Origin: Perkinsus olseni
Lineage: Eukaryota; Perkinsozoa; Perkinsida; Perkinsidae
Reading direction: 5' to 3'
Length of the DNA stretch: 64,000 bases
NCBI GenBank assembly: GCA_013115135.1
Contig: JABANP010000075.1
Location: 1 to 64,000, forward strand
Below are positions 1 through 64,000 of this stretch, one piece after another. The notes under the pieces are model-generated. The model did no database searches. It was not told the DNA's origin and saw nothing but the letters and a program-made list of their open reading frames with translations. The translations under genes were made by a program, and so were the position numbers. Within the stretch, counting starts at the first letter, position 1; every line of letters starts with the position of its first letter.

Positions 1-1160
1 GGTCACGATGTGTCGTTGTGGTACCACATCGCTGTCGCGATGTGTCTCGGACGCTTCGCCGATAGTGGAAGAACCAAGCGGTCGGTAAAAACTATGAGGA
101 TAATCCAAAACATGTTGAATACCACCGAAGCGAGACGTGTAATCCCAACGGCGCTTGGTGAATGATGTGCAGAGCGGTGCTCGCTGTGAAGTGGAAGAGA
201 GAGAGCAGCAAGTGAAGCGTCCAGCTGTATCCCCCCCGCACTCCGCCCGAGCCGAGTGCCACTCTGACACCCGAGCGGTCAACGTCACCCGTTGTAAGTC
301 TCCCCATAGCCTCTCGGGGGTCGAGTCGACCCGGTCGACCCTATCATAGTTCAGTAGCTGCAGGAGCTGGCAGCTCCGAGCTGCCGTCGGTCACTGGATC
401 ACTAACCACGGCTGACCCCCGTCATAGATATTGTACACGTCTTTCAGATGGATAGAAATGGCCTTGTCTCCCATCAGTCAGCCTGGGTCTGGTGTCGTGT
501 CGAAGAGCATCACCATGAAGCCATCACGGCTCAACAGCGGCCAGAACCGACGCGGGCTTTGCCAGGAAGCGCCTTCGACAGAATCTCGTCTAGCTTCTCA
601 GGACTGCCCGAGCGCACCAATAATTCTTATTGAATCCAATCAAATCACAGCATGCTCCTTGATGAGCGGGACACATCCCCATCATGCCTTCACTGGCACC
701 CTCCGGCGGAGGGCCTCCGCAGCTGGCAGCCCGCTGGCTGATTGCTTCAGCCACAAGAGAGACCCGAGTCCGCCTACGCGCTCACTAGCTCTTCAGCTTT
801 ATCTCTCGACGTAAAGAGCACTGCGCAGTCTCTGGTCTCGTCTGAGCGATGACCACTCTGAGGAAGTCACCCTTCGAGGCTGGTTGAGAAGCCAGCCCGT
901 TCGCTAGGCAATGAGTGGCCCGAGCTGCTGATGGCCGAGACAGCAGCTATGAAGAGACACCATCCACGGGCCATTAAGCTGGGCAGGACCCGTCAGGACC
1001 ATGTGATGGGATCAATCGGATGTTGAAATACGGCAGCCATCCTAGCCGTTAAGGAGAGTTCCCGACTGTGAGAGCCACCTTCTGCTGAGAAACTCCACCT
1101 TTGTTCACTCGACCACTTCCAATCTTCCTCAAATTTTACGAAAGAATTTCAAACGCTGAC
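1..1160. other. No supported gene
   Basis: Only short overlapping open frames occur here, with no recognisable family motif. If the PROPPIN gene at 1161-2267 is complete, its 3' exons (propeller blades 5-7) should lie here on the minus strand, but I could not find them. Confidence 0.5.
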
Positions 1161-2267
1161 CTTATCGCTCGAAGTCGCCAAGAGGCTGCCCGTTTTATCC
1201 AAGGCGAGTTGGCTGATCTGGGAGTCGTGAGCCAAGATCACAGAAGAGCGGCTCGGGCCTCTAGCCTCCGTCGACAGGGGTACGTCATAAACACTCACAC
1301 GAACACGGCCTGAAAAAATGCTGCTTCGCGCATGCGTGTATACCACTCCTTGCCCACCTTTCTGTTGGTCAGCGACGGTGGCCAGCACAGCCCGATCGTC
1401 GTCCTGACTAAGCGCCATGATACCCCGGGGATTCTGTCCAGTGGTGATGCTGTCAATCAAAGTGAGGTCGGAGAAACGGTAAACGTAAACCTACAAAAAA
1501 CGAAAGGAAGATTCACTCACCAGCGAAGCGGGCGCACCTTTGAATCGATCGCCACGACGATCATGTCTCGGCGCATTCGGACAGCCCTGACGGTCGTCCG
1601 GAAAGAGAGTTCCGCCAGCGGTCGCGGATGCCGATCGTCCTGAACAGCTTTCATGGTCTACAGCTCAGGATTCAGCAGCTCGGGCGGTGGTTAATGAAGC
1701 CGAGATCATGCCGATGTATCAGCATCCCGCTCAGTACTCACCCAGAGGATAACTTTGTGCGGTGCGAACCTTGGGTTCCTGCCTCCACCTGAGACAAACG
1801 TGTCCGAAGACTCGAGAGTTTCAAAACGGTACATTCATTCGTGATAATTTTCGTGGGAATGCAGGTAAGAACGGAACTAGTATTCAAGGTCGCTACGAGG
1901 AACAGACCAGCGCTTCTTGAATCGGCCAATAGTACGACCCAGCGCAGCATAGAGCGGCATTGCCGAGCTAACGTATCACCCAAAAATGTCTAATAACACG
2001 CTCATTGCTTCTTACGAGAGTTATAGTGCGAGGACTCACCAACAAGGGCCAAGATGTTGCACCGGTACAGCATCTCGACGATGCCGATACCGCCACTCGC
2101 AGCCGCAATCTCAGCCCGCCTGGACGAACTGCTGCCGCTGCTCGTTGGCTCGTCTGATCGAGGTTCTCCCTCTACCGGGATGACGTCCCGGAACCGCCGA
2201 GAAAATGCCGGTTTGAAAGGGTCTATGCTGTACACTCTGAAACCGTCCTCCGTACCTGCCGTGAGAA
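1161..2267 (-). CDS. PROPPIN (Atg18/WIPI-like) beta-propeller protein, partial
   Basis: PROPPINs bind phosphoinositides on membranes and act in autophagy and endosomal traffic. Five consecutive exons join in phase: 2267-2040 (GFRVYSIDPF, then GGIGIVEMLYRCNILALVG), 1788-1742 (GGGRNPRFAPHKVILW), 1639-1538 (AELSF, VRMRRDMIVVAID), 1490-1358 (VYVYRFSDL, NPRGIMALS) and 1309-1161 (KGRVRVSVYDV, then AHDSQISQLALD and ATSSDK). The motif order matches human WIPI/yeast Atg18 blades 1-4. Introns inside are 48, 47, 102 and 251 nt. The first methionine is not resolved; coding probably starts upstream of the acceptor at 2268. The blade 5 region with the FRRG lipid-binding loop is not found downstream of 1161, so the gene is truncated, has a large intron, or is broken. 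Family identity is strong; completeness is not. Confidence 0.85.
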
Positions 2268-3159
2268 CTGAAACGACTTGACGAGAAGAAAATCCAAGAA
2301 AATTCTTGGAGATTTACGGAAATTCAGTACTGTATTAGTTTCTGTATATGACACCACGATCATCATGAACTGGGTACTCGATATATATCTAATCAATCGT
2401 CTTGAATTGGAGGATACTATCTTCTGTTCGCGCACGCTGTAGAGAATCTTTGCACCGTTTCATGATCACCAATACGAGACAGCACTGAGTATATCAAGGC
2501 TCGATAATAGACCGCGTTTTCAATAGATGTCTCCTGTGTTTTTCAAGACAAATCCGAGGATCGTATTTTATACGTTTAATTCAATCCTGGGAGCGGTCCT
2601 GAAATTCAGGAGGAGTCTATTGAACACCCCCAGAGGAATGGACTTGATAATCAAGCGCTCTTCGGAGCCGATCCTGTCTGGGTCGGTCTATTCCTCATCC
2701 GCTTCATTGGAAGCATACTTCGAAGTATGAAAAGGTAACATAGCTAGCCATTAGCACAAGTCGAGCAAGCGGTTTTCCAACTACGAAAGGAATCTTCATT
2801 GAAGCTTCTTTAATAAAACGAGGTTCACGCAGGCCAAGTGAACAAGAAATGCCGCAGGCCCCGTCTCCCTCGGATGAGCAGCATTAGAATGGCCGAAGGA
2901 GAGACCGTTGTGGAGCAAGGCAGCAGCACTCCTTCGAGTTCGGGATTTTACAGCCGCAGTGACTCACCTACGACGAAGCAGGTCTGATCTTGGTTGATTG
3001 TGAGGTAGAGCACGTCGTTGAGATGATTGGCAGACAGATCCATTAAGCAAATAGGCAAGTACAGACAACAACGACTGCGTAATCGAAAGGTCCCCGGTTC
3101 GAATCCCACGACAACCAAATTGATACTCAACGCAAGAAGGCATCCGAGCTCGATGACTG
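2268..3159. other. Intergenic with repeat
   Basis: Holds one diverged copy of the nested-palindrome repeat (2535-2629) and, near 3055-3116, a T-arm-like stretch (GGTTCGAATCCC). No supported gene. Confidence 0.5.
2535..2629. repeat. Nested-palindrome short repeat, copy 1 (diverged)
   Basis: Related to 14918-15016 and 26873-26968. It shares the central AATCCTGGGAGCG block and the right end TTGAACACCCCC. The left arm is degenerate. Looks like a non-autonomous hairpin element (MITE-like). Confidence 0.6.
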
Positions 3160-5165
3160 TCATTTTCGACGTTTTTTCTCCCCCGGATTTTGCCGTCGTA
3201 TCTGCCTCTCCACACAGCTGGGGCAAATCCAAGTACCTTGACAGCAAAATGACCGCGCGCCACGAAATTCCGAAACCCTCACTGAAGTGCGCTCGTCGAG
3301 CATCTGCCTCGTTCTCCGGTGGTGGGAGGCCGTATCCTCGTCGTGCAATGTAGTCCTTCGCGCACCTGCAAGGATACCGTCCTGAAGCGTATCTTTTGGT
3401 ATCTTTGCTGCTCACTGTGGATGCCACCATTGAACCTTGCACTTGTCACCTCTATCACAACCAACCATATACGACCCATCATCCGGCTTCTTGCACACGC
3501 ACCATAACTGACCAGGGTCAACGTAAGGTTCACAGAGCGAGACAGCGCGTGCTCCTTTCGCGCGCCACGAAAATACTCTTGCCAAATCCCCACAGGCTGC
3601 TACGAGATCACGAAAGGGTATCAACCCTTACCTCGGTCGACGGCTCCGGACTGGGCACCGTCTCCGTGTCATGAGCAGACTCCGTGACCTAATAACAGTT
3701 ACCATACCACTCCTCCCACAACTCCTAAGCGAATAAGGCTCACCGAATCAGGCTCACCGAATCACTCTTCGTATCACGAGGAGATGACGTTGAAGTCCCT
3801 GTAAGTCTGATCTTCTTCGTTGTAGGGGCAGTCGGCGTTTCCTACAAAAAATTAACAAGTCACAGCGGAGCGATGCGACCGCAAAGTCGTTCCTCAACCG
3901 ATCGCATCATTCCAATACCACACCATCCCTAATTCTTCAATTCCAGCAAACCACGAGAAAATTTCCCCTTCCCACTGAGCGACACAAATCCGTGGGAAAA
4001 AAGAAGCACGGATAACATGGAAGCCTTCACGACCGACAGTAGAAGCTTTCTTTACACCGGAAGGCAACGCCCAGCACCCGGGATCTACCAGCGTCACAGA
4101 GACCACAGGGCCATCCTATGCGGTTTCAAATTCACGAGGCGCCGAGTTTTCAACCACCACTATCCGCTTTCCACTTACATCATCAATTTCACTCGTGTTT
4201 GCCTCCTTCTGCTGAGCGGCGATCTGAAGCGGCTCGATCCGAAGGTCCCCGGTTCGATCCCACCGCCTGCTACCTCGTCCTCCTCTATGGCGGCCGCTGT
4301 TGCCACCACCTCTCCCACCGACTGCAACTCCGATCGGTCCTGAGAGAACCGACAACACCATTTTATACAGAGCGATTAATTGCAAAATGAATGGCGTATG
4401 TGAGTTTTAAGTCCAACGTCGACAGTACGGTTTTCCTAGACCAGCACCGATCTGCCTTTCTGAGGGGGGCAAGGAAGGCCCTTAAAATGAACGGCCAAGA
4501 TGATAATGATCACGACCGCTTTTACGAGAATACAAAATGTCAAATGCCTCTCAACCCGCACGAAAACTGCTTCCACAAGTGATTCGATCTCGGGACCATC
4601 ACCGCACTAGCCCTGCCGCCTACCTCTTCGACTGTGACGAGGATCTTCTGCACAACCGCCAGAACCTCTTTCCGCAACGACAACAGCTCATCTTCCCTAG
4701 CTTCTATTTTACTCAAAAGTTCCTCTGCCTCAGCCTTCATTTTGTCGCTTCTTGCTGCCCCGATTTCTAGATACCTACCACCCCGACTATCGACCGAGCC
4801 GGGCGAAATCGTCCAAAGCCAACTCTTGATCTCACGAGAAAAAATATCTAATTTTCATCAACGCCTACCTATCCACCCAAAAGTGAGCCCATCTTAGGAA
4901 TTCCTAGTAGGCCGTGGGAAACGCAGTTCTATTCACGCACAGACGTTTCCTGGACTATAACAACGAAGAACGAGCAGGAGCAATACTCAACTTCCAATAA
5001 TTTACTAATGTCCGGTCTAAGGCCGATACCAAATGTCCACCAAATCCCCCATCGGCACTACCGCTGGTTCGCCTCGTCCAACTCGAGTTCGACCTCGTCG
5101 GCTCGTTGGGAAAGATATCGCACTAGATCCAGTTCCCTTCTTATGATGGGACCACTGACGTACGT
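3160..5165 (-). CDS. PHD-finger protein with N-terminal coiled coil (ING-like layout)
   Basis: The C-terminus is a PHD finger, a zinc module that reads histone H3 tails. The last three exons join in phase: upstream exon ending at 3416 (WCVCKKPDDGSYMVGCD, then DKCKVQWWHP), 3365-3283 (CAKDYIARRGYG), 3236-3160 (TWICPSCVERQ, basic tail, TGA). Introns are 50 and 46 nt. Cys and His spacing fits Cys4-His-Cys3. Farther upstream on the same strand are linker exons rich in P, S and T (about 3775-3850), a strong coiled-coil exon at 4560-4760 (EELLSKIEAREDELLSLRKE) and another near 5090-5160 (RRELDLVRYLSQRADEVELE). Coiled coil plus C-terminal PHD is the ING-family plan, but I did not resolve every join, so the 5' limit and the ING label are tentative. 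The 46-nt intron at 3237-3282 carries the shared introner-like core. Confidence 0.62.
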
Positions 5166-5593
5166 AAGATACCTGCTCGCGTGCTGCCCAGCCCATTGCT
5201 CGACTCATCCAGCGCGCCATCCAATGGTGAGATCTTGATTAGTCATCAATTCATAGACCTCATTCTCAAGTAGTTATTCACGCGAAGGAAAATTTCTCAA
5301 GTTTTCTCAATGGAAGGGTATCTTTTAACCTCGTATATCTCACCGGTGTAACTAAGATACCCCTATTACTCGCTGAGCCCATCCATGGCCAATTGAGCAT
5401 TCATGGCCGGGGAAGCATTGTCGGCCGTTGCGGTCATTGAAAAAAGGAGAGGAGGCTAACCACCGGATGCCCACCTCCACTATTCACGCAACTCAAAGAC
5501 CACCGTAAACAGAGACAGTATTTTTATATCAGCACGCCTTACTCGAATCCTTGCAGCGAGTCGTGTGCCTGAAAACGATGCCCATCAGAGCAA

Positions 5594-12219
<6,626 letters not shown>

Positions 12220-12357
12220 CCTTCCATACAGGAAATTCCAAGCCCAGCAAATCTCTAGGTAGCGAGTTCTACTGGCGACCCGAAACGCCCTCATGAAAGT
12301 GACCGAAAAGCCATCGCCATAAAACCACAGAAAGCATCCCTCCCCCGCACTCACTAC

Positions 12358-12549
12358 CTGGTCCATCCTCGAGGTTGGCTCCATAGTAAAGCAAAACCTT
12401 TTAACCTCCACAAAGCACTGCGGAAGCTGCTCTGGTCGATCAATCCCACCTCGACGCAGCAGGTCTCGGAAGTCGGAACCTGAAACCACCAGAAGCGGTT
12501 CCTGGGCGAACTCGCTCAGAATGGCAACCTCGGGACGATGAAACGAATC
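12358..12549 (-). CDS. Coding exon of an unidentified gene upstream of NSF
   Basis: A 64-codon open stretch is bounded by an acceptor (GGGCAG) and a donor (CAG/GTAGTG), phase 0 at both ends. It includes EVAILSEFAQEPLLVV and DLLRRGGIDRPEQLPQCFVE. I do not recognise the family. A further phase-0 acceptor (CTACCTAG) would add a short C-terminus ending in a TGA that overlaps the first NSF exon. Upstream exons are not resolved. Confidence 0.4.
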
Positions 12550-13403
12550 CTGCCCTCAGGAAAGTTATACGCGGCAATTTATTTTGCGAATTTTCGATTT
12601 TTCTGTAAAAATTCCATTAATCCTGCTTAGTCTTATCATGAAAATTAGTAAGAAATAACTGTTCGTTTTCTGTAAATTGGCAAACACATCATCGAAAAGA
12701 AAAAACAGAAAAAACCCATCTGAGTTCGTCAAAAAAATTCTCCGTTGATGCTGCTTCCGAAATGATACGCCTCGTTCGACCTAGTACGGATAAATATCTG
12801 AAGCCTAGTAAACGCGAAAGATTTTTGCGTAGCTCAGTATGTTCAACCTTAACGTATTCTTTACTTCAAAAAACATCATCCGCGGCTGACGTAGTGCACA
12901 ATTATTGCGCGGCCATTTCGATAATTTCACCAACTACCAAATAGTGCGCTTCAATTCGAAACGGTGGTTGTTGAAGTTCTCGTCTGGAGCTTTCAAATGA
13001 AAACTCTGACAGCGACAGAAATTTTGCGAAAACAGAAATTTTCATCATCTAGCCATTCCCTGAGGACGTCACAACCCTTAAGAGAACCCTCAATCGTCGC
13101 CTCTCTACACCCATCGATGAACTACCATTGCAATAAATCCTGTTTGTGAATGCCAGGTCTTGGCCGGGCAAATTATCTGCCTGAAGGGTGATAGCTGTGG
13201 CGTTGCTGGAACGACTTGCAGGCTCTCTTGAAAGGGGAGGGGCGCGCATGAGGAAAAATACACAACTAAAACGGATATAGTATCGCAGGAAATTACAGAT
13301 CCATACCAAATTATCCGCAACTTCTCGTCGAGTGCGCGCGTGAGTTTGAAGTTCAACGCCGACAGTACGACCAGCGTCGACGTATATTTCTGAATAGAGG
13401 CAG

Positions 13404-13635
13404 GCGACAGTACGGGTACGGTCTAGCACGGGTACGGGTACGAGTACGGCTCCGTAACCGTGCTACCCGTCGCAGCGGTTCCCAAGTACCGTACTGGTAC
13501 GCCGTACGTGAAGTACGGCGTAATTCAATACACGTATGCGTTGTTTAATATAGTATATACGTACTAGTTCTCCGTACCCGTGCTAAGTTGACAGTTTGAA
13601 ACGTACTCCATACCGTACTTTCGACCCCAGTACGG
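13404..13635. repeat. GTAC-rich degenerate array
   Basis: About 230 bp dominated by GTACGG, GGGTAC and TACGTAC words in both orientations. The flanks (CAACGCCGACAGTACG on the left, TTTCTGAGGGGGGC on the right) recur at 4405-4470 without the array, so the array appears to be an expansion inside a copy of a dispersed sequence. Confidence 0.8.
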
Positions 13636-14917
13636 TTGCCCAGCTCTATTTCTGAGGGGGGCCTGCTCATGAAGCCAAGAAAAATTGGTATCAGAACAAG
13701 GCCATCGTGACCCGGGGGTACTCCCTTCCCTCCCCGGACAATCTGCCAAATTGCACCGCTACTAAAACTAACATCAACAGCCTCTCCCCGCTAACCAACT
13801 ACGAAGAGGACGCGTCGACCGAGACGATGAAATTATCCGAAGAATTCGGAGATGTTCCCCCTGGCCCGGTCTTATCGGCAGAAGCTCCCCAGTGTCATTT
13901 TGAAGGCACTGGAGGAGACTGATCGCCCCACCCCTGTCAAGATTCAGAATTGCCTCTCCCAGTTTAATATCTATTATGATCGATATGTTCTCGATTCAAG
14001 CACCTGATCCCACTCGACGGCCATCGACTGGGTCCATGAATTCCCCAACTCCAAAGTTTCGAGAAAGGGAATTCGGAAGTTCAAATTTGAGAAGGGGTTT
14101 AGAGTCCCAACCCAAAATAAGAATCTGGCCCGATTCATCACTATCGCCCTCCCAGAACAAAGCGAGAACAGCGCTCAGCACCAGAGTTGTTTTTTCCAGC
14201 GTCGTTCACGGCATTTACCAACGACGATCTACCTACCATGTCCCATTCTCGCCCGTATTATGTATTTCCGAGTCATGGTCACACATCACGACCGCGGGTT
14301 CGACCCTGGGTGGTCCATTTTGAAGAACTAATTAGCATCTAGATGCTGCTAGTACGAGAGCGTATCGACCGTGGCCACCTTGACACGAGATCTCAGGATT
14401 TGACGATGTGTCACGAGAACGGCGCACGGCAGCGCTGAATGAGTGACTTTACAGCATGGCAGCGGTTAGACAAGGCACCGTGTCGTCCATCCGCAGTCCC
14501 ATGTGGTCGAATTCCTGTTCCACTCTGTGACTGACTCTGAATGCTCAGAGACAAATAACAACAACAAAAACAACGAACGATGCGAGTAAAGGCATGATGA
14601 CATAGACGAGGGCGAGCTCCTCATGAAAGCTACCTCACTAGCATCACCATGGTCGAGTTTCCTATAGTCTTGTCTTTGTCAATCGACAGTCGGGGGTAGC
14701 CATGAATACAATTATCGATCGATATTCACCGCAAATTTTGAGGCAAGCTCGAGGCTACCTTCTCGACTCTGACGAAAATAGCGATCGAGTTACAACCCAG
14801 GTGTCAATAATAGGTTATTCTGTCCCAGCGCTCACCACTGTCGAGTATGGCGACGGTTGAGTGGTAGTGAAAAATAGAGTCTAGTAAAGAGGAAAATATC
14901 GGTAATGAATTGCCCGC
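13636..14917. other. No supported gene
   Basis: Short open frames only. No family motif or consistent splice pattern seen. Confidence 0.4.
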
Positions 14918-15016
14918 GGGTGTTCAACAGCCCTCCCAGGATCGTCTTTTACACGTTAAAATCAATCCTGCGAGCGCTGCTGGACGCCAGGAGAGGCAGT
15001 AGTGTTTTGAACACCC
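14918..15016. repeat. Nested-palindrome short repeat, copy 2
   Basis: 99 bp. Outer arms GGGTGTTCAA and TTGAACACCC are a perfect 10-bp inverted repeat. Inner arms CTCCCAGGAT and ATCCTGCGAG form a second hairpin. Close relative of 26873-26968. Confidence 0.8.
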
Positions 15017-15288
15017 CCAACAATACTGTAGATCTGCCTTCGGGTACTCTTCAGTGGACCAGAGCACTCGGGGTCGCTTCTTACACGGTTACTTTGATTA
15101 TGAAGGTTCTCGTGAAGCTCAGTCATGCTTCTGTAGCGGTTCTAAGGCTCACGAAGGGTGTCATACAGGTGCGCATGATATCATAATCGATTACAATGGC
15201 GAGCGCTAATCTAAGATAGCTCTATCATTGAGCCTGCGTACCCCTCACCCTCACACACCGCAGCTCAGAAGGGCGTGATAAGCAGACA

Positions 15289-16231
15289 ATGGCTCCTGCC
15301 GCTGAGGTCAAGTACAAGCGCGTTGCTAAGCCAGCCGACGACAACGCCAAACCGGTAAATTACGAGGTCCGCTGCCCACCAGGGCAATGTCATTAACCTT
15401 TCTGTATGATTTCATTTGTTTTTCTGCTTTTTGCTGTGAAGTCCTACGAAGAAACGGCGCGCTCAATTTTGCGCCATTCTGTCTAAGACACAACCAACGC
15501 ATTTTTGTGTTTTGTGTTCACAGGCCGCCAATAACGAAGTTCGTATCACATCCATCGGTCGCGTCAACAACTTTGTTGACGAGGGTATATCCATTTTCAC
15601 TGGTACCAACGGCAAGACGCAGAGCAACACCGTCAAGAGTGCTCGCCCGAGGTAGGCCTGCTGTCTCCTTCTTTCCTCGTTATTTACCATTGGCAGGCGC
15701 GTCGCTCGCCAAGGCCGTCATAGTTTCGGAGATTCTTTCTCGCCGAGTCCCCGGTATCAAACAGAAAGTAAGCTCACGCTAGTGTAGTGAATTGCGTATC
15801 TTTCCCGTAGGTCGACCTTGGATCGAATGACGTCGAAGAAGAGTTTGAACCTGCAGATGCCGAGTCAAAAGCAGATCATGTGCGTGGCCCTTCTCCGGAC
15901 GTTTGCGTCATTTCTATTCATGCAGATATGTCGCGTCCGTATCGTGCCGTCGTTAGAGGTCACCCTTACCACTGCCAAACCCGTTAAGCCGGAAAACGTC
16001 AAGGAAGATTCTTTTATCGAGTAAAGCCAATTTCCGTTGTCTTTACTTCGTCCGAAACGACGCATCTGATCAGACGACCAGCGCTCGTTGGCGATTCCCC
16101 GCGACGTGGAGGCAGAAGACCTCGCGGAAGAAGGCCTGGTGGTCCACCGAAAGGTGAACGTCTCAACAATCCATTTGACTGTTCATGACCGTTTCTCAGC
16201 CTCGGTAGAGAATCCTGACGCAGCCAACTAA
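15289..16231 (+). CDS. Alba-domain nucleic-acid-binding protein with RG-rich tail
   Basis: Alba proteins bind DNA and RNA; in protists they act in chromatin and in mRNA control. Seven exons close in phase to 175 aa: 15289-15354, 15524-15638, 15697-15767, 15811-15879, 15926-16020, 16074-16153, 16200-16231 (TAA). The start follows CAGACA with no earlier in-frame ATG in the exon. The Alba fold shows as NNEVRITSIGRVNNFVDEG, then SLAKAVIVSEILSRRVPGIK, then RVRIVPSLEVTL. The acidic insert DVEEEFEPADAES precedes the last strand. Exon 6 encodes a basic Arg-Gly tail (RRGGRRPRGRRPGGPPK), typical of RNA-binding Alba proteins of alveolates and kinetoplastids. Introns are 44-169 nt. The donor of exon 2 could be a few bases later, but only this choice keeps frame. 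Confidence 0.9.
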
Positions 16232-17220
16232 GTTTCGCTCGAGGTAAGGCATGTTGTTTTTCGTCTTGTTTAAACTCTCTCTTTTTCAGGCCGCCTCTGT
16301 CCGGCCATTCTCTAGTATCAGTTTCGAGCGTACTTAGGTATCTGTCGCATTCATACTTGCGGCATGATGAACAACCCATCCCGACGACATGTCGTTGCCA
16401 AAGCCGCAGCGGTAGACTATCATCATCATCATCATCATTAGTTGTTATTATCCGTTGAATAGTGTGATAGTTGACGGTTTCGTTCGCGGCTCACCTGCGA
16501 GCGTTTTCCTCCTACTACTACTAGTCCTACCACTACGACGACTCATGCAATGAATGTTAAGAACACAGAGATTTCGCCCAAACTGTTTCTTGTTGTGATG
16601 GGGTATTTTATTCCGTCTTATTTGGCGGCTTGTGATGGAAAGATATATGACAAGGACAGCGCAAAAACTGGAGACAGAGTTGCGTTGTTGAGGTTTCAAT
16701 TGGGATGCGGAGATTCTTTCTGCTCACGACTCTGACTCCGCAGGTTAATTGGTAATTGTAGCATTATCTTGGCTTGGTAAGTCGTTCCCTAATTAGGATG
16801 GTAAATTGTGACCAATAGTTTCAGCACCGACTCATTGTCGGTCGTCGTCTCGGCTATCACCGTGCTCACTTTGATGTGTCCACCAGTGAGCAAAACCCCA
16901 TGCACATTCCTGCATGAAAATTTGAAATACGGTCTGGAGGTGACGAGCGCGTGTGGTCGAAGGGATAGTTCGGAGTCGTCGCCTCTCGGTTAGTTCTTGT
17001 CCGTGAGGCACACTACCGTTGTTGTTAGCTCCCTAGTAATCCTTGCAGCGCTCCTGCGTGCTGCCTTAGCAATCTCAAGAGCACGCTGAAGTAATCGCTG
17101 CCAGTTACGCCTAATGAAATGGAATAAAATCGTTCATCGACCGCCTTTTGAAACGATGTTGGCGTCAGCGCCCAATAGCATCGTTCACCATCAAAAGATA
17201 GACTTGCTACTGCCGGCTTG
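16232..17220. other. Intergenic; one CAT microsatellite
   Basis: A (CAT/ATC)n run lies at about 16419-16440. Otherwise no supported gene. Confidence 0.5.
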
Positions 17221-17339
17221 CTACACCATTTCCAGACCTACTTAGTAAAACCCCAGACCAATTTGGGGTTTTACTAACTTGGGCTGGGCTTCATTAAATT
17301 GCTCTGGGTTTTTCCTAAGTAGGTCTGGAAATGGTGTAG
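17221..17339. mobile_element. MITE with perfect 25-bp terminal inverted repeats
   Basis: The ends CTACACCATTTCC... and ...GGAAATGGTGTAG are perfectly complementary over 25 bp (17221-17245 with 17315-17339). A second inner palindrome (TAAAACCCC/GGGGTTTTA) lies at 17246-17275. The 119-bp length, no coding capacity and TA dinucleotides near both ends suit a Tc1/mariner-derived MITE with TA target duplication. Confidence 0.85.
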
Positions 17340-18175
17340 TGTTTCCTTGGCTCTGTCGTATCAAAGGGCGTCTGCCATTACTGGCGCCCAACGTGGTAAG
17401 GGACTACTGAGGAGGTAATTCCACTAAGTTTCCATGCTCGAGTGGGTTGGAGAATAGACGAAAAACTGCGTCCGTGTGTGAGTTTCGAGTTCAACGCCCA
17501 AGGCCGGCTTAGGCAGACTGATGTATCTTGTTTTGCAAGAGTGCAAGTTCATCGAGTACAGTGAGTAGTGCTCAGGTGGGTAGGGCAAACCTGAGGCAAA
17601 CGTATTATAGGGCGCCTAGACGCTTATCGGTGCCCAGTCGAGATGCTAGAAGTCCTTCGGCGGGAAGGTTATCGTGGTTCCTGCCACCTACGCGGCCGTG
17701 TCGGTTCCGGAGCTGAACCGTCGGGCGACCGTAGCTGCAGAAGCCGATGAATCGTAGCCTCCGGGGGAAGTTGCATTAGGTGAGAGGCACGCACCATCTG
17801 TCTGAATGCTTTAAACACCTGGACGCGACCCTCGCGGAGTTCCGCTTGCTAAAATCATTATTTAAGTTGTCCGTGAGAACTTCTTTCTGACGAGTTGGCG
17901 AAGTTGTGGTATCGTGAACGTTACATTCGGCGGCAGCAGCTATTGGTCAACACATTCGTATTTCTTCTGAGTACCGATCGGGCAATTAGTTGAATCGAAC
18001 CTCAACTCAAGACGAGTACTTCCTTTCATAAATAATGGTAAGTGGACAGGCCTGTGCATTCACGTACGGGCCGAAAACGCGGAGAATCACAGAACGTTGT
18101 TTCGACGATCCCGAATGAGGATTCACTTGGTCATTCAGGAATCGTCGAGTCTCCCTCGAACGGCCGATTCTGTTC
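17340..18175. other. No supported gene
   Basis: One copy of the dispersed AGTTCAACGCC motif occurs near 17474-17511. Nothing else supported. Confidence 0.4.
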
Positions 18176-20763
18176 CTATTCTCTTTCCGGATCCAAGAAG
18201 TACAACAGCCCCTTGCCATCTATCGTCATGAGATCATCGAAGTTGAGTTCAGGCGCGCCAGTAGCAGTTGCATGCGGTATATTTTCCGCCGCACTGCTTT
18301 CGGGTACTTCCGGACCAGCTGATAACGAAGAGCTCCACATCACGTCAGGAGACGATAAGAGTTCGTCGAAGATCGGGTTAGTGTCCCCGTCCACGCCCTC
18401 GATGCCGATCGAAGGCCATCCCGTAGCTGCATCGCCAGACGTTGGTGGAGGTGATTCTGGGCGAGATGAAACGCCCTCTCCCTCATAACTGGGCATCAGA
18501 AAATCCAAAGGGACCTCCTCAGACACGATGGGAAGACTACTGGCAGTACTAGAAAAATCAACGTTTCCAAGTAGACTACCAGACACCCCCTCCTGCGGCT
18601 GCTGTTCTACCTGCAGCGCAGTGTTCGAGGTCAGGTTTGTCATTTGGCTATGGGGCTCCATACTGGAGAGCATTTCTTCACCCTGCAGGTCCAATAAAGG
18701 GGTTCCACTCACATCCTCGGTGTGGCTGATCTTCTGCCGCTTGACGCGAGAAGCACTAGACCTCTTCCGACTCGTAGATCTTGCAATTACCCCTCCGGAA
18801 TGCCCACTCACACGCCGCGAATCGTCATCTCGAGAAGGCAAGAGCATATCAAAATTCGGGCGATCCTGCACCTTGCTTCCGGAGACTGAGGGCTCCGGTG
18901 ATGGTAGACTGATGACCGGGCCGTCCTGCGTAGGGTTAGCCACAGGAGTCACCTCGTATGCCGATCCCTCCCCCTCTCTGGGAGAGTTTATTGCCTCAAC
19001 CTCAATCGGTCGATCTTCGGACCCGAGACTAGTCACCGAGACAGAAAGCTTGCTCGACACAGAGCCTTTCTGTCTCAAGCGAATCGTCACTCCGTCCAGC
19101 ACCAGATAGGTCACCAAGCGAGAGTCTCGGCAGAGCTGGACCAAATTCCAGCCGAGCTTGGTCAGAAAATGCTGTACAGGAAGCCCAGCGGTCCGGCATC
19201 GGGAATTAGGATTCACTAGCCTGTAGCATCTTCGCTGTGCGCCCTCGTCTTCCTCAAAAACTGCCCCCGAGAATTTCAAGGATATACCGCCCGTAACGGC
19301 GATTTCGGTCGAGCATTCACTTTTGTCGTCGATTTTGACAACCACGCCGCCCAGACCAGGAACGGGCTCATCGTTGATGTGGACGCCTGAGGGAGGTGGT
19401 TCAAGAGGTAGCTCTAGAACCTCGTAGGGATCATCTGAGATCTTTCGCATGACATAACCGGAACCCTGAACCATCAGCAAGGCACCACCTAGGCCATCCG
19501 AGAAGCAAGGGGCGAAATCATCCGCCGTAAAGTTCCACGGCTGTCCGTGATTTACAGCAAAAGCACTGGCTGTGTGCAAACCAGCTTGTAGGGGCCCTTC
19601 CTGTAGCCAGTAACATGTTAGACTTCCCGAAACGGAGAGTACTTCCATCTCAGTAGAATTTGTTTCTATCGAGCTCCGAAAATCTTGCTCGGGCATCCCC
19701 GCGAGGAATGCCATTGAGCCCTCTCCCATCCCCGCGATGAATCGCACTGCAACGCCCTCGAAAAGCGAGATCGGGTAGTTGGTCCGATACACGCCCGAGA
19801 GAGTATCTTTCTTCAGACGAACTCTGACCTGGGCCTATGACCAGGTACGTCACCAGTTGGGGAGTCGCGGCAAAGCCAAGTGTCACCCCACTTCAGCTTT
19901 CGCAAGGGATGCCGGGAAGGGAGGCCATCGGTCAGACTTTGTGCGGGCTCGGAAAAGATGAGACCAAAACACCTTCGCGTCCTGGGTGGATACTTGGATA
20001 TGCCCCCCAGGAGCTCAAAGTTGTCGCTGCTTCTAACCACAACTTTCGCCGTAGACTTGCCAACTACGACGACCATCACGTTACCAAGGCGCGGAGCTGC
20101 CTCATCGTTAACGTAGACAGCTGGTGGAGGGGGTTCGAGAGGGAGGTCCACTCGCTCGACCGGATCACTAGATAACTTCTGCATGGCGTGTCCAGATCCA
20201 TCGACCAAAACCATGTATCCCTTCTCCGAAAAACAGGGTATTATAGAACCCAGGGAGAAGTTCCCTGGGCTTCCGAACATCTCCTTGAGAGCATTGGCCC
20301 GACTGAAACTGCCCTCTGATTTCGGCCAGAGCAGGTGGTAGCATTTCAGGCCCGCCGGCGTCGTGGTCTCCTTCGTGTTGACGAACCCTGTGTGAATTGA
20401 AGATTGGAAGTCTTGCCGGGGCGTTCCGGCGAGGAATATCACAGCGCATCTCTTCTCCGGGGTCAACCGAATAGCGATGCCCTCGAAAACTGATACTGTG
20501 TCGATGGTCCGGTAGAGACCCGCAAGGGCCTGTAAGCGTGGTGCCGCGATGCGACCACAGACCGTAACCGACGTGAGAGTACTCGAGAGCCCGAACCAAG
20601 TGAGAAGCTTAATCGTCATTTCGAAGTAACACTGTGATGCAACCCTGGAAGGAGACGTTGTAGACGGGTGAGACGGCTGAGACTCGGAAAGACGTTTCGT
20701 GCCCGTTGAGGCGAAAACGTCCTCGCACGCCGACTCCTGTCTCGGGCGAGCGGTCCTCAACAT
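18176..20763 (-). CDS. Uncharacterised two-domain nuclear-like protein (tandem paralogous domains)
   Basis: I do not recognise the family. Two homologous domains of about 230 aa follow one another. Shared landmarks are YRT..SVFEG.AIR, FLAG.P.QDF.SSI.T, PCFS..G, V.GSG..M.K.S.DP, LPLEPPP..V..NDE..P.LG and LCRDS..VTYLV. Domain 1 is 20763 to about 19850, domain 2 about 19830 to 19080. The C-terminal 290 aa are low complexity with a basic stretch (TSRKRSSASRVKRQKI, nuclear-signal-like) and four acidic/hydrophobic motifs: NFDMLL, LDFLMP, IFDELL, NFDDLM. These resemble transactivation motifs, so a transcriptional role is my inference. Between the domains the frame changes twice by +1 (near 19860 and 19835); domain 2 shows the uninterrupted version of the same segment. 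No intron phase explains this. It may be frameshift decay, assembly error or recoding. The start methionine is uncertain, because an overlapping frame extends upstream to 21328. Confidence 0.65.
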
Positions 20764-22445
20764 TTCTCTGATCCGTTAGCCTTCTCTTCTCTGGAGACGT
20801 GATGCTTTCAGCGAGGCATAGCACACAGTGACTTTGTGGCAGTACATAGGCTTCGCCTACACTCCCGCACAGTGGCGGAGAGTCGTTCTCCGTACTTAGT
20901 CTTCGGATAGGTCTTTGGGAACCAAAGTTTGAGTAGAGTACTCCTTTCGTAACCCGCTGCTTCATGGGAATTGGTTTCAGAAGTAATTGTTCCCAACTCC
21001 CCATCAAAGCCTGCCGAGTCTCTAATAACAGGGAGAGAAGTTCGTAGTTGAATTTCCCTGAGTGGTGACACTGCGAGTGTGTCACGGTACGGTACTGGCT
21101 GATCATACTGCCGTCTTGCACCCGTGTGATCGGGAACGGAAGAGGCCGTATCGTGAAGAGCACCGTCTGTAGAGCCCGATTTCGAGGACGGAGCACTGCT
21201 GCAGAGACCTTAGTGATCTTCTCAGCAGTACTGACCTCATCGAACAAATCTGGAGGTGGACGGAGCTCGATGGCGATGGCTCCATTATTTACAGCAGCAG
21301 CATAATTCACGCTGCGCGATCCACCCATCCTGCAACAACTCGTGGGTAGTGCAGCGGGTCGTGTTATACAGCATTGGGTACAGCATTACTCCAGCTTCAA
21401 GGAGTCATCTTCAGGATTCCGGAGGGGTCCTCAGAAAACTTGATCCGTTCGGTTACAGCGAGCACCACTCAGCTTGAAATCTCAGGACGACAGGGCTTAA
21501 GCTCACAATCCGAGTTCGGGTTGAGGCCACGGCGACTGGGCCGCAAGACCCATCTGCGCGTGTGAACTATGAGGTTGGATACTGTTTCAAATATACTGTT
21601 CCACTGGTAAAGTTTCAAAGCGATTTATTCGCGATGGAGCGATGAATCAAAGTATAACCAGTCAGTAAGTACTTTAGCACGCAAGCAACGGACGTTTGCA
21701 CAGGCACGACAAATACATCACTCCATGCCTCACAGTGTAAGATTCACACGCACGGATAAAGATCAAGAACCGTTTTTTTCGCTTTTCGCAGAAAAAAGAT
21801 GATGATAAGCAGGAGTGTCCTTTTCGGATACACGAAAATAGGTGCCACCAGCTTCGTTTCTCCGTCCGTCACCAGCAAGGAGGAATTCACACATCGAGTT
21901 AACGGCATTTCCCATCAACCGCCCGACATGGGCGGAAATGGTAACGGAAAAACAATCTTGACAAGATTACGTGGGTGCGTCAACCTACACCATGTTACCA
22001 GCGGAGGTCCACAAGGACAGCGGAGCGATGCACTCGATGAGCTCCAACTGAACTCAACCCTTATGTGCTGTTGATGACACGGATGCATGACGATGATCAC
22101 AGCTGTTCATTCCTCCGTGGTTTCTTTCTCCTCCTGCGGTACCACTGAGCGTTGGAGGAGATATCTGAACTCATCATGAGCAGCCAAGACCAGAGATCTG
22201 ACTATCAAGCGAGGGCTTAGGCTAGGCAGTCTATGATTGGCGTTGACCAATTATGAACTGAAGATGCTCATGAGAGAAGACCCGCCGTCTTGTACTGATA
22301 ATGACCACCTTCCAATTCTGCGTCTGCAATCGACCTCAATCGGTATCCTACCCTCAGTGCATAGTACGATCCTTCACAAGGCAGTTGCAAGGACGTGACA
22401 CTATCGCTAGTTCACGAATGTGGCGCATTCTCATCATGCAAATGT
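20764..22445. other. No firmly supported gene
   Basis: A 239-codon minus-strand open frame (21328-20609) overlaps the start of the two-domain gene and may be its 5' part or a shadow. I see no family motif in it. Confidence 0.3.
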
Positions 22446-23018
22446 TTAATTCGGAGACGAGAGGTACACCGACTCAGCCAAAAAAGTGACGCCATCTTCC
22501 GGTGCTTTCTCGCACGCTTCCACGATGCCCTCTTTCAGAGTGGGCATCACATTCTCGAGGAGGTAACTGACCGGACGAACCTCATCCCGAAAAACATCGG
22601 CGAACTTTACTGGCGCAAACTCCTGCTGTGTTTCTCCAGAAGCAGCTCTTCGTCCTTCTTCACTTCACTCAGACGCTCCGCCTCCTGACCTGATGCACCA
22701 AAGGGTTCTGCAAAGAGGGCAAGCAAGAGCGAGAAGGGTACTTCTTCGGGCCTCAATCTCAGCGGCTTCCTTCGCGAGCGCCTCCTCGCGGATACGATCC
22801 TGGAGAAGTGTGGTATTGAAAGCTAGCCTCAGTAAAATACCCACTTCCGCTTGCTTCTTCCGAAGCTCCTCTCTCTCCATCTCAATCGTATTCGTCTCAA
22901 CCTCGGTCCTCTTGGACGGTATGTAGTTATAAGGACCTGATCGAGATTTGCCATCCACGCCATAAGGGACCCAAATTCCCGTGAAGACAGGCGCGGGGAG
23001 GCGTGACACGGGCAGCAT
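22446..23018 (-). CDS. Small coiled-coil protein with C-terminal DPY-30 motif
   Basis: The DPY-30 motif is a two-helix dimerisation module that docks on amphipathic helices in COMPASS, radial-spoke and adenylate kinase 7-type proteins. Exons: 23018-22845 (start ATG), 22799-22742, 22689-about 22660, then to TAA at 22446. The N-terminus has IWVPYGVDGKSRSGPYNYIP, then a charged coiled coil (EMEREELRKKQAE, DRIREEALAKEAAEIEARRS, QEAERLSE). The C-terminus, SYLLENVMPTLKEGIVEAC then PEDGVTFLAES, matches DPY-30 (family pattern xLxxxVxPxLxxGLxxxxxxRPxDPxxFLA), as in the tail of adenylate kinase 7. A frame change around 22655 is best explained by a 41-nt intron (GTGAAG...AGCAG) though its pyrimidine tract is weak. 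The gene ends about 80 bp from the NAT9 stop. No kinase domain is present. Confidence 0.7.
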
Positions 23019-23101
23019 TCTAAGTCAATCGCATTGAGGACGATGAAGTCCCAATCAACACAGGGCGAGCGAGAAAGACGAAGAGGCAGTCCGCAGTTGG
23101 A

Positions 23102-24949
23102 CTAGAAGGTCTTCAAGCAGTGAACTTCGCCAAAGCACTCGACAATCTTAACTTCAGTATACCCCAGCGAGGCGAACATCGCTCGAGATGCTTTGTTCGA
23201 CACCCGGATCTTCGCTATGAACCTGCCAGACCCAAGGAATAAAACTCTTTGTAGCACAAATCTGTATGGCTAGTTAGCCCAGCGGCGCTTCGAAATTCGC
23301 AAGCTAGGCGGTTCAAATCCGCACTGGACAGCTTTTTTCGACTGGACTGTATAAACTCCACCGCTTCCGAACTCAACCCCACCCACTCCAAGTTGGCGCG
23401 CTCACCTATCGACGCCGAGGGCCGTTCGACAGTACTCCTCCACAAGCGTCACGGCTTCTCTTGCTATCCCTTTTCGTCTACTCGAAGGCACTGCGGTCAT
23501 TACAGACACCTCTGCTTCTGAGACAGACAACGAGTAACGACACTTTCCACCTGCCCAGCATAATCTTAATCTAGATTCGTTGTTATAGCGTACTTTTTGT
23601 TATTTAGATTCGTTTTTTTGATGTATTACTTTTTATCCTCAGGGTTTCAGAGACGCTAAATTAGCAACTGAGCTAACAAGGGACTTTTACTTCCTGTTCC
23701 CCTCGTGAAGTCCCCTGATAATACAGCGAGTAAATATGACGCTGAGACATCCACTAAGCATTTCCCCGGCGAGTAGAATAAGGCAGCAGCCTGCTGCCAG
23801 CAGGTAGCTGCCATGTTACCTTTGATAGTCTTGCCGGGATGATCTTCATCTTCAACTTCCGACATAAAACAGCCGACATCCCCGCACATCGCTCCGCCTG
23901 CGAAAATGAGAATAATACAATTTCGTGACCATCCTCTCATGCACTTGAAGAGCGAGCAGTTTTGACATACTATCACACCAGTCACAATGAGACCATACTG
24001 TGCCCTAAACAATATATAGAAATTCCAATACTCATCTAAAGTTCTCCTGGAGAATTCATACGAGTATGAAAATTTCTCTCTCGTCAGAAACAGCACAACT
24101 CGATCTGGTCGGAATTATCTGATAATTCTCATGCACTCGAGGAGGTGGCAGCTGCGTGAGCCGTCTACAACGGTCACACCGATGCCATCCTGTGCCCTTA
24201 ACAACTCTCTAGAGAAAGCCTAATACTCCCCTGAAATTCTCTTGAAGGATTCAGACGAGCATTACAATCTCCCTACTGTCAGAAACAGCACGAGAGCTAG
24301 ATCTGGTCGACGAGCTAGCAGTCTCTGGCATCCCACTAAAGCAGTCACAACAAGAGCATACTGCGATCTGAGTGCTGCTCCTACGAATTTTATATTGTCA
24401 GTAACAGCACCACAGCAAAATATACCCCTCGGAAGAGCCTCTTCACGAACCATCACATGCGGATCAATCGCTACAGAGAGCCCCTAGCAGAGTACGTCGG
24501 CGAGAGTCTTACTACGCAGGAACCGGCGTTGAACTACAAACCACCGCAAATGACAAAGGGTGGTGGCAGACGTAGACACGACGGCTGACTAAACCATTTC
24601 CCGAGCATGTTTGACAAGTGAACAGACAAGAATGACAATGTCACAAGAGAGTTCGAAGCTGAACATCCAAATTACACTTGTCGAATTTGTTAACACCAGG
24701 AATGTCAATGCCAAGTCCAAGTTTAACAGGGGAGAAAATATCACGTGCAAGAATGACAGTACCACAACCAAGCTTTATAATACACGAGAGATATCGTCAT
24801 TGACGATTCGTCAACTTAACTAGCGAAGAATGAAGTACTTCTCACCAGCAGCGACTTTCCCCAGGCGGGGGTCGGCTTCCCGTGACTTGTCCAAAACGAT
24901 GAAGATGAGCTTATCGTCGTCGTCATGCCAGGACGCTTGCATCTCATAC
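23102..24949 (-). CDS. NAT9-like GNAT N-acetyltransferase (5' end missing)
   Basis: GNAT enzymes transfer acetyl from acetyl-CoA; the NAT9 branch is widespread in eukaryotes. Four exons join in phase: 24949-24846 (YEMQASWHDDDDKLIFIVLD), 23897-23820 (GDVGCFMSEVEDEDHPGKT), 23517-23406 (AEVSVMTAVPSSRRKGIARE, the acetyl-CoA-binding R/Q-x-x-G-x-A loop as RRKGIA), 23222-23102 (NKASRAMFASLGYTEV, TAG). This is the NAT9 motif order. The N-terminal exon (about 60-80 aa) should lie near 25.0-25.2 kb and is not resolved. The 948-nt intron 23898-24845 holds a tandem repeat; the 183-nt intron 23223-23405 holds a tRNA-like sequence in reverse orientation. Confidence 0.82.
23265..23335 (+). other. tRNA-like sequence inside a NAT9 intron
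   Basis: Box A-like (TAGCCCAGCGGC) and box B (GGTTCAAATCC) with paired D and T stems (AGC/GCT, GCGG/CCGC) occur in order, but the acceptor and anticodon stems do not pair well. Probably a tRNA relic or tRNA-derived SINE fragment, not a working tRNA. Confidence 0.4.
23939..24430. repeat. Diverged tandem repeat, unit about 190 bp
   Basis: Two full units (about 23939-24118 and 24129-24308) and a partial third (24309-24430) share CATGCACT, GTCACA..GA..CCAT.CTGTGCCCT, and GTCAGAAACAGCAC. All lie in the large NAT9 intron. Confidence 0.7.
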
Positions 24950-25251
24950 CTACCGAGGAATGACCCTTCTGAAGGCCTCCATCGGAGAGTCAAAACGCGA
25001 GGCCAGGCGGAGCGGAAGAAGGCTTATACACCAAACGGGAAGCAGCAGAGATGAGCAACGAACACAGCGCAGGTTCAGAGGCTAATCACGACGGCCAAGC
25101 CAAAGAGGCCGTGAAGCGTGAAACGGTTGATCGATTATGAGTATCTTGGCGCGGCAAGATTCACGCCTTTTCCCACAACCAAGTTCAAGCGACTCGAGTC
25201 ACTTACAGACGGTACGTAAGCAACACCAACACCAGGCGCTTCTAGTCTCCT

Positions 25252-25304
25252 ATTCTTCTATTCTCTAGGGATTCAGCGGCTGAATCCCTAGAGAATAGAA
25301 GAAT
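25252..25304. repeat. Perfect 26-bp-arm palindrome
   Basis: Arms 25252-25277 and 25279-25304 are exact inverse complements around one base (core GGGATTCAGC-G-GCTGAATCCC). A second small hairpin (AGGCTGAA/TTCAGCCT) follows near 25320. Possible foldback element. Confidence 0.85.
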
Positions 25305-25502
25305 CTTAGCTCTTTTGCGTAGGCTGAAATTCAGCCTCCTCGCTCCTCGCGCTCAAGAATGACCACCGAAGACACATCGCCAAGCTCAGAACAAGAACAC
25401 CTTGTGTGTATTAGTTTAAAGTCCAACGCCGTCGCCGGCTTCGTTAGACTTGGTACCGATGTTCTAGCACCTTAACGATGAGCTCTGTGTTGCGTTATTC
25501 AG

Positions 25503-25817
25503 TTACACGCCCGAACGCTGCCACAACGAGCGGGCAGTAGAGCCCGGTCTCGAATCGATCGTAACGTTGGGGGTCGCCAGGCAGAAGTGCCTTCTCCCCG
25601 GCTGATCGATTCGCGACACGAGCTCTCTTCCCAATGTTAAGCGAGTTTGCGGACGGTAAACCGGGATTTTCGAGCAGAGGGAGCAGACCATCTCCTTCCT
25701 TCCTGGCAGGAGCCACTCTAACCGTGGACGCTCGAAGCTTCCGTCCCGAACGCACTCTTCTTCAGGGGTCAACAGCTCGCTTTCCGTATCTTCACGCAGC
25801 TGCTCTGAGTTCGCCAT
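25503..25817 (-). CDS. Hypothetical small protein (104 aa)
   Basis: Single open frame from ATG at 25817, beginning MANSEQLREDTESELLTPEE, acidic at the N-terminus, with CSLC in the middle. I do not recognise it. A second frame across the same DNA is equally open, so coding status is weak. Confidence 0.25.
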   Translation of the reverse strand: MANSEQLREDTESELLTPEEECVRDGSFERPRLEWLLPGRKEMVCSLCSKIPVYRPQTRLTLGRELVSRIDQPGRRHFCLATPNVTIDSRPGSTARSLWQRSGV

Positions 25818-27163
25818 CCAGGAGTGATACGTATCGACCTGACTTTATCCAAGCTCCCTAAAAACAATCTAAAGTTAGTTTACCATCTCGCGTTTGTACG
25901 GTACCAGAATGCACCGTTTTCCCTCAATTTTTACGTCCTCATTTATTTTCATGACCGAAAAATTGGCTGGAAAATTACGGGAAAACACACCTGAGGTGAA
26001 AAACAACGATATTGATGAAAAAAGTCAAGAGAGTGTTTGGTCCCGCTCGAAAAGAGGAAAACCAGTGTTCACGCACCGCATAGCCAACGGGTGTTTTTGT
26101 GCCGAAAGTGAGTCTCAGTGATCGCTTGTGAACCGGTCGATTAATTCCAGAGCACATACCACATTTCCCCCAAATCACACTCAACTCCAGCTCTCTCAGA
26201 TATGAGAATTTCCATCACTTCCCCACAAGCAACACAACCGCCAATCATTTCACTAAGCCCTATATCCACAATCAAAGATCCCCTTGAACGCAACACGAAA
26301 GCGGTGCTCTGTTCACCGGTGCTGCTGCAATTTTTCACGTGCCAACGCGGTGGCGCTGAGTCGGAGAAAAAGGTAATCGTATAATGATAGTGCGTGAATG
26401 AGCAAGTATTGGTATCTAAATTCCCGCCGTGCCGATGCGCTGCCGAGCAACTTCATATCTGACAAATCGGATAACTCCATACCACACCAACCGTAACTTT
26501 CCTCTTACGAGATCTCGTCCCGAGTGGGGACCTCAGCCTGCGAGGAAGTCGAAGTACCGGAATCCGGTGTTTCTGAAAATAAGTGCACCGGTCGCTACAG
26601 TCAAGGAGAAAGAAGCCATTCGCTGAACACCGGCATACATCAAGAAGACCAATGTAACGAATGCAAATGAATAAGATCGAAATCATAATATTTATTTGGA
26701 AATAGTTGTCATGATTTTACGACCGAGTAAAGAAAAAAATAGGATGTCGTGAAGATCAAAAAAATAGGATTTTTTTAATTTTTTTATTCATTAATTGAAA
26801 GAATATTTGTAGCCTTTACAAGGATACGACAATGACACGCCTGCACGTTCGAAAAAGTGTTGTCCCTCCCCAGCTTCAACAGCCCACCCAGGATCGCCTT
26901 TTACACGTTAAATCCAATCCTGGGAGCGCTGCTGGAAGCCAGGAGAGGCAGTAGTGTTTTGAACACCCTTTTCTGTTCTCGCGGAATTTCGAGGCGCGCG
27001 GTCACGGTGATTGCAGAGAAGCTACCTGCACATCTACCGACCAATGCAACCTTATAGAGCTTCGAGCCCCGCGTGAACAACTCGGCCGAGAGAAGAGATA
27101 CCAACTTTTTCTCAACACTTACTCGGCGGTTCTCCTTCCCTTGCTGTGGCTTGCCGCGCCAAA
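25818..27163. other. Intergenic, AT-rich, with repeat copy 3
   Basis: An AT-rich run near 26755-26795 and the hairpin repeat at 26873-26968. No supported gene. Confidence 0.5.
26873..26968. repeat. Nested-palindrome short repeat, copy 3
   Basis: Very close to copy 2 across its whole length (inner arm ATCCTGGGAG intact, right end TTGAACACCC intact). The left outer arm is mutated to CTTCAAC. Confidence 0.8.
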
Positions 27164-30100
27164 TCATAGCTCCCGAAGTCGGGTGTCACCTAGACAAAAA
27201 AATCTTGGCTGTGCAAAGAATCATGCCAACACTGAACGCAATAGAACTCATACCACACCTTCCGCAACTCATACCGGAAGAATGTCTCCCCTACCAGGCT
27301 CTCTGGATGATAAGGCTGTCTATGGCTGTCCACCCTCGGGCGTCGATACTTGCTCTTGTACTCCGCTGTGAAGAAGCCTATCGTGTAAAAGCCGACCCCA
27401 AACAGGGACCACCAAGTAACCAGACGCCAGCCGTAGACCAACGCCTGCGTGGACCCCTCAAGGCTTGCCGGGCTCCTGATGTTGATGGAGACGGTCGGCG
27501 GCCAAACTCGCGTAACTCAGACTTACCCGAATCGATCCATCACAACGCCGGACAGGAAAGGCGCTAAGAAATAGCCAAACAAGTTGTAGATGAGCATCGA
27601 GAATGCGGAGCTGAATGAGCGCATATAGGCTGGTACGGTGGTCATGAGCACCTAAAGCGTAAAAATTCATGAATAGGAATCAGAAAAAATCATAGAAGAA
27701 CACGAAAAACGCGAAAAATGAAAAAAATATGGAAAATCGTAAAAGAATCATAAAAAATACCAACAACTATAGACATTCATGAGTAACAATAATAAAAAAA
27801 TCATAAAATAACGCGAAAAAATGAAAAAAATCACGAAAAATCGGAAGAAATCATAAAAATTCGTAAAAGAATCATAAACAATTACCAACAACTATCAAGA
27901 AGCAAGAACGATCCGGAGAACTCAACAGCCTCGAGGATTCCTCGCGAGCCTATCATTCCTCGTGAAAGGCACACGCGTTGAGAAATCGCAAGATTGCAAG
28001 ATGCAGTCACCTAGCAGTGACGAGTCGCTCAACCACGGATCTCTACGAGCCCCATCGTCCCATAAATCGATCATCCGGGCGAGCGCTGAGCTTACCCCGA
28101 CGCATATAGGCATCAGTGAACCGCCGGCGAAGAGGCATATCCAGAGTGCTCCGACGAAGGTTTCAATATCGGTGACCATTGACGAGGCGATAGCCATGAT
28201 CTGAGACACACAAACTACGCCCGGGAAAAGCCGCCAAAATCGTCGGAATCGGGTAATAATTTCCGAGATCGGGTATAATTTCCCCGTACGTAAAACCGAT
28301 GAATAACTGTCAAGTTAGATTTCTCTATTTTAAACCATTTCTCGATCTCATAAAAACGCCACTCGGAGCCGCGTTATTACGCCGTGTAGGTGCAATTTTC
28401 AACTACCGAATCTTCCGACCACTAGCCTGCTCACCCACCTTACCGCGGATATCAGAGCGAAGCACAGGGAGAGCTTTAGTGATATCAACTGGGAGCCGCC
28501 TTTGTAGCCACCGAGCTTATCACAAGACCATCCGCCAAACCATCTGAAACCACATACAGTCGGTTTCCTTTCCTTCTCCCATCACTATCTTCACACCGAC
28601 CCTAGATTCCCATTGGGAACGCAAAATTAAAAAAATACTTCAACAGTTTTCCTAAAAAACCTGGCGATTTTCTCTTACCTTGAACGCACAGTGTGGGATG
28701 ATTTCCATCACGTTTAGAAGGAATCGGAAAAGGTTCTCTCGAGCTTGAAAACGGAGGAAAATATGAAAACCACTTTTCACATCGGTGAAAGTCATTCAAG
28801 CCGGCTCCGGCGTTGGACTACAAACCCACACACCGAGGTTGAGCTAGGCTGTTACAAAAAAGAAGATACTCCACCGAATCTTACACTCCCAAGGTCGGGG
28901 CCGTCGAGCTAACAACTGTGAAGAAGAGAACAACCGCTATCCGAGACACGTGGAAAATCACCATACAGTACCTGAACGACGACGCACCACCTGAGAATCT
29001 TTCGCATCCGTGTAGCGCAAGCATCAACCTCACACAAAAATCCGATAGAAAACAATACCCCGGGGCACGCGTTATCGGGAAAAAAGATAAAGTCCAAACC
29101 GCGCAAGATTGACAGAAATCCGGTTAGTGAGAAAAAGGTATCTTTAGTCCTCATGAAAAGCCAGCTTCGACCTACTGCATAACCCAGTACTGAATCCCCG
29201 TGACAACAAAGTACAAGGCGCAGAGCGCGAAAGTCATACAAACGAACCTGAAAAAGGTATCCAAGGTTGACCCGTGCGCCGGACAGAAAATAAACTGTGA
29301 CTCCGACAGTATCGCGCAAATGGCGAAACGGCTTTCACCCTAAGTTAGGTTCGATACAGAAAATCTACTCAATTTCCATTCTAATAATAACATACCAGTT
29401 CTTTCCCAACTATACTTCCTTCTTTTCATATGGGTGTATGGTCATCGCTCACACGCAAAATACCCGGCATATTCATCTCCATTCACACGTCGATCCCCCA
29501 AGCAATATCTTCTGAAACGGTTAGCCCTTTGCGGTCTTCCGGTAAGAAGAGTTTTCCTGCGCATGCCGGTTGTCTGCGTCGCTCCGTCGTGATTTTCCTC
29601 ACATCAAAAATCCAATGAAAACACGGTATAGCGAAAAACGCAAAAATTCGAAGAAGCAGTCATTTCTCTCAGCCTTCTCATCAACGCTCCGCTCGAGTAT
29701 TTTCCCAGTTGGACATGAAAACTAATCCAATAAGATTCCTTCCGCTGAGTCTTGCTCGGTCAGGGTGATATCATAAGCATGGGAAAAATGACCGTGCCTA
29801 GGTTCGAACCCGGCTGATGTCCTCACGAAAACTACGCAAGTAAAATAGCCGATTGAAGCAAAACATGAAGGAAAATGGAACCATATTTCTCACACGCCCA
29901 TCTTAAAATCGCCCATAAACCCGATACCGATAGGAAGCGACTAGCCGATGCAATTTTACCGCGCGCCACGAAATTCATCCACAACAATCCGCTTACAGTG
30001 GCGATGACAGGAGGCGTTTCAATTGGGCACCAAAACCTTTCGGCGGGTGATGCTCTTTGCCGGAGCCGAGCAAACTCTGACGAGGTCCGGGAGAGAAGGA

Positions 30101-33100
30101 CGCTAGAACCGAGGACCGCCGGCGAGGCGTCGGGCCTCCAAACGACGGCATGCGCTGTCTGAAAAGAGCCAGAGTCGACCTAAGATTCCTCCGATTTCAC
30201 GAAAAAAATTAAAGGGGACGGAAAGTTTCGAGAAAAGGAGAAGAAGAGCTCAGAGTCACAAATCTCATAATCTAATTCCACTGCGAAGCCTTTTTCGTTA
30301 ATTTGATAACAGTTACTGTCTTCATATGTTTTCAGTAATAACATGAACATTGTGATGCGCCACGGAACATCGTGAAAAGAAGTCGTGCGGATAACCCAGG
30401 AAGACTTGCGATGAGTGATGACATTTACAATTTACTTCATCATCCTGTTCATCCGAGAATAGCAATGATTCCTCATCTATTGATGAATACGGCCACGATG
30501 CTTCTCAATATGCAACAGAAAGATCCGTGCATCACCGAACAATACCACACTCCTACAGCAGCATTCTGAGCATCAATATGGCCCGTCAAACGACCGTGAG
30601 CTTACAAAAATAGCAAGGTTGCGCAAGATAGCAAGATATACTTCCGACCAATCTATTGTGGCATGCCATTGCTTTTCTTCACACCAGTCTTTGCCACTTC
30701 AAATTTCGAAACTTGAGAACCACCAAATTTTACGCTGAAAACCGCCGTGAAAACTTACAAGCTCCGACTCGCAAATTCGCCAAATTCAAAATGATCAATC
30801 GGGACGTCAATCAACTTCTTCTTGGTCTGAACAGACACACATTGTGAAAAGCGCGCGCCCTGACGATCGATTGGCTTAGACACTCACCAGTATGAAGCCT
30901 AGCAGCAGAGGCAGAAACAGCACTGCTTGGAGGAAGAAATTGAACCGCCACGTCAGGTACACCGAGCCACCAAAGCGTGCTACTATACCGGCTACCTAAA
31001 CAAAAAGCGCTCGCCCTCGTAATCGATATACAAAAAAATCTTCCCAGTATACTATACATCCAAAACGAAATATCTTTGACCTCCACCAAGTACCAGATCA
31101 ACCTACAAGATATCCCAGCATCGCTCCGCCTGCAACTGCAATTTGCACATATCCCATCCACTGAGTTTGATAATCAACCGGGGAGAACTCGTCGACCCAT
31201 ACCGGAACCTGAACGATCGTATCCACGAAACGCACAGCGAAGATTCTTTATATCATTCTTCCGACGTAGCACAAGTATTTCGCTAATTGATTTCGTCACC
31301 CAACGAGCTCTCCCCGGCGACAGACCATAAAACAATGTCCCCCATTTCTCACTACGATTCCACGACTCCCGTGAACATTGGGATCTGGACCCATCAATCA
31401 GGAAAATTTTCTTGAGAAAAAATTCTTCATTCGTGTCCTTGTTCGCAAAACTTTTGCTGCGCTGCTTTTCTCGTAAACAGCAAAACGCCGAAAATTTGTC
31501 TGCGCGGAAAGTTATCCTCTTCCCGTGTTCGATTCACACAGGAGAAACTACAACGTAGCTGAGCATCGATCGCGTTTCCCGCGAGAACCTACCCAGTCGC
31601 CACTACTCGCGTAATCAATATCCTCATCACAAGAGCGTCATTTTCGCGATGCTGACCGACGACTCTCTATCCGGTAAGAAGAATAATTTCACGAAAGATC
31701 CCCAGTTTTGCGATATAGGAAAAACTACAACGCGATTGTGAGCTTAGTTTTTACGCCCTCGAAAATCTGACGAGTAAACTCTCCCTCCCATTTTGGTTAC
31801 ATAAATTATGGGAAACGACTGCGTCACTCCTGTAATAAACCGAAAAATGTACCTGAACGAAAGAATCTTCGCGCTGCGCGCAAGGGTGGCCATCAAGACC
31901 TACACCAAACCTTTGGTCTTGCTGATGCTGAACAGCCACAACGCCAGGCATTCCACAGTCAAAGATATCTGTACAAAAAATATCAACAACGGAAGAAAAT
32001 CCAAACCGATTCCAATTCGGGAAAATAATTCTCCTTCTTTTCACGAGGTCAATACCGACGAAAAAAAACCCGCCCCCCCCCCAGCCAGCATCCTGAGCGA
32101 ATCAGACATGAAAAGCGTCAATAAAGAGATTCCATAAGGATAATCTCCCAGCAGCTCTGTATGAGCATTGGTGTTGACGAACCCCTCTATTATTACCACT
32201 ATGATGATCTTCGGCGAGTATCTTTGCAGGACATATCCTGCAACCGGCGACCCTACCGTTAAACCAGCAAATACCAATGCTCCCAAAAGTGACTGAAAAT
32301 ATACCAAAAAGATATCACCAATGAACGGCGTACAGGGTTCGAACTGGAACCACCAAAGATACTCCTCTAGCCTTGTAGCTCATCGCAGATCGACTTAAAG
32401 CGAAAGATACCTCCGATGATATTAATTCGATAATTTACACCGACAAATTTCTTAAACATTTACCAATTTTCCATCCGAGAAATTCAGCCTACGAGAAATT
32501 TCATGAACAATCCATTGTCGAGCGTCAGTTATGTCCGCCCAGCTTTAAATGGCTATTGGCTGCGGCGATGGCCGGCTGTACCACGGATGCGCTATGTAGT
32601 CACGATTTGCGGGATTGTTGGTATTGCGGAAATTCCCTCGTTCTCCGGTAATTACGCGCCTCAATAGCAGTGCTGCGAATTTTTTTAATATTTTTTAAAT
32701 TTTATTTTTTATTTTTTTAATTACACGTTTATTCCCATACCACTCCACCTTCAACTCACGAGGCGCTATCACTTCAATGCGAATCAATTCAATAAAAGTT
32801 GGTATCGTCACTGCACTCGACGCCCCGAAAAACACGCCCATAGAACCTGTTCGGTGAAATTAAGTTTCATCTCCTCCGCGATGTCAACCAAAGCCGCCGG
32901 AATCGCCCCGTGGTCGAAGTTCAACAGCAGCGTCGTGACCACCAGGAGAGCCTGCGAACCTTTCAAAAGCTTCCAAAGATTCTCATTAACTTTACCAGGG
33001 TCCTTCCACGATGTGGTAGTTGACTCGGAACCTCCGTCGGAGTTGGAAGAGTCAAGTTCGGCGGTCTCGACGACCGAGCGGGAGGCGCTGAGGAGAAGCG

Positions 33101-33170
33101 AAAATCAAACATGTATCGACAGCGAGAGTGCACGGAAGCATTCATTGGTGACAGAGCGGACTGGTGGCAT
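27164..33170 (-). CDS. Spinster-like MFS transporter
   Basis: A 12-helix major-facilitator transporter; Spinster relatives export lysolipids or sugars from lysosome-like compartments, but substrate here is unknown. Likely start ATG is 33170, with an acidic Ser/Thr-rich cytosolic N-terminus. Exon motifs in order: about 33.0-32.8 kb (LLLNFDHGAIPAALVDIAEE), 32.3 kb (SLLGALVFAGLTVGSPVAGY, VLQRYSPK), 31.9 kb (ALWLFSISKT), 31.2 kb (VPVWVDEFSP, QTQWMGYVQIAVAGGAMLGY), 30.9 kb (ARFGGSVYLTWRFNFFLQAV), 29.2 kb (ALCALYFVVTGIQYW), 28.2 kb (IMAIASSMVTDIETFVGALW), 27.6 kb (VPAYMRSFSSAFSMLIYNLF), 27.4 kb (YGWRLVTWWSLFGVGFYTIG), last exon 27208-27164 (TGA). RYSPK, VW.DEF.P and ALYFVVTGIQYW are hallmarks of this branch. 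Some introns are large and AT-rich; one near 29.94-30.0 kb carries the introner-like core. Confidence 0.85.
27700..27895. repeat. AT-rich tandem duplication in an MFS intron
   Basis: A unit of about 115-120 bp is present twice. CGTAAAAGAATCATAAA followed by TACCAACAACTAT occurs at about 27739 and 27859; CGCGAAAAA-TGAAAAAAAT occurs at about 27709 and 27814. Confidence 0.7.
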
Positions 33171-33914
33171 CCTTTGTGCTGAGAAACGGGACTGTTGTAC
33201 CCTGTACGAAGTTTGAGGGAAGCTACTATTGAGGAGTGGACGTCGTCGAGGCCCAACGCTCGAGCTAATGCTGTCCTCGATGAGAAGAGAAAATCAACTT
33301 CCTAACTCGAGAAACTCCTTTCCTACGGAGCCAAACACTCAAGAATGCTAACTCGTAGAAACATATTGAGAGTCGACTGTCGTTCATAACGCACTCTTAT
33401 TCGGACGTAAAGAAAGCCCTATTTTCGGGAAATTTCTTCCCCCAAATTTGACCCCATTTTCTTCATCACAAAGGAATTCCCATTCGACTGGGAACTTCAC
33501 ACACCCCGCCAGGCACTGCGATTCACGAATAAAGACCAAAATCAAAACTATTAACAGAATCCTAAGCCCAGAATTGCGATGATACGAACTTCGACAACTT
33601 TACGGTCTTCTCAAAACCCTATTCCATTTCGGAGAGGTAAATTCACGCCTCCACCAACATGTGCAAATTTTGAAAATACTATTATCAATAATAGCCGGAG
33701 TTCCAGCCGTTCTGCGTAAATGAAGTTTTTCGCCAAGTCAAATCGCTTCGCGAAAAATTCATTTTTTCCATATCACGGAAGAGAGTCCACCGATTATCAT
33801 TTCTCCCTCTCTCATTCTCTCTAGTGAACGAGACCAGACGCGTTCATACCAAATCTTACTGAACAGGCAGAACTATAACTGAGAAGGCAACGTGCTACTA
33901 GTATACCCATTGAG

Positions 33915-35060
33915 TCAAACCAACCCCCAAAAGCGCCGCCCTTCTCCACTACCTTCCGCATCGCTGCTGTAGCGTCCCGCGGCCGGGCGAACAGAATCAT
34001 CATTGTCGGTGGTCATCGAAAGAACGCATGAAAAAACTACACCCTCCGAAAATTCCCCAACCTCATCACCAAAATTCCGCAATCTCCCCAGCGATCCTCG
34101 ATTGAGATGCTTACTCAAGCCGTCATCAAGGCGTGCCCCTCTGTCCCTGTTTCTACGCAACTTTTGCCTCAGGGACCTCCGCACTCTCGAAGTAAGTAAT
34201 ATATATGTACCAAAATTTTCGCTCGCCCGATTTTTCGCGAAACGGTCATCACGTTCACCCCCCTAAGCCATCCGCAGTAGTTTAAAACCTAAATATCCGA
34301 AATTTCCAGCCCCTGAGTCGAAAAATTCAGTGCGGGAGCCCCGCCAAAGTCTTCAAATGGCGAATACTGTACCTAGGCCGTTGCCGAGGCGTCCGGACCG
34401 ACTATTCGACATACATGGTCCGCTTCAGTTCCGGGATGCGGTCGCCTCACCGATTTCGCCCGGCCAGGTCAACTCGGGGAGCTCTGAGACCATCCACAGC
34501 CGGACAGTCTCCGTCCACCGGCGGTACCCCTCGAAAAAGATTCCGGAAATCTCGGAGCGATATTAAGTCTTCTTGGATCTCCGAAGTGACTCGTACAGAC
34601 CGGCGATTGTAGACGACAATAGGCTTCCGACGCCCATGTCAGTCCGCTGTGTTTTTGGGATCGCGGTGACGATTCGACACGATGGCAGCACCGATGTAGT
34701 GATTGAGAGAGAGGGCAAATATGTGTTGAACGACTCAACTGAGTAACCGTCCGAGGATGCGCGTTTTCCCCCGATTTTTCTCGCCAATACTGCCATAGTG
34801 TTATCTAATACTTACTATAATAATATCGTGAAATGATCCTATAACATGCGATGATCGAGAGTTGCGGTATGAACGCACTCGCAAGTTGCTACCTGTTCGA
34901 GGATGCTTCTCATATCGGATTTTCTCGTACATTTCTCGCAAATTTTCCCGGAAACGGTCAAAAATGTTCTCATCAACGACCCCAAAAGCCGTCGATTCAT
35001 CTCGCACCTCATCACTCAACGCCAAATCGATCGTGGTGGAAACGTCGACTCAGAAGCCCA
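33915..35060 (-). CDS. Uncharacterised coding exons between MFS and RPB11 genes
   Basis: Three open segments with plausible splice signals lie on the minus strand: near 35060-34950 (STTIDLALSDEVRDESTAFG, VVDENIF), 34610-34451 (VRVTSEIQEDLISLRDFRNL, ending CG/GTGAGG) and 34184-34090 (a basic segment, KLRRNRDRGARLDDGLS). I recognise none and cannot show that they belong to one gene. Confidence 0.3.
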
Positions 35061-35246
35061 TCCGTCCAGCAGCCGCAGTCACGCCGGTTCCCGACATCCC
35101 TTGGTAGGCCTTCAACGACCGGTCAAACTCTTTCTCCAACTGCAATCAACAACACAAACAGTGCCGTGTCGTATCTTTTTTTCCGCAAAACTCATGAATC
35201 AACCTCTAAGGAAGCTACCTATAATTGCCATGATAATCAGCACGCG

Positions 35247-35866
35247 TCAAGGGTACTTCCGAATTGGTGACGAACCGCTCAACGAATTAGCCTCAAAAAC
35301 CGATTCACCCTCATACTGGACGAAGCGATGTGTAAAAAGGTCCGCTAAGCGCGTTAAAAATACTAAAAATGCGAAAATGGAAACTAGGTCGAGCAATAGA
35401 GAAGATACCTCCTCCCGTTACTACCTGATCGCCCTTCGATCTCAGCGACTTCAACGCTTCCTTCATCGCCTCCACCGGGGTCGTTTCTGAGCAACATACC
35501 GTAGCGGCCGGTATTTCCAGCCGAAAAACCAGAGTTGTTCGGCTGTCAGTAAAATCCTAGTAAAAACATCGGTAAATTCCGCCACCAGTAAAATAAAGAC
35601 ATCGTCTCCACGACAGAATCCTCCCTCCCAACTCACGCGACGTAACTTGCACTCTCATCAGCAATTTGTTCTCCAAAGGATGTGGCACCTGAATATGCCA
35701 ACCTCGCACAGACGAAAAGATACTCCCGATCGTCACCTTATAACCAGCGAACTTGACTTGTCGATTTCGCAAGAGTTCCGTTCGCAGGGCATGTGCAGCC
35801 GTGTGGTCCTCCAGCCATATAGTAAACGTACCCGTATTATCTTGACGAAGCTCGGGCTCGTAGTAA
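35247..35866 (-). CDS. RPB11: RPB11-like RNA polymerase II subunit (5' end missing)
   Basis: RPB11 pairs with RPB3 to start RNA polymerase II assembly (homologous to half of bacterial alpha dimer). Four exons join in phase: 35866-35737 (TFTIWLEDHTAAHALRTELL then KFAGYK), 35688-35637 (VPHPLENKLLMRVQVTS), 35486-35425 (TTPVEAMKEALKSLRSKGDQ), 35315-35247 (TGA). Introns are 48, 150 and 109 nt. The phrases EDHT...LR..LL, AGYK-VPHPLE and TP.EA are diagnostic of RPB11 rather than AC19. About 20-25 N-terminal residues are not found; the exon should lie in 35.9-36.3 kb, where a 67-bp duplication occurs. Confidence 0.85.
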
Positions 35867-35967
35867 CTACGGATTAGTGAGTAGTTCGACCAAAACTTAT
35901 CAAATTTCAATCCCGCTGGAGCACGAAAATCACGATACGGGATGAAGCACTCCGCAAATTTCACTCA

Positions 35968-36262
35968 GAAATGAATTTCATATTTTGAAGAAAACCGTTT
36001 TCTTCATCAACTGTTGACTCTGAGCCCCCTGACATCACTACTCATAATATGTACCGCAGTATCACTGTTGTTCGTCGTTGGTGTTCAACACATTTCTTGC
36101 GAGAGTTTTTAACAGACAATCGGGTGGCTCACGCACAGTAAACTGCACACTGAACGTCGCGCGAGCTCCGCGCCTTCGTCCCGAAGACCTAGTAATGAAT
36201 TTCACATTTTGAAGGAAACCGTTTTCATCATCAACTGTTGACTCTGAGCCCCCTTGACATGC
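35968..36262. repeat. Short direct duplication (about 67 bp, two copies)
   Basis: 35968-36034 and 36192-36262 share AATGAATTTCA.ATTTTGAA and TCATCAACTGTTGACTCTGA with few differences. The spacer is unrelated. The copies flank the expected RPB11 5' end. Confidence 0.75.
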
Positions 36263-37258
36263 GCGTTTCCCCCTCTCAGTCTATTCAACAGACCGAGGCG
36301 ATAGACAGCTATGGACTCTATTGAGTATATTAATGATAGTCGGTCTTGCCGCGAATTTCGCGAGGAAAATACTAACTCTAACAAACTACTCCGTCTCCCA
36401 ACGCAGAGAAAGCAACAATTACGAAAATCGTTCCAAAATTATTACGGATAATCATTACCAAATTTCCACCCCATCATTACATTCTCCTCTCTCCGCCATG
36501 CAAATGCTCATCGCCCTCCGGCAGCTGCAGAATCTCGTCAGGATCAGGCTTGTTCTCAGAGATCAACTGCCCCGCATGCATCGCCATGGTGGGGCAAAGA
36601 GAAAGGAAATTTCTGATCCGAACTTTTTTCCCTGAAAAATCCTAATATTTTCCAATTTTCCCGTATTTTCGGAAAAATTTTGGTGTGTACACAGTTACGA
36701 TTAAACTGATCTTAGCTGTCGAGATTTTTTCATCACGCAGTAATAGGGGCTCGAACTCGAGGCAACCTGAGAAACCCAGTAAAGAGCCTTAATAGCCAGG
36801 CTCCTTGCATCGGTGCAAAGCACGAACGCATGACGTAAAAAACGGTCAACGATTTCGAATGAAATTCACAGCTAACACTTTACGATTTTACCGCAGCCGA
36901 ATACAACTAAGACAAACTCAACAACCACAGTTCGAAGAACTTGATGAGAGAATCGAAATCGGTGATAAAATTCAATAACCGTGACAATAGCGAAGTACTC
37001 GCCGTTAAAGACAACATTGATGACCAGGTCATCATGACCAGACTCCGACGGGGAATTGAAAAACTACAGGCTACACTCGAAGCAGAGGACAGGGGAAATT
37101 GTCGCACCAACACCGAGCAAGCGGAGGTTGGTTTGCATGTGAACTCGGCACCATGTATCTCAAATACAGGCGTGGTTAAAGAGGAGATGCTGGTTCAAAG
37201 ATGATTGTAGGCGTGCTTGAAGATGCTGTGTAAATGTATACCATGAATAGAGGTCTCT
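36263..37258. other. No firmly supported gene
   Basis: A plus-strand frame at 36941-37204 (VIMTRLRRGIEKLQATLEAE) looks protein-like but has no start context or family. A tRNA-like stretch lies near 36745-36800, minus strand. Confidence 0.3.
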
Positions 37259-37311
37259 CCAGTGGTTGGGAGGTTTATTAATACAGTATTTGTAAACCTC
37301 CCAGCCACTGG
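37259..37311. repeat. Long hairpin (19-bp arms, one mismatch)
   Basis: CCAGTGGTTGGGAGGTTTA at 37259-37277 pairs with TAAACCTCCCAGCCACTGG at 37293-37311 around a 15-base loop. Possible foldback element or structured RNA. Confidence 0.8.
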
Positions 37312-37593
37312 AAAACCGGTTCAAAGTGACAAATAAGTTCTCATTCAGAGCTTGCGAAATCCTTGAGAGATCTCTCGTAAGCTGCCACCAACCATTCTCC
37401 GCCAATCAAGAGTAAAGTCTGTTTTCTGAGGCAAAAAGTAGAATCGCGAGGAATGGTATTTGGCCCGCCTTGGATTGAAGCATTGTGAGTTCGGACGGCA
37501 GTAGAACGAGAGTGTTCGTAGCTCGGGTGTAAGGCTGTTACGCCTTAAAAAAAGTTGACCAATGTTGAGATTATAGATAACGCAACATGACAA

Positions 37594-37612
37594 CTTGAGC
37601 CAAGATGGCTAC
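37594..37612 (-). other. Spliced-leader relic (perkinsid/dinoflagellate SL)
   Basis: The minus strand reads GTAGCCATCTTGGCTCAAG, identical to 19 of the 22 bases of the known perkinsid leader. It is followed by TTGTCATG rather than a GT donor, so it is not an SL RNA gene. This fits a leader copied back into the genome with a trans-spliced mRNA. A minus-strand open frame (37590 to 37345) follows it directly. Confidence 0.75.
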
Positions 37613-37682
37613 ATTAGTAACCGACCTCTCCTCTAGAACCTCTGACAATAAGTGCCTCTGTAAACCTCTAATGACAATAGCT

Positions 37683-38031
37683 TGTGGCGTGCGATGGCTC
37701 AGTTCTGTTCTCGCACGCCAGATATTTCATTGTGTGAAACGGCCGAGCTGAACTAAGCTCGACGCTAGTAGCTTTCACCGTTATCTGACCGAATCAGTGT
37801 GTGACTGATCGCTACTAGTGAGCCGCAGTATCGACCGTTCTCAGTGCCCTTCTTTTTCATTCTCTCTTTCTTCGATCCTCCCTTGGATCTGCTCCCTCTG
37901 ATCGTCAGCTCCCCCTGGTCGTCCGCTCCGTATTATCTGATCTGCTATCTGTACCTCTTCTATCTCCTGTGCGTCGTGTTCAACATGGAGACAGACACAG
38001 TCCCTTCCGGCGGACAAACTGGTTCGTCACA
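37683..38031 (+). repeat. 5' long terminal repeat
   Basis: 349 bp, begins TGTGGCGTGC and ends CGTCACA. Contains the gag start codon at 37985, so the first 15 gag codons lie in the LTR. Confidence 0.9.
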
Positions 38032-38861
38032 TTCTACCGGGATGCCAACTCTCCCGTCCCCCCAAGTCTCTGGTGATAACGACCCCCCTCCCCAGAACAC
38101 CGTTGATGCTAGTGCCTTGGAAGAACTACGGTCAGAGTTGTATGATGTTGTCGGTGATCTTGGTTTGAAGCTCGAAGGGATTTCAGACCAGTTGCGCCTC
38201 GCGGCGAATGCCCTGCCTCCTCCGACTTCCACTCCGGCCCCGTCAAACCCTTCACCACGCCCTGATCGTGAAGAAATCCGTGATCCTCATGCTCCTACTG
38301 ATGACCGACCGTCTCAACGCTTTCATGACCGTGTCAACAAGGTCCAGAAGGCTTGTGAAACTGCGAAGAAGGTCGAGGGTGGTGAGTACGAAGGTATGGG
38401 TGACCCGCGGTCATTGATGGTATGGGCTCAGAGTGTGAAGCAAGCCCCGCTGTACCAGTTCGGCGATTCTATCACCCGGTACTTCTTCGTCTTGCACAAC
38501 CTCAGCAGTACTGTGGAGAGTAACGTTCTCTGTGCCATTGACTTGGAGCAGGGGAGCCCGACCGTGTTCGAAGTGCGACACCGACTTTGAACGCCATCTG
38601 GAGTTGGTCTGGCATTATCTGTGTCGTGAGTACACGAAGTCCTGCTCTGGTCTCTTCGACTACTATCAGTCACTTCGTACTCTCCAACTTGCTGAGCCTG
38701 GCCACCGCCATTTCGAAGCCCACCTCTCTAAGTTTCGGTCTCTTGTCAGAGCCATTCAGACCGAGAAGCACTGTCCCTTGGACGACAGCGAGGTCAGCGC
38801 CTTCTGGTTCAGCAGTTTAACTGTGGCCGGTCAGCAAGATATTCTTCGTGCTCCCTCGTAA
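37985..38861 (+). CDS. Retrotransposon gag (capsid-like), frame change inside
   Basis: Starts METDTVPSGGQTG inside the 5' LTR; an in-frame upstream extension to 37844 is hydrophobic LTR leader and probably not translated. The Pro-rich, coiled segment (ELRSELYDVVGDLGLKLEGI) runs to TGA at 38588. Capsid-like sequence resumes in the +1 frame (FERHLELVWHYLCREYTKSC) and ends at 38861. Together this is a gag of usual size for the class. Confidence 0.7.
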
Positions 38862-40737
38862 TGAGGTTCGGACGTTCCCTCTCATGTGCGAGAGGGCCCG
38901 TAGCTTCTATGATGCCGAGTTCAAGTCCAGCTCTCTCGGCAAGCACGTTGGCATTGTGCAGTCTGGTACAGGGTGTCCGACTCCTCCTGTGATGACATCC
39001 TCTCCAGCGACTCAAGCTCAGCCACCTCGCTCTGGTGGTCGACCGATGCCCGCCCGTTACCCAACGGACCCTACAGCTCAGAGGCCCGACGACACTTGCA
39101 GTGACCCCGCCATCTTCTGCCTGGAGTTCCTCCGCAAGTTTAAGTGTCAACGTTGCCTTTCACATGCCCACGGTACTTCTCTTTGTCCCGAGATTCAGGT
39201 TGCCTTCCTGAACCTCCGTTGTCCCCAGTGTGGTGTACATCATGACCGACCGGTTGGTAACCCTGCCGCTCACTGTGCGGGTATCCAGTGCCACAGGTGT
39301 GGCGGTACTGGACACTTTGGGCGAGCTTGTCCGTGCCCTGAGCCGTCCAGGAAACGACCTCGTACTACTGCCGATCCCCCCAAGACCGCTGAAGTTAACG
39401 CCGTACACTTGGATGCCGCCTCCAAGAACTCTCGGCTGCAGCTCCTGGACGTTACGATCGGCGATTCTGATGGCACTACTTCCTGTTCGGCCCGTGGTCT
39501 CCTCGATTCTGGCTGTGAAGTGGCTCTGGTATCTGCTGATGAACTCGACCGTTGGCAACGTGCCGGTGTGTCCGTCCCCTTGCTCCCTGACGAGACCACC
39601 CTGATCCCCTTCGACGGTGCGCAGCGGCACAAGGTTCTCGGTCGTGGCCAAGTCAAGCTAACTCTCGAGGATTCTACCTCCATTGACCTTATGATACGAG
39701 TTGCCCCGCAGCTCAGCTACCCTCTGATACTGCCCCTCCATGTACTCCGCCTTGCTGGTGGTGCGGTATGGGTTATTGCCGACGACGACACTGGCAACGG
39801 CGACTCAATCTTCCTTCGACCTGATGTCCGTGGTCTTCTACGGCAGATGGTGGACCCCGGGACTGATCTCAAGAAGCTCGGCTTGGGTACCTACACCACT
39901 GACTTACTCGACCGTCCACTTAGTGTGAACTCGGTTGGTGCCCACTGCCCCACTGGACGTGATGAAGACCTGCTCGACGACTACGTCGATGTTCCCCGAC
40001 ACGCTGACCAACTACTGCCGGTAACCCTGGTCCCTGACCGTTCCGCCCCAGACGGTCGACCATCGGTCTCTGTCCCTTGGCGCTCGTCTGACCGTCCCAA
40101 GCCCAACTACGCTCAAGCCAAGGCTCGTGATGCTAGTGTTCTGCGACGACTTGATCCCCAACAACACCAGCAGTACAAGGCTTGTGTGGACTCCCTGATC
40201 GACGACGATATCGCGGTCCCCCTCGACGGTCCGTCCGAGAAGGCCTCCTACTTTATTCCTGCTGTGCCTATATTCCGACCGTCGTCTACGACACCGGTGC
40301 GTATCTGCTTGGATGCCAGAGCCGTCAACCACTTTATCAAGCCCTTCTCCATCCGCGGTCGCGCTTCCGGCAGCCTATGGTTCTTCCTGGTCAGTTGGCG
40401 CACTTGTCGGTACTACCAAGCCTGTGATCTACGTCAAGCCTTCTTGAGGGTGCACTTATCTGAAGACGATCAGCCCTTCGCCTGCAGCGTCATCTGTTCC
40501 AAGACGGTCCGTTATGCTCGCCTTCCGTTCGGACTGAACTTCAGTCCGCATGGTCTACACTCCTGTTACGATGTGGCACCGGTCGTCATGGAAGGAGGAT
40601 GTGGCTATGAACAGCGGCAAACCGGCTCGACCTCGACCGTTGATGTTCAACAAGCTCCCGACCCCAAGTTCCCCTTCACCCCTGACCGATGGCTCCCTGT
40701 CCCGACCGTCTATAACGGTGACTATTCTGCCCGCTAA
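38862..40737 (+). CDS. Retrotransposon nucleocapsid, protease and N-terminal reverse transcriptase
   Basis: Two CCHC zinc knuckles are seen (CQRCLSHAHGTSLC and CHRCGGTGHFGRAC, both C-x2-C-x4-H-x4-C), then an aspartic protease (LLDSGCEVALVSADEL, catalytic D-S-G), then RT fingers/palm (VRICLDARAVNHF, LRQAFLRVHLSEDDQPFAC, RLPFGLNFSP). The frame is continuous from the +1 transition at about 38850. After RLPFGLNFSP the RT continues in the next +1 frame, near 40548; the rest of this frame to 40737 is spurious. Confidence 0.85.
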
Positions 40738-43654
40738 GGACTCTTCGACTGGCCCGACCGTCCCCAAGAAGTTGGATATCGTCATTTATGTTGACGACTA
40801 CTGTATACGAGGCCACACCTTCATCGAGGTTATCTGCCAGCACGACTACACGACTTGGCGTCTGAGACGCCATGGTGCCGACTGTACTGAAGAGAAGTCC
40901 TTCAACAACGCCAGCCCTTCGCCGGCCGGAAACTACAAAGGAGTTCTGGGCTACTCGACCGACATTGGCGTGGATACGGTCTGCTTCCGTTATCCTGACC
41001 CCCTACCCGACTCTATTCCTACTCGCATCAGCCGACGCCAAGCAGTCTCACTGATCAACCGTTACTACGACCCATTGTCCCTCTTCATGGAAGGAAGTGC
41101 CCCGAGTCGGTTCATTCTCGCTGACATCAACCAGACTACCTCGGACTGGGACGCCCTCTGTAGTGCGGATGATACTAAGGCTCTCTATGACTGGCTTCGG
41201 ACCGTGAACGACCAGCAGCCTGTGCCCCGGTTCGTCGACCTCTTGGACAACCTCAATGTCTTTGCTGACGCCTCTCAGCTCGCATTTTGTGTCGATGTGA
41301 GAGGCATGGGCCCCTCGTATACCAGGTTATGCGGTCGATATGGTCTCTTTCCCCCTGCTCAACGGACCGGCCATACCATTGTCCAAAAGGAGCTCTGTTC
41401 TCTGCATCTTGCTCTACAGTTGCTGTCGGAAGTCGACTTGGTGAAACAGGAGCACGGACCCCGACCGAAGACTTACACGGTCTATACGGACTCCGAGATC
41501 AACTTACATCGGCTTCGTCAAGATCCCGTCAAGGACGACAAGCTTGGTCGCTATGAACGCCGCCGCCTTCGTCTTATCCGTGCCGAAGTAGCCAAGTTGA
41601 CCGCCTCTGGTGCCCCCGTGACCATTCGGCATATCAGTGGGTCCTGTAACCCCAGTGACGTCTGTACTAGGAGACCAACCCCTGGTACTGTTCTACTACC
41701 AACCGACCCCTCCACGATCGACAAAGGTGTTCAACTTAGTCCCGAGACCTTCGTGTATAAGACGCCCCCGGAGGGATTGGTTGGTCCCCACCAAGTTAAT
41801 ATCGTGCAGGCTGAAGACCAGGTGTTCGATGACTTCGTGACCATTCAGATGCTTCGGGATGGACAAGATGCGTCCGACCGTGTCAGTGCTATCAGACAAG
41901 CTGTCATTGACAAGAAAGACAAGTACCACAAGATCAACGACGACGGTTTGGTTGTCAGAGTCACGGCTGTGGACATCCCCGATGACACCGACGCCGCGAC
42001 TTCGGTGCTGGCTCAAGTATTAGTCCCGGACGCCGCTCTTCAAGTACGGCTCGCAAAGGCTGCTCATGAGTTCTCCCACCGTGGTCGTCGTGGTACTCTC
42101 AACCTCCTCCGCAAGGCCTACTTCTGGCGTAAGATGAGGACGACCGTGAAGCAGGTCTGTGACCAATGCCACCCCTGTCAAGTGAGCAAGTTTGACCACA
42201 TCGCTCGGTGCTCTCTCGGCTCTACCGTACCCTGGGCAGGATGCCTGGGCATCGGCCGGGTTGCTACGGTAGACGTCACTGGTCCCTATACCCACGGTCT
42301 GCGAGATCTCCAAGGCCACCTGCCCGAGAACCGACCGAACTTCGGAGTCACTGTGACCGATTTGATGACGGGTTATACTCGTGGGACTACGACTTGCACG
42401 AAGTCTTCGACCGAGATCTCTCAGGCGCTCGGTATCCTGTTCGACAGCTCTGATTGGGTGTCTGTTCTCATTGCCTCCGACCAGTGCTTCAGGTCTAGCG
42501 AGTTCCGCTACTGGTGCCAAGTCCACAAGATCTCCCTGGTGCTGTTGCCTTCTCACTGTCCAAGCCTGATGGGTCACGGCGAGAGAGTTCACAAGGAGAT
42601 CCACAACTACATGCGCATTGTGGCTCAACAGTCTGGTGGTCTGGATGACTGGACTGTGACCTTCCACCGTGCACTCCGTGTGGTCAATACTTGTCCGTAC
42701 ACTGACTCCGAGAACGATGGTGGTCTCTCTCCTCACGACATGCACTTCATCAACAAGGCCCGTATCCCTGAGATAGAACCTCTGGACCCCGCCCTTGGTG
42801 ACAAGTTGTACTCAGGTCTTGGCTCTGTCCCGCCTATTGCGCCCTTGGATGTCTACGAGGACGTCAATGCCATACGTCAGCAGCGTTGGTCCCAGTTCAA
42901 GTCCGGTTGGTTGGATCGTCGTGAGAAGACCCGTCTTGAAACTCTACGACGGCCTAGTATGCCTGACGTCAACCCCGGTGACTCGGTCTATGTGTGGCAA
43001 CCGATGACTAAGAAGCTGCTCTGGAGATGGCGAGGCCCCTATACTGTGAGGGCCGTCGACCATTCTATTGTTACCATTGACGGCAAGAACGGTCTAGAGG
43101 AGAAGGTTCACCTGGGCAACTGTCGTAAGGTCGACGTTGGTGATGTTGCTCCTAGAACGGCTGAGGACCCCGCCGAGGACGAGGTTATGACCGATGTCGA
43201 CAATGCTCTGCCGCCGCCCACTGACCGTTCGACGCCCTCTTCGGATGCTGAAGCCCCTGCCGAACCCGTCCCTACTGAAGAAGGCCCTACTCCGACCGTT
43301 CCCTCTACTCCCGATTCTGCCGACCCGACTCTGGACTCGAAATGTCGTCAAGCTCGCAGTCGCTTAGGTCTGGACATCGCCCTTGTGGAGTCTCATGATG
43401 ATGGTCAACACGATATTATGTACGGAAGGGTACTTGCGCTAGATGGCCCTCTTCTGACCGTTCAGCTCTACGTGGCCGATCCCGGTTCAACTGTCCCGAT
43501 CGCCACTGCGGCTGACTGCTTCCTCCCGACGACTACTCTAAGTCCTGATTTGGTCCGAGTCTTCGACCTTAGAAGTTCCGCCCTTCAAATGTTTACTTGG
43601 AGGATGCCCCCAACAAGGTCTATGGTGTCGAAGATGGACTCTCTTGATATATGA
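40550..43654 (+). CDS. Retrotransposon RT palm, RNase H and integrase
   Basis: One 1034-codon frame. RT catalytic box IVIYVDDYCIRG is near 40770. RNase H follows (FADASQLAF, then TVYTDSEINLHRL). The integrase has an HHCC zinc module (AHEFSHRGRRGTL ... VCDQCHPCQ), a DDE core (VATVDVTGPY, IASDQCFRSSEF, GHGERVHKEIHNYM) and a GPY/F-like C-terminal fold (LWRWRGPYTVRAV). The tail is acidic and Pro/Thr-rich. Stop is at 43652-43654, 83 bp before the 3' LTR. Confidence 0.88.
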   Translation: MVYTPVTMWHRSSWKEDVAMNSGKPARPRPLMFNKLPTPSSPSPLTDGSLSRPSITVTILPAKDSSTGPTVPKKLDIVIYVDDYCIRGHTFIEVICQHDYTTWRLRRHGADCTEEKSFNNASPSPAGNYKGVLGYSTDIGVDTVCFRYPDPLPDSIPTRISRRQAVSLINRYYDPLSLFMEGSAPSRFILADINQTTSDWDALCSADDTKALYDWLRTVNDQQPVPRFVDLLDNLNVFADASQLAFCVDVRGMGPSYTRLCGRYGLFPPAQRTGHTIVQKELCSLHLALQLLSEVDLVKQEHGPRPKTYTVYTDSEINLHRLRQDPVKDDKLGRYERRRLRLIRAEVAKLTASGAPVTIRHISGSCNPSDVCTRRPTPGTVLLPTDPSTIDKGVQLSPETFVYKTPPEGLVGPHQVNIVQAEDQVFDDFVTIQMLRDGQDASDRVSAIRQAVIDKKDKYHKINDDGLVVRVTAVDIPDDTDAATSVLAQVLVPDAALQVRLAKAAHEFSHRGRRGTLNLLRKAYFWRKMRTTVKQVCDQCHPCQVSKFDHIARCSLGSTVPWAGCLGIGRVATVDVTGPYTHGLRDLQGHLPENRPNFGVTVTDLMTGYTRGTTTCTKSSTEISQALGILFDSSDWVSVLIASDQCFRSSEFRYWCQVHKISLVLLPSHCPSLMGHGERVHKEIHNYMRIVAQQSGGLDDWTVTFHRALRVVNTCPYTDSENDGGLSPHDMHFINKARIPEIEPLDPALGDKLYSGLGSVPPIAPLDVYEDVNAIRQQRWSQFKSGWLDRREKTRLETLRRPSMPDVNPGDSVYVWQPMTKKLLWRWRGPYTVRAVDHSIVTIDGKNGLEEKVHLGNCRKVDVGDVAPRTAEDPAEDEVMTDVDNALPPPTDRSTPSSDAEAPAEPVPTEEGPTPTVPSTPDSADPTLDSKCRQARSRLGLDIALVESHDDGQHDIMYGRVLALDGPLLTVQLYVADPGSTVPIATAADCFLPTTTLSPDLVRVFDLRSSALQMFTWRMPPTRSMVSKMDSLDI

Positions 43655-43737
43655 TGAGAGAAACGGTGGATGATGAGTATGCATTTCTCTTTTGATTAAT
43701 TAGTCCTTAGTATATGTCGTCTATTTGGCCCGGGGAG

Positions 43738-44088
43738 TGTGGCGTGCGATGGCTCAGTTCTGTTCTCGCACGCCAGATATTTGATTGTGTGAAACGGCCG
43801 AGCTGAACTAAGCTCGACGCTAGTAGCTTTCACCGTTATCTGACCGAATCAGTGTGTGACTGATCGCTACTAGTGAGCCGCAGTATCGACCGTTCTCAGT
43901 GCCCTTCTTTTTTTCATTCTCTCTTTCTTCGATCCCCCCTTGGATCTGCTCCCTCTGATCGTCAGCTCCCCCTGGTCGTCCGCTCCGTATTATCTGATCT
44001 GCTATCTGTACCTCTTCTATCTCCTGTGCGTCGTGTTCAACATGGAGACAGACACAGTCCCTTCCGGCGGACAAACTGGTTCGTCACA
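43738..44088 (+). repeat. 3' long terminal repeat
   Basis: 351 bp, differing from the 5' copy at two bases and one 2-base T insertion. Ends at CGTCACA, after which similarity stops. Confidence 0.9.
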
Positions 44089-44810
44089 AACTCTATATCT
44101 TGCTACTCTCGCAATTCCTCAACGCAACTTTGGCCGAAAGACAAATCTCTATTCAGTAGTTGTTGTAATGTTGCGCCATTCATCCGTGGCCCTATATGGT
44201 ATCCGAGCTCACCCCTACACCCCACCAGGCCGTAAGAGCTGGTCCAAGCAGCATCTCAAGCTCCGGACGCCACGGCCGTTGACGGACAGATTTACGTAAT
44301 ACTCGAGGCGACTGTTGCTCGATCTGTAAAGGCAAATCTTCAAAAGCTATCGGACACATTCAATGACATTCACAAAAAACAAAAATATATCTCGTAAAAC
44401 ATCCAAGGGAAATCAGAGAATTTTCGTCAACTCAAACTTTGTTCACTATATACTCTTCGCTTCACTATGTGCACTTTAAGCTCAGCACTCAGAAATGACT
44501 TCGTTCAAACAGATCGAATGTGGGTTAGTCGGGGGCCTCGAGCGTTGATTGCTGATTCACGGCGGAGGTCGCCGGTTCGAATCCTGTCAAGCGTAACTCT
44601 CCTTCCTTCAGAATGGGCAACCTACACCCGAACAAGGAATGGTGGCGAGAACGTCGCGTCGCTCCGCCCACCTTCATGGGTTTTCCGGATGTTGCCAAAA
44701 TTGAGCTGCGGGGAGGCGAATTGTATGCCGAAAGAATGGACGGTAATTTTCCTCCTGCGACCCCGTGACGCCGATTAAAGTTCTTTACAGCCCCTACCGT
44801 TGCTATTATA
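44089..44810. other. Intergenic with tRNA-like relic
   Basis: At about 44555-44600 the plus strand has a box B-like GGTTCGAATCC with upstream tRNA-like sequence but no closed cloverleaf. TTCTTTACAG at 44781-44790 is a good acceptor just upstream of the next ATG and could receive the spliced leader. Confidence 0.45.
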
Positions 44811-46346
44811 ATGGCTAAGTGCCTGAAGGACAACATAGGGGCACCGGAGATATGGAACAAGCTGGTCTGGCGTGCTCAGCATCTGGCGTGTCGTTCGACT
44901 GAGCCGGAGATTTGCTATATATGGCGGGCTGTTAGTCAGCGAGATTGGTAGTAGCAGTAGTGGTAGTGGTAGTATTATTTGTAGTAGTGGGAGTAGTGGA
45001 AGGCGCGGTAGGAGTAGTACTGTGCTGATCATCGGCCATGATGAGCACAAGTCCACGGGAGGGTGGGGATAAAGGATAGTCTTACTCCTACATGCCATGT
45101 TCTGCCCAGCGACGTTCTTACCCTTAGTTGGCTATATATGAATATTTACGGTGAGAAATGGCGAGCTGCCAGCCACTGCCACTGGACGGGTTCAGGGCTG
45201 TCAATCTGAATAGATTGTGGCTATACCGTGTTCGCGTTGGCTCTACTCTTGAGCTCTTCGACCAACGCCTCTCACCGTTAGTGCTAGGTACGATTCTCAC
45301 TTCGTGGCCACCTTGCTGGGCCGCCTCGACCGTCGATTGCCCATGTTTGCAATTCATGACTGCAGTATTGCACTGGAGGGCTTCATTAACGATAAATTCA
45401 AAAATGAGAGGTGGGCCAGCGAGAATCCTTGTGCATTTTCGAGTGTCAAACGCTGCCATTCTGGCCAGGTACGAGCGGCGAATCTTGGACCAAATAGAGC
45501 TGCTGTTGGTGAATCGTGACGACTTCCGAGTGGACGGTTTGTGCAAGCTTGCCAAGAGTAATAGTCAGCTCCGAATGCCATGTTCCGTCGGATAATCGTT
45601 CGTGCTCTCCGTTGAATAACACCTAGTTTCGGGTCCGCGGGAAGCGAGAATAGCTCCTTCTAGTGGAGAGATCTCGATTCTTGTGAGTTGCGTGTCTGAA
45701 TAGAACGCACTGTAGCAATGCTCAGCATATTGTGGGAAATTGCGCCTTCGAGTGGCGTCACGGTAGTACTTACTCGCATGGTTAGGTCTTTATAACTATA
45801 GTGTGAGTGGTCCGTTGGTGGAAGTGGAAGCTGTGGAAATGCTCATGACGAAAGTAGCTGCTCATCTTACGGAGAGAGATCTCACGGTGAGTGTCTGAAT
45901 TTCGTGGCGCAGCGGTCACGGTATAGGTTCTACTTCAGGAAACTGACAGGTCGCTGTTGGTTGATACGGCAGAGGCAATTGCCTGGCGAGTTAAGAGGGG
46001 AGCTGGCAGCAAGAGGAAGCGTTACCCTTCGGTCATACTGGTAGCAGGGTTTGACGGAATCGACAGACTTTGCCGCGACACCGCTCCGCTGTCACCACAA
46101 TGTTGTGTAACTTGTAGAGTGGGCGGAAATCACAGTCTGTAGCGGAAAAAACTCTGAGTGCAGAAATGAGGCCACTTGTGAATTCCGTCATATTACATCA
46201 CGAAATCGTTCATTGGTAAAGTTGAAAGTTTTTCTGTTCAGCTGCGGACTATGTTAAGAGAACTGATAACCACACGGCCGGATGATAAGCCCTTCACCGA
46301 AGAGGAGCAGACTAAGATTCAGAAGGCAACCGAGGCACTCCGTTGA
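44811..46346 (+). CDS. Unassigned multi-exon protein
   Basis: Exons that I can support: 44811-44947 (start MAKCLKDNIGAPEIWNKLVW), about 45158-45290 (LNRLWLYRVRVGSTLELFDQ), about 45304-45470 (LGRLDRRLPMFAIHDCSIAL), about 45470-45595 (ARYERRILDQIELLLVNRDD), to 45886 (VEMLMTKVAAHLTERDLT), from 45939 (ETDRSLLVDTAEAIAWRVKR, YPSVILVAGFDGIDRLCRD), and about 46245-46346 (LRTMLRELITTRPDDKPFTE, TGA). The helical, Leu-rich repeats recall alveolate mitochondrial FASTK/RAP-type RNA-binding proteins, but I cannot confirm this. The first intron contains the GTA/GTG microsatellite. The 52-nt intron 45887-45938 carries the introner-like core. Confidence 0.5.
44946..45022. repeat. Imperfect GTA/GTG trinucleotide microsatellite
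   Basis: About 75 bp of GTAGTAGC, AGTGGTAGTGGTAG and GTAGTAGTGGGAGTAG in the first intron of the flanking gene. Confidence 0.85.
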
Positions 46347-46574
46347 ACCGTTGCATGAGCTGTTGGAATGTTTCTGAGCGGAGATAGAATCGTGTTGTAC
46401 TAGTCGGGCAGTGCTCCAGCGAGTGTATGATTGTTTGTCTCGGCCATTGACTATGACGATAGAGAAGATGTCTAGTGAGTCGAGCGAACCATGCTCGGCG
46501 GTTCAGAGCGATGGTGGCTTGGCTGCGGCACTTGCGTGAGTTTAATGGTGGGGAGAGTTCTGTCGAAATCAAGA

Positions 46575-47025
46575 GTCGATTGAAGTATATTATCGCACAC
46601 GCGAGCTATGCTTAGTACAGTTAGCACTGTCTTTCTACTTAAAAGGGCGCCGACGGGCATGCCTGTCAACAAGGGTCATGAATAATATCTAACGATGTCG
46701 AGAATGGAACATAAGGAGCGCGCATTTTTCTTAGGCAAATTCCAAAAATTTAATTTGCCTAAGAAAAATGCACGCTCCTAAGGGATCTGAAAATGTCTGA
46801 TAAAGTCCTGTGTTAACAACGGTAACCGTTGACCGGTTTGATATAGATTCTAGAGTTGATTTTTTTGAACGGATTCAGTGGAAATGGAAATAAACGAAAA
46901 TACTCCTGCACACGAGCAGTACTCAGTACAGTTAGCCTCGTCTTTCTACTTGAAAGAATTCCGAGTAGCATATCTGCCAACAGCGGTCGTAAAGAATATT
47001 CAACGATATCGGAAAGACAGTAAGG
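46575..47025. repeat. Diverged direct duplication flanking a hairpin
   Basis: About 46575-46705 and 46890-47025 share TCAGTACAGTTAGC, GTCTTTCTACTT.AAAG, CCAACA.CGGTC and AACGAT.TCG. The hairpin 46713-46780 lies between. Confidence 0.7.
46713..46780. repeat. Long hairpin (about 28-bp arms)
   Basis: AGGAGCGCGCATTTTTCTTA continuing to GGCAAATT (ends 46741) pairs with the inverse sequence at 46752-46780, with one mismatch, around a 10-base A/T loop. MITE-like foldback. Confidence 0.85.
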
Positions 47026-47279
47026 GACTATCAATATCTATAGTAACATGCTATAGGTTAATAACAGCCTTATGGATTAGAATCGGACGGCCATGAAAAT
47101 AACGTTCGAATCTACGTCTCTGTGTCTGAGAGCTGGCAAGAGCTGTAGTGTTCGAGTTCCTTTTGTTATTGTGGTTTAAGTTCAAAATTTTGACGGTAGT
47201 CTCGGTAAATATTCATGTAGTTTTATCCGGGCTGAAAATTGGATCGTTTCTTACCTTGTATATCACGAGCACTTGGCAG

Positions 47280-49365
47280 GTACATCATAACGGCAATATT
47301 GATGACGATGACGAACAAGTCGCTGGCGTCGTCCACTACTACCACTCTCTCACCAGAACTCATTCTCTTCATTGAATGCATTGTCACCTGTCTGGGACTG
47401 CAGATGATCTATTCACTCGGACTGGTGAGAACGGGGTTCTCTAGCGGCCTGCGTGCTCTCGAGGGGTCATCTATGTCTGTGTAGGCGCTTTTCTAGATCA
47501 ACCGTTGATCATGAATACCGATCCGAAGCAGTTAGAAAAGAAGGGCGAACTGCGCGAGAGGGCTGTTCTGTGCATGCGACTTTATAGACTAACCGTTGAA
47601 CATAGAAAATGATTAGTCGCAGCTGAAAAATGACGGGAAAAAGACCCGCGTCACGGCGTTCCTTCTCTCTATTTCGATGGGCCCGCTGTCCTCAGGCCAA
47701 CCGTCCTCGCGCGACTTTGAGGATGAGGGTGGTGTGGCAGTCTTTGGTTCCTGTGACCCTCCTCAAAGCAGGCAACATGCAGCTCTCCTTCATCGCCATG
47801 AAATTCACGAGTTTGCCAATGTAAGCTGACCGGCTCCACTCAGTTCGGATATCATTTCCAGATACAACGTCCTCAAGCGGCTAACCCCGCTGTGCGCCCT
47901 CATCACCGACTGGACTCTTCGAGGGCAGAAGCCTCGAACCAGAGGCGTTGTCGTGGCCGTGGGGCTGCTCACTTTCGGCAGCATTTGCGCCGGTGAGAGG
48001 CAGCCTCATTCGGGGAAGTGTTTTTCTCTGAGCATATGCTCCGATCGGTCTTCTTTTCGCTGTTTCCCTGAACACCGGATGAGGAGTAAATCATGTATTG
48101 CTCGTAATTAAGAACCGTTTCCATCGAATCGGTGTTCCCTTGCGTGGTTCTCCATCAGCGATCGATCTCAGCCTATCAGGTCTCGGCGATCTCGACTTTG
48201 ACCCTTGGGGTTACGCAGCAGCCCTCACAGCAACACTCTGCCAGTCCGGTTACCTAGTAAGTTATACTTCTCGAGCGCATGAAGGAGTACCGTTCCGCTG
48301 TTGCAACAGCACTTGTTTTTTTGCTTCCGAGAAACCGCAGAGTCCTCGCTCGGCACGGATTCCGGTCAACCCACTTGCAGTAGTTTCACCACCGTCCGAG
48401 TCTGCATCCTCCCGAGTCTGCATTTCTTCGCTACATCAGCTCCTTGGCAACCAGGCGTCCTTCTTTCACTATCAGCACCTCGATTGAAACTGTCCTCAAC
48501 AACGAGCAATACATGACTTGAAATTATCGTGTCTTCCTGCTCTAAGGCGGCCTTAGCAACTTATAATCACTTATAACTTATAATACTAATAGTAAGGCCT
48601 ATCACTATCACTCGTTATCCTCACTATCTGCCTATCAGCCCCTCAATGATCGCATTTGGGTAGGTCATGGCGGCCAGAGCTCGCGATCGCCTCGAAAAAG
48701 CTGAGCTGATGGACACGACAACGTTACTTTACTACACTGGTGAGCGAGCTCCTTGCCATCAGCGGAGACAGATCTAGTGGTCGTTTCAGCGCTCTACAAT
48801 GCGACTCTCTTTTTTGGTCCGGTATGTCTCTACGAGTTACTGTCGTCCCCCTTCGGCGGAGCTACAATGGCTGACGGCTTCCGACCAGAAGGCGTCGTGA
48901 AGCTTCTGTTCTACTGTGTTCTTGGAGCACTATTGAACTTCGTCACTTTCGAGTGTAAGTAAAGCTGAGACACAGAAGCTCCTTTGCGAATACAGAAAAG
49001 AGTGCAGCGTAAAGAACCCAATTTGAGTTTTGCTGCTATTGCTGTTCTGGCTGTTTCTCAAAAATTTCTATTCATGTTTTGCAAGGTTTCGAAAACTGGT
49101 GGAATGTTCGTCAAGGTACCACTCGAAACTCCCCGCTGACGACTGGTGTATGCGGAAACGTTAAAGGAGCAGTCACGACCATCGTGGGGATAGTCCTCTA
49201 CGATTCAAGACTGAACGTGATCTCTGGCCTTATCGGAACACTGGTTGGGGTGGTAGCTCGTTTTCGCAGGTCCGCGGCTACACAGGCCTTCTCCTCAGCG
49301 CCGCAGGTGGTATTCTCTACACGCTGACCACTGCCAAGAGTAAACGAAAAACCAAATCCAATTGA
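47280..49365 (+). CDS. SLC35-type nucleotide-sugar transporter (TPT/UAA fold), first exon missing
   Basis: Such carriers exchange nucleotide sugars for the monophosphate in Golgi or ER membranes. Eight exons close in phase: 47280-47424 (NKSLASSTTTTLSPELILF), 47696-47820 (KAGNMQLSFIAMKFTSLP), 47862-47992 (YNVLKRLTPLCALITDWTL), 48180-48256 (GLGDLDFDPWGYAAALTATL), 48664-48739 (MAARARDRLEKAELMDTTT), 48790-48954 (ALYNATLFFGPVCLYELLSS), 49116-49216 (RNSPLTTGVCGNVKGAVTTI), 49270-49365 (GLLLSAAGGILYTLTTAKSK, TGA). NKSL, the LKRL helix, G.GDL.FD..GY, LYN and NSPLTT...GNVK are family hallmarks, closest to the SLC35D/GDP-mannose group. The C-terminus is basic (KSKRKTKSN). Exon 1 starts at an acceptor and needs a short upstream exon. 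Confidence 0.88.
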
Positions 49366-49664
49366 TCTTTATGTGTCTCTCTCTGCTGAGTACTCGCTGT
49401 GTTCGTCATGCTATCAATCTGTGAGGACCAGAAATTCGCCGAATTATGGTAACCCAGGAAAAGGGAAACGCTGTCCGTATCAAGTACCGTTGACTATGAG
49501 CACAACAAGTCCTGATTAGGTTTGAAAATGAGTCTCCAAGACTCTTCTGATGAGTGAGACTAAAAACTGTGAATATAATAGGGAAATGTTGTGAAGTGCC
49601 GATGAGGCTGAACGGCTAGCTAGACCGGGTTTGAACTCACAAGGCTAGCCAGTTGCTTCGATAA
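49366..49664. other. Short convergent spacer
   Basis: Lies between the plus-strand transporter and the minus-strand secreted gene. Nothing else seen. Confidence 0.5.
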
Positions 49665-50423
49665 TCATAGCTTGATCTTGAAGACTTCGTCAAAGAGTTC
49701 AACTTCGGGGTGCTCATCGAAGAGCGGCTCCCACCAGACGTGGAGCTTGAGCGCTCCCATAAGCTCCCAAGTGAACAGAGAATGGTCCTTAGTGTTCATA
49801 GTGAGGTCGACGGCGATCGACATGCCCTTCTTCTTCTTGTCCCCGGTGGACTCCTCGAAGGAGGCGTCAAAGCCGAAGTCGTTGTTCGGGCCAATATGAG
49901 CCGTAACGGCCTTGGAGACTGTGGGCGTTTCGATCACATCGTACCCAAGTACACGAGCTGCAGCGTCTGCCTTCAACAGGAAATCGACTTCGGCATGCTT
50001 AGTTTGCATGTTGTATAATCCGACGCCCTCGTCAATAGTCTCAGTGCAGAGCAAAACCGCTCCCTCCACCAGACCTCCGAGCTCTCTCTTGTCCACCACG
50101 TTGGCGCACCCTCCACCTGTGACGTTCATACCAATGGGAGTTGAGTCTTTCATCAGGGTCATATCAAAGTGCAAATGGGTGGACTTTGTGGAGTCAGCGG
50201 CGTCGAAGATGTAGACTGTCGTCGATATTTTGTCAACTTCGGAAAAGTTCATACTCCCCACAAAGCAGAAGGGCTTCTCATCAGGTCTCTTGCTGCCAGT
50301 ACAGCCCGGCGGATAAGAGAAGTTTGCCCTAGACGACCCTTCGAGGGACGGCTTCGCCGAATCACCGAGGAGAGCTGTAGAACCAAGGAGGCAATGGATA
50401 AGGACCAGGGCCGTCGACTTCAT
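49665..50423 (-). CDS. Secreted protein of a local paralogue family, member 1 (intact)
   Basis: Single-exon protein, 252 aa from MKSTALVLIHCLLGSTALLG, a clear signal peptide. The mature part has landmarks shared with 51831-52588 and 53711-54464: YPPGCTG..., KPFCFVGSMNF, THLHFDMTL, NVTGGGCA, LVEGAVLLCTETI, SKAVTAHIGPN-DF, FDASFEESTGD, KGMSIAVDLTM, WELMGALKLHVWWEPLFDEH. Cysteines in GCTG, PFC, GGGC and LLCTE are conserved and probably form disulfides. No known domain recognised; a beta-rich extracellular or effector role is inference. Start chosen at the MKS shared by the family. Confidence 0.82.
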   Translation of the reverse strand: MKSTALVLIHCLLGSTALLGDSAKPSLEGSSRANFSYPPGCTGSKRPDEKPFCFVGSMNFSEVDKISTTVYIFDAADSTKSTHLHFDMTLMKDSTPIGMNVTGGGCANVVDKRELGGLVEGAVLLCTETIDEGVGLYNMQTKHAEVDFLLKADAAARVLGYDVIETPTVSKAVTAHIGPNNDFGFDASFEESTGDKKKKGMSIAVDLTMNTKDHSLFTWELMGALKLHVWWEPLFDEHPEVELFDEVFKIKL

Positions 50424-51830
50424 AATATCAAGCAAATCAGTCTTATCGTTACTTGTGAAGGAGCACGCTGATGTTCCACGCTAAACTAAGCAGCTTTGAC
50501 TACGTGTCAATAACGCGACCCTGTGTACGTTTGCGAAAGGCTGAAGACTGTTTGTCTAGGGCATTCAGACAAGATTGAGGCCGCACTGGCTGGCTGTCGA
50601 GTGTGGTCAAAAGCTGTCCTTTCTCTATATCTCACCCGTATATGACAGAAGATTTTAAACTCGATTGTCATGATTCTCTGTGGGGAGTCACACAGCATGC
50701 AGCACGCGAGCAGTACGCTGACCTCACGACAGACCGTCAGTGTGACGCTTCAGCCGTGGTGCCACCCTCAGTCGGTTTATGAACATTAAGCTTGCTAAGC
50801 CTGAGTTCCCTCGCTCTCTCGTTTCTCTCACCGTTGGAACAGCTGCTCAGCAAGGCTTCTGCGTCCCAAGAGCCCGTTGCTATCCATCTTGATCGAGCTG
50901 GGGCGCTAGCAGCTAAGCTGCTAGCTGTGCTAGCACTGTCGCACGTGTAGTCCCCAGCTTGTGGGAGCCTGAGGCCTCGCCAAGCTCGAGCCAATATGAA
51001 TACTTACAGTATGGCCATCATACGCCAATCTTTCCTTGTGTATATATCTGTAGCGAATTCCTCTCGAGAGAATAAGCTTGCAAGACGAAGACTCTATTTG
51101 CCCCTCGGGTTGATGTCCTCCGGAACTCATTTGCGTCACTCAGCTCGTCGAATTTCAAACTGACACTCGCGCGTATGCTGTTTTTCAGCTCTCCTCGCGT
51201 GCCCTTCACGAATCTGAGTCACTGGATCCTTTTGAGAGACTATAGCGGCTCAGCGATTTCTCGGACTCTTCCTCGAGGGCCGCGAAAAGAAATGAAGGTG
51301 GTCACAGTTCCCCGAAAATCGTCGATAATGAAAACGAGGAGCCTCGAGCTGCGGGGCTCCCAAACTGTATATTGAACCGGCAATACTTGTATGGCATAGC
51401 TCCACTCTCCGTGGCAACAGCTCTCGAGCCCCCAACTGAGCACACCGGCAAGAGTCCAACTGAGCCGGAACTGGTGGTCGACTGTGAACACCCACACGCG
51501 ACGATAACTTGTCGCACTGGCGGCGTCTGGTTAATACCACAGTATGCAGTACGAGATTAAAGGCGAGTGCATATCGAGTACTCTGCAACCTTGATCGTGT
51601 CTAAGATCCTCTTCAATGACAGTCTCCCCCAGCCGGTTGAACTCCTCCGCGAGCTGTACTCAGTAACCCAACACCCCACTCAGTCACGTCGAACTTCGGT
51701 CTGAAAGTCTTCATCAAACCTTAAAAACACTCTGAAAATTGAAATTATAAGATTCTTGTCTCAGATTTGACGGCTCCACCGCGTCAATGACACGTGACTG
51801 CGGCCTGTGAGGCTTCCGTGATAGTCTGGA
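50424..51830. other. No supported gene
   Basis: Short minus-strand frames (50994-50737, 51588-51250) show no motif. A small palindrome GCTAGCAGCTAAGCTGCTAG is at about 50907-50926. Confidence 0.4.
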
Positions 51831-52588
51831 TTATGATAGTCTAAAGAGTCTATGAAACAACTCGGCTTCCAAGTGATGATCGAGTAACGGTTCCCGCCAT
51901 ATATGGAACACCGCGGCTCCCTCGAGCTCCCAACTGGAGAAACGGGAGTCTCTCGCTTTCATAGTGAGGTCGAAAGCGATCGACATGCCTTTATTGCGCT
52001 CGTCGCCAGTAGACTCCTCGAAGGAGGCATCGAAGGCGAAGTTCTTGTTCGGGCCAATCTGAGCAGTGACGACCTTTGAGACGGCGGATATTTTGTTGAA
52101 CTCGGTCCCGAAGACAAGGCATTCAGCGTCAGCCTTCACGGAGAACTCAGCGTTCCAGTATCCAGTTCTGCGATCAAAGTGGCCTACGCCGTCCCCCACA
52201 GGTTCAGTGCAGAGGGTGACCACGCCTTCCATTGCATCATGTAACTCACTCTTGTCAGCAACCCTGGCACAACCTCCACCAGTGACGTTCAGACCAATAG
52301 GGAACTGAATCTTTTGATTGCCATATCGAACTGCAAATGAGTGGACTTGTGAGTGTCCTCGACGTCGAAGATATAGATCCCGATGGAAACCTTCTGAATG
52401 GGCGCCGAGTCGACGGTCCCCACAACACAAAAGGGCTCGTCTTTAGGCTTCATCTTTCCGGTACATCCCGAGGGATAGGAGAACGGACCCTGAGGCCAAC
52501 GTCTGAGGGGCATCTTTGGGGCGGGCCAGTCGGCGGAAGCTATCCCGTTGATGATGAAGTTCGGGGAGGCCGGAGCTATCAACTTCAT
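51831..52588 (-). pseudogene. Secreted family member 2, frame broken
   Basis: Same landmarks as member 1 (FSYPSGCTG, EPFCVVGTV, STHLQFDMAI, GLNVTGGGCA, VVTLCTEPVGDGVG, FDASFEESTGD, KGMSIAFDLTM), but the frame changes by one missing base near 52305, between QFDMAIK and IGLNVTGG, and the N-terminus (MKLIAPASPNFI) is a poor signal peptide. A recently broken copy or a base-call error. Confidence 0.75.
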
Positions 52589-53710
52589 TGCAAAATACTG
52601 CGTTAAGTTGTTCATCGAGAGATGACTTTAAACTCGTCGTTGCGCTGAGCTGTGCACGCACGATCGTGCCACGCGAAGAAAGTCAATACAAGCGTTGTCA
52701 TTAATGTAAAGTAAGGTGCGGAATGTGGTAAAGGCGCTGAGCAACAAGCAAGGCGAGTGTCCCCAATGTCGTGACATGGCGAGCGAAACTGATATTTTGC
52801 CGACATAAGCCACCAAGGCCCGTGCTGGTCCAGCGACTCGCTGGCAGCGAGTTTGGGGTTGGATAGAGTCAATCAAGAAGCGTAGTGCTCGAAGACCTCC
52901 TCGTGATTATTCCTGGAAACTCGTCGGCTCGTCGCTGCAACGGGTCACCCATGATGGGTGTCATTAGGACGTCATCACAGCGGTGCTCTTCGCCCACAAC
53001 TCAGCAAAGACTAGTCTCGGGGGCACCAGCGTCTGGCGGCCAGACTGGAGCTCCTTGCTGAACTGCTCGATCCTGTCACGAATCAAGGAGCGGCAATTTA
53101 ATGGGAAGACAACAGTTCATGGTGCCACCTAGAGAGGAACTGCTGACTTCCATGCTCATTCTCAATGATGGCCAGCTCGACTGGAACGAGCTGATATCTA
53201 CTTTAGCCTGCCAATCTACCTGCCAGATTCGCGAACGGGCGCTCTGCAGCGGTGTTCAAGTCTCTCAACTCGCAGGCGTTCTTCGGGGTCGATCTTACTG
53301 AGGACTCAGGCGGTGGCCTATTGGCTCCCTCTGAAGGCTGTGATGGAAATCTCTCACACCGAGAAGCACTGGTTACAAACTCAACCATGTTAACATATGA
53401 CTAGTGACTGAATGAGTCCATCAAGCTCTGGGGTACTCTAGGTGACAGACTACGAGCTCAATGATATGAAAAGAGCGAGCGTTGCTACGCTCCCATCAAA
53501 CGAAACTGCTCGCCTGCCGGCTATTGTAAACCAGTGGATACTACTCATGAAAAGACATTGTTAGTTGTGTCCACGGAAAGGAGATGTTTACGATAAAATC
53601 TGAGACGGTGTCCATAAAATCGTTGACATAAAAAGGAGAGCGCTGCGACGGGTGCAGTACTATCGACAATGAGCCCTAGACCCACCGCGAGGACGCATAG
53701 GTTTCGACGG
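52589..53710. other. No supported gene
   Basis: Only short frames. Spacer between family members 2 and 3. Confidence 0.4.
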
Positions 53711-54464
53711 TCATAGCTTGAGGTCGAAGACTCTGCTGAACAGTTTAGCTTCGGGATGTTTATCGAAGAACGGATCCCACCACACGCGGAACTTGGCGGC
53801 ACCATTGAGCTCCCAAGTGGTTATGGACCCGTCCTTGTTGTTCATAGTGAGGTCGAAAGCGATCGACATCCCCTTATCATCCTCGTCGCCAGTGGACTCC
53901 TCGAAGGAGGCATCAACACCGAAGTCGTAGTTCGGGCCCATACGAGCGGTGACGACTTTGGAGATCGCGGGCAATGTGATGAAGTCAGATCCGAAGGCCT
54001 TAGCTTCAACAAACGCTTTCACTAGAAGGTCAGCGCTCCAGTCTCCTGTTGTGGGGTCATACTTCCCGACGCCGTCCCCCACCGTTTCAGTGCAGAGGAC
54101 GACCGCTCCTTCCACTATATCGTCAAGCTCCTTCTTGTCAGCAACCTTGGCACAACCTCCACCTGTGACGTTCAGACCAGCGGGCGCTGAGTTTTTGATA
54201 GCCATATCGAAGTGTAAACTCGTGGACTTAGGGGCGTCTTCGAGGTCGAAAAGGTAAGTAGTCACGGACAGCTTCAAGGCGTCCGTGAAATCAAAGGTAC
54301 CCACGACACAAAAAGGTTCTTCTTTGGCCTTCTTGTCCTTGGAGCACCCCTTAGGATAAACAACAGAGCCCGGAACCAAACGTCTTGTGGTCCCGGCTGA
54401 GTCACTTATGAGGGCGGCACCGGTGACGAACAAAGTAGAATGAAACCACAGCTATCGACTTCAT
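53711..54464 (-). CDS. Secreted family member 3 (frame change in signal peptide)
   Basis: ATG at 54464 gives MKSIAVVSF, then +1 into LFVTGAALISDSAG, a signal peptide like member 1. The rest is open for 240 codons: VYPKGCS, EPFCVVGTFDF, STSLHFDMAI, GLNVTGGGCAKVADKKELDD, VVLCTETVGDGVGKYDPTTG, SKVVTARMGPNYDFGVDASF, WELNGAAKFRVWWDPFFDKH. An ATG-led frame without the shift reaches only a few residues. Either an error, a recent mutation, or translation from a non-ATG start. Confidence 0.72.
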
Positions 54465-57400
54465 TGTAGAACACAAACCGCACTTCGGGTAAATGGATAC
54501 GCTTCCCGTTGCGCTAGCTTACAGAACGCGTCACGCTGCTCTGCGTCACGCCCGGAGGCACTCTGCCGATCTTGCGGGACCCTATCGTGGATGGCTGGAA
54601 CCATCTAGGGGGTGAAGTCGGGCACGTAACGTACCGTTTTGTAAACGCAATTGTTGGATACGATGATATCTTGCTCGTGCAAAAAGTAGTCATGCAATGG
54701 GCCCAATTTCAACTATCGGAATGACGATCAGCGGATCGGGACAAGTGGCCGGGCAGGGCACCTTGTCCCCACGAGCATATTCAACTCCCTTGGGTAGGCG
54801 GGGACTAGCGTTAGATGCATCTACCTTTGTCAGGGAGTCAGGGCCCACGACCAGTGTCGTAGTGGAAGGCACCACTGGACTGATGAAGAGGTATTCTTTG
54901 GACTGGATCATTAGAAGGACTGTTGAAGAGCCGTACGGTTTCGGCGCGCCAGCGGATATGCGTACACATTGAGTAAGAGTCCGTCCGACGAACTCGAATA
55001 GTAACCTTGCGACTTAGCTATTCTCATAGCTGTCCCCTTCCCATAATGCCAAAGCTTATCAAGGATCAGCACATTGTTATGGACGATCGTTCGTAGGCAT
55101 CAGTCATGTGACGGTGGCGACATCATATAAGTCTGTATCCCACAACACTCGATGTGTTCGCGTGCTACTGTGTAGCACGCGTGTAGCATGTAACCTCCAC
55201 TCTCGCAGGGAATTTCTCTGCGACACGCCAGAGTTTTGTTGTGAACAAGTGGAAAAAGCACAGCGTACAGGGCCTCGAAACACAACTACTCAGCCCAAGG
55301 TGTAGTCCGATCGAGGCTCAGCGATAAGTGGATCGGGTATGCAATGCAGCTTGGGTGTGCGTACACTACGGGAATCGCACGCGTGCACATTTGAGATCCT
55401 CAGAGATCATCCTTCGGGACTCCCGCCCTCATTGCAACGGATGACTTTCCAGCAAACGCAGCGGTCGTTTCAAACGACTCGTTTGCCTCCGATCGAGACC
55501 CCGTATGCTGTGCTCGTGAACTTCAATTCTGTGGCGAGTTCAGAGCGAGGCTGGGACCGTGAACATCCGGCCACGGGGCTCGTAGTCAGCTCTGACTCCG
55601 AGCCTGGTCCGAGATGACTCGGCTTGCCTCTAGTCAGGAGAACAAGCGGCAAAGTATTGATCGCTGTGACAGATTTCGCGCTCTTTCGACTACTGCCTTC
55701 AGCCGGCGAGAGCTGCTCACAGCAATCAGAGAAAGATCCGAAAATCTTCTGGCGTGAGTTCTTGATGAATCCCGACGTGTTGTCCCAGGGTACGAAACGA
55801 AACAATCCTTGTGCAGTTATTCAACAACAGGCACAGACATCTATGGAGAATTCGGTGTGAGAATTATCGTTAATGTGATTGTGATGGACTGCTGGCGTAA
55901 ACTTGACCGAGAACCTGTCGAGATAACACTCACATGACTTGGCGGCCCTTCCTGACTTAAAGAAAAATAAAGGGGAGAAAGGTGCTGAAACTTTCAGCAC
56001 CATCAGCCTAGGAAGCACAAGCCACGACCGGCAATCGTTGAGAGTATAGGGAAAGTCAACTGTGTTGCCACCACTCCGATGGCGTTCTATCGACCATTGA
56101 ATGTTACGGTAGGCGCGTAGTCGCCAATATTGTCACCTGTCTCGCTATAGTCGTAGGATTGATGGTCCCATCTATACCGTGCGACAGGGGCTGGCACTGA
56201 ACGCTCACTAGGGCCTGCAAGATACTCGATCGCCGGGGATTCGTAGAGCTCCAATTTAAGCCGGTCGTCGCTGTTGATGTAGCGAGAGACTATCTAGACT
56301 CTCCACTCACCTCGGACAGAAGCTCTCTCAAAAACGTGAGCTCTGACGGTATCTTCGGTTCATCCAGGGCCTGAGTGTTTCCAACTAGGCCCCGAAGAAT
56401 GCTTTATTCTATGAGCCACACCGATAGGTCATCAACGTACCTTCGGAGATTCTTGCGTTTCTGTGAACGCCCGCTCACGGCGTCGGTTGTTAGCGGGATA
56501 ACGCGAAGTGAATCGACATGGCCGGAAGGGCCGCACAGGAAGGGTATAATCGGGCAGCGCGGACGAGTTCATCTGAGACGAATCAATGAACGTGGTCTGC
56601 GTCTCGCCTCGGCATTTCACCATTTGTTCTCTAGCGTAGTTGCACATCTCTCGAAGGAAAACCCGTCACCACCACCGGAGGCTTGGGAAATGATAGTAGG
56701 TGTATGCCGTTAATCATTTGGGAACTCAAGTGGATGGTTGGGTGGAATCCTGAGATTCTACCTATCTTGAACTACACTGATAAAGTCATTCACTAGCGTC
56801 AAGCTGAGCTACGGCTCCCTAGTTGTGCGCTCGCACAACTACATTTACGTCCAGGCTCAACACAGTGAGAAAATAAGGTTATCCAAGGTACATTCAACCC
56901 TCCTTCAAGTAGCCCGGCACGAGATCTCGAGAAACGCCGAGGGGCTCTGTCCAACAGAACTGCTTATACACTAAACAGAAAAAAAGAATACCGTACAGGC
57001 TAGGTGCATTCCGCTTCGCAGGGATACACCGAATATAACTTACTACGTGCACGAGGAAGTGAGTCTGCGGTTGTTCAATGAACAATTCCTGGACTCAGAA
57101 TCGACCCCATCCGTCATTTTACTGCTTTCAAAGAGGTCCCGGGTTCAATCCCGGGGCTCGGCATCGGTTTCAGGAGACGCCTAGGATGGCCATTCCTCGT
57201 CCGTAGCTCTGTCTTAGCATAGTACAGGTACGTCGTAGCGGCAGCAGTCGGTTCATGCCGCATGCTATGGTATTCCCCGGCGGCAAACTAGAAGAAGAGC
57301 GATCACGGTTGCTCTCTGGTCTGCATCTCCAGCGTAGAGCTTGTAAATCAAATTGCAACGGATCGCGGCTTGCGACTGAGCTCGGCAAAAATTGAAATCG

Positions 57401-57624
57401 TTCTCGTCTCCCTCACACGCGACGTGCATCTAGTTTACAGTCATGACGAATAGTACTGTGACCGCAGTTAGATCATATTCGTCGAATTATCTTGCTGAGA
57501 AAGTGTCTCCTTCGGCGCAAGATACAGTCTGTATCTACTTTTTCTCAGTGATCGACCTCAGGAGCGTCCAGCGGCTGTTCATCGCTAGTCATCACTCACA
57601 GTACTAGGGTTTTGTAATAATCGT
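54465..57624. other. Gene-poor stretch
   Basis: No family motif or coherent exon chain in 3.1 kb. Notables: a small hairpin TAGTTGTGCG/CGCACAACTA near 56821, and a tRNA 3'-half-like sequence near 57124-57165 (CCCGGGTTCAATCCCGGGG) without a 5' half. Confidence 0.4.
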
Positions 57625-58047
57625 ATGCCCACCGGAGCGACACGTCCATCTCGAGGCTTCTCGGATACTGTGGCGGACATTTTAAGACCGGTGGCTCGAG
57701 TGATCTCAACGGCCGATAAGACCGATATCAACAGCGATGCTGAGGAGACGGCTGAGGTACTCTGGGGGCGTTCAGTACACTGCTGCCTCTCCTGAAACTC
57801 AGGAGCGCTCTCGGGCTTGATTTTTTAGCGCGTGAAAGACATGGGAGTGCTCTTGCAACTCAGCAGAGGTATATAGTAGAACTCTCGCAAAGTTCATCGC
57901 AATATCTAAACATAGTGGTAATTATTACACCTGGTATTCAACCGACCGTCTATTGGACTGCCGTTACGTTTTGTTGGAGACAAGGGCCCTGACAACCGGC
58001 CGATCAAGTTCGAGCTTGTCGAGAGTGGTTCGATCGGGACGTCTTGA
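57625..58047 (+). CDS. Hypothetical small protein
   Basis: First exon from ATG 57625 (MPTGATRPSRGFSDTVADIL, ARVISTADKTDINSDAEET) ends at a GAG/GTACTC donor near 57757. A later open segment (RPSIGLPLRFVGDKGPDN, RPIKFELVESGSIGTS) ends in TGA at 58045-58047. The join is not resolved. No family recognised. Confidence 0.35.
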
Positions 58048-58084
58048 ATAGGTTGTCCGACGACTGACTTCTTGTGAGGACCAC

Positions 58085-59267
58085 ATGGGCTTCCTCGAGG
58101 GCATTGGCTCACTTAAAATGAAGGACGATTTGGAAAAGATCTGTCGGGCCTCTTACGAGGGCAGACGATCTAGAGAAGCTCTGATGGAGGTACTAGGGAT
58201 CGAACTTGCGCCTGTTTGTCTATGCTACTTCTTCCCAGCAACTGGCGTGGGGCCTTAGTCGGTCAGCCTCTTGGAGAGAGAGCTATTCTAGCCTGCTCGT
58301 TCTGGAGGCTCTCGCTTCAACCGGCAGCAAAGAGCTCTGGAAGGAGTGCTCAGTCGGGGCGCACTTTGACGTCACACAGCGTCTCGTGGTGAGCCGACCT
58401 CCTTCTCGCCAATTGTGTAACCTTCGTTTGTTAGTTGTTTGGCCATTTCACCAGCAAAGAGGATCCTCGCGTCACTCGGATGATCAGAGCGAAAGCTTCG
58501 GAAGTTCGAGACTTGGTCACGGATCGTTATCGAGCTGCGGAAGAGTCTATTAGAAAATACGGGTCCCCGAGGCTGATTCCAGCGCCGAAGCGAAATGGCT
58601 TCTACAGAGGAAGAGGTGAAGGTCCGGCTATGTGACTGTGGGGCTACTGGTTTTACTCAGGTGCCTCTCCAGCGTCATCATCGTCATCATCAAGTGTCTC
58701 AGAGTGCTCGCCAGTTGGAGCCAGAACTAGGAAAGGCTATAGCAGTACTTTGGGAGAGGAGCCTTCGCGCCTTCAGAACTTTCCGGTCGTCTGGTGTAGG
58801 CCGGCTAACGCAGTTCTGTAGTCACATGTTCTGACGTCGTAGTACAGAGCCGCGACTTGGTAGAATTGGAGTCCGAGCGCGAATTTTGATAGACTGCTGG
58901 TAGTTTGATAGGAATTTTCCTTGTTTGGGGTTGAGCAACAGAATGGGGAACTCTCGGTGGCATTGGTGCCGATTTTAATTCTAACGCCAGAAGTCAGCTT
59001 AGTTAGACTAGTTCCGATTTCTGTTGGTTCAAGGGGGATTTGGTTGCCAACTTCAGCGTGCCAAGATCGCAGCGCTCCCAGGGGACTCTGCTACATGGAT
59101 TCATCCCGCACGGAGCGTCCATTTTGTTGCCTCTCTCAGGTCTTCCAGTTAGTTCAGCGGTCCGACCTCACCGGAACGGGATAGCAGCAGTGGCGACCAA
59201 TGGCGGTCCGCCGATTGCATCCAAACCGTTGCAAGATGGTACTGAGGGGCTTTCTTGGGGCTCTTAG
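58085..59267 (+). CDS. ENTH-domain protein (epsin/tepsin-like)
   Basis: ENTH domains bind membranes and help form clathrin or AP-coated vesicles. Exons: 58085-58189 (MGFLEGIGSLKMKDDLEKIC, YEGRRSREALME), 58239-58388 (SWRESYSSLLVLEALASTGS, then FDVTQRLV), 58435 to about 58613 (FGHFTSKEDPRVTRMIRAKA, RYRAAEESIRKYG), then, after a 45-nt intron with good GTGAAG/CTCAG signals, a Ser-rich tail (ASPASSSSSSSVSECSP). W.E.Y.SLLVLE.L...GS and VR.KA..V..L..D..R fit ENTH helices. A later open segment ending at 59267 (NFSVPRSQRSQGTLLHGFIP) may be its C-terminus; that join is uncertain. Confidence 0.55.
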
Positions 59268-60758
59268 ACATCTTTTCGAGTCGCATATTTGGACTGTAAA
59301 TTGATCACCGCCCACCGCAAATGTTTGTAGTGGGGATGGCCAGCTGTGGCCATTGGAGCACGGCCCTAGTGACTCTGATGAAACCCTCTCAGTCAGTACT
59401 ATAGGAGCAGTTACTACTAGCGCTGGGAGATATGAGGATTGCGTGTCCACACAAGCACACTGTCTATTCGCATCGAAAGAAGGTCGAAAGCGCTGGGCTC
59501 TCTTCTGCCAGCTCCCCTTAGTGCTCAGAGAACGGTGTCTCGTCGTTGACCTAACGCTGAGAGTCGCGTGTCAGGTTTCATACAGGGTTTCGCTCGCCCA
59601 GCCTTTACAATTGATACGTCGGAGAGCGAAGGCTCGTGCTCACCCGCGAGTTCGCGGCCCGGCCGTAGTGCGGATCTCCTCGACATCCGCAGTCACAACG
59701 AGATGGCAAAGTAGGGTTTCTGCTGTCAAATTGAGGAGTCGTGGAAGTGTTCATCACTTAGAGACTGTTAGCTCTGCGATGTCCTTAGAGTTAGAGTATC
59801 CCGCAGCGATTTATGACTCATCCGGACTCATAGATTATGAGTGTATACGTGGAACGACGCTTAGAAGTGAACCGTGAATAGAACGTGAAAGTGGAAGTGT
59901 CTCGCAACGAATACTGAGTGTCTTTGAGGATTGAACCTACGTCCTTCGAAGTGAATGGCATGAATCACATCAATTATGCCAGAACGGACTATGAAATGGA
60001 TAGGCTTTAATTGTTAATCATTGTTATTGGCAGATGCCCAGCGGGGACGCCGCCTTCGAGTCACACTTGTTCCTCCGCTACTGCGACGACTACATCCGCC
60101 GCGACGAGCAGCGGCAGCCTCGTAGATCTGCTGTAATTCGCATGTACGACTTAGTGATAGTATTCAGGTAGCTCTTTATTTTCGCCGATTGGGAACATTT
60201 CCTACCATTTTTTCTACACCTTACTCTTGTTGTTGTTGAGGTCCGTCAATGGGTGATCGTCATCGGCCGGAACAAGTGCTAGTACAACGCATCTTAAATT
60301 TCGAAAAGAGTATCTAAATTGAGGTCCAATCCTTTTAAGTTGGGTGAAAATGGCATAGAATCAACACTGTCGAATCCGTTGCCTGTTACACCAGAGAAAT
60401 AAAAGTACCCCAAGTGTTGTACAATCGGAAACCCGCGTCACCCGGTGTCTCGTCATCCTTGAGTCGGAGATCTCGACCCGCGCGACCTGATGACTGCTAT
60501 ATGGTAGACTTTAGTGAGACAGTAGGGATCCGTCGGAGTTGATGCCCATGACGTATCTGCAAATTCTTCCGCGTGCGAGTTCGCCAGCATCACCATCGAT
60601 CGTTCCGAACGATTCGTTCGAGCTCGCGTTGTTATTCCAACTGTCGTTCCACCCGAACCGCGCGCACGCCAGCGCTGCAGAGACGCGACGCCTCCCGATA
60701 GCTACCCGTCTCTCAATCATAAGCTTTTTACCACTGGCTAGTTTACAGTGGGCTAGTC
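59268..60758. other. No firmly supported gene
   Basis: A 174-codon plus frame (59353-59877) and a short ATG-led frame at 60034 (MPSGDAAFESHLFLRYCDDY) look possible but have no family. A degenerate tRNA-like stretch lies near 59930-59990, minus strand. Confidence 0.3.
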
Positions 60759-61597
60759 ATGATGTCACATCTACGCATTCTCCTTATCTTGGCGATTGCT
60801 TTTGAGGGGCAGTCCTCGGCTGAGGTATCGAGATACCCGAAGGGACATTACTGCCGCTGTTCTCTGGATGATTCTGTGGATAACAGGCAGTGTACGCGGA
60901 TTACATTCAGAGTCCCGAAAGATGGCTCGAGGCCGATTATTGATGTCACCGATGAAGCGTCTGGGGTGAAGGAGAAGAACGTTACTTACCATACCGGAGA
61001 GGCCTTATCTTACGACTACTATAACATCCGCCTGACGAACGTGGAACTTATCAGAAGGTTGGGACCTGTCGAGGTCGACTCCATCAGTTCTCTCGGAGCT
61101 CACAAAGACAGTCCTGATTTTCTATCACCAAAGTTCAAGGAGGGGAGGGAGACCAGGCATTATAGAAATGAACTTTGCCCCGTGAGGCACGAAGTATCGA
61201 GCCGGTCATTCCCAAGGCCTTGAACATCCGCACCCACCACCCTCACATGCCGCAAGGGTCTTACTGTGCTCATTGGAGCAAGGAGAATATCTCCCTCAAG
61301 CTGGAGTTCGTGGGAGGCGGTAATCCTACCCTTAACGTCTATGAGTTGTCTTCAAACAAGTCCGAGATGAATGTGCACTATGGTGTCGATACTTCCTCGT
61401 TGTACGGAGATGGAGAGAAATGGGACTTTGCGATTGAGCTGAAGGAACCAGGGCTTGTGAACGCCATTGGTCCTGGGAGGGTCGGAATTTTGAAAGCCCT
61501 TATGTACACTCAGACGTTTAAATATGGTCGCGACTACTTCACACATTTTCGTGTTGGTGTGTACTTCAAACCAGCCTATTGTCCCAAGATTCGATAG
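60759..61597 (+). CDS. Secreted protein with two related Cys-flanked domains
   Basis: Signal peptide MSHLRILLILAIAFEGQSSA, then two diverged copies of a domain of about 120 aa. Domain 1: YPKGHYCRCSLDDSVD ... EALSYDYYNIRLTNVEL ... LGPVEVDSISSL ... YRNELCP. Domain 2: MPQGSYCAHWSKENIS ... EKWDFAIELKEPGL ... GPGRVGILKAL ... YFKPAYCPK. Each begins P.G.YC and ends in a final Cys. The domains sit in different frames. A 35-nt intron (61182-61216, CCC/GTGAGG...CCAAG) restores phase; otherwise one base is missing. The second domain ends at a TAG. Not recognised as a known family; the extracellular role is inference. Confidence 0.68.
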
Positions 61598-62386
61598 AAG
61601 CTTTCCTTATACATCGTGCTGTTCATGGTATAATCGCCACGTCTCTCAGCACAAAGGGCGCCTGTTGTCGCGCCAGTTCTACACAATAGTGCTCTTCGAA
61701 AACTCTCCCATTACTCTGAGACACATTCTGGTAACTCCTAATGATGCTAGGGACGATGGTCCTGTGAACGTACGTGTATCAATGGTGTTATTTGTAGACT
61801 GCCAAACGGTTGTGTTGCAAGTGACATGTGGCAACCTTGTCCTTGGGCTGCTTCGGCGACTCAGAAACCTAGCGTGTTGCACTGATAGCAATCAAAGCTT
61901 TAGTTTGAACTCTGCGATTCGGAGGGTTCAGGAGAGGTCCTCATTCTCGAAATGCCACAAGATAATGACTCATAGTCGTAGGAGTCGTCGACTCTTGTGC
62001 ATGGTTAATAGCAGAGACTGAATGATTCTTTGCCAGGCGAGCCGCTGAGGACCGAACTCGCTGACCCCTGACGGTGAACCGAGCTACAGAAGAAAGAAAC
62101 CCCGGTCTATCATTGCTTCTTGAGGAGTTCCAATCAGATTAACTGAGAACGATGCAGAAGGCCTCGCTCTCGAGCGGCCTAGCAAGGCCGAAGCAGTGAA
62201 TGATATGCAGGTGTCACAACCGCCGTATGCGTGAGGCTCACCCGAAGCCTTTTCCGTGTGAGCCCTCCCACCTTTGCCGGACCCCCAGAGGCTGAGTTGA
62301 ACCCACCTTCGCCCGCCCCTCTCAGGGCAGCACTGCTGCTGCGGCACTGGTAGTGGGCCCGCTTGAATCAGTATTTTGAGTTGTGA
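61598..62386. other. No supported gene
   Basis: One plus frame of 165 codons overlaps the end of the secreted gene and lacks motifs. Confidence 0.35.
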
Positions 62387-63159
62387 ATGGCGTACCGCTG
62401 CTTCTGTCTTCTCCTGGTCATTGCCGGCAAAAGTTTCGGCGGGAGGGAGGAGACATCAATACCATACCAACCGTATACTTTCTCGAAGGACGAGAAAGAC
62501 AGCGCGAAGGGAAAGGTGCACGCCACGGCGATCGACCGTACAACCACTCGAGAATCTCACTCAGACCGTTCTTGTGACCGGCGCTGCAGGCTTTATCGGC
62601 TCGCATGTGGCGAGGCATTGCAGAGATCTCGGACTGAAAGTCGTGGCGATAGACGACCTCAGCGGTAACTTTGAGGGGTCTAGAATGCACATGATGTGAC
62701 CTAACAGGCGGGTTTACGTCCAATGTTCCCTCCGGGGTCACCTTCATGAGGCTTGACGTCAGAGATGCGGAAGCGATGGAGGGGCTATTCGAAGAGTATC
62801 CGCCCCGCGAGTGTCGCCCTCTCAGTCTTGTAGTTTTCCCTCAGATACAAATTTGACTTTGTGTATCATCTAGCCGCTTACGCTGCGGAAGGCCTGTCTC
62901 ATTTTGTGCGGAGTTTCAACTACCGCACCAACCTCGTCGGAAGTGTAGAGATACTCAATGCAGCTGTTCGCCATAAGGTCGGCCATGCCTCGCACTTCGG
63001 CTTCAGCCTCGACTCACTCAGGTTCACACGTTTGTTTTCACATCGTCAATCGCAGTATTCGGCCCGTTGAACGACGACCTCGAGTGATGGGGTGCTGGAG
63101 ATGAGACCGCTCACCGAAGAAGACAGGCCTCAGCCCGAGGATCCCTACGGGATATCTAA
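62387..63159 (+). CDS. NAD-dependent sugar-nucleotide epimerase, truncated
   Basis: Extended short-chain dehydrogenase of the UDP-glucose 4-epimerase type. Five exons: 62387-62515 (MAYRCFCLLLVIAGKSFGG, signal-like), 62553-62664 (VLVTGAAGFIGSHVARHCRD, the GxxGxxG NAD-binding loop; VVAIDDLSG), 62708-62795 (VTFMRLDVRDAEAMEGLFEE), 62845-62977 (FDFVYHLAAYAAEGLSHFVR, TNLVGSVEILNAAV), 63022-63159 (FVFTSSIAVFGPLNDDLE, then RPLTEEDRPQPEDPYGISK with catalytic Y-x-x-x-K). Introns are 37-50 nt. At 63085 a TGA interrupts; reading resumes in the +1 frame (or after a 22-nt intron). The substrate-binding half is absent; a TIR element begins about 100 bp downstream. Signal-like N-terminus suggests a luminal or secreted form. 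Confidence 0.78.
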
Positions 63160-63260
63160 GTGAAAACTATTCCGCGCGGTCGTCAGATCCTCACACAGTG
63201 CCGCTCTGCAGCGAGCTTCAATTTTCTCTCACGTGCGTCGCTCCCGTCTTCTACTGAGCT

Positions 63261-63957
63261 GGAGCCCGTTCAAGTGCTCCAATTTCCGAGTCTTAGTTCT
63301 CGGAAAGGGCCCCTTCCGAGCTCAGAGAAAAATTGCCTGTTTAAGTGCTAATTTTTCCCGAGCTCACTTTCCGAGAGCTGAGAAATTCACTGGGGCCTGG
63401 AAATGCGTGCTCTCGGATAACTCATTCCGAGTTCTTAGTTCAAGTGCCGCTCACTCGGCTCGTCGAAGGTTAATCCAAGTCCGAGTGGAGAGGGCTAGTG
63501 TTTCCGAGTCCTTTCGAAACCCAAACATCCTGCTAACGCTACGTTTTCGTTCTCTTGGATAATACTATGCTATGGAATTATGACTGACAATAATGTAGCT
63601 ATTCGGAATAGCCTATTCCTCGCTATGAGGGCCTCACAGTGCGAACTCACATTGTATTGTCGAGAACGAAGTAAGAAAGTTGTGTTGTGTTCCTGTCCCG
63701 CTGCGCGTTGCGTCGCAGGAGTTAGTTCACCGAGTAAGCATACTTTTCCGAGTCGGGGACATTTCTCATAGAAACGACTTAAACACGAGGAGAATTATCT
63801 CGGGATTCGCACTAGACAAAACAGCTCGGAAATGCGACCAATCCGAGTGGTCGTACTTGAACAGACGATTACCCGGCACACGTTCACTAGGAATGCTAAC
63901 TCGGAAGGAAGTACTCCGACTCGGAACTCGGAAGTGTTTTGCACTTGAACGGGCTCC
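63261..63957. mobile_element. Non-autonomous TIR element with internal TTCAAGTGC/CCGAG repeats
   Basis: Perfect 17-bp inverted ends: GGAGCCCGTTCAAGTGC at 63261-63277 and its inverse at 63941-63957; similarity continues imperfectly inward through TTCCGAGTC. Subterminal copies of TTCAAGTGC occur near 63436 (plus) and 63853 (minus), and CCGAG/CTCGG words are dense throughout. No coding capacity of note. No target duplication seen. Confidence 0.7.
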
Positions 63958-64000
63958 TGGTGTTTCGCACTTTCCGTTTTCTTGCGTCCTAGAGGGCTTT

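Follow-up and report, generated by a model that had tools for sequence, protein, structure and literature searches.

The 64-kb stretch of Perkinsus olseni DNA analyzed here (the window) contains copies of a very short repeat, F1, which recurs throughout the 61.5-Mb genome and is one of several micro-repeat families in it. Matches to the spliced leader, together with intron size, indicate Perkinsus. With about even confidence, we regard F1 as a very short dispersed Perkinsus nuclear repeat that spreads at the DNA level, occupies introns and intergenic DNA, and decays neutrally. The F1 core, (K)AATTTCGTGGCGC[A/G]GYGRY, measures ~18 bp (about 18–20 bp) and carries an optional one-base spacer and a degenerate end. 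Its edges are abrupt: among 92 copies, information content is down to ≤0.24 bits by 4 bases before the exact 11-mer and by 5 bases beyond it. The flanks differ between copies and are unrelated, which rules out the copies being pieces of larger duplicated stretches. The genome holds 1,931 exact copies of TTTCGTGGCGC compared with 11 of the reversed control, and 521 copies of GAATTTCGTGGCGC compared with none. These controls rule out a chance origin and bear out the claim of a preliminary description, all six of whose listed copies are present, that the core is shared beyond chance. An extra A marks a subtype found in 16 of 83 copies, the remaining 67 being without it. A literature search for the letters of the motif returned only papers unrelated by title.

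Copies and introns in the window

Introns were predicted with a purpose-built hidden-Markov gene finder, for which 336 kb served as training sequence; it keeps some extra residues and misses introns. An earlier version that allowed introns of up to 400 nt was dropped, many of its long calls being of doubtful value. The F1 copies of the window, together with relevant introns and a copy of a second family, F2, are as follows.

3237..3282, minus strand: F1-bearing intron of a PHD-finger gene, 46 nt, GTGAG...CAAG; TTTCGTGGCGC starts at 3267
3366..3415, minus strand: second PHD-gene intron, 50 nt, recovered by the gene finder, with F2-like AGATAC and GTATCC pieces and without F1
3555..3573, minus strand: F1 copy at 3572, in a frame that stays open upstream of the PHD finger; exon according to the gene finder, context ambiguous
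5619..5636, plus strand: F1 copy at 5620, antisense to NSF, probably within coding sequence (LRAPRKA); immediately precedes intron 5569–5615
5991..6038, minus strand: F1-bearing NSF intron, 48 nt, called by the gene finder; core at 6019 diverged to TTTCATGGCGC
10442..10460, minus strand: F2 copy (TATCTTAGGTTGACCC), outside predicted genes
29941..29996, minus strand: candidate F1-bearing intron, 56 nt, GTAAGC...GGCTAG, from sequence only; core at 29973
45887..45938, plus strand: F1-bearing intron of the extra-A subtype (TGGCGCAGCGGT), 52 nt, called by the gene finder; core at 45900

Splicing the PHD gene at 3237–3282 and 3366–3415 joins WWHPQ-C...S-TWICPSC into a full PHD finger. The product matched the Pfam PHD profile over positions 1–47 of 47, across both junctions (E=1e-4; 22.7 bits, just missing the curated 24), and one solved PHD chain likewise aligned across the splice junction, in support of the intron proposed in the preliminary description. 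The gene finder missed intron 3237–3282 and labelled its F1 copy as exon. The NSF intron proposed at 5991–6038 was recovered by the gene finder, and the spliced protein aligned seamlessly to solved NSF chains across its junction; this intron is common to two paralogs, whose core shows two other changes. A further NSF intron, proposed at 5602–5647, was rejected: both paralogs (C164 and C525) have GG in place of its acceptor AG, the reading frame continues across the F1 copy without a stop, and an intron at 5569–5615 fits the NSF gene and both paralogs instead. The 18 bp of this F1 copy are identical in all three genes. For 45887–45938, the gene finder placed exactly the ends proposed, in a gene with a Pfam match below threshold only, while the intron proposed to end near 29941, in a putative MFS gene, has GT...AG boundaries and drew no gene-finder call.

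Placement of F1 relative to genes and splicing

We related F1 to gene structure in a 336-kb sample, most loci of which were picked for holding GAATTTCGTGGCGC. Within predicted introns lay 40 of the 93 exact F1 copies (shift mean 12.4, sd 3.2, maximum 23 in 2,000 shifts), with 11 in exons (shift mean 31.6) and 42 outside genes. The intron enrichment is strong, and the earlier statement that introns of unrelated genes share one core, on either strand, is supported. Intronic copies were sense in 28 cases and antisense in 12 (p=0.017), an excess that was weak (8:6) outside the selected type of F1 copy. Neutral settling alone leaves this excess unexplained, which counts against a dispersed repeat. 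It favours two alternatives: that the repeats are recognisable parts of introners, elements that made introns on insertion, of which F1 would be atypical and F2 typical, a reading we consider somewhat unlikely; and that F1 is a cis-element under selection, such as a splicing enhancer or DNA-binding site kept by introns and intergenic regions, which we consider quite improbable.

The 40 F1 introns, among 727 predicted in all, were as long as the others (median 52 vs 51 nt, p=0.57), in a comparison weakened by the length model of the gene finder, which favours ~50 nt with a maximum of 110. Equal length speaks against F1 having simply inserted into introns already present, which does not predict it; it thus counts against a dispersed repeat and fits elements that build introns. 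Such elements would also fit a kinase gene (L050) with four sense F1 copies, three of them in alignment-supported introns, and a locus (L025) with two adjacent F1 introns. On the other side, the core lies anywhere from 4 to 83 nt from the donor and 2 to 78 nt from the acceptor, and its flanks within the intron are unrelated. The preliminary description had named hits mostly outside introns as evidence against its introner-like reading; the count is borderline, 53 of 93 copies being placed outside introns by a program known to overlook some, the PHD intron among them, and it weighs against introners.

Nine genes have F1 introns backed by protein homology (alignment of proteins rather than RNA). 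The domain alignment crosses the F1 junction in 6 of the 10 spliced proteins compared with Pfam and in the hand-spliced L050 kinase, and the spliced MPP-beta, AAA and eIF3c proteins align across F1 junctions to solved chains. Judged by these alignments, intronic F1 copies are removed with GT-AG introns in conserved genes. In 519 introns without F1 no clear branch-point consensus emerged, and no branch-point signal that F1 might provide was found, which counts against a selected element. A role as an SL or snRNA promoter element found no support: one F1 copy sits ~65 bp ahead of an SL gene, but U1, U2, U4a and U5, which belong to the same cluster, have no close copy in their upstream 130 bp. 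Yeast mitochondrial GC clusters, which are short, palindromic, mobile-looking and hairpin-forming mitochondrial repeats measuring a few tens of bp, are similar in scale, but RNA folding of 36 F1 introns gave no excess structure (mean z 0.26, against shuffles that keep base composition only).

Insertion hallmarks and comparison with known introners

Target-site duplications and terminal inverted repeats are usual, not universal, in introners. Across 83 F1 copies, the best direct-repeat z among 168 boundary choices was 2.7, and 4-bp terminal inverted repeats reached a z of up to 5.7, resting on 1–2 copies only; beyond these, neither hallmark of MITEs (short non-autonomous DNA transposons) was found for F1. 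The lack of a target-site duplication also speaks against F1 being part of an introner.

In the main text of Gozashti et al. (2022; PMC9860276), from which 'Perkins' is absent, introners are defined by similarity extending to near both splice boundaries and were surveyed by an all-against-all intron search at E 1e-5. As with those introners, similar F1 sequences occur in many introns of unrelated genes (40 of 727), but only ~18 bp are shared, mid-intron and not near both boundaries; four F2 introns come close. A search at that threshold would probably miss an F1-type core. Amoebophrya introner elements, in the portion of PMC7789003 considered, are non-canonical introns with 3–5 nt direct repeats over their boundaries and 8–20 nt inverted repeats between intron ends. 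Their report from a related lineage, the many families present at once and the inverted repeats (compare F2) resemble our case and favour introners, whereas Perkinsus F1 introns are GT-AG and no flanking repeats were found for F1. Fungal introner-like elements, as excerpted from PMC4457414, form hundreds of near-identical whole-intron copies; they too are repeated introns in unrelated genes, but F1 shares the core only. The shared intronic core of the introner-like reading first given to F1 stands; similarity reaching the splice sites and target-site duplication are not supported for F1, and its introner status is unproven.

Sister families

Sequence shared with an intron at another locus with differing flanks was found in 179 of 727 introns, compared with a mean of 5.4 in 10 shuffles that preserve base composition only. 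It was also found in 135 of 682 introns without F1 and, for the window, which was unselected, in 12 of 83. F2 (~40 bp) is an imperfect palindrome that nearly fills some introns; in four introns of 51–57 nt, F2 plus a tail comes to within ~10 nt of the donor and 4–7 nt of the acceptor, as introners would. A 14-bp word of F2 occurs 758 times genome-wide (control, 0) and one of F3 405 times (control, 1). F2 is a better introner candidate than F1.

The source of new introns is an open question, and the repeats shared by these 179 introns are of a size that standard introner searches overlook. Should repeats of this sort build introns, the number of intron-building elements has been underestimated. 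Several ultra-short introner families (18–45 bp) may have built a sizeable share of the ~50-nt Perkinsus introns, F2 by taking up an entire intron, and F1, F3 and F4 by seeding introns whose remaining bases come from elsewhere, but we think this unlikely; introners of that size would be smaller than any known to us.

Paralog comparisons and decay

The F1 copy was shared in all 16 paralog comparisons (13 focal copies; one genome). Presence in one paralog and absence from the other, which the introner-like gain proposed earlier would lead one to look for, was thus seen in none, which may weigh against introners. Differences amounted to 16/288 positions (5.6%) in the core and 151/2834 (5.3%) in the flanks, over comparisons that are not all independent. 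After correction for choosing exact copies, 10 core differences were expected against the 16 observed (7.9 against 11 without L028). Because the core diverges like its flanks, selection on F1 is not supported. Decay of the core in the NSF paralogs and C675, and its occurrence in both orientations, likewise go against a selected cis-element. Such an element would suit the very sharp core with its spacer and degenerate end, and also the 8 of 16 comparisons in which the core is unchanged, including L022/C801 (19% flank divergence), L040 (9%) and L039 (8%); these unchanged cores count against a neutrally decaying dispersed repeat.

On the dispersed-repeat reading, which we nevertheless prefer, the F1 unit would be copied as DNA, in either orientation, by a route leaving no target-site duplication. 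Copies would come to lie chiefly in introns and between genes, decaying neutrally from then on; those in introns leave the transcript with the spliced intron, and part of the host introns may have arisen together with a repeat. We are not aware of any mechanism for copying units of 18 bp. Should the repeats do no more than settle in introns, the presence of such a unit at ~2,000 sites, with no target-site duplication, would still lack an obvious known mechanism.

Resemblance to tRNA sequences

The preliminary description had suggested a pol III box A within the F1 copy at 45.9 kb. By extension, F1 and F4 could be the A-box and B-box halves of tRNA-derived (tRNA or SINE) sequences. CGTGGCGCA is common to F1 and a tRNA-Arg gene of this genome, and T-arm/B-box motifs are present in 32 of the 727 introns. 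The box-A idea fits the A-box-like extra-A subtype (16 of 83 copies) and fails for the other 67, where the A needed for an A-box is missing. The A-box consensus does not include AATTTC, a part of F1 that is equally conserved, and in a non-systematic look at short F1 introns no B box was seen paired with F1. We consider such an origin highly improbable.

Copy number and shape of the F1 core

Every copy of the dispersed ~18-bp core repeat F1 named in the preliminary description was located again in the window sequence. Across the 61.5-Mb genome (968 contigs), GAATTTCGTGGCGC occurs 264+257 times on the two strands and TTTCGTGGCGC 977+954 times, compared with 0 and 8+3 for the reversed controls, and the strand split is about equal for both. 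In 92 F1 copies, the three bases preceding the exact 11-mer carry 0.85–1.8 bits of information, and outside the three bases before and four after it the information is ⩽0.24 bits. Subtypes are found at the 3′ end (n=83), with 61 copies lacking an extra base, 16 having an extra A and 6 an extra G. No target-site duplication stood out around these 83 copies over many boundary choices, and the high z-scores of 4-bp inverted repeats at a few boundary choices rest on one or two copies. Among unselected copies, 23 with one mismatch (minus a background of 6.4) vs 37 exact suggest a divergence of ~4% per site, comparable in magnitude with that between paralogs, so the unit that the copies share seems to be short in itself rather than the leftover of a longer eroded element. 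At locus L030 (3809–3860), three F1-like copies stand in tandem with a 19-bp period.

Position of F1 relative to genes

A purpose-written gene finder, with the motif's coding score masked, was run on 336 kb comprising sampled loci and the window, and predicted 727 introns of median length 51 nt (173,439, 120,684 and 41,904 bases intergenic, exonic and intronic, respectively). Of the exact F1 copies (n=93), it assigned 40 to introns and 11 to exons, and the remaining 42 lie outside genes; over 2,000 circular shifts the mean was 12.4 for introns, never above 23, and 31.6 for exons, never below 19. Intronic copies were 28 sense and 12 antisense (p=0.017), and among the 37 copies outside the type used for locus selection 14 were intronic (8 sense, 6 antisense). 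Median intron length was 52 nt for F1-bearing introns vs 51 nt for the others. Were F1 simply inserted into introns already present, those introns should be longer and sense copies should not be in excess, and F1 is not a full fit to this. The main rival reading, that F1 is tied to intron creation, seems to us rather unlikely; a classical introner predicts shared ends, which F1 does not fully fit either. To F1 being a dispersed micro-repeat that prefers introns we give about an even chance. In the window alone, the five exact copies were assigned to an intron (one), exons (three) and outside (one); the PHD copy is one of the three exon calls, and domain evidence points to an intron there.

Splicing of F1-bearing introns

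Ten spliced proteins were compared with Pfam, and in six of them a domain crosses the F1 junction:

L006: kinase
L031: RRM
L036: eIF3c
L045: AAA lid
L051: hydrolase
L053: peptidase M16

No Pfam domain reaches the junction in the other four (L018, L042, L043 and NSF). Solved chains also align over the F1 junction in the spliced MPP-beta, AAA and eIF3c proteins; the L053 protein is a near-identical match to the mitochondrial processing peptidase chain 9fq7_3A, which we take to be from P. marinus. The kinase gene at L050 holds four F1 copies, all sense, and alignment of its hand-spliced protein passes three of the junctions, two of them at introns >100 nt by manual reading.

The PHD-gene intron proposed at 3237–3282 was upheld, the hand-spliced protein giving a full PHD match. 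The NSF intron at 5991–6038 was likewise borne out by an alignment to solved NSF that continues across the F1 junction; it is common to both NSF paralogs, where the core has two other changes. A second NSF intron, proposed at 5602–5647, found no support, its acceptor being missing in both paralogs. The F1 copy there is identical across all three NSF genes and is best read as coding, directly before the intron at 5569–5615. The NSF gene region also holds a tRNA gene:

window 6335–6407, minus strand: tRNA-Val(TAC) gene (Rfam, 67.2 bits), apparently in an NSF intron on the same strand and present in all three NSF paralogs

Comparison of paralogs

Segments containing F1 were searched against the genome, and 13 focal copies had a close partner (partner loci L057–L071), giving 16 comparisons that are partly dependent (NSF, L006 and L020 were each paired with two partners). 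F1 was recognisable in all 16, even where the flanks had diverged by 19% and 24%; gain or loss of F1 was thus not seen among them. Differences fell at 16 of 288 core positions and 151 of 2,834 flank positions, with about 10 core differences expected, as most focal copies were picked for an exact core; with L028 left out, 11 were seen vs 7.9 expected. The core was unchanged in eight comparisons, three of these at 8–19% flank divergence. Overall, selection is not maintaining the core in this sample; slow decay would be the prediction for a selected element, and F1 is not a full fit. At L020 (4968) the F1 3′ end is GCGAA, and GCGGT in paralogs C454 and C202: two adjacent changes, between known subtypes.

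Other repeat families in introns

All-against-all comparison of the 727 introns found 198 matching another intron, compared with 10 after one shuffle. With same-locus pairs and pairs with matching 100-bp flanks removed, 179 remained; ten shuffles with intron ends kept gave a mean of 5.4 (2–10). F1 (⩽1 mismatch) is in 44 of the 179, and in the window, which was not picked for F1, 12 of 83 introns share sequence with an intron of another locus. Simple patterns placed a family in 151 of the 727 introns (7.4 shuffled) and in 7 of the window's 83. We see the presence of several repeat families at once as the important extension of the F1 observation.

Family F2 (GTATCTTAGGTTGA...AAGATACAGAATAGGTC) is an imperfect palindrome of ~40 bp. 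A genome-wide count of its first 14 bp gave 758 (control 0), some of these occurrences forming tandem arrays:

L035, 1614–1900: period ~40 bp
G000 C21:122158–122741: period ~38 bp

By manual reading, F2 plus its tail nearly fills four introns (L029_5322, L023_1453, L022_5219 and L006_335), ending within ~10 nt of the donor and 4–7 nt from the acceptor; F2 is thus a better introner candidate than F1. A loose F2 pattern has notable background (59 shuffled vs 193 real matches), and D-type hairpins also fit it. F3 (TAGCGGAGCGAAGC) occurs 405 times genome-wide (control 1), and its shorter word GCGGAGCGA is found in introns 16 times sense and 9 times antisense. F4, a tRNA T-arm-like motif (GGTTCGANYCC), is in 32 of the 727 introns, and smaller families, D–G, are also present. 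These T-arm/B-box-like tRNA pieces of F4 occur in both orientations, in introns of L006, L017, L018, L019, L030, L036 and others.

Published introns of P. marinus have a median of 49 nt and are 99.3% GT-AG according to a table in the Amoebophrya paper (PMC7789003), and the portion of Zhang et al. (2011; PMC3101222) available, comparing cDNA with genomic sequence, gives 39–1622 bp, mostly <100. In the available text of the 2022 introner survey (PMC9860276), the criterion leaves out shared cores, and 'Perkins' is absent from its main text. The Amoebophrya work was the only literature found that joins introners and Perkinsus, and the accessible parts of the literature retrieved on Perkinsus introns, repeats, the P. 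olseni genome assembly and the motif letters held no description of F1.

Spliced-leader, snRNA and other neighbouring features

The spliced-leader (SL) variant CCGTAGCCATYTTGGCTCAAG has 146 matches with ⩽1 mismatch in the 61.5-Mb genome (control 0). Together with the short introns, these matches indicate a Perkinsus genome. Features recorded at the loci and in the window were:

L024, 2155–5767: snRNA cluster of U1, U2, U4 (two equal-scoring copies) and U5, plus an SL gene
L009–L012: four SL loci with a common block ~80 bp upstream, containing GTGCATGCGTGCACCC or a close variant
window 40538–43651, plus strand: open frame with Pao-type retrotransposon domains (Peptidase_A17, integrase zinc-binding)
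window 49668–50480 and 53714–54451, both minus strand: DUF6740 matches in two open frames

In the L024 cluster, an F1 copy lies ~65 bp upstream of the SL gene, and GCACGCATGC is found upstream of U2.
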